Positions 1 to 64,000 of a stretch of DNA of 64,000 bases are shown piece by piece (the first letter of the stretch is position 1; every line of letters begins with the position of its first letter). Location: the NCBI GenBank assembly GCA_030427805.1, contig JAUICP010000004.1:414705-478704 (forward strand). Direction: 5' to 3'. The notes under the pieces were generated by a model. That model ran no database searches. It worked only from the letters and a program-made list of their open reading frames with translations, and had not been told where the DNA came from. Position numbers and translations under genes: made by a program. This stretch comes from Bdellovibrionia bacterium. GTDB taxonomy: Bacteria > Bdellovibrionota > Bdellovibrionia > Bdellovibrionales > JAGQZY01.

Positions 1-1
1 G

Positions 2-787
2 GCCATAGGTAACCCCGGCCCAGTGATGGCATTTCACCTGCAGTCGTTCAGAAATAGCGAAAGCGCTCTCATTCTCGGACGCTGCTATGGCCAACTCAAT
101 AGCGAAAATTCACGCTGTGCTTTCGAGAATGAACTCAAAAAAGCCTCAGGGATTTCAGATAGCGTAATTTTTGAACTTCTGTTTGGATCGTCCTTTCGGC
201 CTTATGTTTTGAATCCCTATGATCGACCGGAGTTGGATCGAGAAATACCCGCCTTTGCTGACTTCGACCCCACTTCACCCAACTATGCGGCTGAAATGAT
301 GCGAGCCAGTCAGTCTTTTCTAAACTTTCCAATGGTTCGAATGGTCGACGAAGAAAACCGAGTCGTCTTTAGGGGAGTCGAAGGTGTTGGCCCCGCCGCC
401 ATAGAAGGCACAGAACTATCCGTCGGTGGAGCTAACGGAAATATGTACTATGTTTATAATGACTCCGGACGAATCGAATATCTCACTGAAAGCTGGCACA
501 ACGAACAGCCCCATATCTGGCGATTCAATCCCAATGATCCAGAAAATCGAAATCGGCTGGGTTACAAAAGCTATCTGAGAAACAAAGGCTCATTTCACTT
601 TTACCTTTCAGGTCATGACGAGTCGACCGGAGTTCCACAGGAGTTTGCATTGACTCCAGAAGAAGCTGATCATTGCCGAAATCAATTCTTTAATCCTCTC
701 AATCCTCGAAGGCCGATTCAACAGCTCGATATTAGTGTCACCCCTTCTGGAGGCTCGGCAGATACGCCAACTCTAAATGAAGATTAA
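2..787 (+). CDS. Unknown protein, 5'-truncated by the window edge
   Basis: The reading frame is open back to base 2, so the gene very likely begins before the window; a GTG at 23 and an ATG at 26 are only internal candidates. About 262 residues are visible, ending at a TAA at 785-787. No signal peptide, membrane segment or familiar motif is seen in this part. The segment is rich in Asn, Pro, Glu and Arg, and ends in a Ser/Thr/Gly-rich tail. It converges on the MscS-type gene, with 30 bp between the two stop codons. I do not recognise the family and give no function. Confidence 0.6.
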   Translation, partial: AIGNPGPVMAFHLQSFRNSESALILGRCYGQLNSENSRCAFENELKKASGISDSVIFELLFGSSFRPYVLNPYDRPELDREIPAFADFDPTSPNYAAEMMRASQSFLNFPMVRMVDEENRVVFRGVEGVGPAAIEGTELSVGGANGNMYYVYNDSGRIEYLTESWHNEQPHIWRFNPNDPENRNRLGYKSYLRNKGSFHFYLSGHDESTGVPQEFALTPEEADHCRNQFFNPLNPRRPIQQLDISVTPSGGSADTPTLNED

Positions 788-817
788 TTTAGCCAAATCT
801 AAATTTGTTATCAGAAT

Positions 818-1774
818 TTAAAAGACCTTGGGACCTTGGCCATTTTGGAAAGGCCATTCGGCTTTCGCTTGGGGTTTACCCTCGACGACATTGTTATAGA
901 GTCGTGTCGTTGGATAGGCCAGATCAATATCATCGTGCTCCGCCAGAGTCGATAAAACGTCTTCCCAAACTCTTTGCTGAACATCCCGTATGGTTCGTGG
1001 CCGACAGAGAAGCCGCAAAGTCAGATTGACACCAAAATCAATCACCGTCGTAAACACCCCAGCCTCTAAGTTAGAGAAATGAACGAGAAACTGTTTCGAG
1101 GTTTCTTGAAATTCTCTGCGAACTTTTTGGGACACTTCAATGGAGTGCCTATGGGCGATTTCAGAAAAAAGGTCTTTGGCAGACTTCCAGTTACTCTCAA
1201 AAGTAACGGCCACCGGAATCTCAATCCAAATATACTGAAAACCCTTGTCGAAATTAGCGAGGGGTTGGGTCAGAAAGCTGGAATTGGGTAAATGAAGGAT
1301 TCTTCCACTTGTCTGGTATGCAAAAACAAGGGGGCCTTTAATCTCGATGACTAGCGTTTGAAACATACTAATATCAATCACGTCGCCAACGACTTCACCA
1401 ATTTGAATGCGATCACCAACGACAAAGGGACGTCTCCACATGACAAAGGCAAATCCAATGAGGTTTTTCACGACATCATTCATGGCAATGACAAGTCCGG
1501 CACCGATCAGACCGAGAAATGTTGCAATGGAAGTAATCCCCTCAAACCAGGTTCGAGCAATGAGTATGAAGGCAATTGTATATATGATGTATTTAGTAAC
1601 TTGTTGACCGTAATAATGTCGTCTTACATCAGTGATATGTCGACTGATTAAGCGAGAAACAAGCCATTGTGATAAGGCAGCTAAGACAACAACGATTGCT
1701 GTCATAAATAACTTTTCCTGCCAGAGGCCGGATTTGGTAATACTCTCTATAAGTTTTAAGGCCTTTTCATCCAT
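818..1774 (-). CDS. MscS-family mechanosensitive ion channel
   Basis: A 318-residue inner-membrane channel that would open under membrane tension and release solutes on osmotic downshock. Three hydrophobic segments lie near residues 22-41, 63-80 and 84-112; the last is Gly/Ala-rich like the MscS pore helix. It is followed by the family's beta-domain entry motif (PFVVGDRIQIGEVVGDV, near residues 117-135). The length is near that of the small E. coli MscS (about 286 residues), with a slightly longer C-terminal cytoplasmic part. It is a single gene transcribed away from the J-domain gene. The assignment to the superfamily is firm; ion preference cannot be read from the sequence. Confidence 0.9.
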   Translation of the reverse strand: MDEKALKLIESITKSGLWQEKLFMTAIVVVLAALSQWLVSRLISRHITDVRRHYYGQQVTKYIIYTIAFILIARTWFEGITSIATFLGLIGAGLVIAMNDVVKNLIGFAFVMWRRPFVVGDRIQIGEVVGDVIDISMFQTLVIEIKGPLVFAYQTSGRILHLPNSSFLTQPLANFDKGFQYIWIEIPVAVTFESNWKSAKDLFSEIAHRHSIEVSQKVRREFQETSKQFLVHFSNLEAGVFTTVIDFGVNLTLRLLCRPRTIRDVQQRVWEDVLSTLAEHDDIDLAYPTTRLYNNVVEGKPQAKAEWPFQNGQGPKVF

Positions 1775-1907
1775 CTGTTTTTAGAGTAATTCCCACGGCT
1801 TAACAAAGATAGTCTCGACTCCTCCTAAGTCCTAGGAGTAATTTGCCTAGCGAGATACCTTCTTCGGCCCCGTTTAATTTTTAAGGTCCTGTACCGATAT
1901 AAAACAT

Positions 1908-2477
1908 ATGCGGCTCAATGACTTTGAAAGAATCCTTGCGGAGAAAATTCTAGAAGACATTAACTGGAAAGAACCGGTTCTTGATCGACAGGCTTTAAAA
2001 GCAGAGCAAATCGAAAGCTTTTTGACCTCACGATTAAAGTCCTGGGAGTTTTCACCCAATAAAACCAAAACCTCTCAATATCGAGATGCCTTTCAAGCGT
2101 TTGATTCGATTAAAAAACAGAGCTCCTCTAACGAAGGAGAAAAACAGTCCCAAAGAAGTTCAAAGCAAGAGATGGGCTCGGACTCGACTCGTTCTAATCA
2201 GGCTCAACCATCTAAAAATCAGACCAATGGGAATTCGACGATCGAAGAAACTCGAGTTCAAACCGAAGCACTCGACCTTGTCGATCGAATATATATTCAA
2301 AAGCTCATCGAAATGGGCGCTCCAGAAAGATTGTACTTTAGCTTCACTCCAAGCGAACTCAAAAAGACCTACCGACAACTCGCCTTTAAGTTCCATCCCG
2401 ATCAAGGTGGGGCTGTTGAGAATTTTATTTTTCTTGGCGAAGCTTTTCAGGCCCTCGAAAAATACCTCGAATCCTAA
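1908..2477 (+). CDS. C-terminal J-domain protein (DnaJ-like co-chaperone)
   Basis: A 189-residue protein whose last 45 residues form a short J domain containing the HPD tripeptide (KFHPDQGG) needed to stimulate DnaK ATPase. The preceding helix (LKKTYRQLAF) also fits. The N-terminal 140 residues are a charged region with a Ser/Gln/Asn-rich low-complexity linker (about residues 65-115) and no zinc-finger or DnaJ C-terminal substrate domain, so this is a class III type J protein with an unknown client. The gene stands alone and ends in a strong hairpin with a T-run. The J domain is clear; the cellular role is not. Confidence 0.75.
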   Translation: MRLNDFERILAEKILEDINWKEPVLDRQALKAEQIESFLTSRLKSWEFSPNKTKTSQYRDAFQAFDSIKKQSSSNEGEKQSQRSSKQEMGSDSTRSNQAQPSKNQTNGNSTIEETRVQTEALDLVDRIYIQKLIEMGAPERLYFSFTPSELKKTYRQLAFKFHPDQGGAVENFIFLGEAFQALEKYLES

Positions 2478-2507
2478 AAAAAGGACCTCGATGGGTCCTT
2501 TTTTTAT
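2476..2507 (+). terminator. Intrinsic terminator after the J-domain gene
   Basis: An A-run, the stem GGACC (2483-2487), a 6-nt loop, the matching GGTCC (2494-2498) and a run of T directly follow the stop codon. With A-runs and T-runs on both sides, the hairpin could also act on the minus strand, downstream of ettA, whose stop is at 2569. Confidence 0.85.
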
Positions 2508-2568
2508 TGAGTCTTTGAATTTCAGGGTCACTTTAGAGCAAAGCATCCCCAAAAGGTACTTGGTACCT

Positions 2569-4275
2569 CTACTGCATTTTACGGTATTGAATTCGCTTGG
2601 GCATGATTTCGTCAATTCCCATGCGCTTTTTATAATCTTCTTCATACTCAGAGTAATTACCGACATAGAACTCGACGTGAGAATTACCTTCGAAGGCTAA
2701 AATATGAGTACAAATTCGATCGAGGAACCAGCGATCGTGAGAGACAACAATTACATTTCCACCAAATTCGAGAATCGCTTCTTCAAGGGCTCGCATCGTG
2801 TTGACATCAAGATCGTTGGTCGGCTCATCCAGAATAATAACGTTAGCGCCACTCTGTAAGAGTTTTGCTAAGTTGACTCGGTTTCTCTCACCACCAGAAA
2901 GTGTTCCTACCTTCTTTTGTTGAGCTTCGCCCGAAAAGTTAAATCGAGAAACATAGGCTCTTGAATTCATTTCGCGATTACCAACCTGTAAAAGATCTTG
3001 TCCGCCAGAAATTTCTTCCCAAACCGTTTTATTAGGATCGAGAGTATCCCTTCCCTGATCGACATAGGCCAATTTAACGGTGTCACCAATGATCATCTCA
3101 CCGGCATCCGGCTTTTCTTGACCCGTAATCATTTTCATTAGCGTTGATTTACCGGCTCCATTTGGACCGACAACACCCATGATCGCTCCACGAGGCATCA
3201 TAAAACTGAGTTCATCAATTAATACGTTTTCCCCGAAGGCTTTGGTAATACCTTTAGCTTCAATGACCTTCTCTCCAAGACGAGGTCCCGGCGGAATGTA
3301 TAATTGCATTTCTTGAACCTTTTCTTGGCTCGGTTCTTTGAGAAGAGTTTCGTAGGCACTTAAACGCGCTTTTGACTTAGACTGTCTTCCGCGGGGAGAT
3401 TGGCGAATCCAATCAAGTTCCCTTTCAAGGGTCTTGTGCCGTTTCATTTCTGACTTTTCTTCTTGCTGCAAGCGCTTTTGCTTTTGATCAAGCCACGAAG
3501 AATAGTTGCCCTTCCATGGAATCCCCTCGCCGCGATCGAGTTCTAAAATCCAACCCGCAACATTATCGAGGAAGTAACGATCGTGGGTTACGGCAATCAC
3601 TGTCCCCGGGAACTTGGCGAGGTAGTGCTCAAGCCAAGTTACAGATTCAGCGTCCAAATGGTTGGTTGGCTCGTCGAGAAGAAGGATATCGGGCTCAGAG
3701 AGAAGAAGTCTTGTGAGAGCGACTCGCCTTTTTTCTCCACCCGAGAGATTGGTCACAGGGCTATCTCCTGGAGGACACCTTAAAGCATCCATAGCTTGTT
3801 CGAGCTTTGAATCCAATTCCCAGCCATCTTTGGCTTCGATTTTTTCTTGGATTTTTCCCTGCTCTTCGATCAGGTCATTCATCTTATCGTCAGAAATACC
3901 CTCCTCGCACATCTGCATAGAGATTTCTTCAAACTTTTTGAGAAGTATTGGGAGCTCGCCGAGGCCATCCATTATATTTTCTTTTACAGTTTTTTCAGGA
4001 TCGAGTTCTGGTTCTTGCTCAAGAAAGCCAACCTTCATATCTTTTGCGGGAAAGGCTTCGCCGAGAAAATCATCATCAAGACCCGCGAGAATCTTTAGGA
4101 GTGAGGACTTACCTGCTCCATTGAGTCCGAGCACACCGATCTTTGCGCCATAGAAGTAAGAAAGATAGATATCTTTTAGGACATATTTATTGGGCGGATA
4201 AACTTTACTCACACCCTTCATCGTATAGATAATTTCTTCAGCCACTCTTCCTCCTTCAGGAGCCGGATTTGCCAT
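2569..4275 (-). CDS. ettA: ABC-F protein, energy-dependent translational throttle EttA
   Basis: A 568-residue soluble protein with two ABC ATPase domains and no membrane segments. The first domain has Walker A GLNGAGKS (near 50-58), signature LSGGEKRR and Walker B ILLLDEPTNHLD; the second has GPNGAGKST (near 365-373), LSGGERNR and ILDEPTNDLD. The N-terminal pattern (IIYTMKGVSKVYPP...LKDIYLSYF) closely follows E. coli EttA (555 residues), which binds the ribosomal E site and gates the first elongation steps according to ATP/ADP. The start adds roughly nine residues relative to E. coli EttA. It is transcribed alone. Among ABC-F subfamilies, EttA is the best match by pattern. Confidence 0.93.
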   Translation of the reverse strand: MANPAPEGGRVAEEIIYTMKGVSKVYPPNKYVLKDIYLSYFYGAKIGVLGLNGAGKSSLLKILAGLDDDFLGEAFPAKDMKVGFLEQEPELDPEKTVKENIMDGLGELPILLKKFEEISMQMCEEGISDDKMNDLIEEQGKIQEKIEAKDGWELDSKLEQAMDALRCPPGDSPVTNLSGGEKRRVALTRLLLSEPDILLLDEPTNHLDAESVTWLEHYLAKFPGTVIAVTHDRYFLDNVAGWILELDRGEGIPWKGNYSSWLDQKQKRLQQEEKSEMKRHKTLERELDWIRQSPRGRQSKSKARLSAYETLLKEPSQEKVQEMQLYIPPGPRLGEKVIEAKGITKAFGENVLIDELSFMMPRGAIMGVVGPNGAGKSTLMKMITGQEKPDAGEMIIGDTVKLAYVDQGRDTLDPNKTVWEEISGGQDLLQVGNREMNSRAYVSRFNFSGEAQQKKVGTLSGGERNRVNLAKLLQSGANVIILDEPTNDLDVNTMRALEEAILEFGGNVIVVSHDRWFLDRICTHILAFEGNSHVEFYVGNYSEYEEDYKKRMGIDEIMPKRIQYRKMQ

Positions 4276-4381
4276 TTTGATTGTCTCTCAAACCAATGTG
4301 TTTGATTCAGAGGACCATAACACTCTACGGCAGCCTTTTATCTTGAAACTTAATCAAAAACTTAAGTAAAACTAATTACCT

Positions 4382-4594
4382 ATGGCTGTAAAAAAAGGCA
4401 AGTCGCTTAAGCTACACCAAGCGATAAATGAATTAGAAGAAGCTCTACTCCAATGGGATGGAATTAAAACGGAAAGCCCTAAGAAGCCCCGTGTTGAAAA
4501 GGATCCCCACAAGGAGCGAACTCTAAAGCTTTTAAAAGAACTCAAGGAGCAATTGAAGACTTTTGAAAGTATGCCTGAAGCAGATCGTGCTTAG
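4382..4594 (+). CDS. Small charged coiled-coil-like protein, unknown
   Basis: A 70-residue, Lys/Glu/Leu-rich frame with helical heptad-like runs (LHQAINELEEALLQW and LKLLKELKEQLKTF). It has no signal peptide. It is divergent from ettA, and its 3' end overlaps the opposite-strand gene at 4542-5030 by 53 bp. There is no strong ribosome-binding site before the ATG. The amino acid composition looks like a genuine small protein rather than a shadow frame, but I know no family for it. A similar ORF conserved in relatives would confirm it. Confidence 0.5.
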   Translation: MAVKKGKSLKLHQAINELEEALLQWDGIKTESPKKPRVEKDPHKERTLKLLKELKEQLKTFESMPEADRA

Positions 4595-5030
4595 TTACCG
4601 AGAGGCAATCCTCTAGACTCACTTCAAAATGGAAGCTTCTTTTATCTTTGTCATCCTTATGCCAAGAACGCATTTTTTCAGCGCCAGATTTTTCTTTTAA
4701 TTCGAGCACCACATCCATTTCTTTTTGATGAAACTGAGTGAGGCGCGTGTCCCCAAGAAAGGCCAGGGCATTTTGTTGCTGATATTTGAGACAAGCCTTG
4801 TAATCATCAGAAAGAGTTTCATCTTTGGGACCTTGCCGTTTATCCTGGAGAAGAAATAGACCGCCATCGACCGCACTGGTGAGTACCGAGTAGTGATCAA
4901 CGAGATTTTTTGTATTCTTACTAGCTCGAGCCTCAAACACAAAAGCGAGAGCCAAGAAAACAAGAGCCAGTAAAACTAAATTCGTTTTTGCAATTTTCCT
5001 GCGAACAGGTGCCAAATTAATTTTTACCAT
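4542..5030 (-). CDS. Unknown single-pass membrane protein
   Basis: A 162-residue protein with a short basic N-terminus, one hydrophobic helix at about residues 16-34 (LVLLALVFLALAFVFEA), and a charged extracytoplasmic domain containing two cysteines. The N-terminus is that of a signal anchor or an uncleaved signal. It lies 15 bp downstream of the 478-residue secreted/membrane gene on the same strand, so the two are probably co-transcribed. No family is recognised. Confidence 0.6.
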   Translation of the reverse strand: MVKINLAPVRRKIAKTNLVLLALVFLALAFVFEARASKNTKNLVDHYSVLTSAVDGGLFLLQDKRQGPKDETLSDDYKACLKYQQQNALAFLGDTRLTQFHQKEMDVVLELKEKSGAEKMRSWHKDDKDKRSFHFEVSLEDCLSVTKHDLLQAYFQKSSIAP

Positions 5031-5045
5031 TATATTTTCTCCTTA

Positions 5046-6482
5046 TTAATAAAACAGGGCAACTTCACACCTCAGAGCTTGTTTACGTTCTGGAGAAATG
5101 AGGTGGGAGTATACTTCAGTATTGAGAACAAATAACTGCTCTTCGATCGCCTGTCGTTTCATATTAATTGTATTTAACTTTTCTAGATTTTCAGGGGTTC
5201 CTTGGGGCTCCTCGAAGCGGTGATGCCAATCGACGACCCAATGGTATAGAAGTTCCTGTAGGTCAATTCTGAGATCCTGAAGTCGTCTCTTCAATGCTCT
5301 CAGCTGTTTCTCCTTTTGCCTTCTTAATCTCACTCTCTGGCGCCTTTCTGCTCCTAACAAAAATCCAGGAGTATACGCCGCAGTGATATCGTGACGAATA
5401 CTGATGACAACTGACTTAATTTGATCTTTTAACTCATGGGCCTTGGCAATAACCTGATTAATTTCTCCATAGGCTTCAACGGATTGAATCATCTCTAGTA
5501 ACTCGTCCCTTTTGGAGGAGTTTAGAATCTCTTCAATGACCAATCGACCCAGCTCATACTTTGAGCGGGCTCTCAGTTTAAGTATTTTAATTTTGTCTGC
5601 AGAAAGTAACTCATAAAGGTCGTCAAAACTAATAAATCCATTGGGCGAGTTATCTCTTCCAAACCACGGAATTGGATATTTAAACGAAATCGGAATCGAA
5701 AAAGGTCCGGAGTCTCCAGAAATCGTATACCAGTAGGCCAATTCATTTTCTTTTCGTCTCAACATTTCCTTTAAGCCGATTTCAAACACCTGGGGATTGA
5801 CACCAAATCGCTCTTCGAGACTTAAGCGATGTTTTTTATTTTTATAGTAGTAATACAAGTACGCAACGCCAAATCGGTCCGGTATAAACTGGTAAACAGC
5901 CAACACTGCCCCCAAGGCAATATAGTCGAAAGGTGTCTGCATAAAAAAGTAAGCAAAAGTCGCCGCCCATTTCGCCCATGGATAGGCAAAAAAGACAAAG
6001 GCAATATCGCGCTGACTGTTGATTACCATGGCAATGTCATTGGCCATTGCCTGATGACGAAAAAACATGATTTGTACTCTTCTACGAATTCTACGGATCA
6101 AGGCCCTTCGACTGGATTTTGTCGAAAAGGCACGATAATGCCGCTCTAAACCCGCTGCCAAAATAACAGCCATTTCTTCAATTTGCGGAGCTAAGCGCTC
6201 GACTGAAAATCGATTGGCATTGACAGGGCCAAGAGCTTCGCTGAGGACAGCACTGGCCCCTTCGTGGGGATTCTCAGCCTTTTCCTCTTCGTAAATCGCT
6301 AAGAGGGCCTCAATTTCTTCTTCACCGCCAATCTCTGGGAGTGACTCGCCTTCGGGACCCTGAAGGTCGCGCAGAATTTCCCCGATGCGAGGCTCACTTC
6401 CATACTGGCCAAAGCTCACCTGAGCATATAAGCACAAGAATATGAAAGATAATGCAGATATTAAGACCTTGCGATTCGACAT
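5046..6482 (-). CDS. Unknown exported protein with an internal hydrophobic region
   Basis: A 478-residue protein. It starts with a signal peptide (about residues 1-25, ending VSFGQ), then an acidic segment, an Arg-rich helix, and a strongly aromatic hydrophobic block near residues 155-205 that could span the membrane two or three times. The C-terminal half is Arg/Glu/Leu-rich and probably coiled coil. I do not recognise a family. It precedes the small membrane protein at 4542-5030 and follows bolA with 56 bp between, possibly in the same transcript. Confidence 0.65.
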   Translation of the reverse strand: MSNRKVLISALSFIFLCLYAQVSFGQYGSEPRIGEILRDLQGPEGESLPEIGGEEEIEALLAIYEEEKAENPHEGASAVLSEALGPVNANRFSVERLAPQIEEMAVILAAGLERHYRAFSTKSSRRALIRRIRRRVQIMFFRHQAMANDIAMVINSQRDIAFVFFAYPWAKWAATFAYFFMQTPFDYIALGAVLAVYQFIPDRFGVAYLYYYYKNKKHRLSLEERFGVNPQVFEIGLKEMLRRKENELAYWYTISGDSGPFSIPISFKYPIPWFGRDNSPNGFISFDDLYELLSADKIKILKLRARSKYELGRLVIEEILNSSKRDELLEMIQSVEAYGEINQVIAKAHELKDQIKSVVISIRHDITAAYTPGFLLGAERRQRVRLRRQKEKQLRALKRRLQDLRIDLQELLYHWVVDWHHRFEEPQGTPENLEKLNTINMKRQAIEEQLFVLNTEVYSHLISPERKQALRCEVALFY

Positions 6483-6538
6483 AGAAGATCAAGATGCAAA
6501 GCCGAGACCGCTAGAAAAGACACTAAAATATGAAGTTC

Positions 6539-6853
6539 TTAGAGCTTATTGCCACCCAAACAGTTTGGTGATTTGAATCCCTCCGGATCCATTTTCTCCC
6601 ATTCTTCTGGGGTCAACGCTCTTTGCGAGAGAGCGTGGACGGTGTCGTTTAGTTCCTCTTTTAAAAGTTTGTACACGGCCTGCTGGCGTTTGACTCGATT
6701 GAGACCTGCAAAAGCTTCGGATACTATAAGGACCTTAAAGTGAGTTTCTGAGTTTTTAGGAACGTTGTGCATATGGCTTTCGTTGTGAACTTCAAGGTGA
6801 ATGGGTTTGAATTCATTCTTCAATTTCGATTCTATACTCTCTTGAACTTTCAT
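6539..6853 (-). CDS. bolA: BolA-family protein
   Basis: A 104-residue protein matching BolA (E. coli 105 residues). It has the N-terminal MKVQESIESKLK, the middle strand LEVHNESHMH, the helix-turn-helix-like RVKRQQAVYKLLKEEL, and the conserved VHALSQRALTPEEW near the C-terminus. BolA proteins pair with monothiol glutaredoxins in Fe-S trafficking and also act on cell shape and stress gene expression. It sits 12 bp after the helicase gene in a minus-strand run (permease, helicase, bolA). The only glutaredoxin in this window (49259-49513) is the dithiol type, not the usual BolA partner. Confidence 0.9.
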   Translation of the reverse strand: MKVQESIESKLKNEFKPIHLEVHNESHMHNVPKNSETHFKVLIVSEAFAGLNRVKRQQAVYKLLKEELNDTVHALSQRALTPEEWEKMDPEGFKSPNCLGGNKL

Positions 6854-6865
6854 GGTCTCACCTTA

Positions 6866-8908
6866 CTAAATCGGCTGCTTCGGATCAATTTTTTGGGTTT
6901 CAATTTGCGACTCTAATTTCTTCATAAGATCCCCAAGCAGTGCTTGCTTCTTTTCGGCAGATACCGGGCGATGACCTCCTTCGTAGGAGGTAATCAAATG
7001 GGGTGGTATCTCTTGCAAAAAGCGCGATGGCGCACTCGGCATCATTTTACCATATCGTTTTCTATGGAGACTTCTCGTTAACACCAAATGCTCTTTAGCT
7101 CGAGTGAGTCCCACGTAGAAGAGCCTTCGCTCCTCACTGACATCTGTTCCTAAAGTTCTGTGCGGAATAAGATCTTCTTCCACTCCAATCATAATAACCA
7201 CGGGCCACTCTAGCCCCTTACAGGCGTGAAAGGTTAGCAACTGAACCTTATCTTCTTTATCGGAATCCTCATCATTGCAATCGCGAAGTTCCATCGCATC
7301 CACAAAGTCTCGAATCGTCTTCTTCTCTTTGCCACCGCGATCAACGAAAGTATTAATGACTTTTGCCATAATTTCTACTGAAGACCATCTATAGGTAAAG
7401 GCATCGTCACTCTTATAGGATTTTCTCATATAGTCGTAGTAACCGATATTCTTTACCCAAGTTAAAAAACGCTCACCAACACTTTGGTCATTTTCTGGTG
7501 AAAGAAGAAACTCTGGCAATCTTTGCAAGAGTAATAAAAACTCATCGATTTGCGCCCCGATCCCTTCTTTAATTTCGATTTGCTTCCAGCGCTTGAGGGC
7601 CTGATAAAAACTAATGTTTAAAGCTTCGGCATGGTTGTGAATTTTTTCGATGGTCGTGTCGCCAATACCCCGAGCCGGAGTGTTAATCACACGGCGGAGG
7701 GCCACTTCATTTGGCCTCAAACTGCATCGCAGATAGGCTAAGAGATCTTTAACTTCTTTTTTATCAAATAGACTGAACGACCCGGTGACTGAATAGGGAA
7801 TTTGGCTCTGGCGAAGAACGGCTTCGAGAAGCCCCCCTTGACCATTGGATCGATAGAGAACAGCCATATCCTTAATCTTATAACCTTTATTGCAAAAATA
7901 ATTAATTTGTTCGACAACGCCTTCACATTCAAAAGACTCATCGTCATAAAAGAAAACTTCGGGTTTATTACTTTCAATTGGCGTCAGTCCAGGCACCAAC
8001 TGTTTTTCATGTCGCTCTTTGTTCTTTTTAATGACGGAGTTTGCTACCTCTAAAATGGCTGGCGTCGATCTATAGTTTTTTTCGAGACGAACCACCTCAC
8101 AATTATCGAAGCGATGGGGGAAATTGAGGATGTTCTGAACCTGAGCTCCCCGCCATCCATAAATAGATTGGTCATCATCACCGACGACCCCGAGGTTTTT
8201 ATGTTGTGCCGATAGTAACTCTAATAACTTGAACTGTAGAGTATTGGTGTCTTGAAATTCGTCGACCATAATAAATTTAAATCGATTCTGTAGAAACACC
8301 AGAAGCTCACTGTTTTCCTGCAAAAGTTCAATTGGTTTCAAGAGAAGGGATTGAAAGTCAACAACACCAAGACTCTTCAAGCGACTCACATACTTTGGGA
8401 GCAAGACTTCAAGGGCAATTTCGTAGCCATCGTCATTCTTAGCCTTGCGTTGTCCGCGAGATCTCCAGTCATCCATCATCGACATCAGAGTTTCGGTCTT
8501 AAATCCCGCCCTCCCCGAAATATTGAGATCTTTTAACAGTTCGTTAACAATGGCAGCGGAGTCGGAGGCATCAATAATTCCAAAAGTCTTAGGAAGTCCC
8601 AAGAGCTTAGAGTTTTTTCTGAGCAATTGGAGACCAAAAGAGTGAAAGGTGCCGGTCCACAAACCGCGAGCTCCATCGCCTAATTTTGTTTTAACTCGGT
8701 GATTGAGTTCTCTGGCCGCTTTATTGGTAAATGTGAGCACTAGAATTTCATCGGCACGGGCCTTCCCCGCTTCAATCAAGTGCCCCGTACGAGAGACCAG
8801 AACGGTGGTCTTACCGGAGCCCGCTCCAGCCAAAATCAAAAGCGGGCCTTCAGCGTGTTGGGCCGCTCTCATTTGCTCTTCATTTAAGTTTGATAACCAC
8901 TGACTCAT
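6866..8908 (-). CDS. UvrD/Rep-family superfamily 1 DNA helicase
   Basis: A 680-residue 3'-5' helicase. It has Q motif and Walker A (LNEEQMRAAQHAEGPLLILAGAGSGKT in outline, with Walker A near residues 28-34), motif Ia VLTFTNKAA, motif II VDEFQDTN, motif III GDDDQSIYGWRGA, motif IV LEKNYRS, motif V LLTFHACKGLEW and motif VI VGLTRAKEHL. The length is close to Rep and PcrA. The role would be in repair or replication-fork restart; Rep, UvrD and PcrA cannot be separated by eye. It lies 6 bp downstream of the permease gene and 12 bp upstream of bolA, which suggests one operon. Confidence 0.93.
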   Translation of the reverse strand: MSQWLSNLNEEQMRAAQHAEGPLLILAGAGSGKTTVLVSRTGHLIEAGKARADEILVLTFTNKAARELNHRVKTKLGDGARGLWTGTFHSFGLQLLRKNSKLLGLPKTFGIIDASDSAAIVNELLKDLNISGRAGFKTETLMSMMDDWRSRGQRKAKNDDGYEIALEVLLPKYVSRLKSLGVVDFQSLLLKPIELLQENSELLVFLQNRFKFIMVDEFQDTNTLQFKLLELLSAQHKNLGVVGDDDQSIYGWRGAQVQNILNFPHRFDNCEVVRLEKNYRSTPAILEVANSVIKKNKERHEKQLVPGLTPIESNKPEVFFYDDESFECEGVVEQINYFCNKGYKIKDMAVLYRSNGQGGLLEAVLRQSQIPYSVTGSFSLFDKKEVKDLLAYLRCSLRPNEVALRRVINTPARGIGDTTIEKIHNHAEALNISFYQALKRWKQIEIKEGIGAQIDEFLLLLQRLPEFLLSPENDQSVGERFLTWVKNIGYYDYMRKSYKSDDAFTYRWSSVEIMAKVINTFVDRGGKEKKTIRDFVDAMELRDCNDEDSDKEDKVQLLTFHACKGLEWPVVIMIGVEEDLIPHRTLGTDVSEERRLFYVGLTRAKEHLVLTRSLHRKRYGKMMPSAPSRFLQEIPPHLITSYEGGHRPVSAEKKQALLGDLMKKLESQIETQKIDPKQPI

Positions 8909-8914
8909 GAAACT

Positions 8915-9700
8915 CTAATTTTTTATAAAAATTAGCTGCGAAGTCAAAAACAAAAGGATGACGACGAGAAAAGCTAACCGAATATTTTCAGATAGACGGC
9001 TTTGGTACCTACGAGTCAATAGGGATGTGAAGAATGCCAGAAAAAAGAGCACTACAGCGTAATGAATTTGCACTTGACCCAGTTGAAATCCACTCCAGGG
9101 GCCACTCATATAGGAAACAGCTCCACTCAAGGTAGCGATCGCCATAACAGCATTAATCGTGGGCGTGTAATGTTCCGGTTTTACCAATTGAAAACTCATA
9201 ACAACGGGACCCACCACCGTACCAGCACCAATGCCTGTAATTCCCGATAAAAAACCGGCCACAATTCCGACGAGACTTCCGATAATCTTTTTCTTCAGGA
9301 TACTGTGCTCTTTGCCTACGAAAGCATTTTTTCTTCGACTGTAGAGATAGCGATATATCAAAAGAAAGACTAAGAAAATATAAAGCCCAATCAAAGTGTT
9401 TTTGACATAACTTTCTGGAAACTCCTGAGCGATCAGGCCCGCAAGAAAACTACTCAGAGCTGCGGCAGGCCCTATCATCAGCGCCGTATTCCAATTCACT
9501 TGCCCATCTCTGTGAAAGAGATAGGTATTTGATGTCGTCACAATAAAAATGGCTGCGAGCGAAGTAGCGACCGCCTGGTGGAGCGGAAGACCAATGTAGA
9601 GAGCCAGCACGGGCACAATGAAAACTCCGCCACCAATACCCAAAAATACGGAGGCGAGTCCCGCAGAAACCCCTAAGAGACATAAAACGAGCCAAGACAT
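8915..9700 (-). CDS. TauE/SafE-family (DUF81) membrane permease
   Basis: A 261-residue inner-membrane protein with about eight hydrophobic helices and the two family repeats (GLASVFLGIGGGVFIVPVL near 15-33, GFLSGITGIGAGTVVGPVV near 150-168). Members are proposed to move sulfite, sulfoacetate or other organosulfur anions; the substrate here is unknown. It is the first gene of the minus-strand run leading to the helicase and bolA. Confidence 0.88.
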   Translation of the reverse strand: MSWLVLCLLGVSAGLASVFLGIGGGVFIVPVLALYIGLPLHQAVATSLAAIFIVTTSNTYLFHRDGQVNWNTALMIGPAAALSSFLAGLIAQEFPESYVKNTLIGLYIFLVFLLIYRYLYSRRKNAFVGKEHSILKKKIIGSLVGIVAGFLSGITGIGAGTVVGPVVMSFQLVKPEHYTPTINAVMAIATLSGAVSYMSGPWSGFQLGQVQIHYAVVLFFLAFFTSLLTRRYQSRLSENIRLAFLVVILLFLTSQLIFIKN

Positions 9701-9747
9701 AGCTCATTCTTTAAGAGAACCCCGAGTGAGTCAACGACTGGAGGTCC

Positions 9748-11598
9748 TTAATACCAAAAGAAATTATTGAGACTCTCTGAAGTCTTCAACTGGCCCGCCT
9801 TCATCGAAGCTTGGATTTTTTCGGCGACCTTATGGGGGCGAATCTTAAGCGTCGTGGTTTTCGGCAATTCTTCAAAACTCAAGTAGGTTCGAGTGGGCCT
9901 TTTAAATTGCGCGAGAACTTCGAGTCGATTCTTCATGAGATCCGCAATAAGGCTTTCCACTTCAGAGGGATCGAGTTCAGATTTCTCAAGACGATCCATG
10001 ATGATATCTTTGTCAGGGATAATGACAGCAACCACTTCTTCAGTCTTCGCCTTAAGGTCAAAGTCTTTGAGACCAAAAACACAAACCTCTCCGATTTCGG
10101 GAAGGCTGGTTAACAACTGTTCGATTTCTTCGGAGTGAACCTTCTTACCACTGTTCAAAACGATCATCCTTTTGATTCGGCCTCGCACATAGAGGTAACC
10201 ATCTCGATGAATAAAACCAAAATCTCCAGTCTTATACCAAGAGTCTTTAGTAAGAGCTTGTTCAGTTAAAGTAGGATTCTTAAAGTAACCTTGCATAATA
10301 TGGGGGCCGCGAGTGTAAATTTCGCCTTCACCTTTGTCATTGGGTTCATTGATTTTAACTTCAATTCCCGCAAAGGGTTTACCCACTGATCCTGGTTTCC
10401 AATCGTCAACTCGGTTCACCGAAATGACAGGACCTGTTTCGGTAATCCCGTAACCTTCATAAATCGGAAGACCAATGGTTGAGAAGAAATCAATAGTCGA
10501 CTTCTTAACAGGTGCTCCACCAACGATGATACGCTCTAAAGCTCCACCAAAGCTTTCGTGAATCATTGCGAATATTTTTCTTCTTTGCGCGAAATCACTA
10601 CTCAAACGAGCTTTTTGCTTCAACACACTAAAACCCGATTTCTTTAGGAGACTTTGAGCTTTGATCTTTGTGGCAATACCCTTGCGAATTCCATCAACTA
10701 AGAGTGGAACAGTGATCAGTTGGGTTGCTTGCTTGACCTTAAGACAAGTTATTAAGTGATCTTTGTCGATCGAACGCACAAAGATTTGCTCTCCGCCAAT
10801 TGAAAATGGGTAAATCAAAGCGCTTACGAGTCCAAACAGGTGATTTAATGGCAGCATAAAAAGAAATCGTTCCTTCTTCTCAGAACGTCCTTCTTCAGCC
10901 GTGCGACTGGTTTGAAAAAGAACTGTTTCGTGAGAAACCATAACACCCTTGGGCTCCCCTGTCGTACCCGACGTGTAAATAATCGCTGCCGTCGTCGACT
11001 TAGGGTTACAATGAGTTAATTGAATATGTTTAAAATCAGGCAGTTCATGGATATCATCGATGAGAATAAAGTCCGGAATTTGATTTAATAGATCTGGTCT
11101 TTCAGAAAATTCCTCTGCTTGGATTTGAGAAAAGATGATGACTTCGGGATCAGCATGTTGAATCAGGTTCACTTTCTCTTGCAAAGTGAGTTTGACGTCC
11201 AATGGTACAAGGGCAACGCCCGCACACCAGGCCCCGAGAACAAGTGGAGGATAATTAAGGGTCGCCTCAGAAATCACAACAATTCGCGATATTTCCCGCA
11301 TTTTGAAAAATCGGGCTAGGCGAAAGCTACGAGCAACCAATTCAAAATAATTCATGTTCTCAAATTCAGAAACCTGATCATCGACTGGCAAGCAAAGAGC
11401 ATTTTCCTCTCCAAAAACATTACCAAGGGACTTTACAAAGTCGAGCATCGAATTGAATTGGATTTGATCAAGTTTTTCGAGACGAGACATAGATGACATT
11501 ATAGGCTGATCTTCGTGATCAAAGTATTCATTAAAAAATCGCTGCTTTAATTTCGAACTTTTGTCTTTTCCTGTAGATTCCCTATTTGCACCTAGCAT
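9748..11598 (-). CDS. Acyl-AMP ligase / acyl-CoA synthetase of the biosynthetic cluster
   Basis: A 616-residue member of the ANL adenylating enzymes. The phosphate-binding loop YTSGTTGEPKG lies near residues 207-218, the motif YEGYGITETGPV in the middle, and the TGDFG...GRIKRMI hinge (A7/A8) near 455-485. Family members activate a carboxylic acid as acyl-AMP and pass it to CoA or to a carrier protein. No carrier domain is attached, and the neighbouring megasynthase starts with a free ACP, so the likely job is loading a fatty acid onto that ACP, like the AL domain of mycosubtilin synthetase. Whether it is FAAL-like (acyl to ACP) or FACL-like (acyl to CoA) cannot be settled by eye. An internal ATG about 30 codons in could also be the start. 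Confidence 0.87.
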   Translation of the reverse strand: MLGANRESTGKDKSSKLKQRFFNEYFDHEDQPIMSSMSRLEKLDQIQFNSMLDFVKSLGNVFGEENALCLPVDDQVSEFENMNYFELVARSFRLARFFKMREISRIVVISEATLNYPPLVLGAWCAGVALVPLDVKLTLQEKVNLIQHADPEVIIFSQIQAEEFSERPDLLNQIPDFILIDDIHELPDFKHIQLTHCNPKSTTAAIIYTSGTTGEPKGVMVSHETVLFQTSRTAEEGRSEKKERFLFMLPLNHLFGLVSALIYPFSIGGEQIFVRSIDKDHLITCLKVKQATQLITVPLLVDGIRKGIATKIKAQSLLKKSGFSVLKQKARLSSDFAQRRKIFAMIHESFGGALERIIVGGAPVKKSTIDFFSTIGLPIYEGYGITETGPVISVNRVDDWKPGSVGKPFAGIEVKINEPNDKGEGEIYTRGPHIMQGYFKNPTLTEQALTKDSWYKTGDFGFIHRDGYLYVRGRIKRMIVLNSGKKVHSEEIEQLLTSLPEIGEVCVFGLKDFDLKAKTEEVVAVIIPDKDIIMDRLEKSELDPSEVESLIADLMKNRLEVLAQFKRPTRTYLSFEELPKTTTLKIRPHKVAEKIQASMKAGQLKTSESLNNFFWY

Positions 11599-11643
11599 GA
11601 ACTCGACCTTCTTCCTGGTAAGTGGGTTGATCCTAAAATCTGC

Positions 11644-11673
11644 AATTTGTTTCGCAAATTCTGAGGCTCAGAA
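11644..11673. repeat. Two adjacent small inverted repeats between ligase and thioesterase genes
   Basis: AATTTG/CAAATT (11644-11660) is followed by TTCTGAG-G-CTCAGAA (11659-11673), an almost perfect 15-bp palindrome. They lie in the 114-bp gap on the minus strand after the thioesterase stop and before the ligase start. They could be a weak terminator, an operator or an mRNA hairpin; no T-run follows. Confidence 0.35.
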
Positions 11674-11712
11674 GAAACTTCCAGTCCTAAGTATTCAAAA
11701 TCTTTGCCATGC

Positions 11713-12420
11713 TTAAAGAATGATGTGTTTAATTCTATCTAGAAAGAGCGGCACTTGAGGTAAAAAATAGAAATGGTCACCACTAAAAAGCCGTAGATCG
11801 ACCGAGCGCGACGTCAATCTTTGCCAGTCCCTGAGTCCTTTTATGCTCGTTAAGGGGTCTGACTCTCCACCAAAAACATGAAGCTTAAGACCTTCTACTT
11901 TGTCTCTATTAAAGTCTTGGGCCACAAACCACTTTAAGTCGTTTCGAAGAAGTGGAACAAACTCCTTTTGCCAGGCCTTTGAAGCGATTGCCTTTTCATC
12001 GTTGAAACCAAGTGCCCTGAGAAAATCCACATCTTCTAGAGAAAAATCAATTCGACGGTGATCATGATGGGGGGAGCGCATTCCTGAAACAATCAATTCA
12101 AACTGACTGACCTTACTACTGTAGTGACGTGACAAACATTCCCAAAGAATCATGGCCCCCATGGAGTGACCAAAGAAATAATTTTTTTCTCCCCAATTTT
12201 CATCAATAAGAAGACACAACTTCTCACATACCACTTTCAACTCAGGAATTTCCTGGGCCCAATCGGCCGTTGTTCTCGAGGGCAAGTCTAAAAAAACGAG
12301 TTTATGGGTTTCAAATAATTCTTTAAATATTGGCATATAAAAGGCATGGAAGCCACCTGCGTGATGGCTTACAAAGAGAACTCGATCTGATTTTTTATTC
12401 CCTAGGACTTTTGCAGGCAT
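11713..12420 (-). CDS. Type II thioesterase (editing alpha/beta hydrolase)
   Basis: A 235-residue GrsT/RedJ-like thioesterase. The nucleophile elbow GHSMG gives Ser86, Asp188 lies in GGESDP and His216 in SGDHFYF; all three catalytic residues are in the usual places and the length is typical. Such stand-alone enzymes remove stalled or wrong acyl groups from carrier proteins of PKS and NRPS lines, and some release products. The start overlaps the end of the phosphopantetheinyl transferase gene by 19 bp, so the two are translationally coupled. This ties both to the megasynthase 7 kb away, which lacks its own TE domain. Confidence 0.9.
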   Translation of the reverse strand: MPAKVLGNKKSDRVLFVSHHAGGFHAFYMPIFKELFETHKLVFLDLPSRTTADWAQEIPELKVVCEKLCLLIDENWGEKNYFFGHSMGAMILWECLSRHYSSKVSQFELIVSGMRSPHHDHRRIDFSLEDVDFLRALGFNDEKAIASKAWQKEFVPLLRNDLKWFVAQDFNRDKVEGLKLHVFGGESDPLTSIKGLRDWQRLTSRSVDLRLFSGDHFYFLPQVPLFLDRIKHIIL

Positions 12421-13106
12421 TCTTCATCCAAGTACTTTTTAACATCTACTTTTTGCAAGGAAATTTCCCGACTTCGCCTCTGACTCACCGAGAAAATAAA
12501 AGCATCTTCCTCAAAAGAATTTAAAAAAGCCTGCTGGCCTTCTTTTTTAAGACTGTCGCTCAATACTGAAAAGGAATGAAAGTCCTCACCCAAACCTCGT
12601 CCCGTCATTTTGGAGTAAGACTCTTTTCGCGTCCATATTCGCAAAAATTCTGATTTTCTATTCTCTTCAGAAACATTTTCCAAGTATCTCAACTCTTCGT
12701 CGCTACAAATTCTTTTTTCGAGAAGAACTTGAGACTTGATAGGCCGATCGATCCGCTCTATGTCACAACCTAATTCGTCGGCAGGATCGACGACGATCAG
12801 GGATGCTCCACTACAATGGCTTATACTAAAATGGTAGTCTCCATAGGCTTGGGATTCGACGTAAAGTTTGCCATGTTCGCTCTTTACGAAGTCAGCGACG
12901 GGCCCCGTATAAGAAGTTCTTCGATCCAACTCGACCCTCAAAACGTGACGGGTGAGTGCAAACTCTAACCTTCGCTTGGGCGCTAAGGAATCCTTATTCA
13001 GATATTCTTTTTCCGACGGACTAAGATAGAGCTTGGACCAGTTTATTGGCTCTTCAATAAACTCAAACCAAACACCACTTGCTTCGATTTGCAGACTCAC
13101 GACCAC
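12402..13106 (-). CDS. Sfp-type 4'-phosphopantetheinyl transferase
   Basis: A 234-residue enzyme that would convert apo-ACP to holo-ACP by moving phosphopantetheine from CoA to a serine. It shows FSISHCSG (93-100), the magnesium-binding GCDIERI (Asp115, Glu117) and the WTRKESYSKMTGRGL motif (158-172, with Glu162 and Lys166). The double-length, two-lobe size is that of the Sfp/EntD type used for PKS and NRPS carriers, not AcpS. Its targets are most likely the two ACP domains of the megasynthase. It is the first gene of the minus-strand side of the cluster. Confidence 0.93.
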   Translation of the reverse strand: MVVSLQIEASGVWFEFIEEPINWSKLYLSPSEKEYLNKDSLAPKRRLEFALTRHVLRVELDRRTSYTGPVADFVKSEHGKLYVESQAYGDYHFSISHCSGASLIVVDPADELGCDIERIDRPIKSQVLLEKRICSDEELRYLENVSEENRKSEFLRIWTRKESYSKMTGRGLGEDFHSFSVLSDSLKKEGQQAFLNSFEEDAFIFSVSQRRSREISLQKVDVKKYLDEECLQKS

Positions 13107-13120
13107 CGACCTTCACAGTA

Positions 13121-13149
13121 TTGACCCCTCCTACACTATAACCTATTCT
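13121..13149 (+). promoter_or_regulatory. Sigma70-like promoter for the small membrane protein gene
   Basis: TTGACC at 13121-13126 and TATTCT at 13144-13149 are separated by exactly 17 bp. A purine-rich ribosome-binding site (AAGAGGAG, 13163-13170) and the ATG at 13176 follow. The box lies in the 69-bp gap between divergent genes, so the start region of the phosphopantetheinyl transferase gene is also close by. Confidence 0.55.
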
Positions 13150-13175
13150 TTTAAAAAGCAAAAAGAGGAGCGGCC

Positions 13176-13598
13176 ATGGATGTAACTAACGTAGGTGAAT
13201 TCAATATTCAAATGGGCTGGATATTCATGGTCTTCGGAATTTTGACCGGGTCAATTATTGGGTGTTGGTCTTTTGCCGGCCCCTTTCCAACTCCTCCGGG
13301 ACACAAAAACTACACGGATCTCCCGAGAAGAATGACTCGACTCGCACACATCGCTCTTTTTATGCTTCCTCTGATCAGCATTGTAATCGGCCATCACATC
13401 GACAACCTCCCCTTCAGTGAATCCACAAAGTGGTTTGCGGCTTACTGCTGGGTGGTTTGTATGATCGGAGTCCCAACATTTCTTTACGCGGGTGCCCTCT
13501 ACAACCCTTTAAAATACCTGGAAATCATCCCTGTCTCGGCTGGAACGATCACCCTTGCACTCATGAGTTGGGGCCATTTACAGCTCTTGATGAATTAA
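13176..13598 (+). CDS. Unknown four-helix membrane protein
   Basis: A 140-residue integral membrane protein with four hydrophobic segments (about residues 14-33, 55-75, 83-103 and 113-135). The start is well supported by AAGAGGAG with a 5-bp spacer. It has conserved-looking polar residues between helices 1 and 2 (HKNYTDLPRRMTRLAHIA) but no motif that I know. It is divergent from the phosphopantetheinyl transferase gene and 244 bp before the desaturase, so membership of the biosynthetic cluster is possible but unproven. Confidence 0.65.
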   Translation: MDVTNVGEFNIQMGWIFMVFGILTGSIIGCWSFAGPFPTPPGHKNYTDLPRRMTRLAHIALFMLPLISIVIGHHIDNLPFSESTKWFAAYCWVVCMIGVPTFLYAGALYNPLKYLEIIPVSAGTITLALMSWGHLQLLMN

Positions 13599-13842
13599 GC
13601 AAGACAGGGCAACACACAGATCCATAGTAAAGTGTCTGGTCAAAATTTGACTCTTTAGTTGCATATCCGTCCTTATTAATAGAGAAAAATTAAATTATTT
13701 TTCAAAGTTTTCACCAGACCGAATCGCTTTTCGGCACAACCAAACAAAATTCGTAAATATCCCCTTTGGGCTTCCTAAATATCTAAAAACACTATATGGT
13801 GCGAAGCGTTATTCGTGCTCTTGTAACTCGTGCTTTGAAGGA

Positions 13843-14826
13843 ATGGTAGCCCCGATGTCTCTGGCAAATGACTTGAGAAAATTGAGAAAGAACTATGAAC
13901 AAAAGGGATACTTTAAACTTTCTCCTCTACAGCTCTTAGCGGAATTCAGCCTCTGCTTAATTCTTTATGTTGGTGGCTTTTTAATCTATCCCGACTATCC
14001 CCTTTCAGGAATTGCCTTGCAACTGGTTGCCGCCATTACCATCGTTTGGTCCATTCATGACATTGGCCACGGTGCATTTTTTAAATCGAACCAACTCAAT
14101 CGTTGGCTCAGTGAAATTCTTGGCTTGTGGATTTTAGGAATGCCACAAATGGAATATCACTTTAACATCCATAGAAAACACCATAGCTTCACAAATATTC
14201 TCGATAAGGATCTCGCCCTCAATACAGGCTTTATTGCTTGGCACGAGAATCAAATCGACAGGCGCTTTAAATCCCTATACCCCCTACAGAGTTTCATTTG
14301 GATTTTCTTTGTTCTGCCTTTAACCTACCCCATTTTAACACTCCAGTGTTCGCTACTTTTGGTAAAAAACAAAGAGTGGTCTCGCTTAATTTTGCTAGTG
14401 AGTCGGTGGATATTATTCACATTTATCTACTGGAACTCTCTGACTCTATTATTTATTCCCCCTCTGATAACGGGATTTATTTTAGGCCTATCAGCAAGCT
14501 TGAATCACTTTCACTTGCCGATCTCCAAGGGTTTTAACTCTAAATATCCTGAAAAGGTTTTTAGAACGACTCAAAACCTAAACTCAAAAAGTTTTTTCGC
14601 AAGATGGATAACTGGCGGGCTTAATAGTCACATCGAACATCACTTGTTTCCTACAATGCCAAGTCGAAATCTCCACTTAATTTCTGAGGACATCGCACAA
14701 CTGGCAGAAAAACATGATCTCAATTATCACTCCTCCTCCTTCTACTCCTGTATCTTAAATTTATGGAACAAATTGGAATCCATTAAAAAAGTAAACTCAC
14801 GAGAATCTCTTTATGAAAACATTTGA
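13843..14826 (+). CDS. Membrane fatty acid desaturase (acyl-lipid type)
   Basis: A 327-residue diiron desaturase. Its three histidine boxes are HDIGH (72-76), HRKHH (110-114) and HIEHH (263-267), between hydrophobic helices that put the boxes on the cytoplasmic side. Such enzymes introduce a double bond into an acyl chain using O2 and an electron donor. There is no fused cytochrome b5 or ferredoxin. Two ATGs (13843 and 13855) are possible; the GAAGGA just upstream is better spaced for the second. The 3' end overlaps the next gene by 14 bp, so it heads a translationally coupled tailoring set. Confidence 0.9.
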   Translation: MVAPMSLANDLRKLRKNYEQKGYFKLSPLQLLAEFSLCLILYVGGFLIYPDYPLSGIALQLVAAITIVWSIHDIGHGAFFKSNQLNRWLSEILGLWILGMPQMEYHFNIHRKHHSFTNILDKDLALNTGFIAWHENQIDRRFKSLYPLQSFIWIFFVLPLTYPILTLQCSLLLVKNKEWSRLILLVSRWILFTFIYWNSLTLLFIPPLITGFILGLSASLNHFHLPISKGFNSKYPEKVFRTTQNLNSKSFFARWITGGLNSHIEHHLFPTMPSRNLHLISEDIAQLAEKHDLNYHSSSFYSCILNLWNKLESIKKVNSRESLYENI

Positions 14827-15961
14827 AAAACTGTTATTTTATATCGTAAGAACCTCGGCTGTATTCTTACCCTTGATTGCCTTCCTAGGTATACTAGAGG
14901 GCTCGATTTACAGCTTCTCTGCCTTTTTCGTTGTTTTCGTTTTCTATTTCATCATTGAGTTGATTCTCTGGATAAGTGGACTGAGTGCATTTTCTCGCTT
15001 AGATAATGAGTTTCAATTTGTTGATCCAGAGCAAAAAAACAATTGGGATCAAATCAATATATATGTCTATTCATTTCTCCATATACTTTTAATTCCTTCG
15101 GCACTCTACATACTTTCCAGTCGCACAGTGGATTTTGCCTATCTGGGAAGCATCCTTTCTCTTGCTGCAACATGTGGAACAGTGGGTGGACTCGCCGGTC
15201 ACGAATTTATGCATCGAAGCGATCGATTGACTCGAAACTTAGGTGTTTTGGTGTATGGAATGCTTAACTACGGACATTTTAAAGTCTCACATATACTGGG
15301 TCATCACGTCTACGTGGGAACCTACGGTGATTGGAGCACAGCCCGGAAAAACGAGAGTTACTATAGGTTTTGGAACCGAGCCGTTATCGGAGGATACATT
15401 GGAGCTTGGAATCTAGAAAAGATCAGACTTAAAAAAAGAGGCCTACACTTTTTCTCTTTTAATAATGAAATGATTTTGATTAGTATTTTTCAAGTAACTC
15501 TTAATCTCAGTATCTATCTCGCCTTTGGTGGAAGAGTATTGCTCACCTATTGGCTCATTTGCTTTATGGCCATTTCTCTCAAAGAAATTGTAAATTACCT
15601 CTCCCACTATGGATTAAACCGAGTCAGGAATTCTCAAGGCCGGTTAGAATCAATTAAAAATTCCCACTCGTGGGAATCAAATAATAAGGTAACCAATTGG
15701 TTTATCTTCAATGCCGGAAAACACTGCCATCACCATCGACGCCCATCAGCTCATCATGACGACCTCAAACTCTGCCACGAAAAAGACTACTTACCCTACG
15801 GCCTTCCGATGATGGCACTCATCGCCCTGGTTCCACCCTTGTATTTCAAAATGATGAACAAAAAACTTGAACAAATAACCTCAGTCGAAAACAAATCGGC
15901 TGAAAAAAGCCCAGAAAATAAATTAGATAAAACCACTAAGATGGAGATTTTGAATGTATAA
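14813..15961 (+). CDS. AlkB-like membrane diiron monooxygenase
   Basis: A 382-residue membrane protein with the alkane-monooxygenase histidine pattern: GHEFMHR (first box near residue 130), SHILGHHVYVGTYGDW (His160, 164, 165), NYLSHYGLNR, and KHCHHHRR (His304, 306-308). The first, second and fourth resemble AlkB HEL-HK, EH--GHH and RH-DHH, and the third matches the AlkB NY-EHYGL segment. AlkB enzymes hydroxylate terminal or subterminal carbons of alkyl chains; relatives act on fatty acids or sterols. Placed between a desaturase and a CFA-type methyltransferase, it more likely oxidises a fatty acyl chain than a free alkane. It overlaps both neighbours (14 bp and 8 bp). The C-terminal 30 residues are a charged tail. 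Confidence 0.82.
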   Translation: MKTFEKLLFYIVRTSAVFLPLIAFLGILEGSIYSFSAFFVVFVFYFIIELILWISGLSAFSRLDNEFQFVDPEQKNNWDQINIYVYSFLHILLIPSALYILSSRTVDFAYLGSILSLAATCGTVGGLAGHEFMHRSDRLTRNLGVLVYGMLNYGHFKVSHILGHHVYVGTYGDWSTARKNESYYRFWNRAVIGGYIGAWNLEKIRLKKRGLHFFSFNNEMILISIFQVTLNLSIYLAFGGRVLLTYWLICFMAISLKEIVNYLSHYGLNRVRNSQGRLESIKNSHSWESNNKVTNWFIFNAGKHCHHHRRPSAHHDDLKLCHEKDYLPYGLPMMALIALVPPLYFKMMNKKLEQITSVENKSAEKSPENKLDKTTKMEILNV

Positions 15962-17174
15962 CAAGCTCAACTACTACTCTTCTACTCCCGTTCCTATTGA
16001 AACTCATTCATTAACTCGATTGAACTCGCAATCTCTTACGAAGCAAATCTTAAGACCTAAAACCTATGTAAAGAGTTTTATCCAAAGCCGACTCGAAAGT
16101 GCCGACATTAAGATCGGAGGGAGTCGTCCTTGGGATATCCAAGTTGAAAACGAGGACTTTTATAGCGAGGTCTTTTGGCGGCAAAGCCTCGGACTTGGTG
16201 AGTCCTATATGAAGGGCTATTGGAGTTGTCAGCAATTAGATCAATTAATATGCAAAATTTTTAGTTCTCCTATCAATAGAAGGCGAAATACTCCTGCGAA
16301 CATTGCCAGTGAAACGATCGCCCGCTTTTTTAACTTACAGTCAAAGGGTCGAGCGAAGATTGTTAATACAAAACACTATGATCTAGGCAACGAACTCTAC
16401 CGAGAAATGCTTGATGAAAACATGCTTTATACCTGTGCCTATTGGAAAAATGCGACAACGCTCGAAGAAGCTCAAATAAACAAAATGAAACTCATTTGTG
16501 AAAAGCTTGAACTACAACCCGGAATGACTTTGCTGGATATTGGCTGCGGATTTGGATCACTTATGAAATTTGCTGCTGAAAACTACGGCGTTAAATGTGT
16601 TGGCTATTCACTGTCTACCGAGCAAATCAAATTTGGTAGAGAGAGTTGCCAAAATTTGGACATAGAATTTGTTTACGATGATTATCGCAATATAAAAGGA
16701 AAATTCGATCGAGTCGTATCTGTCGGAATGCTAGAAGCAGTCGGCGCTAAAAACTTTAGAACTTATATGGAAGTCGTTTATCGATCCTTAAAAGATAATG
16801 GGCTCGCTCTCATACACAGCGTCGGTCACAACCGTACTACATTCTCTACAGACCCTTGGGTCGATCGCTATATATTTCCAAATGGCGTGCTCCCTTCGAT
16901 AAAACAAATTGGTGAATCCATTGAAAACCTTTTCGTTATGGAAGATTGGCATAATTTTGGACCTGATTACGATCGCACCCTCATGGAATGGAATCGACGG
17001 TTTCAAAAGAATTGGCCGAGGCTCTCAAGTAAACTCTCACCCGAGTTTAAAAAAATGTGGGAATTTTACTTGCTCTCATTCGCCGGTGGTTTTCGTGCAA
17101 GAAATTGGCAACTCTGGCAAGTGGTTCTCAGCAAGCAAGGTCGAAAGCAGCCTCAATGTCTTCGACAAAATTAA
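15954..17174 (+). CDS. Cyclopropane-fatty-acid-synthase-type SAM methyltransferase
   Basis: A 406-residue protein strongly resembling E. coli Cfa (382 residues). It shows the active-site region YTCAYWKNATTLEEAQ, SAM-binding LLDIGCGFGS, VVSVGMLEAVG, DRYIFPNGVLPS, MEDWHNFGPDYD, and the C-terminal FRARNWQLWQVVLS. The active-site Cys (TCAYW) and Glu (GMLEAVG) are kept; the His after that Glu in E. coli is Ala here. Family members add a methylene or a methyl group from SAM to a double bond, giving cyclopropane or methyl-branched acyl chains. Position after a desaturase fits that chemistry. It overlaps the next gene by 19 bp. Confidence 0.92.
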   Translation: MYNKLNYYSSTPVPIETHSLTRLNSQSLTKQILRPKTYVKSFIQSRLESADIKIGGSRPWDIQVENEDFYSEVFWRQSLGLGESYMKGYWSCQQLDQLICKIFSSPINRRRNTPANIASETIARFFNLQSKGRAKIVNTKHYDLGNELYREMLDENMLYTCAYWKNATTLEEAQINKMKLICEKLELQPGMTLLDIGCGFGSLMKFAAENYGVKCVGYSLSTEQIKFGRESCQNLDIEFVYDDYRNIKGKFDRVVSVGMLEAVGAKNFRTYMEVVYRSLKDNGLALIHSVGHNRTTFSTDPWVDRYIFPNGVLPSIKQIGESIENLFVMEDWHNFGPDYDRTLMEWNRRFQKNWPRLSSKLSPEFKKMWEFYLLSFAGGFRARNWQLWQVVLSKQGRKQPQCLRQN

Positions 17175-18406
17175 AAGTAGCCGTTGTTGGCGGAGGAGCC
17201 GCCGGCATAGGGGCTGCTCATAAACTCTCACAACTTGGCCACGATGTTACTATAATTGAGTCAGGAAATCGGATAGGTGGCCACGCCAATCCCGTTGTCA
17301 TCGAAAGCAATGAAGGGCCTGCGACAGTAGACACGGGCTTTCTCATTTTTAACGACTCCACATACCCTAATTTTTGTCAATTTTTGAAAGAACTAGAAGT
17401 CATTGAGGATGCACATAATCTAGAAATGTCCAGTTGCTTCCGCAACACTGACGACCAAATCGAGTACTCAATGGGACAAAAAGATAGACTGGTTCGGTTT
17501 GGACTCAAAGAGGCTTTTAATCCCCGTTTCTGGTCGATCTTTAAAGAAATGTATCGATTTCGCAAAAAGGCCCATTCAGATATCGTCAACAAGGTAGACC
17601 TCAGTAGCATCTCAATTGAGGAGTATCTGAAAGACTTCAGTAAGAGTTTTAGCGACAATTTCGTGTATCCTCTGACTTCAGCTATATGGTCTCTTCCCCC
17701 GAGTCAGATCGGCTTGTATCCGGCCCAAAGCATTTTAAATTATTTCTATAACCACCAATTACTGGCGGGCAAGAGCGACAAACGGTGGTTGAGCTTCAAA
17801 GGTTCCAGCGCCGTTTACCTTGATGCCTTCCGTTCGAAATTTTCTGGAAAAATAATCTTAAACTCATTGGTTAAACGTATTGAACGCGACTCAAAAGAGA
17901 TATCAATTTTCTTGGACAATGAAGGGGCCCCTATTCAATTCGACAAAGTCATTTTAGCGACACCAGCCGATATGAGCCTGAAACTATTGAGTGACCCAAG
18001 TCCTCTTGAAAGGGATCTATTGGCACGCTGGAGGTATAATAGCTCGACTGCAACTTTGCACACCGACACGAGTGTCCTCCACAAGGACAAAAAGTTGTGG
18101 TCCAGCTGGAATATGAATAAGTCTGGAAACCGATACTTTATAAGCTATTATTTGAATCGCGTTCACGATCTCAAATCCAATTCAGAATATGTACTCAGCC
18201 TCGGAACACCAGGAATTCGAAACGAAAAAATCATTCAGGAGTTTCAATATCGCCACCCTATTTTCGACCAAGAATCCGTGTCGAGCCAAGTTCAACTTCA
18301 GAACCTGAATAGGGGGCAAACTGCCTTCTGTGGCAGTTACTTTGGCTTTGGATTTCATGAGGATGCATTTGCATCGGGTCTCAAAGCGGCTCAGTCGATT
18401 TTATAG
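17156..18406 (+). CDS. FAD-dependent oxidoreductase (COG2907-like amine oxidase fold)
   Basis: A 416-residue flavoprotein with the dinucleotide-binding VAVVGGGAAGIGAAHKL (Gly12-Gly17), the ensuing acidic residue in TIIESGNRIGGHA, and a C-terminal FAD contact near FCGSYFGFGFHEDAFASG. The ATG at 17156 gives a start right before the FAD strand; longer starts would read far into the methyltransferase. COG2907-type proteins often sit beside Cfa-type methyltransferases, and such pairs are known in pathways for methyl-branched or furan fatty acids. The likely job is oxidation or reduction of the acyl chain made by the preceding gene. It overlaps that gene by 19 bp. Confidence 0.87.
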   Translation: MSSTKLKVAVVGGGAAGIGAAHKLSQLGHDVTIIESGNRIGGHANPVVIESNEGPATVDTGFLIFNDSTYPNFCQFLKELEVIEDAHNLEMSSCFRNTDDQIEYSMGQKDRLVRFGLKEAFNPRFWSIFKEMYRFRKKAHSDIVNKVDLSSISIEEYLKDFSKSFSDNFVYPLTSAIWSLPPSQIGLYPAQSILNYFYNHQLLAGKSDKRWLSFKGSSAVYLDAFRSKFSGKIILNSLVKRIERDSKEISIFLDNEGAPIQFDKVILATPADMSLKLLSDPSPLERDLLARWRYNSSTATLHTDTSVLHKDKKLWSSWNMNKSGNRYFISYYLNRVHDLKSNSEYVLSLGTPGIRNEKIIQEFQYRHPIFDQESVSSQVQLQNLNRGQTAFCGSYFGFGFHEDAFASGLKAAQSIL

Positions 18407-18635
18407 CTCGATTCGGGCCTCTCGAACTCAAGCCTTTATGCCCCTAAAAGCCCTTTATTTTGACTGTTCATTATAGGCTAAGGCTACTAACAAAAAGTGG
18501 CGCCCAAGGCCTCATATCTCATAGATTGGATTTCAGAAGCTCAATTCACAGCACATATATTGCAAAATGGAACCACTATCGGCACGGACAAAGAAGTCCT
18601 TGCATAAAAAGTGTAAGAAAAGAAAAGAGGTTATT

Positions 18636-19460
18636 GTGAAATTAGACTATTCGGATCCTAGAACCACTGGTCGAAAAGCTGTTAAAGATTCTGTTCCCGC
18701 GGACATTTGGACTGCCAATTCTGCTTTTGTCGACCGTCTTCAAGCCAAGTTAGCTAAACACCCAATCGTTGGTCACCCAGTAAAAGAATTTTTTGAAACT
18801 GAAACCCTAGATAAAGAAAAAACCAAGCAACTTCACCTTGAGTTTGGATATGCCTTCGCGCAAATTTTTACCGATGCAGTACTCACGGCAATGGCTAAAG
18901 CCACCGACCTTGAGAACCGTCATGGCCCAAGATCAAAGGTAACGGCTCGATTTTTATGGGCTCTTAACCTCATGGACGAAATCGGATACATGCCTGGAGA
19001 TAACAATGAGAACTACAAGGGTAACCCTTTTGCAGCTCATTATTTTCAATACGTAAAGCTTTACGAAGAGTTGGGCATGTCTGTTGACGCCATTAAGGAT
19101 TTTAAACCATCTAAGGCGGCCGTCGATTCAAGAGCGACTATGGAAGAGTACTACGGTGATTACCAAATGCTCACTACAGTTCTTGCCTACGCCGAATCAA
19201 TCTTTGATCGATTTGCTGGTGCTTGGGCGGATAATGCCTCTCGTTCAGCTGGAATTGATATCTCAGAAGGATACCATACAATTCACGTTGAAGATGAGCA
19301 CGGTGACTCAATCGATGATGATCACTCTGAAGATTCTTGGACTTTAGTTCGCCAAGCATTGGATCCAGCTCGTCACGATGAGATTGAGAAAAAAGCTGGT
19401 GAATGGCTCGATACATGGTATCGCTTTGCCGATAGTGTTATCGAAATCGCCACAAAGTAA
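18636..19460 (+). CDS. Putative heme-oxygenase-like diiron oxidase (HDO/UndA-like)
   Basis: A 274-residue, all-helical soluble protein. GTG at 18636 is chosen because AAGAGG lies 5 bases upstream (18625-18630); an in-frame ATG at 18567 would add a lysine-rich tail without a site. Possible metal ligands are the Glu in HLEFGYAFAQ, the Glu in LNLMDEIGYMPG, the His in NPFAAHYFQY and the cluster HTIHVEDEHGDSIDDDH. This looks like the helices of iron-containing redox enzymes of the TENA/PqqC/UndA fold, which cut, hydroxylate or desaturate fatty acyl or amino acid substrates. The spacing in the last helix is not textbook, so the family call is tentative. It ends 34 bp before the megasynthase. Confidence 0.5.
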   Translation: MKLDYSDPRTTGRKAVKDSVPADIWTANSAFVDRLQAKLAKHPIVGHPVKEFFETETLDKEKTKQLHLEFGYAFAQIFTDAVLTAMAKATDLENRHGPRSKVTARFLWALNLMDEIGYMPGDNNENYKGNPFAAHYFQYVKLYEELGMSVDAIKDFKPSKAAVDSRATMEEYYGDYQMLTTVLAYAESIFDRFAGAWADNASRSAGIDISEGYHTIHVEDEHGDSIDDDHSEDSWTLVRQALDPARHDEIEKKAGEWLDTWYRFADSVIEIATK

Positions 19461-19494
19461 TTAAAACTAAATTGCTCCCCTAAGAGGAATGTCC

Positions 19495-22400
19495 ATGAAC
19501 CTAACTCAGTTAGAAATAACAAAGTGGTTGCTGGCGCAAATCTCAGAAATGAGCGGTCAAAAAGAAAGCTTGATCCCAACGGATCAGGCTTTCGTTCAAT
19601 TAGGTCTGACGTCTATGGATGCAGTTCAATTGGTTGGTCGACTCAAAAAAGACTTACAAATTGAGATTTCGCCAACTCTTCTCTTTGATTATCCAACAGT
19701 CGATGAACTCGCTGAATATTTAAGCAAAACCCCAGACAGTTCACTCACCAAAAGTGAGCTAAAAAGTTCAGAGACTGCCTTATTAGAAGAAATTGGAATT
19801 TCTGGAATGGCCTGCCGTTTTCCTGGGGCACCAGATCTCAATTCTTTTCAATCTCTCCTCGAAGATGGAAAAAGTGGAATCAATCTGCAAAACCGCTTTC
19901 ATTTGTCTCAGGGCGTGCCCTCCGAAGCGGGCTATATCGAAAATTTGGATCAATTTGACCCCAGTCTTTTTGGTATTTCTTCGGCCGAGGCTGCAGCCAT
20001 GGACCCCCAGCAAAGAATTCTCCTGCAAGTCGTCGTTCAAGCCATCGATGATGCTGGATTAAAACTAGAAGATCTCAAAAACACCAATACTGGAGTCTTC
20101 GTTGGAATTTCGAGTTCTGACTACTCTATATTAATGGCAAAAGAAGGGGCGCAAAGTAGCCTTTTTGATGGAACCGGAAACGCTCACAGCATTGCGGCCA
20201 ATCGAATTTCTTACCTTTTAGGTCTTCGCGGACCCAGTTTTTCCGTGGACACGGCATGTTCTTCTTCGTTAGTCGCCGTACACCTTGCCAGAAAAAGCAT
20301 ACTCAACGGAGAGTGTGATCGCGCCATCGTTGGGGGAGTTAACCTCATGTTAATCCCCGACATTACAGAAAATTTCTTTAAAGCGAATATGCTTTCACCC
20401 GATGCTCGCTGTAAAACCTTTTCCGAAGGTGCTAATGGTTACGTTCGCGGTGAAGGAGCTGGTGCTCTCATTTTAGAGAGAGCTTCTATAATCGAAAAAT
20501 CTCACCGTAAATCCAGAGTACTTTTAAAGGGTTCAGCTATTAATCAAGATGGAAGGACCAATGGACTTACGGCTCCTTCAAGTTTAGCCCAAGAAATGGT
20601 TATTAAAGATGCTCTTAACAGTGCTCATCTCGAGGCAAAAGATATTGGATATGTCGAAGCCCATGGTACAGGGACCTCACTGGGTGATCCCATTGAATAT
20701 GATAGTCTAAACAGAACCTATGGCGCGAACCCAAAACTCTATATAGGCAGTGTGAAAACAAATATTGGGCACCTAGAAGCTGCGGCTGGTATGAGTGGTC
20801 TTATAAAGGCGGCTCTTTCGGTTCAATCTAAAAAGATATTTCCCCATCTCAACTATACAGAGATCAATAAAAACATTGCCCAGGTAAACCCTAAAATTGA
20901 AATTCCTCTACGTAAAATGGACTGGGATAATGAACTCCCACTACGGGCAGGAATTAGTTCTTTCGGCTTTGGTGGAACCAACGCCCATGTCATTCTCGAA
21001 GCCAACGAAAATGCTATCAACCTCAGCGAGAAGACATTTAACATCGAGCCCGAACCCAATTTCTACCTATTGCCGTTTTCTAGCTCTAGCGTAGAGAGCT
21101 TATTGGCCGACCTCGAAGACTTAACCAAGCTCATAGACACTAACCAAGTCAAATCCATAGGTGATCTTTCACTCAGCCTTATCAATAATCGGAGTCAGTT
21201 TAAATTCCGCTGTAGTTTAGTCGCAAAAGATCTGAATGACTTGAAAAATCAAATAACTGATCTCTTAGAAAAGCCTCGGCTTCAGAAACAAAAAATTTTC
21301 TCACTGAAAAAAGTTATTCCGCGAAAAGTCCTTGGCCTCTTCACAGGACAGGGGTCCCAAAGCCCAAAAATGGGTATGGATCTCTATCAATTCAACTCAA
21401 CCTATCGTGATTCTTTTAATCAGGTCGCAGAGATATATAGAGAATTGAGTGGAATCGATATTCACCGAGCTCTTTACATTGATGACGATAAAGCGGCGAT
21501 CTATCAAACAGATCTTGGACAAATTCTAATTCTTGCTACGGAATACGCCCTCTTCCAATTGTGGAAGGGCTTGGGAGTTCAATTGGAATTCGCCGTCGGT
21601 CATAGTCTTGGAGAGATTATTGCTCTGGCCTGCAATGGCAGTTTGAGTCTCAATTCTGCAGTAGAACTGATTCACTACCGCGGACAGGTCATGCAGAAGA
21701 GTGCTCCCGGACAAATGCTGACTCTTTTTACTGATAAGGTTTCCACTGAAAAAATAATAAAGGAACAAGGACTTCACTTAGATATTGCAGCTATTAATGG
21801 CCCCGAGTTAACTCTCGCCTCGGGACTCGAAGAAGAGGTAGCAAAGCTGAATAACTACTGTGAAAAGGAAGGTATTCGCTCTAAAGTTTTACCTGTAAAA
21901 CAAGGGTTTCACTCTTATCTCATGGAGCCGGTCCTGAGTGAATTTAAATCCCATCTTAAAGGAATCGAATATTCAAAGGGACAGTTTAAAGTTATGTCCT
22001 GTAAGGACTTAAAGTTTCACCAACAAAACCAACTCAGCCCAGAGTTTTGGGCAGGCCACCTGCGAAACGCCACGAACTTTAACGGAGCTATAGAACGACT
22101 TCCAGAAAGTGAATTTGACCTGATACTAGAAATCGGCCCTCACCCGACTTTAATAAGCATGTACAAGGAAATTCGACCTGATTCGAAAGTGACTCAGGTT
22201 TCTAGTTTGAATCGAAAAAAACCAGATATGCAGGCATTTTTAGAAAACCTCGGTTTAATGTGGTGTACGGGTTATCCAGTGCAGCTCGGTCAACTACGAA
22301 AGGCAAAGTACCACCTACAAAGACTCGCTCCTCGGCACTTTGCAACACAAAGCTTTTGGTTTAAAAAGGCCAAAGCCTCAGACCACCCGCAATTTAGGAA

Positions 22401-25400
22401 TTCCACGCCGGCTCCCCTCGATCCAAGAGCAGTACCATCTGCTGAGATTAAGATAGAAGCTAAAAAACCTCAGACCCCTGTACCGCAAAAAAGGAATGAT
22501 ATGGCTCACACAGTTGATAATGTCCTCAAAGAAATTAAAGAAATCGTAGCCGAACAGCTCGAAGTCGATGTTGAAGAGATTGATACTTCAGCTCCACTGA
22601 TGGAAATGGGCGCTGACTCCCTTGTCTTACTCAATAGTCTCGAAATTATAAAGGACGAATACGGAGTGAGTGTATCGGTATCAGATGTCCTAGGCGATCT
22701 TGGAAACCTCGATAAAATTGCAGACCATGTCGCAAAAAATACAACTCAAACGAGCTCTCCCCAAACACAGTCGGCCATTGACGATCAAAGTGCAGATACT
22801 CACACTTCAGCAGAACAAGTCTCAAATCCCCAGTCGAATCTCTCTCAAGTTCAACAAGCAATGTTTCAGGCGCAAACTCAAGTGAATCTCAGCCAAAACC
22901 TTCTGAGTGGTGGTGAAGTCTCTAACGACCTCATTCAACTTCTCAATAACCAAATGATCGTTATTCAAAATCAAATCAGCCTTCTCGCGGGCCAGTCTTA
23001 CCAGAGCCCCCAAGCGAACCAAGCCGTATCAGTAAAGTCACAAACACCTACAGCAACTAAAACCCTACAAAGCAATTCAACAGAATCCAATGAAGCATCA
23101 GGAAAAGGTGTTCTCGGTAATTTCTCTAAATCGAGTTTTAATCAGGTTGACCAGCTGGATGAGGAAAAGTCGAAATATATAGATCAATTAATAAGTGAAT
23201 TCACGGCAAAAACTAAAACGTCGAAAGATCTGGCCGAAACCTACCGAATTCCTCTTGCGGACAATCGAGTTCCCGCAGGCTTTCGCCCGCGCATTAAAGA
23301 GATGATCTATCCCATAGCTTGGAAAAAGGCCAAAGGGTCTAAGTTTTGGGATGTGGATGGGAATGAATACACAGATTACACAATGGGCTTTGGCGTAAAT
23401 CTCTTCGGCCATTCCCCCGACTTCATTAATGACAAAGTTGCAGAACAACTTTCTCAAGGTATGGCCGTGGGCCCTCAATCTCACCTCGCTGGAACCGTTG
23501 CCAAAAAAATATGTGAACTCACAAATCACGAGCGAGTTGCCTTTCTCAACTCAGGAACAGAGGCGATTATGACTGCCGTTCGCCTGGCGCGAGCAGCAAC
23601 TGGGCGACAAAAAGTTGTTCTTTTCGAAGGCTCCTACCACGGACATTATGACGGTGTTCTCGGTCGAGCGAATCGTAAAGGAAACACAGTCCCAGTGGCT
23701 CCAGGAATTTCAGAGGCCCTAGTTTCTGATTTAATTATTCTCGAATACAACAGTCCTGAGGCCCTCGACTACATTAGAAATAACGCCAATCAGCTAGCCG
23801 CTGTTCTTTGCGAATCGGTTCAAAGTCGATTTCCAGAAGTTCGCCCCCAAGAATTTCTTAAGGAAGTTCGCAATATAACTAGTCAATCGGGTACCGCTCT
23901 AATTATGGACGAAGTCATTACTGGCTTTCGCGCAGCACCCGGCGGTGCTCAAGAGCTTTTTGGTGTTCAAGCAGACCTTGCTTGCTACGGAAAAGTTCTT
24001 GGTGGTGGTCTGCCTATTGGCGCCATTGCTGGAGCTCAAAAATACCTTGATTTCATCGATGGTGGTGAGTGGCACTTTGGAGATCAATCCATGCCGGTCA
24101 ACGAAATGACCTTCTTTGCGGGAACTTTCTGCAAACATCCATTGGCCATGGCTGCCTCTCTTGCAGTTCTAAATAAACTTCAGACTGAAGGAAAAAAGAT
24201 ACTCGACGACCTCAATGAGCGCACCCAGCGCTTAGCAGAAGAACTCAATGAGTTTTTTCAAGCGCGAAAGACTGACATTGAAATCGTTTACTTTTCTTCT
24301 CTTTTTCGATTTAAATTCAAGGGCAATAAAGACTGGCTCTTTTCGAAGCTTAACTTTCTTGGCCATTACATCTGGGAAGGTCGAAACATGTTTCTCTCGA
24401 CCGCGCACTCAGAAGATGAGATTAAACAATTTGTTAACGACATAAAAGCGACAACGGATGAACTCATCAAAATTGGATATATTCCCGGAGAAATTGCTGA
24501 GGGCACCGAAATCAATACTCAGTCCTCAAGTCTGCTGCCAAAGCCGTCATTTGAAAAGATGAGTCTCGACCTTATCGAGCCGCAAACGCGCTTCTACGAC
24601 TTGGTGGGTAACGAGTCGACTGCGACAGTTGCTAATATATGTGTCGCAGTGGATCTTATGGGTCAAGTCGACAAAAAGCTTCTTGAAGCTTCAATTCAGA
24701 AGTCGATCGTTCGTCACGATATTCTTTGGGCTAATTTTGCCGACGCTAAAGCTCACTTTGGCGAAAGAGTTTCTGGTTTCGAATTAAAAACAACGGATCT
24801 AACTCAAGTGACAGCCAAAGAGAGTGCACTTAAGGAGATCTTATCTGATCTCGCTTCGACTCCCATGGGACCAGAACAGTTTCCAATCTCAATTGAACTT
24901 ATTGAGCTCGATCAGGAGCACTCTGTGCTCGCATTGTCTGCTAATCACTTAAGCTTAGATGGACTCTCACTCGCTATCTTAACGGATGAAATTGCAAAAA
25001 TTTATACAGCGGGTGGTGATCTGAAAAAGGCAAAGCTCAAAGAGGCGCTCCGATTCTCAGATTACATGAAAGATTATCCGACCCGAATCGCAAAATTAAC
25101 TGACTCAATTAAGTATTGGGATGATAAGGTGAAAACCCTATACCCTGGCACACTCGACCACAGCAAAAGCTACAAAGGCCAAAGGGTTTATACACAAATT
25201 GAAGAACCCGAATTTAAGTTGATAAAGCGATTTGGATTTAAAAACTCCAGCTCTTTACTGATGACGTTGATAGCATGCTCCAGTAAGGTCCTCGCCAAAA
25301 TGAAAGGCTTTGAAAGCCTGAGTGTTGGAGTTCCCGTTGCAGGTCATACTTCGATTACACAACCTATGCTTGGTAACTGTGTCAATTTAGTTCCGATCAA

Positions 25401-25788
25401 TGTCGAAGTGAATGCAACTACGGAGATCAAATCCATGATTCCAGATCTCAAAAAAGAGGTTTTGGAGAGCTTCAAGCATGCGGACATTCCATTTATTCGC
25501 TACGAAAAAAGCCTTGGTAAACCCCTATTCGACGTCCATATCAATGTCGAGCCCATATCAGATCTTCCGAAATTTGGAACGGTAAAAACCCAATGGCGTA
25601 GCTTCCCCGTGCAGTCCGTAGAGTGCCCGATCATTATTAATGCTCTTAAAATTGATAAAGGCTTTCGCATCGAAATGGACTATCAAGAAGATACCTTTAA
25701 TACCGATGAAGCGAAGAGCTTTATGGATCAACTCGTTGCCGAACTTAATCACCTGGTCGAAACTGAAAAGCCTGCGCAGAAACTTTAA
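19495..25788 (+). CDS. Hybrid PKS/aminotransferase/NRPS-condensation megasynthase
   Basis: A 2097-residue enzyme. Domains in order: ACP1 (1-85, GLTSMD, Ser40); ketosynthase (about 98-505, Cys255 in DTACSSS, His390 in EAHGTGT, His426 in NIGHLE); acyltransferase (about 610-900, Ser704 in GHSLGE, His806 in QGFHS, where Phe favours malonyl); ACP2 (about 1003-1078, Ser1042 in GADSLV); Gln/Ser-rich linker (about 1085-1215); class III PLP aminotransferase (about 1225-1670, Asp1472, Lys1500 in YGKVLGGG); condensation domain (about 1690-2090) with NHLSLDG, catalytic His1818 kept. There is no KR, DH, ER, A or TE domain. The order matches the front of mycosubtilin and microginin synthetases and predicts a beta-amino fatty acyl product. 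ATG 19495 has AAGAGGA at good spacing; ATG 19489 is too close. Confidence 0.95.
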   Translation: MNLTQLEITKWLLAQISEMSGQKESLIPTDQAFVQLGLTSMDAVQLVGRLKKDLQIEISPTLLFDYPTVDELAEYLSKTPDSSLTKSELKSSETALLEEIGISGMACRFPGAPDLNSFQSLLEDGKSGINLQNRFHLSQGVPSEAGYIENLDQFDPSLFGISSAEAAAMDPQQRILLQVVVQAIDDAGLKLEDLKNTNTGVFVGISSSDYSILMAKEGAQSSLFDGTGNAHSIAANRISYLLGLRGPSFSVDTACSSSLVAVHLARKSILNGECDRAIVGGVNLMLIPDITENFFKANMLSPDARCKTFSEGANGYVRGEGAGALILERASIIEKSHRKSRVLLKGSAINQDGRTNGLTAPSSLAQEMVIKDALNSAHLEAKDIGYVEAHGTGTSLGDPIEYDSLNRTYGANPKLYIGSVKTNIGHLEAAAGMSGLIKAALSVQSKKIFPHLNYTEINKNIAQVNPKIEIPLRKMDWDNELPLRAGISSFGFGGTNAHVILEANENAINLSEKTFNIEPEPNFYLLPFSSSSVESLLADLEDLTKLIDTNQVKSIGDLSLSLINNRSQFKFRCSLVAKDLNDLKNQITDLLEKPRLQKQKIFSLKKVIPRKVLGLFTGQGSQSPKMGMDLYQFNSTYRDSFNQVAEIYRELSGIDIHRALYIDDDKAAIYQTDLGQILILATEYALFQLWKGLGVQLEFAVGHSLGEIIALACNGSLSLNSAVELIHYRGQVMQKSAPGQMLTLFTDKVSTEKIIKEQGLHLDIAAINGPELTLASGLEEEVAKLNNYCEKEGIRSKVLPVKQGFHSYLMEPVLSEFKSHLKGIEYSKGQFKVMSCKDLKFHQQNQLSPEFWAGHLRNATNFNGAIERLPESEFDLILEIGPHPTLISMYKEIRPDSKVTQVSSLNRKKPDMQAFLENLGLMWCTGYPVQLGQLRKAKYHLQRLAPRHFATQSFWFKKAKASDHPQFRNSTPAPLDPRAVPSAEIKIEAKKPQTPVPQKRNDMAHTVDNVLKEIKEIVAEQLEVDVEEIDTSAPLMEMGADSLVLLNSLEIIKDEYGVSVSVSDVLGDLGNLDKIADHVAKNTTQTSSPQTQSAIDDQSADTHTSAEQVSNPQSNLSQVQQAMFQAQTQVNLSQNLLSGGEVSNDLIQLLNNQMIVIQNQISLLAGQSYQSPQANQAVSVKSQTPTATKTLQSNSTESNEASGKGVLGNFSKSSFNQVDQLDEEKSKYIDQLISEFTAKTKTSKDLAETYRIPLADNRVPAGFRPRIKEMIYPIAWKKAKGSKFWDVDGNEYTDYTMGFGVNLFGHSPDFINDKVAEQLSQGMAVGPQSHLAGTVAKKICELTNHERVAFLNSGTEAIMTAVRLARAATGRQKVVLFEGSYHGHYDGVLGRANRKGNTVPVAPGISEALVSDLIILEYNSPEALDYIRNNANQLAAVLCESVQSRFPEVRPQEFLKEVRNITSQSGTALIMDEVITGFRAAPGGAQELFGVQADLACYGKVLGGGLPIGAIAGAQKYLDFIDGGEWHFGDQSMPVNEMTFFAGTFCKHPLAMAASLAVLNKLQTEGKKILDDLNERTQRLAEELNEFFQARKTDIEIVYFSSLFRFKFKGNKDWLFSKLNFLGHYIWEGRNMFLSTAHSEDEIKQFVNDIKATTDELIKIGYIPGEIAEGTEINTQSSSLLPKPSFEKMSLDLIEPQTRFYDLVGNESTATVANICVAVDLMGQVDKKLLEASIQKSIVRHDILWANFADAKAHFGERVSGFELKTTDLTQVTAKESALKEILSDLASTPMGPEQFPISIELIELDQEHSVLALSANHLSLDGLSLAILTDEIAKIYTAGGDLKKAKLKEALRFSDYMKDYPTRIAKLTDSIKYWDDKVKTLYPGTLDHSKSYKGQRVYTQIEEPEFKLIKRFGFKNSSSLLMTLIACSSKVLAKMKGFESLSVGVPVAGHTSITQPMLGNCVNLVPINVEVNATTEIKSMIPDLKKEVLESFKHADIPFIRYEKSLGKPLFDVHINVEPISDLPKFGTVKTQWRSFPVQSVECPIIINALKIDKGFRIEMDYQEDTFNTDEAKSFMDQLVAELNHLVETEKPAQKL

Positions 25789-25800
25789 GAATTAACCTAA

Positions 25801-25827
25801 ACTCAAGGCCGAAAACTGGCCTTGAGT
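25801..25827 (+). terminator. Perfect 10-bp hairpin after the megasynthase
   Basis: ACTCAAGGCC, a 7-nt loop and GGCCTTGAGT form a perfect stem starting 13 bp after the stop codon. There is no strong T-run, so termination may be partial or the hairpin may protect the 3' end of the mRNA. Confidence 0.6.
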
Positions 25828-25880
25828 CAGACTCTTACTTAAAATAGCCTTGAAGCACCCATAAAAAAGGAGCTTCAAGG

Positions 25881-26690
25881 ATGATTCTTCGCACGGTTTT
25901 CGCAATTCTCTTTTTTTCTAGTTTTCTCACACATGCCTCGGCCAATGAAGATAGTATCGAAACTGATCATCGCTGCTCAATGAGTGCTGTTTATGAAGAG
26001 TACGGTTTTGACGAGGTTTCTTTTTCTATTGCGGCCGACAGCCTCGAAGAATGGCTTATCAATAGTTTTTACCCACAATTCAACGCCCCTTACCCTAGTG
26101 AAGTTTTTTACAGTATCCGCCCGCACTTGAAGGATACTGACAAAAACTTTATCGACACCGAAGAATTTCAGTTGGATCGGCTCAAATTTAAAAATAACCA
26201 AATATTTGAAAAGCGAGGCCGAATTACTTATGTAGGAATTGTGCAGAAGGGCTATCGATATCGCAACCAGATTGTTAACGGTGACGAGATAAAAGTTTCT
26301 GTTAAAGTCCATATCAAAAATGCCACAGCTGCAGAATTTGATCGCTTCAATAATGCCATCGAATTGGCAGAAGGTATTTGGAACAACAATAAAGTCGACT
26401 TTGGCTTCAATTATAGCTTTGATTTCGAACTCGTTTCTGCGGCCAAAGATGCATTTTTTAGTGTCAAACTTGTCGATAATTTGCGAGGCCCATATGATAC
26501 CTACTGGAATCGAAATTGGAGTGCTAAAACCATAGCTCACGAAATGGGTCATATGATGGGACTTGGTGATGAGTACCAAACGCTCACTGGTAAATCCTAT
26601 TGCCTTAATAGCTCAATGATGTGTAGTAGCTGGGGTCAGCCCCACTCTCAGCACTATTACCATGTTCTGAGAAGACTTTTTAAGAACTAA
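25881..26690 (+). CDS. Secreted zinc metalloprotease of metzincin type
   Basis: A 269-residue protein with a signal peptide (about 1-21, ending HASA). The zinc motif HEMGHMMGLGDEY (His220, Glu221, His224, Gly227, Asp230) fits HExxHxxGxxD, the metzincin pattern in which Asp replaces the third His, as in snapalysin. Downstream cysteines and SSMMCSSWGQ could supply the Met-turn. The substrate is unknown. A good ribosome-binding site (AAGGAG, 8 bp before the ATG) supports the start. It lies between the megasynthase hairpin and the convergent barrel gene; a role in the cluster (propeptide or self-protection processing) is possible but unsupported. Confidence 0.75.
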   Translation: MILRTVFAILFFSSFLTHASANEDSIETDHRCSMSAVYEEYGFDEVSFSIAADSLEEWLINSFYPQFNAPYPSEVFYSIRPHLKDTDKNFIDTEEFQLDRLKFKNNQIFEKRGRITYVGIVQKGYRYRNQIVNGDEIKVSVKVHIKNATAAEFDRFNNAIELAEGIWNNNKVDFGFNYSFDFELVSAAKDAFFSVKLVDNLRGPYDTYWNRNWSAKTIAHEMGHMMGLGDEYQTLTGKSYCLNSSMMCSSWGQPHSQHYYHVLRRLFKN

Positions 26691-26708
26691 AGTGAACTTT
26701 TGAACCCA

Positions 26709-27350
26709 CTAAAAGTCCAATTGAAAAACCGCTATGTGCTCACTCACCCTATTAGAGTCGAACTCTAATTGATTCATATAGGCAATTCTCATTGAATAAT
26801 GGGAACGCTTCACTCTGATCCCCAGCATAAACCTGTTTTTGTCGACAAAGCGAAGATCTCTATACCTACTATCTACTAGAGTGAGAAACAATTCATCCCA
26901 CACAAGAAGAGTGAGAGTGTCACTCAAAATGTAGTCATAACCAAGGGCATATCGTCCGCGAAGGGACTCATAATTGGGAGTTGAAAAAAAACGGCTTTCT
27001 ACTCGGAGTCGATGAAAGAGCTTGTGTTCTTCAGAGCTCAAGTAATCTAACTTGGACTGGGCAACGACTCGACCTTCGTTTTTATCGCCTTCTTTAGCAT
27101 ACTGAAGACCAATACCTAGAGTATGACCATCACCGATTTTTGTGGCTGCCATTGATTTTAATTTTGTCTTTGCTACTTCACTATCGTCAAAACTATAACG
27201 GACTTCGACGCCAAACTTAGCGCCCCAATCCTCCGAGAGCTTAGTACTGTAGGAGCTGCTGAGCCAAGACGAAGTTCTGTTCTCTAAAGCGAAGAGCGGA
27301 TCGATAGTTGCTAAAAAAACTAGAATAAGTACTAAATATTTTATAGCCAT
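26709..27350 (-). CDS. DUF2490-like outer-membrane beta-barrel protein
   Basis: A 213-residue protein with a signal peptide (about 1-21, ending LFALE) and alternating hydrophobic/polar strands ending in an aromatic residue (C-terminal VFQLDF), as in small outer-membrane barrels. The pattern SSWLSSSYSTKLSEDWGAKFGVEVRYS and the later FFSTPNYESLRGRYALGYDY resemble the DUF2490 group. It is the last gene of the minus-strand set that includes the RND transporter. Function unknown. Confidence 0.6.
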   Translation of the reverse strand: MAIKYLVLILVFLATIDPLFALENRTSSWLSSSYSTKLSEDWGAKFGVEVRYSFDDSEVAKTKLKSMAATKIGDGHTLGIGLQYAKEGDKNEGRVVAQSKLDYLSSEEHKLFHRLRVESRFFSTPNYESLRGRYALGYDYILSDTLTLLVWDELFLTLVDSRYRDLRFVDKNRFMLGIRVKRSHYSMRIAYMNQLEFDSNRVSEHIAVFQLDF

Positions 27351-27392
27351 CCTCCATGAACTTAAGCATATCGTAGCAGAGAAATTCTAATC

Positions 27393-28700
27393 TTAAAACT
27401 GATATCGACTTCTCAAGTACGCTGTGACCGGTTCGTAGTCTCCAAAACTGGTCGCCACGGAATCTTCTTCAGCAAAGAGGAATAGGCCAAGCTTAGTGCT
27501 CCAATTGTGCCGATGTTTCCAACGAAAATAAGGATGTACCATAAATGTTTGATCGTAAACATCAAGAGCCGTATTGAGATTGACGCTAAATACTTCCGGG
27601 TCCTGAGGATATTGTAAGGTAAGAGTTAAAAGATCTCTCAGTTGACTAAAAGTTACATCCTCAGAATTCGAACGATCTGTTTCTATAATCTGAAAGAATT
27701 GAAGGTTTGCGTAGAACTTTCCAAAAAGGCGATCCACCCCCAAAACATACTCAATCTCTGGAACCTCTAATGCACCTTCGGGATCAGATAGAAAACCGGT
27801 CGAGGTCGGAGAAATGGGATATATGCGACCGGAAACATACTTCACCTCTCCCCGAAATCCGAAACCCTCGATATTGAATGCACCATCACCACCAAATGCG
27901 TATATTCTGTTTTGATTTCTTTGGATAAGAACATTAACAGGACTTTGCGGCATCAATTGATAATAAGGCATGCGATCAAATCCAGTAAAAGCCATAACTG
28001 AAGCATCCAGGCGTTTGATCCGAAAGCTCAAACGGGCCCCAGCCTCCCAAAACGAAAGTCTTTCTGAATCATCTGGAGTATAGAGCTCGGTAAACAAACC
28101 TCCTCCTTGGAGGTTCTGCTCGATAAATTTGCCATTGGTACCCAGACAGTCTTGAGCACACCAAACCGAGTCCACACTCGGAAAGCGATGGTCCGAACTC
28201 GCCAACCAAGGTGCAGCGATCACGTCGAGTTTGATGTCACCTTTTTTGTATTCGACCTGAATCATGGGCCTGGGGATCTTTCGATCTTCTTTATCGTCGA
28301 AAAGAAAGAATTTATAATCTTCGGCATTCCAAACATCGAGAGGATTGAGCTGGTCAGCCTTACCCCAGATAACGATCTTGGAACCAATAAAAAACTTAAG
28401 ACCTTGAATGGGAATAAAATTAACACCAACATCTCTGGCTGTTAAAAAGAAGTCCTCTTCATTAAAATAGGTATCGAGTCGTAAATGGAGGCGAAGGTCG
28501 CTACTTTCAGAAAGAGATAAACCGAAATCGTCCTTCTTCTCCATAAATTTCTGTCGAAGCTTAATTTCACCACGACCACCGATCCAGTCCGCAAATTCAC
28601 CCTGCCCGCTGAGGACTGGCTCAATACTCGCTTCAAACTCAGCCCCGAAGGACTGAGTCGCTGTTGATAAAACAATGAAGGCAGCTAGGAGAAATTTCAT
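27393..28700 (-). CDS. Outer-membrane barrel protein, DUF1302-like
   Basis: A 435-residue protein with a signal peptide (about 1-19, ending SFGAE), many short amphipathic strands and an aromatic C-terminus (YLRSRYQF). Proteins of this type often accompany an RND/MMPL transporter and a LolA-like protein, as here. It may form the outer-membrane part of a lipid or sterol transport route. Start codon and size are reasonable. No sequence motif gives a substrate. Confidence 0.65.
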   Translation of the reverse strand: MKFLLAAFIVLSTATQSFGAEFEASIEPVLSGQGEFADWIGGRGEIKLRQKFMEKKDDFGLSLSESSDLRLHLRLDTYFNEEDFFLTARDVGVNFIPIQGLKFFIGSKIVIWGKADQLNPLDVWNAEDYKFFLFDDKEDRKIPRPMIQVEYKKGDIKLDVIAAPWLASSDHRFPSVDSVWCAQDCLGTNGKFIEQNLQGGGLFTELYTPDDSERLSFWEAGARLSFRIKRLDASVMAFTGFDRMPYYQLMPQSPVNVLIQRNQNRIYAFGGDGAFNIEGFGFRGEVKYVSGRIYPISPTSTGFLSDPEGALEVPEIEYVLGVDRLFGKFYANLQFFQIIETDRSNSEDVTFSQLRDLLTLTLQYPQDPEVFSVNLNTALDVYDQTFMVHPYFRWKHRHNWSTKLGLFLFAEEDSVATSFGDYEPVTAYLRSRYQF

Positions 28701-28750
28701 TCATTTCACTTAATTAATAGCATTCTATTAAAGTCATTTAACAACAAAAA

Positions 28751-29551
28751 CTACATTTCAGCAGTTAACTTTTCAAAAGAAAATAACTCCTGAGAGACAC
28801 CAGAATTATACTTTACTTTCTGTAATTTTAAACTGGTCTTTTTCTTTCTAACAAGGTCTGCCATTTCGGAGGCTTGAATGGTCCAAATACCATTCACCTT
28901 TGCGAGGTCTTTAACCCTAAATTCTTTAATTTTCTTTTTACCTTTGAACATTTCAACTTTTAGAGCGACATAGGAGGTTGGATCTACCCAAGAAATAGTT
29001 TTTGAGTATATTTCGTCTTTCGACTTAGCAATCGACTCTACTACGAGCACCGACTTTTTACCCAGTTTCTTTTTGCCAAGAAATTTGTGTTTGTAACTAT
29101 CCAGAGGCCGATCTTCGAAGTCGGTATAGTAGAAGTCAGACCCAACAAAAGAGTTACCCTTATTATTCGTAGAAATCTTTCTAGGCTCTTTTTTCGCCGC
29201 TCGACTCAAATATAACCACATTTGATCATCTGACTTTTTATTCGAATGAAGTAAAAGTCCGGTGTTTTTCATGGTATTTGGCCCTTTAAATTTAATAAGT
29301 ACTTTTGACTCAGGCCCCTGTTCTTTTCTAAACAAAACAAACTCCCTGGTCTCAGGACGCCCTCGCACCATCAGATCCATAGTCATAAGACTCTGACTGT
29401 CTTTACCGGTGTCTCGGTCCTGTACCCGCTTCATTATCTGGCGGCCACTGGCTTGCTTATTTATTGCGCCTGCAAGGGACGTAAACTGGGACTCCGCAGC
29501 GGCAGAGCCAATAAACATGAGTGCGAACGTGAAAGAAAAAAGTGATTTCAT
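28751..29551 (-). CDS. LolA-like outer-membrane lipoprotein-sorting protein
   Basis: A 266-residue periplasmic protein with a signal peptide (about 1-19, ending SAAAE). Motifs such as LMTMDLMVRGRPETREFVLFRK, MWLYLSRAAKKEPRKIS and FVGSDFYYTDFEDRPLDSY (all shortened here from longer stretches) match the LolA-like proteins found beside RND transporters. They are thought to carry lipids or lipoproteins between membranes. It lies 3 bp downstream of the transporter gene, and precedes the DUF1302-like barrel, so all three are probably one transcript. Confidence 0.85.
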   Translation of the reverse strand: MKSLFSFTFALMFIGSAAAESQFTSLAGAINKQASGRQIMKRVQDRDTGKDSQSLMTMDLMVRGRPETREFVLFRKEQGPESKVLIKFKGPNTMKNTGLLLHSNKKSDDQMWLYLSRAAKKEPRKISTNNKGNSFVGSDFYYTDFEDRPLDSYKHKFLGKKKLGKKSVLVVESIAKSKDEIYSKTISWVDPTSYVALKVEMFKGKKKIKEFRVKDLAKVNGIWTIQASEMADLVRKKKTSLKLQKVKYNSGVSQELFSFEKLTAEM

Positions 29552-29554
29552 TGA

Positions 29555-31909
29555 TTATATCTCCTTCTTAATAGATTTATCGAGGTAGGGGGCTATCAGC
29601 AATAGAATTGCCGGGATCGCCAGAAGTGTCGTCACAGTCGCCACGCTAATGGCCATCACATTGAGAAGGCCAAAGCTTCGAATAGGACTAAACACAGAAA
29701 ACTGTAGCACCGAATAGCCGAGAACGAGTGCTATAGTCGTAAATAGTATGGCCTTACCAGTTGATTTAAATGTCAACTCAATGGCCTTTTTAACGTCACG
29801 GTGCTTTTGTTGGTATTTCTTGAAAGACAATAAAAAGTGCAAAGAATCATCAATACCAATACCAATCGACATGGCCGAAACCAGGCTAGTGGCAATATCG
29901 AGTTGAATTCCCAAAAGTCCCATAGCTGCAAAGATCACTAAGATCGAAACGACAATTGGAGTCAGGGCTACAAAACAAAGAACCGCCGAGCGAAGAACCG
30001 GAAAGGCAATTAAAAATACAACGAGCAAGGCAAGAAAAATAGATTGAATTTGCCCTTCGACGACTTCTGATAAGGTTGTACTCCACAGAGGAATATCTCC
30101 GTAGAAGTAAACTTTGGAGTTCTCGCCAATGTCCTTTTTAAGTTGCTGAATTTCATCGGTAATAATTTTTTCGTAATGCTGAATAGGTTTCTCCCGAAAA
30201 CTTCCATCTGGCAACTCTTCAAGCTGAAACCGGCCCAGTAGTCTTACGAATCGAAAGTCTTGGTCGGTGACATACCGTAAATCTTGCTGCAAATTTCCAG
30301 ACCAGGAGTAAACATCGAGATACTGGAGAATTTCTACATCATCTTCGGGAATTCGATAATACTTTTTACTTCCATTGTAAGCCTCTCCCATCATCTTTAC
30401 GTAATCACCGAGACTTGTGGAAATGACGAGCTCAGGGATTCGCTTTTTGAGTCGATCACTTAAATTTTGAAGAGCGAGTAGAACCGTAGCTTTCGCTCCA
30501 GCGTCCCTTTCCTTAGCATCGACAACAACATTAAAGTCAAGAACCCCACCAAAGCTTTTAGAGATGGATCGAGCATCCGTAACAACTTGAGAGTCCGGGC
30601 TAAAATATCCAAGAATCCTGTAGTCTGTCGTGATGTCTTTAATAAAAACCGGTGTTAATGCAACGACAAGAACAAAGAGTAACAATATTCCAATGGGTCT
30701 TCTTTGAACGGCAGAGTTATTAACCTCTAAGAATTTATTAATAACTCCATCTACCTTTGAAAAGGACTTAACTTTATGTGCCTCTGCTGGAGTCCGCTCA
30801 ATGGACCCCTCAGTTTTTATCTTGTGAAAAATTCGCAAAAACGCAGGAATCATCACAAAGGCCGAAATTGCAGCTGCAATGACGCCAAAGGCGGTAATCA
30901 CCCCAAACTCGCTAATCGTTTTTACTGGACTTGCAAGGTTCGACAAAAAACCCGCCATGGTTGTCAATGCCGTGAGTAAAATTGTCGGTGCAATATGGTG
31001 GGATGTTTTAGAAATAAGAGACTCTTTGGATTCACCCGGATAATTATTTTTTTCAATATAAAACTGTGTGAGGTAGTGGATTCCATAGGAAGTACCAACG
31101 GCAATCAAAATTATGGGAATAGCATTTGATACGATATTCAGGTTAGCTCCGAGCAAGGGCATGGCCCCAACGGCTACTAATATTGAAAATATAATGGAGA
31201 GAATCGGAAATACAATTCCTTCAAGGCTCTTAAAACTGACCAAAAGAATCAAACCTATCACTAGAAAGACCAAAGGGATCAGTACCTCTAGATCTCTATC
31301 CATCATGTTCTTGAAAGTCGCGTTGATCATCGCGTATCCACTAACGGACCAGGACTCATCCGATTCTATCTTTTCAAGGGCAGTATCTACCCTTTGCTTC
31401 ATTTGCTCCTCATTGAGCTCTTTAGAAAACTCAATGACCAAATTGAGTGAATCCTCATCGAGACCGATCAAATTACCGCTATAGATATCTTTCTCGAGGA
31501 GCTTCTTTTTAAGTTCTGCAATTTCATCTTCCGTCTTTGGAACCTCTGCCGCCAAATCACTGACATCAAAACCAGCCCCTGTATTTTTGAGAAACTTTTC
31601 AGAATAGATGCTTGTTACTTTAACAAGATCTTCATCCTCCCCAAGGAGATCCACAAAGGCTTTAATTTTTCCCAGAGACTCTTGATTGAAGGCATTTGTC
31701 ACGCGTATTAAAACTAACTTTGAGTTTCCAAAGATTGACTCCATTTTTAAATTCTGGAGACGCACTGGACTATGAGGATCAACCAACTGACTCACGTCAG
31801 CTGCTTGCTGAACAAAGAGAGTATTTGTGGCAAAGAATAGACCTAAGAACAAAAAACTAAGCAATACGAGTTTCGGTCTTTTAATGGGGAGCTCAAAAAG
31901 ATATTTCAC
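29555..31909 (-). CDS. RND/MMPL-family exporter
   Basis: A 784-residue inner-membrane transporter with the two-half layout of the family. There is one N-terminal helix (about 13-31), a first large periplasmic loop, a helix cluster (about 205-370), a further helix near 410, a second periplasmic loop, and a last cluster (about 620-775). Conserved pieces include GTSYGIHYLTQF and SIGIGIDDSLHFLLSF, the RND helix-4 and helix-10 type segments. Family members export lipids, hopanoids or drugs using the proton gradient. It starts with GTG in a GTGA overlap with the upstream paraoxonase-like gene, so translation is coupled. Confidence 0.88.
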   Translation of the reverse strand: MKYLFELPIKRPKLVLLSFLFLGLFFATNTLFVQQAADVSQLVDPHSPVRLQNLKMESIFGNSKLVLIRVTNAFNQESLGKIKAFVDLLGEDEDLVKVTSIYSEKFLKNTGAGFDVSDLAAEVPKTEDEIAELKKKLLEKDIYSGNLIGLDEDSLNLVIEFSKELNEEQMKQRVDTALEKIESDESWSVSGYAMINATFKNMMDRDLEVLIPLVFLVIGLILLVSFKSLEGIVFPILSIIFSILVAVGAMPLLGANLNIVSNAIPIILIAVGTSYGIHYLTQFYIEKNNYPGESKESLISKTSHHIAPTILLTALTTMAGFLSNLASPVKTISEFGVITAFGVIAAAISAFVMIPAFLRIFHKIKTEGSIERTPAEAHKVKSFSKVDGVINKFLEVNNSAVQRRPIGILLLFVLVVALTPVFIKDITTDYRILGYFSPDSQVVTDARSISKSFGGVLDFNVVVDAKERDAGAKATVLLALQNLSDRLKKRIPELVISTSLGDYVKMMGEAYNGSKKYYRIPEDDVEILQYLDVYSWSGNLQQDLRYVTDQDFRFVRLLGRFQLEELPDGSFREKPIQHYEKIITDEIQQLKKDIGENSKVYFYGDIPLWSTTLSEVVEGQIQSIFLALLVVFLIAFPVLRSAVLCFVALTPIVVSILVIFAAMGLLGIQLDIATSLVSAMSIGIGIDDSLHFLLSFKKYQQKHRDVKKAIELTFKSTGKAILFTTIALVLGYSVLQFSVFSPIRSFGLLNVMAISVATVTTLLAIPAILLLIAPYLDKSIKKEI

Positions 31910-32961
31910 TCAGGCTCCCCTTCATCTTTTGTGGAACACTTTAAGATTCCATCGTTATAGATTGAACCCATGTAAAAATGATCGCCATAGAATAAACCAA
32001 CACTAATGGCCGAAAGAGGCTTTCCTTCATTAGAATAAAAAACCTTTGACTCATAATTATTGTGAATATTGATTTCTAATACTTGGGAAGGTGAATTTTT
32101 CTTGGCGTCTTTGCTATGTAACAAAAGATTGAGTACTTTTGGGTGTGTTCCCGCGTACAACTTGCCTCGGTCGGAGTCCCAATTAATATTGTCTGGACCA
32201 AAACCAATAAAGTTTTTCTCGATTCCTATGAGGCTCATACTGTTAACTTCAATCGTTGCCGATAAAATACTACGCTCAAGCATAAGGGCGACTAGGATCT
32301 GGTCACCCACGATTTCGATACCATTGGGAAAAGCATAGTGACCATTGAGTTTTTTAAACTTTTTCCCATCGTAGGCCATTAGGTAGCCCCTGCCAAAACG
32401 AGAGAGATCTTCGAAAAGTTTGCCCAGGTGACTTTGATAACCATGATCAATCGAAACAAAAAAACGGTCCCCATCGAGTGCGCCGATATCATTGGCATTA
32501 AAGAGGTCTGGATGGGAAAGTGATTTAACAAGGTTCAATTTTTCGTCCACAAAATCAAAGATCTCAATAAAGTCCCCTTGATTGGAGTGATTGACCACAA
32601 AAAGGCGAATTGTTTTATCATCAATTCGAAATACTTCGATTCCGTGGGGTTTAAAACTTCGGGGTAAATCCACTTCTAGTTTTACAGTCTCTTGTTTTTC
32701 TGACTCAAGATTCTTATAAAAAAGAGCTCCACTTTGATTAGGATCTTTAAAGAGGGGCTGATGCCAATTACTCGAAATAAAGAGGTATGGTCCCATTTTT
32801 TCGATGTCTTCTGCTCCTTGAAGCCCCGTCTCAAGCTCACAATTTTCGAGGCTCACTTTTTCGAGGCTCGAAAACAAACCGGCATCGATGACGAGCTTTA
32901 GAAAATGACCGAAAACAGCGACAAAAATAATAAACAAAATGAGGATTTTAGATCTTTTCAT
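31906..32961 (-). CDS. Paraoxonase/arylesterase-like beta-propeller hydrolase
   Basis: A 351-residue protein with an N-terminal membrane anchor or signal (about 4-25) and propeller motifs like those of serum paraoxonase: LPRSFKPHGIEVF, FVVNHS, NANDIGAL, YAFPNGIEI and FGPDNINWD. In PON enzymes the corresponding Asn, Asp and Glu residues bind calcium, and the enzymes hydrolyse lactones and aryl esters. The ATG at 32961 is preferred to an in-frame TTG at 33003. The end overlaps the RND start. It could act on a lactone or ester in the periplasm, perhaps one that the exporter carries; that link is inference. Confidence 0.75.
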   Translation of the reverse strand: MKRSKILILFIIFVAVFGHFLKLVIDAGLFSSLEKVSLENCELETGLQGAEDIEKMGPYLFISSNWHQPLFKDPNQSGALFYKNLESEKQETVKLEVDLPRSFKPHGIEVFRIDDKTIRLFVVNHSNQGDFIEIFDFVDEKLNLVKSLSHPDLFNANDIGALDGDRFFVSIDHGYQSHLGKLFEDLSRFGRGYLMAYDGKKFKKLNGHYAFPNGIEIVGDQILVALMLERSILSATIEVNSMSLIGIEKNFIGFGPDNINWDSDRGKLYAGTHPKVLNLLLHSKDAKKNSPSQVLEINIHNNYESKVFYSNEGKPLSAISVGLFYGDHFYMGSIYNDGILKCSTKDEGEPE

Positions 32962-33111
32962 CGAGGACCAATTCTGCTCCAAAAACACTTTTAGAGCCAA
33001 CAAGATGGTTAAACAATTAGCCTCAAAGAGTTCAAGAAGAGTGCCATTTTAATCATTCCAGCATTGGAGTGTAGCCACATAAATCACTGTAAATACATAG
33101 GTTTTTCACAC

Positions 33112-33146
33112 AAAAAAAGGCTGCCCCAAAAAGTGATGGGGCAGCC
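33112..33146 (-). terminator. Intrinsic terminator of the 33203-34468 gene
   Basis: On the minus strand a perfect 9-bp GC-rich stem (GGCTGCCCC / GGGGCAGCC, 33119-33127 with 33138-33146) is followed by seven T. It lies 57 bp after the stop of the 421-residue gene and separates that gene from the paraoxonase/RND set. Confidence 0.92.
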
Positions 33147-33202
33147 CTATAGAAAGCACAATAGTCAGTCAAACCTCAGACAATTGTCATACAGGCTTGG
33201 GA

Positions 33203-34468
33203 TTATTCCTTAATCCAGCTCTGGATATTCATCATGGGAGCCGAATTTAGCACAGAAGGTCGATGCATAATTCTGAGGAACACATATTCTCTTTTATTTC
33301 TAAGTAAACCTCTACGATTCACTTGTATTAAACGATAGCTACGGGAATCAATGTGGTGACAAGCCGATTTATTTGCAAGGCAGGTCTTAAGTTCATCTTC
33401 GCTGTCCAGTCCATTGTTGTCACTGGATTTACTCATGTATCGATCCGTTCGAACCACTTCTCCGTCATAATTCCATGCCCAAGAAAATCCCTGGTAATTC
33501 TCTTCGTTTTCTTCAAAACGAAGTCCACCAAAACCGTCCTCTCTAAAAACATAATGGGCACCAAACTCGGGGCTGTAATACTCCCCTGTGACCTCTTCTA
33601 TATTTTGAAATCCTGGTCCAGCGACAAGGTCACGATACCAACTATCGATTCGAATAACAGTTCCGAGGTTTTCTCCAAGCTCTTCTCGGACAATAACCTT
33701 GCCTGTCTTGGCTTTGCGCATATCATTGCGACCCAAAAACTCATAACTCACTTTTCTCTCTGACATCTCAAGAGTAAGCTTGAGGCCCGCTTTCTGGCTA
33801 ATAAAATTCATCGACTCTTCAACAACACCGTTCTCAGCATTCAACATCAAAGCTTGGCTACCCGATGAAACGTGAAAGTAGGTCATTCTATTCATTTGTG
33901 AATCGGGAAGAACGAGGCGATCACCAATTTCAAGGGCAGGGCCATAGTTTCGAACTGTCTCGAATGGGCGCTCGTCGAGTGAAATCCACTGCCCACCTTT
34001 AATCACTTCAGAGCGATTTTCTACATAGGTATCAGTGCTCCCTTTATAAACACCCTCGCCATTACTAGCCTGTAACCAAACCGGTTTTTCCATACGATCT
34101 TCGTAAACGACCTCGAGTCGAATTCCACCGAGTCCTCTTTTAAAAACAAGCTTCTTTAGTGTACTTCTAACTTCGACGGTGACCATCTCACCATCGGCCC
34201 CCCAAGGCTTCTGGGTATAGGCAACAACATTGAGATCGGAATCAAATAACTCTAAATCGTAATTGCCAAACGATTTTTTGTATCGAAAATTGCTCGATCC
34301 AAGCCAGGTATCAACTTTTCCAAAACTCTCATCATTGAGTTGAATATCGAAGACGACGTTTTCGGACTCTTGAAGAAATCGAAACGTTTCAGTGTGGGCC
34401 TGAGCCTGAACAAGAAACAAAAAACTAAATAAAATGGATACTAATGCATTTCGCATTTGATGGTACAT
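33203..34468 (-). CDS. Unknown secreted protein, 421 residues
   Basis: It begins with a signal peptide (about 1-24, ending AQAHT) and continues as a beta-rich, aromatic protein with no membrane helices. Cysteines are few and late (CLANKSACHH). The start ATG is preceded by GAGGGG at about 5 bp. It is a single transcription unit with its own terminator. I do not recognise a family; similar large exported beta proteins are common in predatory deltaproteobacteria-like groups, but I cannot name a homologue. Confidence 0.65.
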   Translation of the reverse strand: MYHQMRNALVSILFSFLFLVQAQAHTETFRFLQESENVVFDIQLNDESFGKVDTWLGSSNFRYKKSFGNYDLELFDSDLNVVAYTQKPWGADGEMVTVEVRSTLKKLVFKRGLGGIRLEVVYEDRMEKPVWLQASNGEGVYKGSTDTYVENRSEVIKGGQWISLDERPFETVRNYGPALEIGDRLVLPDSQMNRMTYFHVSSGSQALMLNAENGVVEESMNFISQKAGLKLTLEMSERKVSYEFLGRNDMRKAKTGKVIVREELGENLGTVIRIDSWYRDLVAGPGFQNIEEVTGEYYSPEFGAHYVFREDGFGGLRFEENEENYQGFSWAWNYDGEVVRTDRYMSKSSDNNGLDSEDELKTCLANKSACHHIDSRSYRLIQVNRRGLLRNKREYVFLRIMHRPSVLNSAPMMNIQSWIKE

Positions 34469-34475
34469 ATTCCCC

Positions 34476-34487
34476 CCTCAATTGAGG
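34476..34487. repeat. 12-bp perfect palindrome upstream of the 421-residue gene
   Basis: CCTCAATTGAGG sits just upstream of the start codon on the minus strand and includes the start of the ribosome-binding purine run. It could be a repressor site or an mRNA hairpin hiding the binding site; 12-bp palindromes also occur by chance. Confidence 0.3.
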
Positions 34488-34570
34488 TTCATAAGCTAAT
34501 CAAAGGTGAAACAGGCGTCAAATTTAAAGAGCTAAAGAAGCTTCATTCTTATTGAGACCCCTGGTGAACG

Positions 34571-35434
34571 CTATTTCAGGCGATACACTGGAAGCGCCTC
34601 GTCGAGGCCATTTAATATGACCTCTTGAGAGCGTAGAAAGAATGGCCCTTCGTCGTTTTGAAGTTTCTTTTGCAGACTAATCAGACTTTGATCGTCAGTG
34701 GGATCGACTTCGAAACCGGCATTTTGATACTTGTCATCAAAACCCTCAAAAGCCTTTTTAGTAAAAAACCGAGGCCAAAAACTGGGATCAACTTTAACAC
34801 GGTAAGATAAGGTCCGAGCATGGGAATGAATTGGCGTATAAGCAGTGAGAACTTCAAATTCACCATAATAAGCGTGAAGTTTTACTGCAGGGTTTCCCCA
34901 CTGAGTGAAGCCACAACAGGTATCGACATTGGCATACCAAAGACCAAAAGCTTTCGATAAGAATCCCAAACCATAGAATCGATCTTTCTTTTCGAGAAGG
35001 GTATTTACCGAACAGAGGTTGTGGGCCACCCATTCACCAGCGCGAGACATGGTTGGTATAATGATAAACAAAGAAAGTGGAGTCCACTCCTCCTCTTCTT
35101 CGACCATTAAAGCTTTTTTTACGACATCGGGAAGACTTTTTGTACGAGCGGCATAACCGGCGACAAAGCCAGGAACAATGGCACAGTCATAGAAAACCCA
35201 ACGAGGCATGGCCATACCAGAGGGACCAAAGGCCTTGGCCTCAAGAAAAAGAATCCGATCGCCAAAACCCAATTCCGACATATTGAGAGGATTCTTGTAA
35301 ACCGGTTTATGGGGGAACCAATCGATGGAATGCTTTTCACCTGGACTTTGAATGCGATTTTCTGGGCGTACAAAAACGTAGGGACGAATATCATCGCTGC
35401 GAAGCCAATCAAACTTAGAGTCTGAGAAAATCAT
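34571..35434 (-). CDS. Unknown protein, 287 residues
   Basis: A soluble protein without a signal peptide, rich in Phe, Trp and Tyr, with a conserved-looking acidic run (VEEEEEW) and a Cys-Cys pair (VDTCCGF). It lacks membrane helices and known motifs. It stands between the 421-residue secreted protein and the LOG gene, with 56 bp to the latter. I cannot assign a function. Confidence 0.6.
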   Translation of the reverse strand: MIFSDSKFDWLRSDDIRPYVFVRPENRIQSPGEKHSIDWFPHKPVYKNPLNMSELGFGDRILFLEAKAFGPSGMAMPRWVFYDCAIVPGFVAGYAARTKSLPDVVKKALMVEEEEEWTPLSLFIIIPTMSRAGEWVAHNLCSVNTLLEKKDRFYGLGFLSKAFGLWYANVDTCCGFTQWGNPAVKLHAYYGEFEVLTAYTPIHSHARTLSYRVKVDPSFWPRFFTKKAFEGFDDKYQNAGFEVDPTDDQSLISLQKKLQNDEGPFFLRSQEVILNGLDEALPVYRLK

Positions 35435-35490
35435 AGTGCTGCAATCCTTTTGGCTTTAGAAACTCAATCTCACTAGAGACCTTAATCATC

Positions 35491-36048
35491 CTATATATTG
35501 AGTTCCTTCTCAATGGATTCTTGAATATGTGGCAGTTCTTCGAAAACCTGAAAGGTATTCATAGAAAAATCTGATATAAAGCCCTGGTCTTTTAGCCCGG
35601 CCAAGGACTTTAAAAATGGGTCCCAAAATCCTTCTGGGTTGAAAAAATAAATTGGCTTATCAAGCTCACCTAAAGTCTTCCAGGTCATAACCTCTAACAT
35701 TTCGTCTAAAGTACCCAGTCCTCCAGGAAAGGCGACGAAAGCATCTGAAGCCTCCATCATCACTCTTTTTCGCTCCATCATATCAGACACTTTTTCAATT
35801 CTGGTAATTCCCTCATGAACCATTTCTCGGTCCGTTAAGCAGTGAGGAATGACACCGTGGACCTCGGCCTTACGAGCTAACATTTCATTGGCAAAATGGC
35901 CCATTAAACCGACTCGAGCCCCACCGTATACAAGTGAGAGATTTTTTTGGGCCATAAAATCGGTGAAGTCCGTTGCCCAAGTGAAAAATCGAGAATCGAT
36001 GGTGGAACTTGAACTGCAAAAAACGCAAATACTTTTAGCCACGCGCAC
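35491..36048 (-). CDS. LOG-family nucleotide phosphoribohydrolase
   Basis: A 185-residue lysine-decarboxylase-like fold protein. It shows SICVFCSSSSTID (phosphate-binding loop), LVYGGARVGLMG and the signature PGGLGTLDEMLEVMTWKTLG. Members release adenine-type bases from riboside 5'-monophosphates, which in plants and some bacteria gives cytokinins and in many bacteria serves nucleotide turnover. The gene lies 4 bp downstream of fumC, so co-transcription is likely. Confidence 0.92.
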   Translation of the reverse strand: MRVAKSICVFCSSSSTIDSRFFTWATDFTDFMAQKNLSLVYGGARVGLMGHFANEMLARKAEVHGVIPHCLTDREMVHEGITRIEKVSDMMERKRVMMEASDAFVAFPGGLGTLDEMLEVMTWKTLGELDKPIYFFNPEGFWDPFLKSLAGLKDQGFISDFSMNTFQVFEELPHIQESIEKELNI

Positions 36049-36052
36049 TCCT

Positions 36053-37441
36053 TTAATTCAGTGGACCAATCATATCTTCAGGTCGAACGTACTTGTCGAA
36101 ATCATCAGCCGATAACAACTCCAATTTCTGGGCGGCATCTTTAAGCGTCGTATTGTTTTCATAGGCATACTTTGCGATCTTGGCGGCATTATCATAACCG
36201 ACATGGGGGTTCAGCGCCGTCACGAGCATTAAAGAGTTCTGCAAGTTCTCTTGGATTTTTTCTTTATTGGGTTCAATGCCTATAACACAGTTTTCGGTAA
36301 ATGAGACACAGGCATCACCCATGATTCGAATAGAGTTTAGAGTATTAAAAACCATCATCGGTTTAAAAACATTCAACTGAAAGTGTCCGGTACAGCCTCC
36401 AACATTAACGGCGGTGTCATTTCCAATGACTTGAGCACAAACCATCGTCATGGCTTCGCTCTGGGTGGGATTCACTTTACCCGGCATAATTGAACTTCCG
36501 GGCTCATTGGCTGGAAGCTTTAACTCTCCAATCCCGCATCGGGGGCCACTTCCAGAGAGTCTAATATCATTGGCAATCTTCATTAAACTACAGGCAATGG
36601 TTTTAAGGGCACCACTCACCTCGACAATAGCGTCATGGGCACTGAGTGCTTCGAACTTATTAGGCGCAGACACAAATGGAATTCCAGTTTCACGTGCAAT
36701 TTCCTGGGCCGCTTTGACTGCAAAATCTTTGTGCGTGTTCAATCCGGTTCCAACGGCCGTCCCACCAAGAGCTAACTCGTGAATGGCGGGATAGGTCGAT
36801 TCGATTCGGCGAATTCCATGATCGAGTTGAGCTACGAAACCACTAAATTCCTGACCCAGAGTAATTGGAGTCGCATCCATTAAGTGGGTCCGTCCGATTT
36901 TTACAATATCTTTGAAAGCCTTCGCTTTTTTATCGAGAGCATCACGAAGAGTCTTAAGACTTGGAACCATATGGTGATGGAGGCGGTCTGCCACCGCAAT
37001 ATGCATCGCCGTCGGAAAGGTATCGTTAGAGCTTTGGGCTTTATTAACATCATCATTGGGATGAATGTCTTTGCTACCCAACTCCCCTCCCTTGAGTGAA
37101 ATGGCTCGGTTAGCGATGACTTCATTCGAATTCATATTGGTTTGCGTTCCAGATCCTGTCTGCCAAACCACCAAAGGAAAATGATCATCCAGTTTCCCTT
37201 CAATAACTTCATCTGCAGCCTTAGTAATCCATTCAGCTTTCTCTTTATCGAGAAGGCCTAGCTCAGCATTAACTTTGGCGGCAGACTTCTTCAGGACACC
37301 GAGTGCGCGAATCATTTCTCTTGGAAAGCGATCTCCACCAATTTTAAAATTCTGCAAGGATCTTTGGGTTTGTGCGCCCCAATATCTATCAGCTGGTACT
37401 TCAATTTCACCCATGGAATCTTTTTCTTTACGAAATGCCAT
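36053..37441 (-). CDS. fumC: Class II fumarate hydratase
   Basis: A 462-residue protein that converts fumarate and malate in the TCA cycle. Motifs are [33 protein letters not shown], the fumarase/aspartase signature [15 protein letters not shown], and the middle region [14 protein letters not shown]. coli FumC has 467 residues. An ATG at 37441 ([11 protein letters not shown]) matches the family N-terminus better than the upstream ATG at 37453, which would have no spacing from the AAGAAGG site. Aspartase is a less likely reading. Confidence 0.95.
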
Positions 37442-37468
37442 ATTTCTTCCCATCCTTCTTAATGCCAG

Positions 37469-38215
37469 TTATTGGCGGTGGACATGATAGACCGATGCTT
37501 GGTCGGTCGGATAAATCACTAATTCTTGAATATTAACATGTTTGGGCTGGTCGATGCACCACATGACCGTCTGAGCTATGTCTTCTGCTGTTAATGGTTT
37601 GAGGCCCTGGTAGACCTGATCCGCCTTTTCTTTATCATCTTTAAAGCGAACCACTGAAAATTCCGTTTCGACCATACCCGGCTCAATATTTGTGACGCGA
37701 ATACCTGTTCCCAGAAGGTCCATGCGCAAGCCTTCTGATATGGCACGAACTGCGAACTTAGAGGCATTGTAAACGGCACCACCGGGATAAACGTAGCGCC
37801 CAGCCACCGAGCCAAGGTTAATAATATATCCCTTTTTATTTTTAATGGCAGGCATGAGTAATCGGGTTGTGTATAAAAGGCCCTTTACATTGGTATCAAT
37901 CATTTGATCCCAATCGTTAACATGCCCCTCATCAAACTTTTCGGTTCCAAGGGCGAGACCCGCGTTGTTGACAAGAATGTCTAACTCCTGAATATCACTC
38001 AATGCTTTTTCACTTTCTGCAAAGGACTGTATATCGTAGTTCAGCTCCTGAACGACAATGCCGTATTCCTTTTGAAAATGTTCGCGCATTTTATCCAGAC
38101 GGTCCTTTCTTCGACCTGTGATATACAAGTTAATTGAACGCTTCGCTAAATTCTCAGCGATGGCGTAACCTATTCCCGCGGTTGCTCCCGTAACTAAGGC
38201 CCAGCGTAGCTTCAA
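37469..38215 (-). CDS. Short-chain dehydrogenase/reductase (YdfG-like)
   Basis: A 248-residue SDR with the cofactor motif TGATAGIGYAIA, NNAGLALG, the catalytic Tyr-x-x-x-Lys in YNASKFAVRAI, and the Arg in TGRRKDR that often marks NADP preference. The length and layout are like YdfG, which oxidises 3-hydroxy acids such as serine, but the substrate here cannot be told. It lies 28 bp upstream of the fumC start and may share its transcript. Confidence 0.9.
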   Translation of the reverse strand: MKLRWALVTGATAGIGYAIAENLAKRSINLYITGRRKDRLDKMREHFQKEYGIVVQELNYDIQSFAESEKALSDIQELDILVNNAGLALGTEKFDEGHVNDWDQMIDTNVKGLLYTTRLLMPAIKNKKGYIINLGSVAGRYVYPGGAVYNASKFAVRAISEGLRMDLLGTGIRVTNIEPGMVETEFSVVRFKDDKEKADQVYQGLKPLTAEDIAQTVMWCIDQPKHVNIQELVIYPTDQASVYHVHRQ

Positions 38216-38240
38216 CGTTTCCCCCTGTTGTTAAATCACA

Positions 38241-38268
38241 AAAAAAGGCAGTGATTTTAGCCACTGCC
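38241..38268 (-). terminator. Intrinsic terminator of the 172-residue barrel gene
   Basis: GGCAGTG (38247-38253) pairs with CACTGCC (38262-38268), and on the minus strand the stem is followed by a T-run. It lies just after the stop codon of the 38293-38811 gene. Confidence 0.85.
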
Positions 38269-38292
38269 TTTGAGTTCCTCAAATAATCCGAA

Positions 38293-38811
38293 TTAAAACA
38301 TAAACCAAAGGTTTATCATTGGTAGAATTTGCGTCTCTTTGCGAGTACTATCAAATTCGACACCACTTACTTCAAGCTTATCATATTCTACAGAACGATA
38401 AGAGATTTGCGGCCCGAGGGCGAAGTTAGAAGCCACCATGAAGGCATAAGAAATATCCACCTGAATTCCTGAAGCACCTGTGTACTTTGAAGCACCATCT
38501 GGATCGTATTCACCGAGTAAGTGGTAAGTACCAATTAAAGAAAAGCCTGAGTTGTAATAACCAACGCTCAAACCACCATAATAAGAGCTATTATTTTCGT
38601 TATTCTCTATGGCGTACATTCCACCCAAATAGATTCCCATCGGAAGAATATAGCCGAGCCTCGCATCAACATAGGTCACGGAAGACTCTGAAGAAATTCC
38701 ACCTTCTTCGGTTTCAAAGGATAAATAGCTGACCGCTGGACTGAAAACCACGGCCGCCTGGCTGACCGTTGTAAATAAAAGAAAACTGACTAAGCAAACT
38801 AAAGCTTTCAT
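38293..38811 (-). CDS. Small outer-membrane beta-barrel protein
   Basis: A 172-residue protein with a signal peptide (about 1-19, ending SQAAV), alternating Gly/Tyr/Ser-rich strands (GYILPMGIYLGGMYAIE, GLSVGYYNSGFSLIGTYHL) and a terminal aromatic residue (NLWFMF). This is the pattern of an 8-stranded OmpW/OmpA-like barrel. The function is unknown. It has its own terminator and lies upstream of the SDR gene. Confidence 0.7.
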   Translation of the reverse strand: MKALVCLVSFLLFTTVSQAAVVFSPAVSYLSFETEEGGISSESSVTYVDARLGYILPMGIYLGGMYAIENNENNSSYYGGLSVGYYNSGFSLIGTYHLLGEYDPDGASKYTGASGIQVDISYAFMVASNFALGPQISYRSVEYDKLEVSGVEFDSTRKETQILPMINLWFMF

Positions 38812-38892
38812 TGGACCTCCAAATTACTGAGATTTCAGTCTTGCACGGAGGCCCCTTAAGTCAACGAATGATTTAATGTAAAGTTATAGAGC

Positions 38893-38938
38893 CTGGGGAT
38901 TTTTGCGATGCGTATGCCGCTTTGCAAAGAACCCCCAG
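38893..38938 (-). terminator. Imperfect hairpin after the triple-repeat secreted protein gene
   Basis: CTGGGG (38893-38898) pairs with CCCCAG (38933-38938), and TTTGC (38902-38906) with GCAAA (38924-38928). It begins 13 bp after the stop codon. There is no clear T-run, so this is a weak candidate. Confidence 0.4.
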
Positions 38939-38950
38939 TTGTTCGAAGAA

Positions 38951-39619
38951 TTAGAGTGAATTCTGACAATCTCTAACACTAGAGAATGTCTGATTGCCGT
39001 ACTCAACTCGTCCAGCAAAAGCATCGTATACCGCTTGAACATAGGGGCTACGATTATCGTTATCTTTACTCACGCAAAAGTAGGCAGCTCCGCGAACCTT
39101 CTTAGCCTGCCGTAGAGTGTTGATGCATTCATCAGCAGATCCGCCGATGGCTTTCAACTTCTGAGTCGAACCATTTGGCGTATAGGCAATGACCGCAAAA
39201 GGAGCACGTCCATCGTTATCGCGAGTTCCACAAAAAAGAGCTGAACCACGACCTATAAAAACCGCATTATCAATAGATTTTTGACAATTGGTGATATCAC
39301 CGAGAACCGTTCCAGCTACTTTTTTAACTTGTACTGAACGGGGCTCTCTGACACCGATCATCCAAGGATTTCGTCCATCGTCGTCACGGGCGATACACGT
39401 GAACTCTCCGCGGCCGCCAGGACCGGGGTTGTGACCACGTAAAATCGAAAGAACATCACGAAGCTGTTGGTTGGCTTGGCGAATGGCCTCTGGATTATGG
39501 CGACCGAAATCGAGCTCCTGCTCAATATCGTTGAGCAAGCGATAGGTCTCTCGCTTATTTTGTGCTTGAGCAGCTAAAGATAGACTCATCACAGCCGCAA
39601 TCGTTAGAATTAATTTCAT
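38951..39619 (-). CDS. Secreted protein with three internal Cys/Asp repeats
   Basis: A 222-residue protein with a signal peptide (about 1-19, ending AQAQN), a helical, Gln-rich section (about 20-70) and three copies of a roughly 45-residue unit. Each begins with an aromatic-x-Cys and a DxDxR-x-P motif (FTCIARDDDGRNP, LFCGTRDNDGRAP, YFCVSKDNDNRSP) and ends near a second Cys, so each may hold one disulfide. The repeated acidic loops could bind calcium. I know no named family for it. Confidence 0.7.
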   Translation of the reverse strand: MKLILTIAAVMSLSLAAQAQNKRETYRLLNDIEQELDFGRHNPEAIRQANQQLRDVLSILRGHNPGPGGRGEFTCIARDDDGRNPWMIGVREPRSVQVKKVAGTVLGDITNCQKSIDNAVFIGRGSALFCGTRDNDGRAPFAVIAYTPNGSTQKLKAIGGSADECINTLRQAKKVRGAAYFCVSKDNDNRSPYVQAVYDAFAGRVEYGNQTFSSVRDCQNSL

Positions 39620-39839
39620 ACATTTTCTCCCTCAAATTTAAGAAAACCTTAAAACCCGGCACCATTACTAATTCAACACAAGGCGTAAATCTAGTGCTAA
39701 TGCGGAGAGTATGTAAATTAGTGAGACTTCTAAACCCTTTACGGGCGCCGAGAACAAGGCCTCACGGCCTGTAAGTCTTTCTAGGGACTTGAACCGGGGT
39801 TCCATTAGACTTATAAGTGCTGAAAACAAGGAGAGAATC

Positions 39840-40304
39840 TTGTCCTATTGGCTCATGAAATCCGAACCAGATGTGTTTTCAATCGATGACCTCAAAAGAG
39901 TGAAAAATGAAATCTGGGATGGCGTTCGAAATTATCAGGCACGAAATTTTATGCGCGATGAAATGAAGCCAGGCGATCAAGTCTTATTCTACCACTCCAA
40001 TGCCAAACCCAGTGGGGTGGCAGGAGTCGCTAAGATCAAAAAGGCGGCCGTTGTCGACCCCAGTCAATTTGATAAAAAAAGCGAGTACTACGACCCCAAG
40101 TCCAATCCTGAGGCCCCACGCTGGATTTGCTGTGAAGTCAGCTACGTTAAAAAATTCAAAAACTTCGTAGGACTACCCGAGCTAAAAGAGAACAAAAAGC
40201 TCGACGGCATGATGGTTATCAAAAAAGGACAAAGACTATCAATTCAGCCCCTGGATAAAAAACACTTTGAAGAAGTCTGTAAGATGGGCGGAGTGAATGT
40301 CTAA
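39840..40304 (+). CDS. EVE-domain protein (PUA-like fold)
   Basis: A 154-residue protein beginning SYWLMKSEPDVFSIDDL, the usual EVE N-terminus. It also has WDGVRNYQARNFMRDEMKPGDQVLFYHSN (in outline) and a C-terminal LSIQPLDKKHFEEV. EVE proteins are PUA-like and are thought to bind modified bases in DNA or RNA. The TTG at 39840 is chosen as start: AAGGAG lies 6 bases upstream and the protein then begins exactly where the family does. It overlaps the dusC start by 8 bp, an interesting pairing of a base-binding domain with a tRNA-modifying enzyme. Confidence 0.92.
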   Translation: MSYWLMKSEPDVFSIDDLKRVKNEIWDGVRNYQARNFMRDEMKPGDQVLFYHSNAKPSGVAGVAKIKKAAVVDPSQFDKKSEYYDPKSNPEAPRWICCEVSYVKKFKNFVGLPELKENKKLDGMMVIKKGQRLSIQPLDKKHFEEVCKMGGVNV

Positions 40305-41340
40305 GGGACAGCCCCGAATCTTTCTCGCGCCAATGGAGGGCGTCGTCGACCCCGTCGTACGCAAACTCTGGTGCGAAATTGGTGGTATTGACGAATGTGT
40401 GACAGAATTTTTTCGTGTCACTTTTCAACTGGTTCCCAAAAAAGTTTTCTATCGAGACTACCCCGAACTCCATCAAGGTGGACTCACTGAAAACGGCACA
40501 CTCGTAAGTTTTCAAATTTTAGGAAGTCACCTTGAACTCATGCCGGCCAATGCCTTGCGGGCGATCGAATTGGGAGCTCCGCAAATCGATCTCAATTTCG
40601 GATGCCCGGCGAGAACCGTCAATAAAAGTGATGGGGGTGCTAACCTCTTAAAAGAACCACAACGGATTTATGATGTCGTTCATGCCGTTCGCAAAGCGGT
40701 CCCTAAAGGGATCAAAGTCTCTGCGAAAATTCGCTTGGGTTTTGATAGCGACGAAAAATGTATCGAGATAGCCCAGGCCGCGGAAGAAGCAGGAGCGTCG
40801 TGGCTTACGGTTCACGGTCGCACCAAATTACAAGCCTATAAGCCTCCTGCAAACTGGGAGGCCATTGGTCGCATCAATGATGTTTTAAAAATTCCAGTGG
40901 TCGCTAATGGCGATATTTGGTCGCCCGAAGATTACCGGCGCTGCAAGGAGATCACGGGCTGTGATTGGTTTATGCTTGGAAGAGGCCTGGTTGCCCGGCC
41001 GAGCCTCGCACTTGAAATCAAAGGCCTCCATGAAAAATGGGAGTTCAAAAGACTTTTTCCCTACCTTTTTCGGTTTATCGAAGGAAGTATCGAACACCGA
41101 AACGAGAGCTATGCTCTGCAGAGGACCAAGCAAATGACGAAGCTTTGGGCGCAAACCTATCCAGAGGCCTACGAGCTCTTTCAAACAATAAAACGTTGTC
41201 AGGATTTAAAAGACCTAGTGGCCATTTGTAGAGAATTTGTACATCTGCACGTTGACCACATTGCCACCCCCACCAATATTGTTGATGGCATCAGAAACAA
41301 TCGCACCATGCCCTTGATAGTGCCCAATATTGGGAGCTAA
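40297..41340 (+). CDS. dusC: tRNA-dihydrouridine synthase, DusC-like
   Basis: A 347-residue FMN enzyme that reduces uridine in tRNA. It starts LAPMEGVVDPVVR, has the active-site NFGCPARTVNKSDGGANLL with the catalytic Cys, VSAKIRLGFDSDEK, LTVHGRTKLQAYKPP, VVANGDIW and MLGRGLVARPSL. The TEFFRV...QLVPKKVFYRDYPELH run is typical of DusC, which in E. coli modifies U16. The C-terminal tail goes beyond the E. coli length and runs 126 bp into the 3' end of the opposite-strand lipoprotein gene. A second, different Dus lies at 49517-50599. Confidence 0.9.
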   Translation: MSKGQPRIFLAPMEGVVDPVVRKLWCEIGGIDECVTEFFRVTFQLVPKKVFYRDYPELHQGGLTENGTLVSFQILGSHLELMPANALRAIELGAPQIDLNFGCPARTVNKSDGGANLLKEPQRIYDVVHAVRKAVPKGIKVSAKIRLGFDSDEKCIEIAQAAEEAGASWLTVHGRTKLQAYKPPANWEAIGRINDVLKIPVVANGDIWSPEDYRRCKEITGCDWFMLGRGLVARPSLALEIKGLHEKWEFKRLFPYLFRFIEGSIEHRNESYALQRTKQMTKLWAQTYPEAYELFQTIKRCQDLKDLVAICREFVHLHVDHIATPTNIVDGIRNNRTMPLIVPNIGS

Positions 41341-44300
41341 TACACAGAATTCATTACTTTCACAGAGGCCATTTTGATTGGCCGAGTTTGGCGGCATAGG
41401 AAGACCATTGGCAATGGCCTCTTCACGCATCAACTCCCGGGCACCAATTAGAATGTTGGTAAGGCCAGCGCCCTCAAAGGTGTGGGAAAAGGTCGCATTT
41501 CCATCTGCCGGAATTGGCACAACTCCCTTTAAGGCCCCATCGGCACTGAGGAGATCCAAAGAAAACTCTTCGCAAGTCGCACCCGCCAGGCAAGCCCCTC
41601 TTCCTCCTACGTTCGGAAATCCTGTCGTTTCTTTCGAAAAGAATTTGATGTGGTTGGGTGCTGCTGAAAGCTGTCCATACCAGTCCGACGGACCAAATAA
41701 GGCAGTGTCATAATCTTGAGAGTTAGCGGCACCATCGGCAACGAAACTACTAGAAACATCAACACTCGAAGAAAAACCGTAAGAACCACCCTGCCCCGTG
41801 TTTGGTGCGCAAGTCACATCAGTTATTTGATCACCTGGATCGATGTAGCAATCAGTGCCGTTTCCTCCGACTTTTATTGTTCCGCCCACCTGAATTTGCG
41901 CTGCACCATAATCGACTTGAGCTCCATAGGTGGCGTTATTCAAAAAAGCACTATCAGAGAGAAAAACTGTGTCTGCCAAATTCGAGTGAAAACCGATTCC
42001 TCCATTGTTCATGGATGACAACTGCTGAAAGCTCACTCTTTGTGTAAAGTCATCGATAAATACTCCGTAATCGGCATTGTTCACAAAATTAACGTGCTGA
42101 AAAATACTTCCTTGGGAATTATACATTAAGATCCCATCTAAAGCAGAATTGGCAACGGTCACACCCGAAAATATCAGGTCATCACTACTATCGACGTAAA
42201 TACCCGCTGAATTGGTATTATCGTGGAAATTACTCAAAGTTATATTTACGAAGGAATTTTCATGGGAAAGGTTTTCAATCCAAAGGCCGGAATCACCTGA
42301 GTTTTGCAAGTTTATATCCTGAAAGGAGTTGTTTGCCGAACCACTGACTAGCAAGGCACCATACACACCGATATTTTGTATCTTGGCCCCCCGAATGCGA
42401 TTGAAATCGGCATTATCTAAATAAAAGGCCGAACCATAGGTAGAACCTAGAACTGCGGCCGGAGTATCACTAAAATTTCCGATATCACTGCCAATGATTT
42501 CGTTCTCAAATGAGTTTTTAAGAAAAATCGCAGTATCTTCACCGTGGTGAATATAACTATCTATTATCTTTGAATGGGATACATTATAAAAATGAACTCC
42601 GTAGTGACTCACTCCCGAGCCTTGAGAGGCAAGAATCTCACCGTGAATAAAGAGGTACTTGCGATCTTTGGCAACAATCATACAGTGGGCGTCAGGAGTT
42701 GTCGTTCCTCCGTTGGCGTAGTTACAATTCACTCCGCCACTATAACCATTGGTTAAACGAAGGGCGTTCGCAACCCCACCCAAATTAACGATACTAATCT
42801 TATCGTTTTCTATAGAGAGTCCACCCATATCCAGGTTAGCCGAATAGGTATAAACTTTTGAAAGATCAGAAATAACAACCGTCGAATTAGTGGCAACGAT
42901 ACCACTGAGATCTTCAACAGGGTTACTATAAGGCGCACCCGAGTCACTTGTAATTGATCCGATGGCACTTGGCACACTCGAGATCGTCACATCAATATTT
43001 TTCCAGGCCGATGGGTCGAGAAGATCGACGACTGATTTACCTGGCGCAAATCCTTTCGTATAAAAAGTGGCCGTTCCCGATCCATCATCACAAGGCTGCC
43101 AATTATAGACTCCTAAATTGTCCGTAATTCCTAGGGCTCCACAGGTGGCAACACCTTGAACCTCAACCTTACGCTCCAATCCGCCGTGAAAACAGGCCCC
43201 ACTTCCCGAACAGGCCGTCGAACTTAAAACCATGGGGTCGGTAATATAATCATTCCAGTCGGGGGCATTATCATATTTATTGAGGATGACTGGCAAAATA
43301 TAAGTATAGGACTCTTGGGTCTCTATACTCAGATTACCGGCGGCATCGCAACCCACGACTCGCAAAACTAAAGTTGTCCCTGGAGTACTCTCCGTTACGG
43401 TGTAGGACCCGCCCGGTGTCGATCCACAATTGGGAGGGGTGTTATTTGTCGTATAATAGTAATTATCAAAATTAGGGTCAGAGTCAGAGGTGCCAAAGGT
43501 CACTGTAAATCCAGTTCGATAGTTACCAGTAACTTGATCGAGGCTTGGCGCCGGAGGACTCGTAGTATCAAGGGTAAAGGTATCAAGTAGTCCAGAGCAG
43601 GACGATTCATTACCAGCGGGGTCGATTGCTTTCGCATATAAGACATAGGAAGCATCGGGCCCAAGACTCGACGTTGTAATATTAACTGTCGGACCTGCAG
43701 CTGTTAAGGAACCAACATTATTTGTACAAGTAAAGTTGCCGTGAATCTCGATAAGATCCCCACTTGTAACACCACCCACCTGGTATTCCGGAGTATCGTC
43801 CGTCGCAGGTGAACTCACTGGACTCACCAAGGTTAATGATGTCGGTGTCGCCGGTGCAATACCATCGACAACAATATTATTGTTAGCACCAATTGACCCA
43901 GCTGTTCCCGGGCTGACAAGGGTTAAGGTCGCTGGTTGTGCAAAGGTATCATTAATTGTTCCGCCATTGAGTTCTAAAGCAACTGTGGACTGATAGTCCA
44001 AGTCTGCGGAAACGTCATTGGCAGTCACAGTATAACTAAAACTCAAAGTCGGTGTCCCCGACCCACTGGTATAGTTAGCATAGCGGTCCGTCGCACCCGT
44101 TTCTAATAAGATACGAGGGGTACTGCCGACAATGACATTGGCATCAAAAGTCACTTGAACGGTCAGTGACGAACCAATTCCATAGGGGCCATCGGATTCT
44201 GCGATCGTAACATTTGTCACCGAAGGCGCTGGAGGCAATGCCAAGGTTACCGTGGAATTGGAGGGAGGTGAAATAACTCCATCGGGGTCCAAGGGACTGA

Positions 44301-46404
44301 CTGAAATATTTAAAACATCTCCAGGATCGTTTGGTGATGTGAGTCCCGAAACAGTAATATTGTAATTACTCCCGCCATCGGTCATGGCCGAACAGGTTCC
44401 ACCTGATGGGACACATCCCGGACTATCAGTTGCATTACAATAGCAAAAATTTGCAGAAGAATCGTTATCGGCGTCACCGGTGTAGGTCACGCTGGCATTA
44501 AAGCTTGTGTCCGTCACACTCGAGGTCCCAAAAGATCCAAACGTAATCGCATTGGGCACATTAACATTAAAGCCAAGGGAATTAATATTCAGAATACTCG
44601 CTCCACCGCTACCTGAGAGATCTTCTTTTTGCGCCAAGAAAACATAGGCTCCTGATGTTGGTGTACTAATAGTATTATCTGAAAAGTCTACTACACCACC
44701 ACTCGCCGCTTCAGTTGCGGTACCACCAAAGGCTCCTGGACCAGAAAATTTGGACAAGGTCACGTTCGCAGTCGAGTCCACCCCTGTCGTTACTAAATTT
44801 CCAAAGGAATCTTGAATTTCTACCACTGCTGAAATGTTAGCCCCAGTATTCACATCACTTGGCTGAGTCGAAAAACTCAATTGCGAAGCAGCTCCGTGAG
44901 TAATTGTAAAATTAGATGTTGTTGCAGTCGTTAAAGCCAAAGTGTCAATATTTAGTGAGTGAGCACCCACTAAATCAAAGTAAACGCCATTTCCAGAGAA
45001 ATCTACAATTCCATTCACCATGTTTTTTGAAATTGTCCCAGATAATGTACCAGGACCCGAGGATTTCGAAAGGGTGACCGCTGCCGTTTCATCTCCCCCC
45101 GAGGTAACTCGATTACCGTAAGCATCGAGGATCTCGACAACGGGAGCCAGCTCAGAACCTGCAATCGTATTACTGGGCTCTGAAATAATATTAATCGCAG
45201 CCGTGGTAGAGTGAATGATATTAAATCCATGGGTTGTATCTGCGACCACACTTCCACCGCTAGCACTCGTATCTTCTTTCGAAATTAAAAGTGTTTTTGC
45301 ACCAGCCAACTGAATATTCATCCCAGCGGCAGAAAAGTCGGCAATACCACCGGACGCTTGAACGGTCGTCGTTCCTAAAATCGAACCCGTCCCCGATTGT
45401 AAAGTCACTGTTACATTGGCCGAAGCATCGGGACCTGTTGTAATTAAATTATTCTCACTGTCCCTAACTTCGACGATCAAAGGAAAGTTTGTACCTGCCA
45501 CTTCGGAGGCCGCAGGAGTTGTGGTCAAAGCCAACTGAGCCGATGAAATAACTATGGGTGTGGGAGTTGGAGAGGCTCCGCTTGCATCGGCTAACAATAC
45601 CGAAAGGGAACCACTGGAAAAGTCCAGCTTCGACTGATCTTCACTAAAACTCTGACCGGACTTAAAGGTATAGATTTTTGCATTCCCAGAGCAGGCCGCC
45701 GAATCAAACACTTCAAGTTTAACGCGGTATAAATTAGCATCGGATGGCAATCCCGTTGGTATTCGCACTTGTGAAGCCAACTGTGAAAGACTAAAGCCTG
45801 TCTGACACTGACTGATCAGTCCCTCTTTAATCTGCCCCTCTTCGATGTCAGAGTGACCATACTGCAAGAGACTGACTTTAAAAGAAAGAACTCCTCCCGG
45901 ACTAGAATCACAATCGAGAATTGGACTGACCGAATCAAAGTCGGCACAAGTCACCAGACGAATGGGTTTAAAAGAATTACCCGTAATCATATTGGGTTTA
46001 GAATAGTTAGCCAACTGACAGTTAATAGGTTTTGCGATGATCGAAACTTGTTCTTCATCTTCTAATAGTTCTTTAGAGGCATGACCGCACAGACTGTCAC
46101 CCTCTAAATGAGCTGGTCCCGCCCAGCCTATGGCATAAAAATCCCATTGCCCAAGAGGGACACTGATTTTTTGATCGGGATTTCCAGAGTTAACAACCGT
46201 GGCAAAGCGGTCCCCTTTTTTATTTATGGCCCAAACCATAACTCCGCCAAGGGAGTCTCCCGACAAAGACAACTGGCTGACATCAATTGAAATTTCTTTT
46301 TTACTCTGTGAGCAGGCAGCAAAAACTATAGAACTGAGACCGATCAGAATAAGTCTCGAAATAGAATTAAAAATATATTTGTTTTTTATAAATCTTTGAA
46401 TCAC
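41215..46404 (-). CDS. Giant lipoprotein with Ig-like repeats and a beta-helix
   Basis: A 1729-residue protein with a lipobox (IVFAAC, Cys31). It is predicted to be lipid-anchored at the envelope. Residues about 285-615 hold three similar 110-residue Ig-like units, each with a core such as VVEIQDSFGNLVTTG. A stretch of Pro/Thr/Ser-rich fibronectin- or chitinase-like domains (about 615-1100) follows, and then a parallel beta-helix (about 1230-1510) of NosD/PbH1 type with repeats such as NRIRGAKIQNIG and IWIENLSHENSF-like rungs. No enzyme motif is clear. This looks like a surface adhesin or a polysaccharide-binding protein. Its 3' end overlaps dusC by 126 bp. Confidence 0.85.
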   Translation of the reverse strand: MIQRFIKNKYIFNSISRLILIGLSSIVFAACSQSKKEISIDVSQLSLSGDSLGGVMVWAINKKGDRFATVVNSGNPDQKISVPLGQWDFYAIGWAGPAHLEGDSLCGHASKELLEDEEQVSIIAKPINCQLANYSKPNMITGNSFKPIRLVTCADFDSVSPILDCDSSPGGVLSFKVSLLQYGHSDIEEGQIKEGLISQCQTGFSLSQLASQVRIPTGLPSDANLYRVKLEVFDSAACSGNAKIYTFKSGQSFSEDQSKLDFSSGSLSVLLADASGASPTPTPIVISSAQLALTTTPAASEVAGTNFPLIVEVRDSENNLITTGPDASANVTVTLQSGTGSILGTTTVQASGGIADFSAAGMNIQLAGAKTLLISKEDTSASGGSVVADTTHGFNIIHSTTAAINIISEPSNTIAGSELAPVVEILDAYGNRVTSGGDETAAVTLSKSSGPGTLSGTISKNMVNGIVDFSGNGVYFDLVGAHSLNIDTLALTTATTSNFTITHGAASQLSFSTQPSDVNTGANISAVVEIQDSFGNLVTTGVDSTANVTLSKFSGPGAFGGTATEAASGGVVDFSDNTISTPTSGAYVFLAQKEDLSGSGGASILNINSLGFNVNVPNAITFGSFGTSSVTDTSFNASVTYTGDADNDSSANFCYCNATDSPGCVPSGGTCSAMTDGGSNYNITVSGLTSPNDPGDVLNISVSPLDPDGVISPPSNSTVTLALPPAPSVTNVTIAESDGPYGIGSSLTVQVTFDANVIVGSTPRILLETGATDRYANYTSGSGTPTLSFSYTVTANDVSADLDYQSTVALELNGGTINDTFAQPATLTLVSPGTAGSIGANNNIVVDGIAPATPTSLTLVSPVSSPATDDTPEYQVGGVTSGDLIEIHGNFTCTNNVGSLTAAGPTVNITTSSLGPDASYVLYAKAIDPAGNESSCSGLLDTFTLDTTSPPAPSLDQVTGNYRTGFTVTFGTSDSDPNFDNYYYTTNNTPPNCGSTPGGSYTVTESTPGTTLVLRVVGCDAAGNLSIETQESYTYILPVILNKYDNAPDWNDYITDPMVLSSTACSGSGACFHGGLERKVEVQGVATCGALGITDNLGVYNWQPCDDGSGTATFYTKGFAPGKSVVDLLDPSAWKNIDVTISSVPSAIGSITSDSGAPYSNPVEDLSGIVATNSTVVISDLSKVYTYSANLDMGGLSIENDKISIVNLGGVANALRLTNGYSGGVNCNYANGGTTTPDAHCMIVAKDRKYLFIHGEILASQGSGVSHYGVHFYNVSHSKIIDSYIHHGEDTAIFLKNSFENEIIGSDIGNFSDTPAAVLGSTYGSAFYLDNADFNRIRGAKIQNIGVYGALLVSGSANNSFQDINLQNSGDSGLWIENLSHENSFVNITLSNFHDNTNSAGIYVDSSDDLIFSGVTVANSALDGILMYNSQGSIFQHVNFVNNADYGVFIDDFTQRVSFQQLSSMNNGGIGFHSNLADTVFLSDSAFLNNATYGAQVDYGAAQIQVGGTIKVGGNGTDCYIDPGDQITDVTCAPNTGQGGSYGFSSSVDVSSSFVADGAANSQDYDTALFGPSDWYGQLSAAPNHIKFFSKETTGFPNVGGRGACLAGATCEEFSLDLLSADGALKGVVPIPADGNATFSHTFEGAGLTNILIGARELMREEAIANGLPMPPNSANQNGLCESNEFCVLAPNIGHYQGHGAIVSDAINNIGGGGNVVNVQMYKFSTNGH

Positions 46405-46584
46405 TTAACCACCAGCAAACGTCCCGAAATTACAGAGATTTATCGGTGGAATTGGACCAAGGGTTTAAACAAGCTTTCAAAGAATTTCGTCTCCCAATCG
46501 AACGACAAAAGCTCTACTATTATAGATACTTGGCCCCTTAATGAAATACTAATAATTGAATGCTCATTATTTCGTAACCATAAA

Positions 46585-47223
46585 TTAGTGATTTCTCAAA
46601 GAGAGAAGACGATCACTATGAAACTCTAGATCAAATCCAAAGTCATTGGCGATAAATTGAAAGCTCTTCTGCGAAAAAAAACAAACGTGACTGTAATCTC
46701 GAGCGTACCACCACTCATTAAAATCTGTGATCGTGTCAGACAAAAGAGTTTGAATTACGAGGGTTCCTCCGGATCTCAGCAGTGACTTTAAGAGGAGGAA
46801 TTCTTTTCTCGGCTCATAAAAATGCTCTGCCGCCTCAGTACAAGTTACAAAATCATAGGTGTCTTTTAACAAGGCCTCATTGGGAAAGAAAAAGGGATCG
46901 TAATCTTTGCAGTTCCGCTCATTTTGTTTCAGTAGAATAGAAAGAGTTGGCCCGGGACCACATCCAAAATCAAGACCGCTCTCGCCCTTAACTGTATTCT
47001 TTAAAGTCACTTCGAGAGCCGGTCGTAAGAAATCGACATACCCGGAATCATTGATACTATTATTGTGAAGTTTGTAACGTTCTTTTTCTACGTCCGGCGG
47101 ATCTCTCAATTCTTTGCCCTTAAAAACAAGATCACAGCTCCCACAACGATAAAAATGAGAGTGCCTTTCAATAAGATGGGCCCGTGAGTTCTCACAAAGA
47201 CAATGAGACAAGAAACCTCCCAA
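46585..47223 (-). CDS. SAM-dependent methyltransferase with N-terminal Cys cluster
   Basis: A 212-residue class I methyltransferase. The SAM-binding motif is GLDFGCGPGPTLS, followed by DYDPFFFP, FVTCTEAAEHF and a C-terminal LLSLRNH. The N-terminus has a possible zinc site, with C-x-C (HCLCENS) and C-x-x-C (YRCGSCDLVF), as in methyltransferases that act on nucleotides, sugars or metabolites. The target is unknown. It is divergent from the APC permease. Confidence 0.8.
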   Translation of the reverse strand: MGGFLSHCLCENSRAHLIERHSHFYRCGSCDLVFKGKELRDPPDVEKERYKLHNNSINDSGYVDFLRPALEVTLKNTVKGESGLDFGCGPGPTLSILLKQNERNCKDYDPFFFPNEALLKDTYDFVTCTEAAEHFYEPRKEFLLLKSLLRSGGTLVIQTLLSDTITDFNEWWYARDYSHVCFFSQKSFQFIANDFGFDLEFHSDRLLSLRNH

Positions 47224-47331
47224 AAACTCTTCAGATCAATATGCTAAATCAATATTAATTTCATATGTCCAGTAAAATGCAGCTAGACAAAGCCTCGTGA
47301 TTTTTCTAAGGTTAAGAAATTAGGAGCAATT

Positions 47332-49191
47332 GTGGCACTCAAAGAAAAACCGACCTTAAGTTGGATCGTTGCTGCTGGAGTGGTCGGTGCTGACATTGGT
47401 ACATCTATTTTCTATTCGACGGGAATCCTCTGGCCGACCGTCGGTTATCTCGCTCCAGTCTGTATATTATTTGTTTGCTTTATGATGTGGTTTTTCAAAG
47501 CCACCTACGAAGAAGGCCTTGCACTCTCTCCCTACAACGGGGGCGCCTATGTAATGATTCTTCGAACCATTGGTCGCCGAGCCGCCGTGTTTGCTGGCGC
47601 ACTCACAGTCATTTCCTATTTAGCAACTGCTGCGGTTAGCGCGCTGAGTGGAGCGGGCTACTTTTCTTCACTTTTTCCGGAGTACTTTAATCACGGTGCT
47701 AGTGGTGGCATGGATTCCAGTTTGGTTTGGATTTCTTTTATCCCCATCGTTTTATTTGGTCTCCTCAACTGTAAAGGAATCAAGGAGCCAGCCAAAATCG
47801 TTACTGGAATCGCTGCTTTTCACTTTTCTCTCCTCATAGTGATTGTTTTTTGGGGAGGCTCTTACCTGCTATTCAATGATGTTAATTTCGAAAAGGTTCT
47901 CGATATTAAGCCCGATGGCACTTTGACTTTTTCTATGATCATTTACGGCTTTGCCACGGCTTTTCTCGGTATTTCAGGTTTTGAGTCTGCTGCACAAATT
48001 GTCGAAGAACTCGAAGAACCCATGCTTAAAACCGTACGAAGACTCTATTTCACCGTAGTTGTCCTGGTTTCTTTTACTGGCCCATTGGTTTCTTTTTTAT
48101 GTTTAGTGATATTAACGGAACCCGAGGTCAACGAAAGCAAAGACTTTTTGCTTGCGGCCCTTGCCGGAAAAATTGGGGGTAGTGGCCTACTCACTGTCAT
48201 TGTGATCGACGCCATTCTTACGCTTTTTGCGGCCGTAAATACTGCTTTTGTGGGTTTTATTGGTCTTGCCACAACAATGGCCAAGCAGGGGAATCTTCCG
48301 CAAATTTTGCTCACTCGTATTGCTCACAAAATTCCCTCCATTCAAGGTTACCCCCTTATTGCCATTCCTTTTATGATCATTGCAATCCTAATGTCGGCGC
48401 TAGTTTCTGGGCAAATTGAAGTCATTGGTCACGTTTACGGAATCGCATTTTTGGGAGTTATGGTCAGTTTCGCTCTCGGTGTTGTTCTTTTAAGAAATAA
48501 AGATTTTCGCAAAGACACCCCTACAGAGTACTTAACTTCTTTAATGGTCATCTATAAGAAATATAAAATCCCTCTTATTCCCTCCCTAGCCGGTGTTGTT
48601 CTCGCCTCGGCTCTACTGACCCTCGTCGTCTTTGCCCACGACTTTAAAGGCATTAATTTACTCATCGAACTCCTAGCGACAGTTTTGCTGATCATGGCAT
48701 TTTACCGTTGGGGACAACTGGAGTCTCGCCTCGAAAAACGGACCGATCTAAGATTGGGCATGGGACGATTCCAAGGGGTCGCGGACCTTCCAATGGATCT
48801 TCCCCACTATGTTCTATGCGCCGGTGGAACCGGAGCACGACACCTTATCTTTACGGCATTGAAATACTTGATAAGAGAAAAAGATGGAAAACCATTCGAA
48901 CTCGTTGTTTTTCACGCCGAAGACGGCAAAGACCCCGAAGGTTTTTTCTACGAACTCCTCCAACGTGTGGTATCTCAACAAGTCGCACCTGTCTTTGCCG
49001 ATCGAGACTTCATTTTGACTGTCAAAATCCTTCCAGGAAATCTCATAGAAGGATTACAGACATTAAAGAAAACGAATAATTACAAAGCTTTACTTCTAGG
49101 CACCGGGCGCGACCCTCAACATGCGGCCGAAGTGGCAGAAACGATTTCTCAAGAAATTGAAATCAATGTCATCAATTTAGGGCTCAAATAG
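47332..49191 (+). CDS. APC-family permease with a C-terminal USP-like domain
   Basis: A 619-residue protein with about 12 helices, starting with the GTG at 47332 and a nearby AGGAGC site. The helix-1 region GVVGADIGTSIFYSTGI and helix-6 region ATAFLGISGFESAAQIVEEL fit the amino acid-polyamine-organocation superfamily. From about residue 480 there is a soluble domain (VLCAGGTGARHLIFTAL, VVFHAEDGK, LLGTGRDPQHAAEVAE) that resembles the universal stress protein or nucleotide-binding domains seen on some APC carriers. The substrate is unknown. Confidence 0.85.
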   Translation: MALKEKPTLSWIVAAGVVGADIGTSIFYSTGILWPTVGYLAPVCILFVCFMMWFFKATYEEGLALSPYNGGAYVMILRTIGRRAAVFAGALTVISYLATAAVSALSGAGYFSSLFPEYFNHGASGGMDSSLVWISFIPIVLFGLLNCKGIKEPAKIVTGIAAFHFSLLIVIVFWGGSYLLFNDVNFEKVLDIKPDGTLTFSMIIYGFATAFLGISGFESAAQIVEELEEPMLKTVRRLYFTVVVLVSFTGPLVSFLCLVILTEPEVNESKDFLLAALAGKIGGSGLLTVIVIDAILTLFAAVNTAFVGFIGLATTMAKQGNLPQILLTRIAHKIPSIQGYPLIAIPFMIIAILMSALVSGQIEVIGHVYGIAFLGVMVSFALGVVLLRNKDFRKDTPTEYLTSLMVIYKKYKIPLIPSLAGVVLASALLTLVVFAHDFKGINLLIELLATVLLIMAFYRWGQLESRLEKRTDLRLGMGRFQGVADLPMDLPHYVLCAGGTGARHLIFTALKYLIREKDGKPFELVVFHAEDGKDPEGFFYELLQRVVSQQVAPVFADRDFILTVKILPGNLIEGLQTLKKTNNYKALLLGTGRDPQHAAEVAETISQEIEINVINLGLK

Positions 49192-49258
49192 CTGATTTGA
49201 AGAGTTAATTCTACGAGTTTTTATTTTCCCTATACCCCAATTGTGCTAAAAACTAACT

Positions 49259-49513
49259 ATGGCCCAAGTAAAAATGTATAGTAAGAAAATTTGTCCCTAT
49301 TGCGTTCGAGCTAAAAACCTCCTTCAGCAAAAAGGCGTCGAGATTGAAGAGATCCTTATGGATGGTCGCTACGAGGAGTTAGCAGAACTTGTCGCCAAAA
49401 CAGGAATGCGAACAGTTCCACAAATTTTTATTGGTGATCACTTTGTCGGTGGCTATACAGAATTGGCGGCTCTTGAGCGAGAAGGTAAACTCGATCCTCT
49501 CTTGAAATCTTAA
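49259..49513 (+). CDS. grxC: Glutaredoxin 3 (dithiol)
   Basis: An 84-residue thiol-disulfide oxidoreductase using glutathione. It has the CPYC active site (Cys12, Cys15), the cis-Pro TVPQIFIGD and the C-terminal GGYTELAALEREGKLDPLL, and matches GrxC closely in length and pattern. It lies 67 bp after the APC permease and ends next to the convergent dus gene. Confidence 0.96.
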   Translation: MAQVKMYSKKICPYCVRAKNLLQQKGVEIEEILMDGRYEELAELVAKTGMRTVPQIFIGDHFVGGYTELAALEREGKLDPLLKS

Positions 49514-49516
49514 TTT

Positions 49517-50599
49517 TTACTGGCGCAATTCGGTTTTCTGTAGCATCGGCTGAGGAACAGAAAAGAAAACCTGCAGGTTTTTTAAAATGTGTTCCGGCGT
49601 TTTCGCCTGAGTCACTTTAGAAAAAAGGTCTTGTCCAAAACTCAACCATGGGGCTCCCGTCCTCACTAGAAAATGAAATTTCCGAATGGCATAGTTTTCA
49701 TTGAAACTCTCTAACATTATTTTAAAACAAGACTCGAGGAAGCGACCATACTCTTCACCCTCTTCAATGGCAGTACAAGGCGCCTTACCCGTTCTACCCG
49801 GTGGCGGAGGGAATCCAAGACGCTCTCCCACCTGCCAAAAAATCCAGGGTCTTGCTGTAGCAGCTCTACCGATCATCGCCATTGAAACTTTGGTTTGTTC
49901 GAGAAGAGCAAAGACATCTTCGACAGTCTGAATATCCCCATTTCCGATGAGAGGAATTTTTAAACTGGCACCCACTCTTTCGATTTGTCCCCAATCGGCA
50001 TTGCCTCGGCGTTTTTGCTCCGTCGTTCGAGGGTGAAAGGTCAACCAGTCCGCACCGGCACTTTCTAAATTCCACAGAAAATCGAGAAGCTCATCTAGAT
50101 TTTTTTGCGGTCCGACTCTCAGCTTTACACTCACCGGAAGGTCACTAGCACCTTTTGCCATCTTCACGACTTGAGCGGCGTACTTGGAATCTCCCATGAG
50201 TGCCACGCCGTAATTATGACGGAGAGCCTTCTTTACTGGGCACCCCATATTAATATCTATGGCACTGGCTCCATGGGCCTTTAGCTTGAGAATCGATTTT
50301 CTTATGGCCTCTTCTTCGTTTCCCAAAATTTGCGGGACCCAATGGGTTTCGTCTTCGAGCTTCATAGCTTCAGGAGTTTTCTGGAAATCTTCATGGGGAA
50401 GGCGTCTGGAGTTAAGCATTTCACTGGGCCAGATAGTAATTGCCCCTTCAGGGAGATAGCTCCGCACCATGGCACGAAGCCCTATATGGCTCAAACCGAC
50501 CATAGGGGCGAGACACAAAGGGAAATTAAGCCCCTTCAAATCTATGGCCCGATCTGCTTGACCGCGGCTCTTAATAATGTCAAATCTAGGCTCTCTCAT
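49517..50599 (-). CDS. tRNA-dihydrouridine synthase, DusB/A-like
   Basis: A 360-residue FMN enzyme. It shows LCLAPMVGLSHIGLR, the active-site NMGCPVKKALRHNYGVALMGD (catalytic Cys in GCP), VSVKLRVG, LTFHPRTTEQKRRGNADW, LIGNGDIQTVEDV and MIGRAATARPWIF. The layout is that of DusB or its relatives, and it is distinct from the DusC at 40297. Its start codon overlaps that of purK on the other strand inside one CATG (50597-50600). Confidence 0.9.
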   Translation of the reverse strand: MREPRFDIIKSRGQADRAIDLKGLNFPLCLAPMVGLSHIGLRAMVRSYLPEGAITIWPSEMLNSRRLPHEDFQKTPEAMKLEDETHWVPQILGNEEEAIRKSILKLKAHGASAIDINMGCPVKKALRHNYGVALMGDSKYAAQVVKMAKGASDLPVSVKLRVGPQKNLDELLDFLWNLESAGADWLTFHPRTTEQKRRGNADWGQIERVGASLKIPLIGNGDIQTVEDVFALLEQTKVSMAMIGRAATARPWIFWQVGERLGFPPPPGRTGKAPCTAIEEGEEYGRFLESCFKIMLESFNENYAIRKFHFLVRTGAPWLSFGQDLFSKVTQAKTPEHILKNLQVFFSVPQPMLQKTELRQ

Positions 50600-51725
50600 G
50601 AAAAAAGCTCACTTTAATCAACAACTTGGAATACTCGGTGGCGGACAGCTCGCACAGATGCTTTGCCAATCTGCCCAGCGATTTGGCTACCAAGTCAAAG
50701 TCTTGGGTAAAAGCAAAGAAGAGCCTGCCGCCGCAGTCACGCCCCACTTTATAGAAGCCGATGCAAATAATCCAGAGCACTTAAAAAAATTTCTCCAGGG
50801 ACTCGACTGTGCAACGTTTGAGAGTGAGTTTATGGATGCTGAGCTTTTGGCGAAAGTATCCAATGAGGTCAAAGTTCCGATTTTTCCGAGGCCACAGCAC
50901 ATGGCCAAAATACAAGATCGACGTACCCAAAAAGAGCTTCTCGACATTTATAAAATTCCCACCGCTTCATGGGTGATCGTCGATACCTTCCAAGATCTGG
51001 AACGTGCTGAAAAGGATCTCGGCTTTCCCTATGTCCTTAAGACTCGTCGCTTTGGCTACGATGGCTATGGCACTCAGGTGGTTAAGAACAAAAAACAACA
51101 GAAAAAAATCCAAGAAGGCTCCTGGAGTGACTCGGGATATATTGCCGAAAAATTTATTCCTTTTAAACGAGAGGTCGCCATCATGATTGCCCGCAATCAC
51201 AATGGTGAGCTGGCCCACTTCCCCTGGGTGGAGAGCTTTCAAAAGGATTCTCGCTGCCTATGGGTTAAGGGTCCCCTTAAAAAAACTCCTGGTCTGTCAA
51301 AGTTGCGAAAAAAACTGAGTCGATTTATCGACGACATCGGTTACGTCGGGGTCATTGGTATTGAGGCCTTCGACACAGGCAAAGAACTCTGTATCAATGA
51401 ACTCGCACCACGAGTACACAATAGTGGTCATTACTCCCAGGATGCGCTCAATGAAAGTCAATTTGACTTACATATCCGCTCTATTTTTAATCTCGAACTC
51501 AAAGATCCAAAAATTCTGACACCCGGATTTGCAATGTACAATTTGCTCGGTAGCAAAAATGGGAATACAATGAAAAGACAGGTACCGGCGGGAATGAATC
51601 TCCATTGGTATTCTAAAAAGGAGCTCCGCCAAGGACGAAAAATGGGGCATATCAACGCTGTTGCCAGTAGCCCTGGTAAAGCCTTGAAACTTCTTGAAGC
51701 GTTTCGAAAGGATTTTGAAATATGA
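50598..51725 (+). CDS. purK: N5-carboxyaminoimidazole ribonucleotide synthase
   Basis: A 375-residue ATP-grasp enzyme that carboxylates AIR with bicarbonate and ATP in purine synthesis. Motifs are [43 protein letters not shown] and [16 protein letters not shown]. The ATG at 50598 puts the ATP-grasp core 11 residues from the start; an upstream ATG at 50577 would reach into the opposite gene. The end overlaps purE by 4 bp (ATGA), the standard coupling. Confidence 0.95.
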
Positions 51726-52243
51726 GCACTCCTCTTATTGGAATTATCATGGGAAGCACTTCTGACTTGGAGGCCATGTCTGACGCCGTTCAATTTTGTG
51801 AAGACTTTAAAATACCCTACGAAGTCAAAGTCGTGTCGGCCCACAGAACACCGCAAAAAATGGTTCGATATGCAAAAACAGCCCGCCAAAGGGGCTTAAA
51901 AGTTATCATTGCCGGAGCTGGCGGAGCCGCTCATTTACCCGGAATGGTCGCTTCCATGACTGAACTGCCTGTCATCGGTGTACCTATCAAAATTGGATCC
52001 ATGAAAGGTCTCGACGCCCTTTTATCGATCGCACAAATGCCCAAGGGAGTTCCCGTGGCCACCGTCAGTGTTGACAACGCCTTTAATGCTGGCCTACTCG
52101 CTGCAAGAATTCTAGGAACCTCTTCGAAGCGAATTCAAAGTAAGCTTTTGGAGTTTCAAAAAAAGCAGATTAAAAAAGTCGAAGTGATGAATCGAGATTT
52201 AAAGAAGTCGATGAAGAAATTAAAGTCAGAAATCGAAGCTTAA
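51722..52243 (+). CDS. purE: N5-carboxyaminoimidazole ribonucleotide mutase
   Basis: A 173-residue enzyme that moves the carboxyl group of N5-CAIR to carbon 4 in purine synthesis. It has [13 protein letters not shown], the [11 protein letters not shown] motif with its catalytic His, [15 protein letters not shown] and LPVIGVPI. The length matches class I PurE, and coupling to purK by an ATGA overlap is the common arrangement. The last 30 residues are a lysine-rich tail. Confidence 0.95.
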
Positions 52244-52758
52244 GGTTTGTAGGCCGACTCTCCGCCGACTTCCCCATACATTGATTCCATGCGTGCTAGG
52301 CACAACCCGCGTACGGCCCCAATGATGTCTTTCTTATTAGCGCATTGACTGAGAAACTCTGCCCCCAGTTGCTTCCACTGTGGATTCTCTTTGAGAAAGA
52401 GCGCCAGTTCTGTGAGCTTTTCGCCGGCACCTACAAGATCGCGACGAATGTGATAGGGGTTTTTTATTTTCAAATCTTCTTTTTGCGGAAAGCTACTCAG
52501 AATTTTTTGCGTCCAAATAACAAAATCCTCTTCGTTGAGAACTTCTAAACTTAAACCTGTACGACTCATCTCGGGAAGAATCTCATTTTCAAATTTCTGA
52601 ACGGCCTCGGAATCTCTAAGGGAAAAGACAGCCATCGTGAGCTTTGCCCGATAATGGGCATAAGTCTCGGGATACTGATAGTAAACCGAAGTAATCAAGC
52701 TACCCGCTGCAAAAAAACCAATGATAAGCGCTCGACTTAAGGCTGGCGTTATTTTCAT
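52240..52758 (-). CDS. Unknown single-pass membrane protein
   Basis: A 172-residue protein with one hydrophobic helix near residues 10-28 ([18 protein letters not shown]) and a helical soluble domain behind it. Two or three cysteines are late in the sequence. The 3' end overlaps purE by 4 bp in convergent order. No family recognised. The gene is preceded by a 257-bp gap up to the response regulator in which I see only a purine-rich leader. Confidence 0.6.
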
Positions 52759-53015
52759 AGATGTTCAAATTAGCGGCAGTTTGATCGCACATTCAAGAAA
52801 ATTCCCCAAAGCACCGCCTCACCAAGCCTGGCTGTGCATTACTTTCCCAGTTATTTCAGAAACTTAATGAAAATTAAACAAAGCGTCTCAGATTCTTACC
52901 CGACTGTGAAATTCGGGTCTATTTTAACGGAACCAGACCCTTTTACCATCAATCTTAGAGCCAAAATTCCGATAATTCCTTAGTAAGCGGTATTTTTATT
53001 TAAGGGAGGACAGGA

Positions 53016-53426
53016 ATGTCAGCTGAAGAAGAATTTATAGTAGTCGCCGAGGACTCTGCACCAAACAGAACGATTCTCGTACATCTCCTAAAAAAATTGA
53101 ACTACAGCATCTTTGATTGTGAAGACGGCGTCCAAGCTTGGCAGGCCCTCGAAGAAAATAAAGACAAGAAGATTGTTGCTGTTATTTCTGACATTATGAT
53201 GCCCAATATGGATGGCTTGGAGCTACTCAAAAAGACTCGAGAAGATGAGCAATACAAAGACATTCCATTTTTACTGGTTACTGCAGTTAGTGAGAAAGAG
53301 TACATCTTTCAAGCGAAGAACCTCAATGTGAATGGATATATTCTCAAACCAGTTACCTTCCAAAGAGTTTCTAAGAAATTGCAGGAACTATTTCCTGAGA
53401 GAAAATTTCCAAAACTCGTTGGTTAA
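53016..53426 (+). CDS. CheY-like single-domain response regulator
   Basis: A 136-residue receiver domain with the phospho-acceptor Asp59 in SDIMMPNMDG, the acidic pair in VVAEDSAPNR, Thr in LLVTAVSEK and Lys111 in GYILKPVTF. It has no output domain. It is well placed to be phosphorylated by the kinase two genes downstream and to signal to the HDOD protein between them. The ribosome-binding site GGGAGGA is strong. Confidence 0.93.
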   Translation: MSAEEEFIVVAEDSAPNRTILVHLLKKLNYSIFDCEDGVQAWQALEENKDKKIVAVISDIMMPNMDGLELLKKTREDEQYKDIPFLLVTAVSEKEYIFQAKNLNVNGYILKPVTFQRVSKKLQELFPERKFPKLVG

Positions 53427-53462
53427 TTTTAACCTCCAGCATAGAGACCGGAACAATTCGCC

Positions 53463-54350
53463 ATGGGTGCAGCCGAAGATTTAAGAATTAAGCAAATAGT
53501 GGATCGAGTCGACGAACTACCGACTCTTCCCGCTGTCGTCTATGAGGTCACTGAAATTATCAATGATCCCATGTCATCGACTGCTGATGTCGAAGCTGTT
53601 ATGTCTAACGACCCTTCTCTAACAGCCAAGGTTTTAAAATTGGCGAACTCAGCCTACTATGCAATTCCTGGTGGTGTTTCGAGTCTCGCTCGAGCCATTG
53701 GCTATATTGGTTACGATACCGTTCAACAACTCGTTTTATCAGCGTCGATCATTGATTCGGTAAAAATCGATTCACAAGGTTCTTTTGACCCCACTCAGTT
53801 TTGGTGTCACTGCATGGGTGTAGCAATGGCCGGCGAAACAATCGCAAAAGAAATGGACCTCAATGGTTCTTCTGACATTTTCACATGTGGCCTCGTTCAC
53901 GATATAGGCAAGCTAGCGATATTTTTACTTCTACCGGAACAGTTTGAACAAGTCAGAAAAACCGCTCTCGAGAAAGATATTACTTTCTTACAAGCCGAAA
54001 AAGAATTGGGTCATATCACTCACACCGAGATCGGTGAGATTTTGGCACAAAAGTGGAAACTTCCGGCCAAAATTAGAAATACAATTAAATACCATCACGA
54101 AGCAAACCCCGAAAAGAGACACGGGGTCTCTTCGGAAGCAAATACCATAATCGATATTATTCACGTCGCTAACCTATTTGTTCATGCTCTTAAATTCGGC
54201 GATAGTGGTCATAGAAAGGCTTCAGGCGTTCCTAAAGCCGTCATCGAGCGCCTGCAACTGAGCCCAAATCAAGTCAAAGATCTTCTGGGCAATATAAAAT
54301 TGAGCCTCGACAATGCAGAGGGATTTTTAAAAGTTATCGGAGTTGGCTAA
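53463..54350 (+). CDS. HDOD-domain signalling protein
   Basis: A 295-residue protein with the HDOD domain (LPTLPAVVYEVTEIINDP, MSNDPSLTAKVLKLANSAYY, GYIGYDTVQQLVLSASI, CGLVHDIGKLAIFL). HDOD proteins are HD-like regulators of signalling that commonly sit next to receivers and kinases. The motif keeps HD in VHDIGK but lacks the full HD-GYP signature, so hydrolysis of c-di-GMP is unlikely. It ends 1 bp into the next gene. Confidence 0.88.
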   Translation: MGAAEDLRIKQIVDRVDELPTLPAVVYEVTEIINDPMSSTADVEAVMSNDPSLTAKVLKLANSAYYAIPGGVSSLARAIGYIGYDTVQQLVLSASIIDSVKIDSQGSFDPTQFWCHCMGVAMAGETIAKEMDLNGSSDIFTCGLVHDIGKLAIFLLLPEQFEQVRKTALEKDITFLQAEKELGHITHTEIGEILAQKWKLPAKIRNTIKYHHEANPEKRHGVSSEANTIIDIIHVANLFVHALKFGDSGHRKASGVPKAVIERLQLSPNQVKDLLGNIKLSLDNAEGFLKVIGVG

Positions 54351-55561
54351 TGGCTAACGATGGCAAAAAAAACCTCCACCAGTCCATTTCAGATCAAGCA
54401 ATGATGGGAATTGTCGCCTTTGAGATCGAAAATCACAATAGCTTTTACGCCAATGATCTCGCCCTTGAGACTCTCGAGTATTCTGAATTTGATCCCAATG
54501 CCAAGCCAGAGTTTAAAATTGACCAACTCTACCCGGATCCGGCTAAGGGCGGAAACTATAAATTATTTAACGAGGATCTCCTTAAACATCAGGGATTTTA
54601 CCAAGACGTCCTCGTTAAAAAATTTGATGGTACCAATTTCGTCGGAAATCTCGGCATCAAAAAGGTCGAAGCCTCTGAGGGTGAATTTATTCTCATCATG
54701 TTTCAAGATGTCACCTATCAGAAGAAACTCCAACGTGAGATCAATCAAAAGCAGGTCGAAATTCGCAGGGCCCATGAAGAGTTACTCAAGCAAAACCAAC
54801 AGCTCAAAGAACTCGACTTGGCAAAAGATCGATTTATCGCCCTCACAACTCACGAATTGCGAACACCCTTGTCAGCGATGATCGCTACCAGCGAAGTCTT
54901 AAAATACAAGCTCTACGACGATGACAAGCAAATGGAAGAGTTTATAAATACGATTTACCAGCAGGGATTTCACCTATTGGAACTCGTTAACGACATTCTC
55001 GATTTCGCCAAAGTTCAAGCCGGCAAAATGGACTTCTATATCCAAGAGCAAGAAGTGTATGACCTGGTCAAAAAGACGGTCGACGAGCAAAATGACTACG
55101 CTAAAAAGAGCTCTATCACGATCAAAATGGAAGAGAAAAAGGGCGAACTCAAATGTTACTTCGACCGACCTCGGCTCAGACAAGTTCTCAACAATGTGGT
55201 GAGCAACTCGATTAAATACAATCGAAAAGGTGGCGATGTCCTCGTTCAATTTAAAGAAGATGAGTCCATCGTTTGCATTGTCATTAAAGATTCCGGGGTC
55301 GGAATTCCCGCCGATAAAATTGACTCGGTGTTCAATGAGTTTGAGACCCTAGAAAAAGTCAGCCGACATCACAAAGGAACAGGCCTGGGTATGCCCATTT
55401 CTAAGCGCCTGATCGAGAATATGGGTGGTAAGATCTGGCTTGAGAGCGAAGTCGACGCAGGAACAACCTTTTATATCGAAATTCCCAAAACCAAAGTCCT
55501 CGAAGACCCTGAAGTTTACAGGGAAAGAGACGAAGACGACTTCGATTTAATCGCTTCTTAG
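54350..55561 (+). CDS. Soluble PAS-type sensor histidine kinase
   Basis: A 403-residue cytoplasmic kinase with no membrane helix. An N-terminal PAS-like domain (about 15-125) is followed by a helical linker and the HisKA dimer helix with His168 (TTHELRTPLSAM). The ATPase domain has NNVVSNSIKYNRKGG, IKDSGVGIPADK and GTGLGMPISKRL. It overlaps the HDOD gene by one base (TAATG) and is probably the kinase for the receiver at 53016. Confidence 0.93.
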   Translation: MANDGKKNLHQSISDQAMMGIVAFEIENHNSFYANDLALETLEYSEFDPNAKPEFKIDQLYPDPAKGGNYKLFNEDLLKHQGFYQDVLVKKFDGTNFVGNLGIKKVEASEGEFILIMFQDVTYQKKLQREINQKQVEIRRAHEELLKQNQQLKELDLAKDRFIALTTHELRTPLSAMIATSEVLKYKLYDDDKQMEEFINTIYQQGFHLLELVNDILDFAKVQAGKMDFYIQEQEVYDLVKKTVDEQNDYAKKSSITIKMEEKKGELKCYFDRPRLRQVLNNVVSNSIKYNRKGGDVLVQFKEDESIVCIVIKDSGVGIPADKIDSVFNEFETLEKVSRHHKGTGLGMPISKRLIENMGGKIWLESEVDAGTTFYIEIPKTKVLEDPEVYRERDEDDFDLIAS

Positions 55562-55624
55562 ACAGCCGCGTTAGTCGCTAATTTCTTTAAACATTTCCCG
55601 AGCTTTGCTATTTTCCCATGACCT

Positions 55625-57346
55625 ATGGAATGTTTAATGTTGCAGAGCAGAATTCCCATTTCAATTCTGACTCTGTTTTTCACAGTTTTAATGGCGGCTC
55701 CCCAAAGCCAAGCCACAAAAAGGGCAAACCTCTCTGTTGCTCCTTACAACTTCTGTGAATTAACTGATCAAAAGGTTCATTGCTGGGGACAGACTGGTGA
55801 ATTTAGAAATGCCAATTACCGAACTGAAGATCCTTCAACAACAAACATCATTCACTTGGGCAATAATCTCTGTCGGGTTTCAAATCGGAGTGTCATCTGC
55901 AATGACGTTCCGATTTTTTCTGGCTTCTCAAATATCAAAGCCTTTTCAAGTTTTGAAGATAAGTTTTGTATCATTACGAATACCGGGCTTCAATGCCACG
56001 GGAGTTTTCGATTTGATTGGCAAACGTTTGCATTCACCTTAGACTCTCCCATCGATGTCGCCGTTGGCGACGCCCACCTTTGTGTTATCGATGGCCCCAA
56101 TGTCAAATGTGTGGGCGAAAAGTTTACCTGGAGGGATCTCGGTCAAGATACTCCTCCGAAGAGACGGTTTACCAACCCCCGACAGATTACAGCGGGTCGA
56201 TTACATACCTGTCTTCTCAATAACAGTGAAGTCATTTGCTGGGGTGATAATCGCTCCGGTAAATTGAGCCCTCCCGATTCAACAGAGTTTATCCAAAAAA
56301 TCAGCTCGGGCCATAATCACACCTGCTTTATGACTGATAAGGATATTAGTTGCTGGGGTGAAAACTATGCCGACCGTTTGGCCGTACCCGACCTCAAAGG
56401 TCCAAAAGAATTAGTGACGGGTTCAGATACGTCCTGTGCCCGCGACGAAGAGGGTATTAAGTGCTGGGGAAGAAACTCCACTGAGTTTGCAATATCAATT
56501 GCTCCGACATCGAGTCCCGCCCAGTCCATTCATTTGGGCGAAGGCTTTTCCTGCCTCTTCAACATTTCCAGTGAAGGTTTGTGTTGGGGAGACACCCGTT
56601 TTCAACTCACATCGATTCCTGATATTGACGAAATTCAAGCCGGTCGCCATTTTGTCTGTATTCGCCAAGGACACTTTATCGAGTGCCATAACAACAATAG
56701 CGAAGTAACAGGCATCGAAAGAAACGCCCCATTCAATTCAACTGGAAAACTCTTTGCCGGTGAAAACTTCGCCTGTGCACTCTTCGAAGGAAAGGCCGAA
56801 TGCTGGGGTGAAAATCAAAATAAACAACTCTATGTTCCAGTTGATCTCACGAATATTCAAAGCCTTGCCCTCGGTGGCGTTCACGGCTGCGCCTTAACCG
56901 AAGATAATAAGGTAAGATGCTGGGGAGCTTACACCTGTGATAGTCGCAAAAGACCTTGTTGGGGCTATAATCAGATGGGTGAACTCGATGTTCCGGCCAA
57001 TCTTTCCATGGTCAAACAAGTCGTTGCTGGAACCGCCCACACCTGCGCATTAGACGAAAATGGCGTTCAATGTTGGGGTGACAACTATTGGGGACAAACC
57101 GACGTCCCCGAAGACTTGGGTGAGGTTCAAAGTATTTACGCCAAAGGTGAATTGACCTGCGCCATGAACGGACGCCAACTCAAATGCTGGGGTAACACCT
57201 ACGGCTTTATTAATCAAATTGAGCTTGAAGCCGACGAGCGCTTTGCCCTTGGCTATGGACAGTACTGTACTTTTGGTTCAGCAAAGGGTGTTCAATGCTG
57301 GGGCGACAATCGCCGCGCCCAATGTATCGCCCCCCAAATCATGTAA
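55625..57346 (+). CDS. Secreted RCC1-like beta-propeller repeat protein
   Basis: A 573-residue protein with a signal peptide (about 1-30, ending SQATK) and about a dozen repeats whose core is hydrophobic-x-CWGDN or CWGEN (for example VICWGDN, ISCWGEN, VQCWGDN). This is the RCC1/BLIP-II type repeat of a seven-bladed propeller, with Cys and Trp at fixed positions, which suggests interblade disulfides. It has no catalytic motif. RCC1-like secreted proteins often bind peptides or other proteins. ATG at 55625 or 55637 may be used. Its stop codon lies in the long palindrome. Confidence 0.85.
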   Translation: MECLMLQSRIPISILTLFFTVLMAAPQSQATKRANLSVAPYNFCELTDQKVHCWGQTGEFRNANYRTEDPSTTNIIHLGNNLCRVSNRSVICNDVPIFSGFSNIKAFSSFEDKFCIITNTGLQCHGSFRFDWQTFAFTLDSPIDVAVGDAHLCVIDGPNVKCVGEKFTWRDLGQDTPPKRRFTNPRQITAGRLHTCLLNNSEVICWGDNRSGKLSPPDSTEFIQKISSGHNHTCFMTDKDISCWGENYADRLAVPDLKGPKELVTGSDTSCARDEEGIKCWGRNSTEFAISIAPTSSPAQSIHLGEGFSCLFNISSEGLCWGDTRFQLTSIPDIDEIQAGRHFVCIRQGHFIECHNNNSEVTGIERNAPFNSTGKLFAGENFACALFEGKAECWGENQNKQLYVPVDLTNIQSLALGGVHGCALTEDNKVRCWGAYTCDSRKRPCWGYNQMGELDVPANLSMVKQVVAGTAHTCALDENGVQCWGDNYWGQTDVPEDLGEVQSIYAKGELTCAMNGRQLKCWGNTYGFINQIELEADERFALGYGQYCTFGSAKGVQCWGDNRRAQCIAPQIM

Positions 57347-57641
57347 GCCCTATTCTATTCGCCCATTTTTTGATCACCTTCTATTTTGACTTTGTTCTAG
57401 GGAACTGTGACTTCTAACTCTCTTCCTCAGACAGTCCTCACTTCCACTATCTATCGCATACCACATATTGCGAGGATCTCCGCAAGGCGGCTATGCCGCC
57501 GAGGACCTGACGAGCAATACGGATGGGAGACGATAGATAGGGGAAGCTGCGGAACTCGTCAGAGAGAAGGAGTCACAGTTCCCTAGAAAAAGAAAACAGA
57601 AGGACACTTTAAAATGGGCGAATAGAATAGGGCTTACATGA
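57339..57641. repeat. 303-bp imperfect palindrome with perfect 31-bp ends
   Basis: The outer arms (57339-57369 and 57611-57641) are perfect inverted copies for 31 bp and include the stop codon of the RCC1 gene. Inside them, TTCTAGGGAACTGTGACT (57395-57412) pairs with its complement at 57571-57588, CTATCTATCG (57447-57456) with 57531-57540, and GGCGGC-TAT-GCCGCC (57486-57500) forms the centre. It fills the whole gap between the convergent RCC1 and thiolase genes. It may be a MITE-like relic, a two-way terminator or a structured RNA. No direct target-site duplication is apparent at the ends. Confidence 0.9.
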
Positions 57642-58916
57642 CTAGCGTTCGATGATCGCCGAGACGCCCATTCCGCCGGCCGTACAAATCGAAATCAAGC
57701 CTTTGCTCTTACCCGTTTCGTGAAGTGACTTGGCTAGTGTTGCTACAATTCTCGCTCCCGTTGCAGCAAATGGATGGCCGAGGGCTACGCTTCCCCCATT
57801 GATATTCATTTTATCGCGATCAATAGTACCGAGAGCTCCATCCTTACCGAGTCTCTTGCGACAATAGTCATCCGACTCCCACGCCTTGAGAGTGCAAAGC
57901 ACCTGGGCTGCAAAGGCTTCGTGAATTTCATAGACATCGAAATCTTGAAGCTTCATATCCACACGATCCAGCATGCGACTCACTGCCACTGTAGGAGCCA
58001 TCAACAAACCTTCTCCATCGACATAATCAACGGCAGCCTGTTGGGTAGTTTTAAAGTAAGCCAAAACTTCCCAGCCCTTTTCTTTAGCGTATTCCTCAGA
58101 ACATAAAAGAACAGCCGCGGCTCCATCGGTGAGTGCCGTCGAATTCGCCGCCGTTAAAGTTCCCTTTCCACTCTTCTTGTCGAAAGCGGGTTTCAAAGTT
58201 CCCATTTTTTCTAAAGTGGTGTCGGGCCTTAAAATAGCATCTTGACTCAATCCACGGTGGGCTGTGATCAGGTCAGAGTAAAAACCTCTTTCGTAGGCTT
58301 GAAAGCCTTTTTGATGGGACTCATAAGCCAACTGATCTTGGTCTTCCCGAGAAATTTCCCACTCCTGGGCCATCATCTCACAATGCTGTCCCATGGATTT
58401 ACCGGTTCGAGGCTCAGAAACTCCAGGAAAAACAGGAGTAATATCCTTAAAGCGCATGCCTAGAAGAGGTTTTACTTTTTGCCCAGGAGTCTTTCCTCCG
58501 CGAGCCGCTAACATTTTTTGTGTAAAAGATTTCGGAAACAAAACAGGTAAATCACTGTTGGTATCAACACCACCGGCAATTCCCACGTCAATCTGTCCTA
58601 AAGCAATTTTGTGGGCGATTTGGGTGACCGTCTCTAAACTCGTTCCACAGGCTCGAGTTACATCATACGCTGGAGTCGTTCGAGCTAAACCACAACCTTG
58701 AACACTCTCTCGTGTTAAATTCCAATCTCCCGGAAACTTCATGACAGCACCAGCGGCAACTTCGTCAATTTCTTGTCCTTCGAGGCCAAATTGCTCAACG
58801 AGTCCGCGAAAGGCCTGAGTTAAAAGACTTTGGTTAGAGTCCTGGGCATAGGCTGTAAAAGACCGAACAAATGGGATCCTCTGACCACCGACAATAGCGA
58901 CTCTTCTTGGTTCCAT
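57642..58916 (-). CDS. Acetyl-CoA acyltransferase (thiolase), FadI-like
   Basis: A 424-residue thiolase. The nucleophile Cys90 lies in TRACGTSLE, His and Cys of the other active-site motifs in NINGGSVALGHPFAATGAR and ICTAGGMGVSAI, and the N-terminus reads RRVAIVGGQRIPF. It would cleave 3-ketoacyl-CoA in beta-oxidation or make acetoacetyl-CoA. The ATG at 58916 is chosen because AAGGAG lies six bases before it; a longer TTG start would overlap that site. The family is FadI-like by length and sequence. No fadJ partner is next to it. Confidence 0.93.
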   Translation of the reverse strand: MEPRRVAIVGGQRIPFVRSFTAYAQDSNQSLLTQAFRGLVEQFGLEGQEIDEVAAGAVMKFPGDWNLTRESVQGCGLARTTPAYDVTRACGTSLETVTQIAHKIALGQIDVGIAGGVDTNSDLPVLFPKSFTQKMLAARGGKTPGQKVKPLLGMRFKDITPVFPGVSEPRTGKSMGQHCEMMAQEWEISREDQDQLAYESHQKGFQAYERGFYSDLITAHRGLSQDAILRPDTTLEKMGTLKPAFDKKSGKGTLTAANSTALTDGAAAVLLCSEEYAKEKGWEVLAYFKTTQQAAVDYVDGEGLLMAPTVAVSRMLDRVDMKLQDFDVYEIHEAFAAQVLCTLKAWESDDYCRKRLGKDGALGTIDRDKMNINGGSVALGHPFAATGARIVATLAKSLHETGKSKGLISICTAGGMGVSAIIER

Positions 58917-59179
58917 GAAATACTCCTTCAAATCAAAATCAGTTCTAAAAGTTTATCTCTGCCCGGGAGTCTTGTTAAGAACAAAACAGACCTAAAGAAT
59001 AACTAAATAAGTCGCTAACAATGGGCCTTTTGGGTGGGGATGGACGCCCTATGTCACAATCTCGACCCTGGCTCTGGTTTCGACATTAAGCTTAAAAGAT
59101 TCATTGGGCTTTAAAACCCTTACTCGTAAAATAAGCGATCTATCCCTACTGTTTAAAAAACTATGAATCCGCAGTCAGC

Positions 59180-59199
59180 TAAGGTATCACCTCCTTATG
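59180..59199 (+). promoter_or_regulatory. Start-site hairpin with an anti-Shine-Dalgarno sequence before the photolyase
   Basis: TAAGG (59180-59184) can pair with CCTTA (59193-59197), which includes the A of the start codon, leaving an 8-nt loop. The segment ATCACCTCCTTA (59186-59197) equals the last 12 bases of typical 16S rRNA, i.e. the anti-SD side. The only SD-like bases (AAGG) are therefore in the stem. This could control translation of the photolyase, or the match may be accidental. Confidence 0.4.
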
Positions 59200-60504
59200 A
59201 GAGTATTTTGGTTTCGTCGAGATTTACGCCTCGAAGACAATAGAGGTCTAGCAGCTGCATTGAAACAGTCGGCAGAAGACGGTATTCCCGTCCAATGCCT
59301 TTTTATATTTGATCGCAACATACTTGAAAAACTCGAGGATAAAGACGATGCCCGACTTCACTTTATTCACGAAACTCTAGTGGATCTGAATAAAGAACTT
59401 CAATCCCATGGGTCCTCGCTTTTAACCTTTTACTCAAAGCCCCTGGATGTTTTTAAAGAGCTGATCACCGAGGGTAAATTACAATCCGTTTACACGAACC
59501 ACGATTATGAACCCTACGCGATCGAGAGGGATCACGATGTCTCGCAGCTCTTAAAAAAACACTCTGTCGATTTCCACACCTTCAAAGATCAGGTGATTTT
59601 TGAAAAGTCCGAAGTTGTAAAGAATGATGGTAAGCCCTACACCGTTTTTACGCCCTATAAAAACCGCTGGCTGAGTCTTTTTGACGAAAAACAAATTCGC
59701 CCCGTTCAGACCAAGAAATATTTCCCTCACCTGATTCAAAAGAAGAGCCATAAAGTTATTCCGCTCAAAGAGATGGGCTTCAAAGAAAGCTCCATCGAAA
59801 TTCCCGGAAGAGTCATCTCTAAGAAAATTCTCGAAGTTTACGACAAACAAAGGGATTTCCCGGCCATTGATGGAACATCTAAGCTGGGTATTCACCTCAG
59901 GTTTGGCACTTTGAGTCCTAGAAAAGCCATGGCCGTCGCCATCAAGACCAACAAGACTTGGCAGTCAGAACTCATCTGGCGTGAGTTCTTTATGCAAATT
60001 CTTTTTCACTTCCCTCACGTGGTCAAAGGAGCTTTCCGCTCCCAGTATGATGCGATTCCCTGGCGCAATGATAAAAAAGATTTTAAAGCCTGGTGCCAAG
60101 GAAAAACTGGTTACCCACTCGTCGATGCGGGAATGCGCGAACTCAACGAAACCGGTTATATGCACAATCGAGTTCGTATGTTGGTGGCAAGCTTTCTTAC
60201 GAAACACTTACTCATTGATTGGCGTTGGGGTGAGGCCTACTTTGCGCGAAAACTACTCGACTTTGAGCTTTCGGCTAACAACGGAAATTGGCAGTGGGCC
60301 GCCGGCACGGGCTGCGACGCGGCTCCTTACTTTCGAATCTTCAACCCCGAGACGCAAATCAAGAAGTTCGACAAAGATCTCCAATACATCAGAACTTGGG
60401 TTCCTGATCTCGATTCTCCTGAGTACCCAGAACCAATTGTAGACCATAAGTTCGCCAGGGAGCGTGCTCTGGAGACTTACAAAAAAGCTCTAAACAAAGA
60501 CTAA
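59197..60504 (+). CDS. phrB: Cryptochrome/DNA photolyase family, CPD class I type
   Basis: A 435-residue FAD enzyme that repairs UV cyclobutane dimers with blue light. It opens with VFWFRRDLRLEDN, has the FAD-binding ELIWREFFMQIL, GKTGYPLVDAGMRELNETGYMHNRVRM (in outline), the DWRWGEAYFARKLLDFELSANNGNWQW part of the electron-transfer and active-site region (in outline), and ends with PYFRIFNPETQIKKFD. The AAGTGC-type Cys in TGCDAAPYF differs from the usual Thr. A cryptochrome without repair function cannot be excluded by sequence alone. Confidence 0.93.
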   Translation: MRVFWFRRDLRLEDNRGLAAALKQSAEDGIPVQCLFIFDRNILEKLEDKDDARLHFIHETLVDLNKELQSHGSSLLTFYSKPLDVFKELITEGKLQSVYTNHDYEPYAIERDHDVSQLLKKHSVDFHTFKDQVIFEKSEVVKNDGKPYTVFTPYKNRWLSLFDEKQIRPVQTKKYFPHLIQKKSHKVIPLKEMGFKESSIEIPGRVISKKILEVYDKQRDFPAIDGTSKLGIHLRFGTLSPRKAMAVAIKTNKTWQSELIWREFFMQILFHFPHVVKGAFRSQYDAIPWRNDKKDFKAWCQGKTGYPLVDAGMRELNETGYMHNRVRMLVASFLTKHLLIDWRWGEAYFARKLLDFELSANNGNWQWAAGTGCDAAPYFRIFNPETQIKKFDKDLQYIRTWVPDLDSPEYPEPIVDHKFARERALETYKKALNKD

Positions 60505-62804
60505 TAGACAATAGAAAAATGACTTCGACTCGTGTGTCCAGAGTTCGATATACAGAGAATCTTATGGAAACCCTTTTTGAGTTTTAGATAATTCTGCAAA
60601 GTACTTTCTTGTGAAAATTTCTTACCATTCAGGTAACATCGGCTTTTTCGCGAGTCCCCTTTGATTTTTAAAGGAATCATGGCTCCTTCTTCTTCTGAAA
60701 CGTCAGTCATTCTATAGACAAAGTTATTTTTAGGAAGCTCGATCTCTATTACCGAATCTACAATCACTCGCTTTCCACACTGAGGATGAACTTTCGGACG
60801 ACTGTGTATTAAAATGTTGTTCTCTTTAAACCAAGATTGAATATTGGTCGGAATATCAAGATAACTCACTTTCTTAAACTCCCCTTCGTAGTTTTGACAG
60901 CTCCGATTGACCTGAAGGCCCGTTATAGGATCAGCAAGAAAATGTTTATGAAAAGGACAGGGACTGACATCAACTATCCCCTTCGGTTTAAGAGCTTTCG
61001 CTCGGTGTTTACAATTTTCTGTCGGTAAAAATCCAGAGAAAGAACAAATTTCGATTTCTTCAAAATAGGAGCTCTTAAGACCAAGGCTTTTGACATTTTG
61101 CATGTCCTTGATTCGATCAAAAACATCAAAAACAATTGGTCCCGCTCGATCCGCTCCGACGAGAGCAGGGCTAGCCGTATTATTTAGATTTCCGAGCCAT
61201 ACCCCAACTGTGTACTTGGAAGTCATCCCTATGGCCCAAGCATCCCTTCGCCCTTGGCTAGTTCCAGTTTTCCAATAAATCGTTTGAATTGAGCTTGCCT
61301 TTTCGGGACCGGCAGAAAGAATGGGCCGCTTATTTTCTTTAAGGGCCTGAAGAGTCAATAGCGTAGCGCCCGGGTTCATCCACTGTACTTCTGGCTTTTC
61401 AAGATTCTTTAATACACTGACCTCTCTAAATAGACCAAGACGAGTAAAACTGTGAAACATTTGTACGAGTTCGAACAAACTCAATTCTATGCCTCCAACG
61501 ATCATAGAAAGGCCGACCTCTTGTCGGTCAATGGACTCAGAAATTCCTGCCACTCGCAAAAAAGATAGAAATTGTTGGAGTCGCTCTCCATCGAGACTCG
61601 ATATGAAGGGAATGTTTAGAGAAAGGGCTAAGGACTTCTTTAAGCTAACTAGCCCCCTAAACCCACCATCAAAATTTGATGGAATATAGTCCTTGTAAAA
61701 AAGGGGCACGTCTTCGACAAGTGATTCGGGCAAAAAGTAAGACTGACCAATAAGCCATGAGTACAAGAAAGGTTTTAAAGTGGAGCCGGTGGATCTCGGA
61801 ATTCGAACAGAATTGAAGCTTTGCCCTCTGGTCTTTTCCAAATAGTCAAAATTCCCAACTTCAGCGACGACTTCGGAGTTTTCATTATCAACAACGAGAA
61901 GGCCTATATTATTGATACCCAGTTTATTGTGGGATTCTTCGATCTGTTTAACAAAAGACTCCAAATCTCTCTGCAAATTGCGATCTATCGTCGTATGAAA
62001 TCGGTTCTTTTGCGGGTAATCTGTAAACAAGCTTCTGGTAAGATGGTAGGCGTCAGAGTAGCGAAAATTTTTGAATGATTCATGCTTCAAGCTAAGAGCA
62101 TCTTTTTTTTGCCTTGGACTCATTAACCCACAGGATTCCCAACGCTCATAAATTTGTTGAACCTTTTTGTCCCAAGCTTTTCTAGATAATGACCTCAAAC
62201 GATGGGGGTTTTGCGGAAGCAAGGCAAGACTCGCCATCTGGCGAATATTAAGGTCCCTTGGTCTAAGGCCATAAAGTATCACCGCTGCCGACTCAACTCC
62301 CTCTAAATTCGAACCATAGGGAGCAAAATTCAAATAGGCCTCCAATATTTCCTTTTTGGAGTATAAAAGTTCTAGCTTTAAAGCTTGCAGTGCTTCGATC
62401 AATTTATTTGATAGAGTCCTCGGCTTGGGCTGCAGAAGTCTTGCTAGCTGCATAGATATGGTTGAAGCTCCCGAGACAACCCTTCTGTGTTTGAGGTTTT
62501 GGTAAATCGCTCGAGCTAGAGAAAAACCATCGATACCAATGTGACTGTAAAACCTTTGATCTTCAAGGCATAGGATTCCCTTTACATAGAACTCCGGAAG
62601 GCTCTCCAGTTGGGTCTGAATCCGCCACTTATCGTCCTTTGAAAGACTAATTCGTAATGGGTAATCATTACGATCGTAGGTAATTTTAGAAGGCGGCTTG
62701 TGCAGGCGATCAGGGACTTTAACAAAAATCAAACTGAGGAGGAGTATGAAAACTCCTCCTAAAAATGAATACAAAGAGTACTTTAAAAAGTTCTTCTTAA
62801 GCAT
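60501..62804 (-). CDS. pbpC: Penicillin-binding protein 1C
   Basis: A 767-residue bifunctional peptidoglycan synthase with one N-terminal membrane helix (about 12-30). The glycosyltransferase domain shows EDQRFYSHIGIDGFSLARA and GASTISMQLARLL. The transpeptidase domain has STLK in GSTLKPFLYSWL and KTGTS in the C-terminal part, and the last 100 residues form the BiPBP-C domain of PBP1C. It overlaps the photolyase end by 4 bp, convergent. It is 5 bp from the alpha-2-macroglobulin gene, the common pair. Confidence 0.93.
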   Translation of the reverse strand: MLKKNFLKYSLYSFLGGVFILLLSLIFVKVPDRLHKPPSKITYDRNDYPLRISLSKDDKWRIQTQLESLPEFYVKGILCLEDQRFYSHIGIDGFSLARAIYQNLKHRRVVSGASTISMQLARLLQPKPRTLSNKLIEALQALKLELLYSKKEILEAYLNFAPYGSNLEGVESAAVILYGLRPRDLNIRQMASLALLPQNPHRLRSLSRKAWDKKVQQIYERWESCGLMSPRQKKDALSLKHESFKNFRYSDAYHLTRSLFTDYPQKNRFHTTIDRNLQRDLESFVKQIEESHNKLGINNIGLLVVDNENSEVVAEVGNFDYLEKTRGQSFNSVRIPRSTGSTLKPFLYSWLIGQSYFLPESLVEDVPLFYKDYIPSNFDGGFRGLVSLKKSLALSLNIPFISSLDGERLQQFLSFLRVAGISESIDRQEVGLSMIVGGIELSLFELVQMFHSFTRLGLFREVSVLKNLEKPEVQWMNPGATLLTLQALKENKRPILSAGPEKASSIQTIYWKTGTSQGRRDAWAIGMTSKYTVGVWLGNLNNTASPALVGADRAGPIVFDVFDRIKDMQNVKSLGLKSSYFEEIEICSFSGFLPTENCKHRAKALKPKGIVDVSPCPFHKHFLADPITGLQVNRSCQNYEGEFKKVSYLDIPTNIQSWFKENNILIHSRPKVHPQCGKRVIVDSVIEIELPKNNFVYRMTDVSEEEGAMIPLKIKGDSRKSRCYLNGKKFSQESTLQNYLKLKKGFHKILCISNSGHTSRSHFSIVY

Positions 62805-62809
62805 TGACC

Positions 62810-64000
62810 CTAATTAGATTTAATAGTTACAGATATCTTATCTGAAACTTGAAAGTTTTCTGGCTTGTACATCTGCTCAAATTTAGCAGGAGGTACGGTA
62901 AACTGTCCTGAAGTCACTGCCCTTACAATATAAAAATGAGAGTAAACAGATGACTTTGATCGCCAACCACTATCGAGGTTTCCAAATACAGCAATTCGAT
63001 CATCTCGAATATCAACATATTCAGTCTCGAGTTTCTTGGTGTTTTTAATCCACTCAGGTAGTTCTGCCGTGTTCGATAACCTCGGATTTTCAATTTCAAA
63101 GCCCGCAGGGAGACGGTCTACGTACGCGAAATTCTTTATTTCTTCTCGAATATTTTTTGTGAGCTGGTTTTGCACAATAATCAGCTCACCCTGCTGGATA
63201 CTATTCAAATTGACGGGCTCTCCTCTAAAATTGTAATACTTTCGAGATATCAAAACAGGCGCGGTCACATTGGGTTTGGGCCAAAGTTTTGAGTAGCCAG
63301 TAAATCGAGCTAGAGCACTCGGAAGGTTCTCAACTTCTCCCTTTATACTAAATTGACCTTTTTTAATTTCATTAGAACTCAAATCATATTTGTGAGCGTA
63401 CTCCGATTTCTCTGAGATCTTTTTCGCCTTTCCAGCAAATAGAAGTTGGACCTTAGAAAGATTTGCCTTCTTCTTATTTTGTAGATATTTACCGAGACCC
63501 ATTATTGCCCATGCGGCGCTCTGCGAGTGCAAGTAACTCATTTCACCAAGACCCGCGGCAACTTTATTGACGAGATCATCTATCTGAGCAGAATTAGGAT
63601 TGTTATCCATTAGAACACTTAGAATGAGTCCCAAGGATCTCAATGGCGCCCAAAAGGTCACTGACTCGTCTCTAAAGTTTTGATACTTACCCATGTCGAG
63701 GGACACGAGTTTGACCGTGTTCTGATAACGAGCCGATAAATTTCTTATCTTTGCGGCTGCGCCAAGTAATACCAAGGACTCTTGCTTGAGGTGTCCCCAG
63801 TCTTTTGGGTTATTAATTAAGGACTTAATCAAATTATCGACGTTTTTATTAACCGAGGCTAATACGTAAAGCACAAGCGGAAGACTCTGCGAATAGTGAC
63901 TGTATCTGTCATTCTCATGTCTTTTCTCTAAAAGGCCTTGATGAAGATAATTAACCACGCCCTCAAAAAAGCTCTGACTGACTTTGTAACCGGCCTTCTT
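62810..64000 (-). CDS. Alpha-2-macroglobulin family protein, truncated at the window edge
   Basis: The frame is open through base 64000, so this is the C-terminal part (about 396 residues) of a larger gene. Motifs near the end (RLPAGFEIENPRL, YVDIRDDRIAVFGNLDSG, FYIVRAVTSGQFTVPPAKFEQMY) match bacterial YfhM-type alpha-2-macroglobulins, periplasmic traps for foreign proteases. They are typically transcribed with pbpC, as here, and may protect the wall when it is damaged. The thioester motif lies outside the window. Confidence 0.85.
   Translation of the reverse strand, partial: KKAGYKVSQSFFEGVVNYLHQGLLEKRHENDRYSHYSQSLPLVLYVLASVNKNVDNLIKSLINNPKDWGHLKQESLVLLGAAAKIRNLSARYQNTVKLVSLDMGKYQNFRDESVTFWAPLRSLGLILSVLMDNNPNSAQIDDLVNKVAAGLGEMSYLHSQSAAWAIMGLGKYLQNKKKANLSKVQLLFAGKAKKISEKSEYAHKYDLSSNEIKKGQFSIKGEVENLPSALARFTGYSKLWPKPNVTAPVLISRKYYNFRGEPVNLNSIQQGELIIVQNQLTKNIREEIKNFAYVDRLPAGFEIENPRLSNTAELPEWIKNTKKLETEYVDIRDDRIAVFGNLDSGWRSKSSVYSHFYIVRAVTSGQFTVPPAKFEQMYKPENFQVSDKISVTIKSN

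Follow-up and report, generated by a model that had tools for sequence, protein, structure and literature searches.

A putative NRPS-free locus for an oxidised beta-amino fatty acyl lipid, pairing an AMT synthase with a heme-oxygenase-like protein, in Bdellovibrionota

In the mycosubtilin synthetase MycA, domains are arranged in the order KS, carrier, AMT, C, and the microginin synthetase is grouped with that of puwainaphycin as a close known system. In the excerpted report on puwainaphycin (PMC4219810), the FAAL PuwC and the ACP PuwD are encoded separately, and PuwE combines an aminotransferase with a flavin-type monooxygenase domain, yielding a 3-amino-2-hydroxy acyl unit.

The window studied here (the whole stretch of DNA that was analysed, 64,000 nucleotides of contig JAUICP010000004.1 from the Bdellovibrionia genome G000) carries ORFs on both strands between positions 9748 and 25788: ligase, type II thioesterase and PPTase genes in one orientation, seven further genes in the other. 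It resembles mycosubtilin/iturin MycA in its AMT and its KS, carrier, AMT, C order, but its loading ligase is a separate protein rather than fused, its synthase stops at C, with A-PCP-TE absent and no further C domain detected genome-wide, and an HDO gene and exporters are attached. With puwainaphycin it has in common that the loading ligase is a protein of its own and that AMT is accompanied by an oxygenase, whereas the puwainaphycin oxygenase, as the excerpt describes it, is a flavin-type domain within the synthase and is followed by NRPS modules (PMC4219810). The features are as follows (coordinates, strand, description):

9748..11598, minus: stand-alone acyl ligase (AMP-binding; Pfam AMP-binding E 3.9e-60)
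11713..12420, minus: type II thioesterase, TEII (Pfam Thioesterase E 2.9e-19; GHSMG motif)
12402..13106, minus: Sfp-type phosphopantetheinyl transferase, PPTase (Pfam ACPS E 3.4e-18)
13176..13598, plus: mem140, a 140-aa four-helix membrane protein (four long helices predicted, mean pLDDT 70.8)
13843..14826, plus: acyl-lipid (DesA-like) fatty acid desaturase (Pfam FA_desaturase E 3.4e-32; histidine boxes)
14813..15961, plus: AlkB-type membrane monooxygenase (Pfam FA_desaturase E 1.4e-31; PDB 8sbb E 1.5e-42, 8f6t E 5.5e-41)
15954..17174, plus: cyclopropane fatty acid (CFA) synthase / SAM acyl methyltransferase (Pfam CMAS E 5.3e-84)
17156..18406, plus: FAD/NAD-binding oxidoreductase (Pfam Amino_oxidase E 2.1e-20, NAD_binding_8 E 6.2e-15; start inferred, ORF opens at 17057)
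18567..19460, plus: heme-oxygenase-like (HDO) protein (predicted fold)
19489..25788, plus: ACP-KS-AT-ACP-AMT-C megasynthase of 2099 aa with terminal C domain (Pfam ketoacyl-synt, Acyl_transf_1, two PP-binding stretches, Aminotran_3, Condensation)
27393..28700, minus: 435-aa protein, proposed outer-membrane barrel (a fragment of the G262 homologue adjoins the synthase there, E 7.6e-8)
28751..29551, minus: LolA_like periplasmic carrier (PF17131 E 4.4e-46)
29555..31909, minus: MMPL/HAE3-type RND exporter (PF03176 E 4.6e-35)
31906..33003, minus: paraoxonase/arylesterase-like protein with N-terminal hydrophobic stretch (PF01731 22.9 bits against a cut-off of 21.3)

Scanning the window for Rfam families and tRNAs gave no match. 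A first-pass annotation of this DNA had named the ORFs and domain types between 9748 and 25788, and the ORF positions and Pfam matches agree with it. Its cluster boundary at 25788 was drawn too short, as homologues of the genes at 27393-33003 accompany the core in other lineages. On balance, the locus probably encodes an NRPS-free, self-contained pathway to an oxidised beta-amino fatty acyl lipid that is released as an amide or ester and exported towards the outer membrane. Domains, active-site residues, the predicted HDO fold, linkage, co-occurrence, clades and the single detectable C domain of the genome were read from sequence.

The AMT domain of the synthase matches that of MycA (PDB 6kfm) with an E value of 2.1e-147, which upholds the earlier assignment to beta-amino fatty acyl synthases of the mycosubtilin type, and its C domain matches those of tyrocidine (E 6.6e-14) and Txo (E 4.5e-13). 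The KS Cys/His/His, the AT motifs GHSLG and FHS, both carrier serines and the AMT Asp/Lys are kept in all seven lineages in which the locus was found. The C motif likewise retains its second His in all seven; its first His is replaced by N in the window and by Q in G160. No A domain was detected by Pfam in the window synthase, nor at the six other loci searched. Continuation of the chain on an NRPS elsewhere in the genome was rejected, as a genome search detected a single Condensation domain, that of the synthase itself. The ligase is the only AMP-binding match in the window, and its 47 PDB matches (E up to 1e-20), none of them named FAAL, are of the CoA ligase, luciferase and similar types. 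It is a gene of its own in 7/7 lineages, as the first-pass annotation had read it in the window. The novelty claimed for this split does not hold, given the separate PuwC and PuwD of puwainaphycin and G116, one of the HDO-free AMT synthase genomes described below, which shows no fused loader.

Mycosubtilin-type AMT synthases were found in 34 of 368 Bdellovibrionota genomes (E up to 1e-80). Seven of them have the terminal-C form, in which AMT-C closes the protein, and all seven are accompanied by HDO; none of the remaining 27 genomes has an HDO match (Fisher's exact test, seven with and none without against none with and 27 without, p = 1.9e-7). As the seven terminal-C synthases form one clade, this p value does not represent seven independent events. 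The other group shares homologous KS, AT and AMT domains with the HDO-linked synthases but differs in lacking an HDO match, in having downstream NRPS parts and in forming separate AMT and C clades. Its layout is mostly AL-ACP-KS-AT-ACP-AMT followed by C-PCP-C-A-PCP-TE: a ligase-type domain lies upstream of the synthase in 24/27, and a downstream A domain or NRPS modules are present in 24/27, the last three being cut by contig ends. The HDO-linked AMT domains lie on one side of a single branch (support 100/100), and the C-domain phylogeny proposed in the earlier annotation likewise places the HDO-linked C domains in a single clade (100/99). Because the synthase lacks the peptide-making half and stands beside HDO in every lineage found, an amine-bearing fatty product made without a peptide is suggested.

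The unit conserved in the seven lineages (among the 368 genomes, most of the relatives being drafts) consists of ligase, TEII, mem140 and, directly upstream of the synthase, HDO. In the six other lineages, homologues at the locus are 32-38% (ligase), 24-28% (thioesterase-domain genes, compared with the window TEII) and 48-61% (mem140) identical to those of the window. The PPTase was found in four of the seven (the window, G071, G262 and G361), the other three being covered by BLAST only. HDO lies on the strand of the synthase in 7/7, separated from it by 6-28 bp at five loci and overlapping it as an ORF at two. It is present in eight of the 368 genomes (E up to 1e-8), the eighth being G001, of the same genus as the window, where the contig ends inside the synthase. 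Mem140 matched no Pfam family at 0.001 (a weaker Pfam scan gave a best E of 0.0036, far below the cut-off); a fold search with a model of pTM 0.58 gave a best E of 0.34, and a search of the plasmid collection gave no match. Pairwise identities correlate among HDO, synthase and ligase (Spearman 0.69-0.79), and those of mem140 and TEII are uncorrelated with them (0.03-0.18); judged by sequence identities, gene-tree agreement within the core is partial. A contig scan with two narrow patterns confirmed two loci, both from Bdellovibrionota, the patterns being too narrow to speak for other phyla. The gene set appeared in no paper by title or abstract opening among the matches listed from the open-licence part of PMC.

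Much weight had been placed on the AlkB and CFA genes in the first-pass annotation. The four-gene insert of desaturase, AlkB, CFA synthase and FAD enzyme was seen only in G000 and G001, i.e. one genus, and is missing where the cassette occurs in the six other lineages; AlkB and CFA were therefore rejected as defining features. Of the gene set proposed for a search of related genomes, the core recurs in seven lineages and the full set was seen in one genus. AlkB homologues are common in the phylum (81/368 genomes, E up to 1e-20). That of the window carries NYLSHYG and the His boxes and belongs to the AlkB sequence family; rubredoxin PF00301 was not found in G000 (98.93% complete), and a different electron donor is possible. 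The CFA synthase scores 556 bits against NCBIfam PRK11705 (cut-off 400), and the genome's other four matches to PF02353 reach 20.7-27.6 bits (cut-off 27). By description only, the methylase and FAD enzyme recall UfaM and UfaD of furan fatty acid synthesis, given in the excerpted source as a SAM acyl methylase and a NAD-FAD-binding desaturase likened to phytoene desaturases (PMC7380195); the window pair differs in sitting within a beta-amino acyl locus. What most sets the locus apart is that synthase and HDO are strictly paired, that the C domain is terminal and the only one detected in the genome, and that export genes lie downstream. The HDO-type gene had been named earlier, though only among others, and these most distinctive features had been either listed with the remaining genes or missed.

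In the window, the export genes start 1.6 kb from the synthase on the opposite strand; the interval contains a metallopeptidase gene and a DUF2490 gene. Exporter genes of MMPL or Lol-like type occur in 5/7 lineages; for the remaining two, the contig breaks off on the side of the synthase. LolA_like genes lie near the core also in G071 and G361 (Pfam), and MMPL genes directly 3' of the arylesterase-like gene in G166 and G171. A paraoxonase/arylesterase-like gene accompanies the core in 6/7 lineages (five of the six besides the window), the hydrophobic N-termini of its products being judged by eye. The 435-aa protein matched no Pfam family and is presumed to be an outer-membrane barrel.

The window HDO scores 20.9 bits against PF14518, under the cut-off of 28.9. 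One other HDO sequence, compared with the PDB, gave no match. According to its predicted model (mean pLDDT 80.9), which matches known HDOs, the protein has the heme-oxygenase fold; the best chains are PolF (Z 20.3; 3.5 Å, 242 residues), CADD (20.2; 3.0 Å, 210 residues) and HrmI (20.1; 3.0 Å, 218 residues, 20% identity), followed by BesC (18.5; 3.4 Å, 218 residues), UndA (17.7; 3.2 Å, 226 residues) and FlcD (17.5). The metal-free relatives TenA and PqqC also match, with Z up to 17.6, so that a diiron site does not follow from the fold alone. The HDO motif has an E/D and an H in core helix 1, an E in helix 2 and H-x3-D/E-x2-H in helix 3 (PMC11611611). Proposed ligands in the window are E138, H158, E210, H240, D250 (or D251) and H253, which are invariant in eight family members and two Acinetobacter homologues. 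In the model, fold and candidate three-His/three-carboxylate set resemble those of CADD, HrmI, PolF, BesC and UndA; the differences are an identity of 8-23%, a 19-residue loop between E138 and H158, and a helix-3 spacing of H-x9-D-x2-H in a low-confidence stretch (block means 51 round H158 and 52 at 241-250). In the plasmid collection, homologues of the window HDO were found in nine records, from Acinetobacter (33-35% identity) and Moraxella (26%), with no synthase listed nearby in the two annotated stretches; this HDO family is therefore not tied to PKS as such.

Several reactions could be assigned to this protein. N-oxygenation of the 3-amine, giving a hydroxylamine, an oxime or a nitro group, possibly with closure to an isoxazolidinone that the paraoxonase-like enzyme would open, is possible though unlikely. 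The N-oxygenase HrmI is among the closest folds and, in the excerpted review (PMC13108848), uses the ordinary three-His/three-carboxylate set; in the model, invariant E92 and D103 on the preceding helix could also supply an extra carboxylate as in SznF and RohS (PMC11611611). However, CADD and PolF, which are not N-oxygenases, tie with HrmI in Z. Hydroxylation at C2, by which HDO would replace the post-AMT monooxygenase domain of puwainaphycin and form a 2-hydroxy-3-amino acyl unit, is doubtful: the product of PuwE (PMC4219810, as excerpted) and the position of HDO beside an AMT synthase in 7/7 lineages argue for it, whereas alpha-hydroxylation is not among the HDO reactions named in the excerpted review, namely N-oxygenation, C-C cleavage, desaturation, azetidine/alkyne formation, rearrangements and self-sacrifice (PMC13108848). 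Similarly improbable is C-C cleavage or desaturation as by BesC or UndA, by which the beta-amino acid would end up as an olefinic amine, an alkene or a nitrile. BesC, UndA and FlcD are among the matching folds, and BesC is the only PDB sequence match of the HDO family profile (E up to 10), but this match is not significant (E 0.091; best stretch 45 residues), and loss of the carboxylate would deprive the C domain of a role. A stress or metal-handling protein merely co-expressed with the synthase, as might be suggested by the Acinetobacter HDO DtpC, which guards against oxidative stress (PMC13232832, excerpted), and by the stand-alone Acinetobacter homologues, is very unlikely in view of the adjacency in 7/7 lineages against 0/27 other AMT synthase genomes, and of ligand spacing, DtpC having E143-x9-H153 (PMC13232832, excerpted) against E-x20-H in those homologues and E138-x19-H158 in the window. 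Because of this spacing, identity of the window HDO with DtpC, known here from published residue positions in that excerpt only, was rejected.

For the preferred pathway to an exported beta-amino lipid, substrates, step order, HDO reaction, nucleophile and destination are those we infer. The ligase would load an acyl chain onto ACP1, KS and AT would extend it once with malonate, and AMT would turn the ACP2-bound 3-keto group into a 3-amine. HDO may then oxidise the beta-amino acyl group, either on ACP2 or just after release, and the terminal C domain would transfer the chain to a small diffusible amine or alcohol; the amide or ester product of the earlier annotation is retained on this reasoning. 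TEII would remove wrong loads from the carriers. MMPL, LolA_like and the barrel-like protein would carry the product towards the outer membrane, a role that LolD/FtsX-type genes with LolA_like may take in two lineages, and the anchored paraoxonase-like esterase may mature or degrade it. In the genus of the window, the desaturase/AlkB/CFA/FAD set would tailor the chain further.

Tentatively, and at clearly less than even confidence, the locus may represent a new class of bacterial outer-membrane lipid in several Bdellovibrionota families: a beta-amino fatty acid that is still attached to the carrier when a dedicated diiron HDO oxidises its amine or the carbon next to it, and that is then released by an orphan C domain onto a soluble nucleophile and exported by MMPL/Lol proteins. 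The set from seven lineages is ready comparative material for expression. If the proposal is true, HDO chemistry would gain a lipid substrate that may be carrier-bound, and a candidate signature surface lipid would be added for a little-studied phylum with predatory members.

The window corresponds to positions 414705-478704 of contig C7 in genome G000 (4.5 Mb, 98.93% complete), a member of the class Bdellovibrionia within the phylum Bdellovibrionota. All genes that the first-pass annotation had named at 9748-25788 were confirmed to be present. The relevant features are as follows:

9748-11598 (-), stand-alone acyl ligase
13176-13598 (+), mem140, a 140-aa membrane ORF, the first of six plus-strand genes before the synthase
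13843-18406 (+), insert genes: desaturase, AlkB-type enzyme (14813-15961), CFA synthase, FAD/NAD oxidoreductase
18567-19460 (+), HDO, a heme-oxygenase-like protein
19489-25788 (+), ACP-KS-AT-ACP-AMT-C synthase
27393-33003 (-), arylesterase-like, MMPL and LolA_like genes and a 435-aa protein, outside 9748-25788

Coding regions overlapped neighbour to neighbour from the desaturase through the FAD gene, and a gap of 28 bp separated HDO from the synthase; judged from these coordinates, the desaturase-to-FAD genes, and HDO together with the synthase, look like transcription units. The window HDO was 99% identical to that of a public MAG ('Bdellovibrionia bacterium isolate 2_bin.24'). In the interval that separates the synthase from the export genes, 25881-26690 encodes a putative secreted zinc metallopeptidase with a weak M6/M12-type match (AHEMGHMMG); no BLAST homologue of it was found in the six other cassette loci.

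When 98 relatives were searched with the synthase as query, a homologue with the same domains (41% identity over its length) was found in genome G071. Its locus contained mem140, the type II thioesterase (TEII), HDO, ligase, PPTase and an arylesterase-like gene; the four insert genes were not found there. An HDO profile (E <=1e-8) matched eight of the 368 phylum genomes (G000, G001, G071, G262, G361, G166, G160 and G171), representing seven lineages in five families (f1, f8, f4, f12 and f28). HDO was located directly upstream of the synthase on the same strand in all seven lineages, with gaps of 6-28 bp in the window, G071, G262, G160 and G171, and with overlaps of the ORFs as listed of 10 bases in G166 and 53 in G361. 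The same locus also held mem140, TEII and the ligase in 7/7 lineages; in four of these (G262, G166, G160 and G171) mem140 adjoins HDO and shares its strand. All seven cassette lineages were confirmed to have thioesterase-domain genes, and four to have the PPTase. Several relatives are fragmented drafts, and the in-depth search was limited to Bdellovibrionota.

An AMT-C profile (E <=1e-80) detected a synthase in 34 of the 368 genomes, a count that leaves out G001, since its synthase is cut off by the contig end. The matches formed two score groups, seven genomes reaching 1323-1411 bits and the other 27 no more than 668 bits, and no genome of the latter group had a match to the HDO profile (E <=1e-8). 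The low-score loci were compared by their surrounding stretches (26 loci plus G075). A ligase-type domain was present upstream in the same direction in 24/27; it was not found in G116, G222 and G223, of which the latter two are contig-cut, while in G116 the loader seems to be split or missing as well. Likewise, an A domain followed downstream in 24/27, commonly in a second protein of order C-PCP-C-A-PCP-TE, and was not found in G197, G107 and G215, all contig-cut. By contrast, the C domain formed the protein end in all seven high-score synthases. The seven HDO-linked sequences fell on one side of a single branch in both the AMT tree (support 100/100) and the C-domain tree (100/99), their C domains forming a third clade beside two C types of lipopeptide synthetases. 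The low-score group (L086-L111 and L013; 27 genomes) consists of widespread AMT lipopeptide synthetases, most of them arranged as AL-ACP-KS-AT-ACP-AMT and C-PCP-C-A-PCP-TE, and they have a single A domain for two carrier sites.

An AlphaFold2 prediction from eight HDO family members reached a mean pLDDT of 80.9. With the HDO model as query, CADD, BesC, HrmI, PolF, RohS and UndA were among the best Foldseek matches. VIA placed PolF, CADD and HrmI level (Z ~20), followed by BesC (18.5) and UndA (17.7), with TenA-type proteins at up to 17.6; the shared fold alone does not establish function or a metal site. Candidate ligands, assigned by the ligand pattern described in PMC11611611, are E138 and H158 (helix 1), E210 (helix 2), and H240, D250 or D251, and H253 (helix 3). 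Helix 1 is broken by a loop between E138 and H158, as in CADD and SznF (PMC11611611). The candidates were invariant in eight aligned rows and two Acinetobacter homologues; their spacing on helix 3 is unusual, and the model has low confidence in that helix and near H158. Two acidic residues of the preceding helix, E92 and D103, were likewise invariant in all these sequences and might provide the extra carboxylate of substrate-independent HDOs; HrmI N-oxygenates without it (PMC13108848).

Outside the phylum, stand-alone HDO homologues occurred in Acinetobacter, annotated, where at all, as 'iron-containing redox enzyme family protein' or hypothetical. One on an A. indicus plasmid (L038:8986-9843; 35% identity) lies beside a TetR-family regulator, with no synthase annotated nearby on that stretch; the plasmid collection contained similar genes in a further seven Acinetobacter records. 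On a Moraxella osloensis plasmid (L040:5700-6600), a homologue truncated at its 5' end adjoins IS elements.

Matches to mem140 were obtained in 11/368 genomes: the eight HDO genomes, G231 (marginal, E 2.5e-4), G053 and G266. In the latter two, which were among neither the HDO (E <=1e-8) nor the AMT synthase matches of the 368-genome searches, mem140 has in its vicinity genes for an acyl ligase and a radical SAM protein of the B12-binding type (L052:80-3385; L053:1280-5129). A small ACP-like protein is encoded between these genes, and in G053 it matches PP-binding; perhaps these loci represent a second pathway sharing mem140. In G071 (L010:4551-7623) and G361 (L034:10805-14593), mem140 heads FtsX-type permease genes on the same strand and does not directly precede HDO, a placement hinting that it acts at the membrane.

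The mycosubtilin pathway is the precedent, through the AMT match, for the proposed step order, which also follows the domain order. The acyl chain would be extended once and then aminated, the firmest part of the proposal. The C domain would release the chain onto a diffusible nucleophile, since the synthase lacks an A domain and the G000 search returned a single Condensation domain. That genome gave 11 AMP-binding matches, the ligase being the sole one inside the window. Among the literature matches listed, titles and abstract openings did not describe this gene set.

Among the cassette loci compared, the insert genes were found within the core locus only in G000 and in G001, which belongs to the same genus. 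AlkB homologues were present in 81/368 genomes (E <=1e-20), with identities outside the genus of 28-38% among the matches listed. The window AlkB-type enzyme matched PDB 8sbb (E 1.5e-42), and no rubredoxin match was found in the G000 genome. The one strong CMAS match of this genome was the insert's CFA synthase. Methylase and FAD oxidoreductase recall, by description rather than sequence, UfaM (methylase) and UfaD (FAD-binding desaturase), whose described substrates are phospholipid fatty acyl chains (PMC7380195); by this analogy, the insert set may tailor the chain prior to its loading, or modify the lipid once it is complete.

An arylesterase/paraoxonase-like gene was present in 6/7 cassette lineages, directly after the synthase in G166, G160 and G171, and was followed by an MMPL gene in the window, G166 and G171. 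Instead of MMPL, the G071 and G361 loci have genes for a LolD-like ATPase and for two permeases of the FtsX family, together with related barrel-like proteins and LolA_like genes. The G160 contig stops within the arylesterase-like gene, and that of G262 ~430 bp beyond the synthase, within a homologue of the protein at window 27393-28700. From these downstream gene families we infer that a lipid product may be delivered to the outer membrane.

Follow-up and report, generated by a model that had tools for sequence, protein, structure and literature searches.

How a megasynthase that ends in a condensation (C) domain releases its chain, and onto which acceptor, is the question raised by a locus in a 64,000-nucleotide stretch of DNA (hereafter, the window) from a Bdellovibrionia bacterium, an uncultured relative of the predatory Bdellovibrio bacteria. 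The megasynthase (positions 19489..25788, forward strand) has 2099 residues and, according to its open reading frame and Pfam matches, the architecture ACP-KS-AT-ACP-AMT-C with intact catalytic residues. Its domains, all identified by profile matches and all on the forward strand, include a first carrier (ACP1, 19525..19722), the likely acceptor of a fatty acyl starter; a ketosynthase (KS, 19786..20856); an acyltransferase (AT, 21337..22251), whose GFH/AFH-type motif suggests malonyl as the substrate; a second carrier (ACP2, 22531..22731), predicted to be the donor carrier for the last two domains; a class III aminotransferase (AMT, 23311..24468), which is GSA-aminomutase-like, holds the PLP lysine within YGKVLGG and shares 53% identity with the AMT of BamA; and the terminal C domain (residues 1695-2091, 24571..25761).

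This C domain is full length, because its match to PF00668 (E 1.6e-35; 123.2 bits against a cut-off of 30.6) covers profile positions 7-435 of 456. Its AlphaFold model (pLDDT 88.8, pTM 0.88) shows the V-shaped CAT-like fold when compared by Foldseek with solved C domains (best E 1.3e-28, TM 0.69-0.85 in the top 50). The PDB matches in both sequence and fold are NRPS C domains, amide-forming free-standing ones included, with VibH and SgcC5 both among them. The active-site motif, NHLSLDG (residues 1819-1825, 24943..24963, forward strand), differs from the canonical HHxxxDG in its first position and keeps the second His, the Asp and the Gly, which are invariant across 18 aligned C domains. The sequence-only reading had described this full-length domain and its motif correctly, but the importance that it gave to the altered first His did not hold: among the seven homologues described below, the motif begins with HH in five, QH in one and NH in one. 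Since HH is kept in five of the seven, the change is, judging from the alignment, a quirk of the lineage and not the key feature, and a role of the first His as the functional key was ruled out.

Megasynthases with the same terminal C domain are also found in six other genera of the phylum, and the C-terminal end is intact in all seven. KS, ACP, class III AMT and C follow one another in this order in every homologue, and sequence inspection found intact catalytic residues in every domain of the seven proteins. Chance is excluded by the recurrence of the architecture in six further genera together with these intact residues; a truncated or broken gene was ruled out as well, the protein ending at the same place in those six genera. 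In a tree with the compared C domains, the seven terminal domains form one clade (100/99 support), in which the other six share 22-33% identity with that of the window; as the homologues are related to one another, they do not count as independent cases. A scan of genome contigs with the whole megasynthase gave only one near-identical relative, L017.

As had been noted from the sequence, the C domain is not followed by an A, PCP, TE or reductase, either in the megasynthase or in the following genes, which are a metalloprotease-like gene (25881..26690, forward strand) and then a convergent export-type operon. The check for an orphan A-PCP proposed with that observation was run genome-wide with HMMs, on assemblies with a completeness of 76-99%. 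In the genome of the window (98.9% complete), PF00668 retrieved a single C domain, the terminal one of the megasynthase, and PF00550 retrieved three PP-binding domains, two in the megasynthase and one in an AcpP-like ACP; none of the AMP-binding matches adjoins a PCP, and no orphan A-PCP was found with PF00668, PF00501 and PF00550. The terminal domain is likewise the sole C domain (PF00668) in each of the six homologue genomes, where searches with PF00668 and PF00550 found no orphan A-PCP partner. In G000, G095 and G362, no PP-binding proteins were found beyond the two ACPs in cis and an AcpP-like ACP, and every extra PP-binding match in the other four genomes is a stand-alone ACP of 77-132 aa. 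The acceptor A-PCP that an elongation domain of the LCL or DCL type would have downstream was thus found neither in cis nor in trans. Since the C domain lacks a partner in cis, and a carrier-bound amino acid that could serve it in trans was not found either, the data are best read as pointing to a free acceptor.

A second feature bears on the acceptor side. At 25492..25539 (forward strand), YEKSLGKPLFDVHINV runs straight through the region where alignments place the canonical C7 segment (..L.RDxSR.PL), and the deletion of the C7 motif (RDxSR) is common to the seven terminal C domains. The FscG counterpart of C7 binds the acceptor PCP, with R2906 on the PPant phosphate and A2907 and V2908 on the PCP itself (PMC8097023); the FscG motif, PPRAVSRHPLF, was located in the PDB chain. 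The C7 Arg is present in almost every carrier-facing C domain of the comparison: in 11 of the 12 C1 domains fed by an AMT and three of four C2 domains, as well as in BamA, three AMT-C-A modules of rhizobia, a Paenibacillus C domain, TycC6, Txo2, DhbF and BacC. A clear C7 Arg is missing, too, from two C domains of G076 that face a carrier, so the loss is not fully diagnostic. On these alignments it is nonetheless the loss of C7, and not the first His, that is the telling feature of the terminal C domains. The earlier proposal that the acceptor must come in trans therefore stands as regards a free acceptor, whereas the carrier-bound amino acid that it also allowed for is unlikely, given the negative search for an orphan A-PCP and the deletion of C7 in all seven domains. 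One Glu (25621..25623, forward strand) is shared by the seven terminal C domains, and none of the other C domains in the alignment has it there; it is a possible acceptor-pocket residue.

The sequence-only reading made no mention of the three divergent upstream genes, of the HDO described below or of the conservation of the cluster. Divergently oriented upstream, on the reverse strand, profile matches identify an AMP-forming fatty acyl ligase (9748..11598), which likely loads ACP1, a stand-alone type II thioesterase (11713..12420), a thioesterase being present in each cluster, and a 4'-phosphopantetheinyl transferase (PPTase, 12402..13106). On the forward strand they are followed by a 140-aa membrane protein (13176..13598), conserved in all clusters but without family assignment, and by genes matching profiles of two fatty-acid-desaturase-type proteins, a CFA synthase and an FAD amine-oxidase-type enzyme (13843..18406), which are present in the close relative L017 and were not found in the other clusters. 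The downstream operon, convergent with the megasynthase, lies on the reverse strand. An arylesterase/beta-propeller-like protein (31906..33003), whose homologues adjoin the megasynthase in five other genera, is directly followed by an MMPL/RND-type transporter (29555..31909), with a homologue at the corresponding position in G212 and G217. A LolA-like protein (28751..29551), a 435-aa protein (27393..28700) and a DUF2490 protein (26709..27350), encoded in the same operon as the transporter, are likely to serve outer-membrane export. Pfam annotation of 20 flanking proteins gave no acceptor clue common to the clusters among their variable neighbours, which include a TonB receptor, PLD, FtsX/ABC, MatE, PALP and a 2-hydroxyacid dehydrogenase.

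Only 28 bp upstream of the megasynthase lies a gene for a heme-oxygenase-like diiron oxidase homologue (HDO, 18567..19460, forward strand). Among 369 genomes, it occurs only in the seven that carry the megasynthase and in one congener, in which the contig ends near the cluster; the HDO is thus a strict genomic partner of the megasynthase. Its predicted model (pLDDT 80.3) has the HO-like helical fold according to Foldseek, with CADD (E 9e-5) and BesC (2e-4) as the best PDB folds. Although this fold is shared with CADD, BesC, RohS, PolF, HrmI and UndA, no PDB sequence match is better than E 0.17, and the score against Pfam Haem_oxygenas_2 is under the gathering cut-off. Several Glu, Asp and His residues, among which diiron ligands may lie, are invariant in the alignment of HDO homologues. 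Homologues with 34-35% identity are encoded on Acinetobacter plasmids; the gene of one of them was inspected and stands alone, without a cluster. The HDO is a distinct predicted family, tied to the megasynthase in this phylum.

The domain order, the intact active sites, the loss of C7 and the lack of a carrier-bound acceptor are read from the sequences, and we infer the transfer to a free acceptor, the chemical class of that acceptor, an HDO step and export. The C domain is probably a release domain, which moves the acyl group of a β-aminoacyl-ACP2 onto a soluble nucleophile that is not bound to a carrier, the product being an exported β-amino-fatty amide. The acyl ligase would place a fatty acid onto ACP1, the KS-AT pair would extend it on ACP2 by a single C2 unit from malonyl, and the AMT would convert the β-keto group into a β-amine. 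From the resulting β-aminoacyl-ACP2 donor, the C domain would transfer the acyl group onto the soluble nucleophile. A primary amine is the most likely nucleophile, and amide formation would then release the product as a β-amino-fatty amide, whose export would probably depend on the MMPL/LolA-type proteins. A wider and more tentative proposal is that these domains form a phylum-specific class of C7-deleted release C domains, that the free acceptor is made or later modified by the HDO as their obligate partner, and that the products are new exported β-amino lipids of the Bdellovibrionota. In its more extreme form, the chain may be its own acceptor, with its β-amine closing a β-lactam or forming an oligomer.

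McyE, ItuA and MycA are AMT hybrid modules in which the C domain precedes an A-PCP. The series KS, ACP, class III AMT and C, with a β-aminoacyl-ACP donor, is common to BamA of bacillomycin, the iturin/mycosubtilin systems, McyE of microcystin, rhizobial plasmid clusters and the locus studied here. In the AMT-C-A-PCP modules, however, C is followed by A and a carrier, and those C domains that were sampled have C7, whereas here the protein ends after C and C7 is deleted. The best plasmid matches of the C domain are unannotated rhizobial KS-AT-ACP-AMT-C-A proteins (27%). VibH and SgcC5 join a carrier-bound acyl donor to a soluble small molecule; together with HamF, they differ from the window domain in being free-standing and sequence-distant and in using other donors. 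HamF acylates a free amine, and the likeness lies in its carrier-bound fatty acyl donor and soluble small-molecule acceptor (PMC11659414). In glidonin synthesis, C13 of GdnB likewise stands at the end of its assembly line and attaches free putrescine to the chain (PMC10587159). There, however, a partial A, a T and TEs come after C and the chain is peptidyl, whereas the megasynthase studied here has a β-aminoacyl polyketide as its donor and no domain after C. As regards the glidonin pocket residues S9963, D9965 and E9984, the comparison covered their approximate region. OaaC, with its C_FAA relatives, uses an acyl-ACP donor and free amines and carries (D/H)HxxxDS, in which the first His is often replaced and the second is more than 99% conserved (PMC13142362); it is free-standing, usually has DS or DA and takes plain fatty acyl-ACP, whereas the domain studied here is fused to ACP-KS-AT-ACP-AMT, instead of standing free with a separate ACP, and DG is kept in all seven homologues, with no (D/H)HxxxDS. 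Glidonin synthetase, VibH, HamF and OaaC are precedents for release by C domains onto free acceptors, so that release onto a small amine, although indeed uncommon as the sequence-only reading stated, has clear parallels (PMC10587159, PMC13142362, PMC11659414). No Bdellovibrio cluster of this kind, and no terminal C domain acting on a β-amino chain, was found in searches of the literature.

Other acceptors have to be weighed against the soluble amine. It is unlikely, though the best placed of the alternatives, that the C domain acylates a membrane lipid or polyol (for example, a phospholipid head group) through an ester or amide in a PapA-like manner: lipid-type export genes adjoin the cluster, ester-forming C domains are known (PMC11546977) and the loss of C7 is compatible with any non-carrier acceptor, but the domain has no membrane anchor and its PDB relatives are the NRPS C domains mentioned above, amide-forming ones among them. 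Rather less probable is the lack of any external acceptor, the thioester being either hydrolysed, which would yield a free β-amino fatty acid, or attacked by the chain's own β-amine to give a β-lactam or dimer. Fungal CT domains, whose acceptor side is blocked, release their chains by hydrolysis or by cyclisation (PMC11546977), and here the donor's own amine is available and C7 is lost; however, the cluster already has a type II thioesterase for hydrolysis, a four-membered ring is strained, and the conserved Glu would suit an external acceptor. That the acceptor amine sits on AcpP, a stand-alone ACP or ACP1, the C domain being an ordinary elongation domain in trans, is very unlikely: the extra ACPs of some homologue genomes would allow it, but three genomes have no such extra carriers, the docking segment for an acceptor PCP is deleted in all seven proteins, and the AMP-binding matches adjoin no PCP. 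Least probable is that a lost A-PCP module has left the C domain behind as a dead or structural remnant, with release by the thioesterase of each cluster. The altered first His of the window protein would fit this reading, but it is opposed by the confident model and by the invariance of the second His, Asp and Gly over seven genera at 22-33% identity, unexpected for a remnant.

If release onto a soluble nucleophile is correct, these megasynthases represent a conserved, lineage-specific termination of PKS/NRPS hybrids without TE, reductase or acceptor module, and the loss of C7 is a sequence mark that might separate free-acceptor release C domains from ordinary ones in genome mining. It would also suggest that relatives of Bdellovibrio export a class of β-amino lipids that has gone unstudied, and that the HDO represents a new family. 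The gene set, recurring in several related genera, appears to define a new lipid pathway that is open to testing.

The megasynthase (2099 residues; 19489-25788, plus strand) has the domain order ACP1-KS-AT-ACP2-AMT-C, in which AMT is a class III aminotransferase, and no KR, DH, ER, A, TE or reductase domain lies within it. As the sequence-only reading had claimed, it terminates in a full-length C domain, whose motif is NHLSLDG (24943-24963, plus strand). Among 369 genomes of the phylum, close homologues of this C domain occur in six (G119, G206, G217, G212, G095 and G362), in frames of 1996-2063 residues that are all organized as ACP-KS-AT-ACP-AMT-C, with the C domain at the end. Sequence comparison finds no domain of the seven proteins lacking its active-site residues: the KS Cys-His-His, the AT GHSLGE, the serine of each ACP, the AMT lysine and, in the C domain, the second His together with D and G are all in place. 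A MAG contig (L017), which ends inside the megasynthase, is 94% identical over residues 1-992.

The same reading had stressed that the first histidine of the C motif is altered and the second retained. Retention is borne out, as H2-xxx-DG is invariant in all seven domains, while the functional weight of the alteration is not, given that five carry HH, one QH and one NH. The substitution seen here is local and matters little for function; in fatty-acid-amide C domains (C_FAA, the OaaC family) the first position likewise varies, being D or H, and the second His is more than 99% conserved (PMC13142362).

An orphan A-PCP, which that reading had proposed to look for elsewhere in the genome, is very unlikely. 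The genome (4.5 Mb, 11 contigs, 98.9% completeness) encodes a single C domain, none of its 11 AMP-binding matches adjoins a carrier, and two of its three PP-binding domains lie within the megasynthase, the third being an 83-residue AcpP-like frame. Each homologue genome also has exactly one C domain, and their further PP-binding proteins are stand-alone ACPs; in G095 and G362, no PP-binding protein other than an AcpP-like one was found outside the megasynthase.

Judging from the alignments, loss of the canonical C7 motif (RDxSR) seems a stronger signal than the first-histidine change. In FscG, the acceptor PCP is touched by R2906, at its PPant phosphate, and by A2907 and V2908 (PMC8097023); all three fall within PPRAVSRHPLF, which is C7. 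This stretch is absent from all seven terminal C domains (for example, EKSLGKPLFDV), which form one long-stemmed clade (100/99 support). The C7 Arg is present in 11 of 12 AMT-fed and 3 of 4 second C domains of the phylum, both exceptions belonging to G076, and, outside it, in three rhizobial AMT-C-A modules, BamA, a Paenibacillus C domain, TycC6, Txo2, DhbF and BacC. A Glu common to the terminal C domains (nt 25621-25623), not found at that position in the other aligned C domains, may face the acceptor.

Relative to iturin- and microcystin-type synthases, the module is their AMT-C module minus A-PCP, and its C domain would work like a release C domain. By the features examined it falls outside C_FAA, having DG and being fused to the megasynthase. 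A different system, commoner in the phylum (L050, L051, L052 and L025, from G228, G180, G205 and G076), comprises two successive proteins, A-PCP-KS-AT-ACP-AMT and C-PCP-C-A-PCP-TE, and the first C-PCP pair of the latter lacks an A domain. Unannotated KS-AT-ACP-AMT-C-A hybrid clusters were met in Sinorhizobium, Rhizobium and Ensifer, where they sit on symbiotic or large plasmids (L062, L063, L064).

Upstream lie divergent minus-strand genes for an acyl ligase, type II thioesterase and PPTase; those on the plus strand encode, in order, a membrane protein of 140 aa, a pair of desaturase-type proteins, a CFA synthase, an FAD enzyme, a heme-oxygenase-like diiron oxidase (HDO; 18567-19460) and the megasynthase. 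HDO, membrane protein, thioesterase and ligase genes lie near all six homologous megasynthases. Of the 369 genomes, 8 have the HDO: the seven with the megasynthase plus a congener (G001), in which the HDO gene sits about 3 kb short of a contig end and a search for a C domain found none. Acinetobacter records, both plasmid and chromosomal, also contain HDO homologues (34-35%); the sole one examined, from A. indicus (L061:8986-9843), is a solo gene beside a TetR-type regulator, with no biosynthetic cluster. The membrane protein family (13176-13598), which has no Pfam match above cut-off, occurs in all clusters at about 50-60% identity, with RLAHIA and further motifs invariant. The FAD amine-oxidase-type ORF as called (17057-18406) shares about 118 nt with the CFA synthase gene, and the real start of this ORF probably lies further in. 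Directly after the megasynthase, a secreted metalloprotease-like protein (25881-26690) carries HEMGHMMGLGDEY; no homologue was found in the other clusters. Past it, a convergent minus-strand group encodes arylesterase-like, MMPL transporter, LolA-like, 435-aa and DUF2490 proteins. Since the HDO, megasynthase, arylesterase-like and MMPL genes adjoin on a single strand in G217 and G212, this export group appears to belong to the megasynthase pathway. A protein of 1729 aa (41215-46404), which contains a beta-helix region as well as repeated domains, is probably a secreted lipoprotein.

From these data and known domain roles, a route can be proposed in which the ligase would put a fatty acid onto ACP1, KS-AT would extend the chain by a malonyl unit, as suggested by the AT motif GFH/AFH, and the AMT would yield a β-aminoacyl-ACP2. 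Blocked carriers are probably cleared by the type II thioesterase. The modelled HDO fold is nearest to CADD and BesC, and the enzyme may either make the acceptor or alter the product. Gene position and family point to export via the MMPL and LolA-type proteins. The C domain would transfer the β-aminoacyl chain from ACP2 to a non-carrier acceptor, probably an amine, a release comparable to those documented for OaaC (PMC13142362), for HamF (PMC11659414) and for glidonin C13, whose acceptor is putrescine (PMC10587159).
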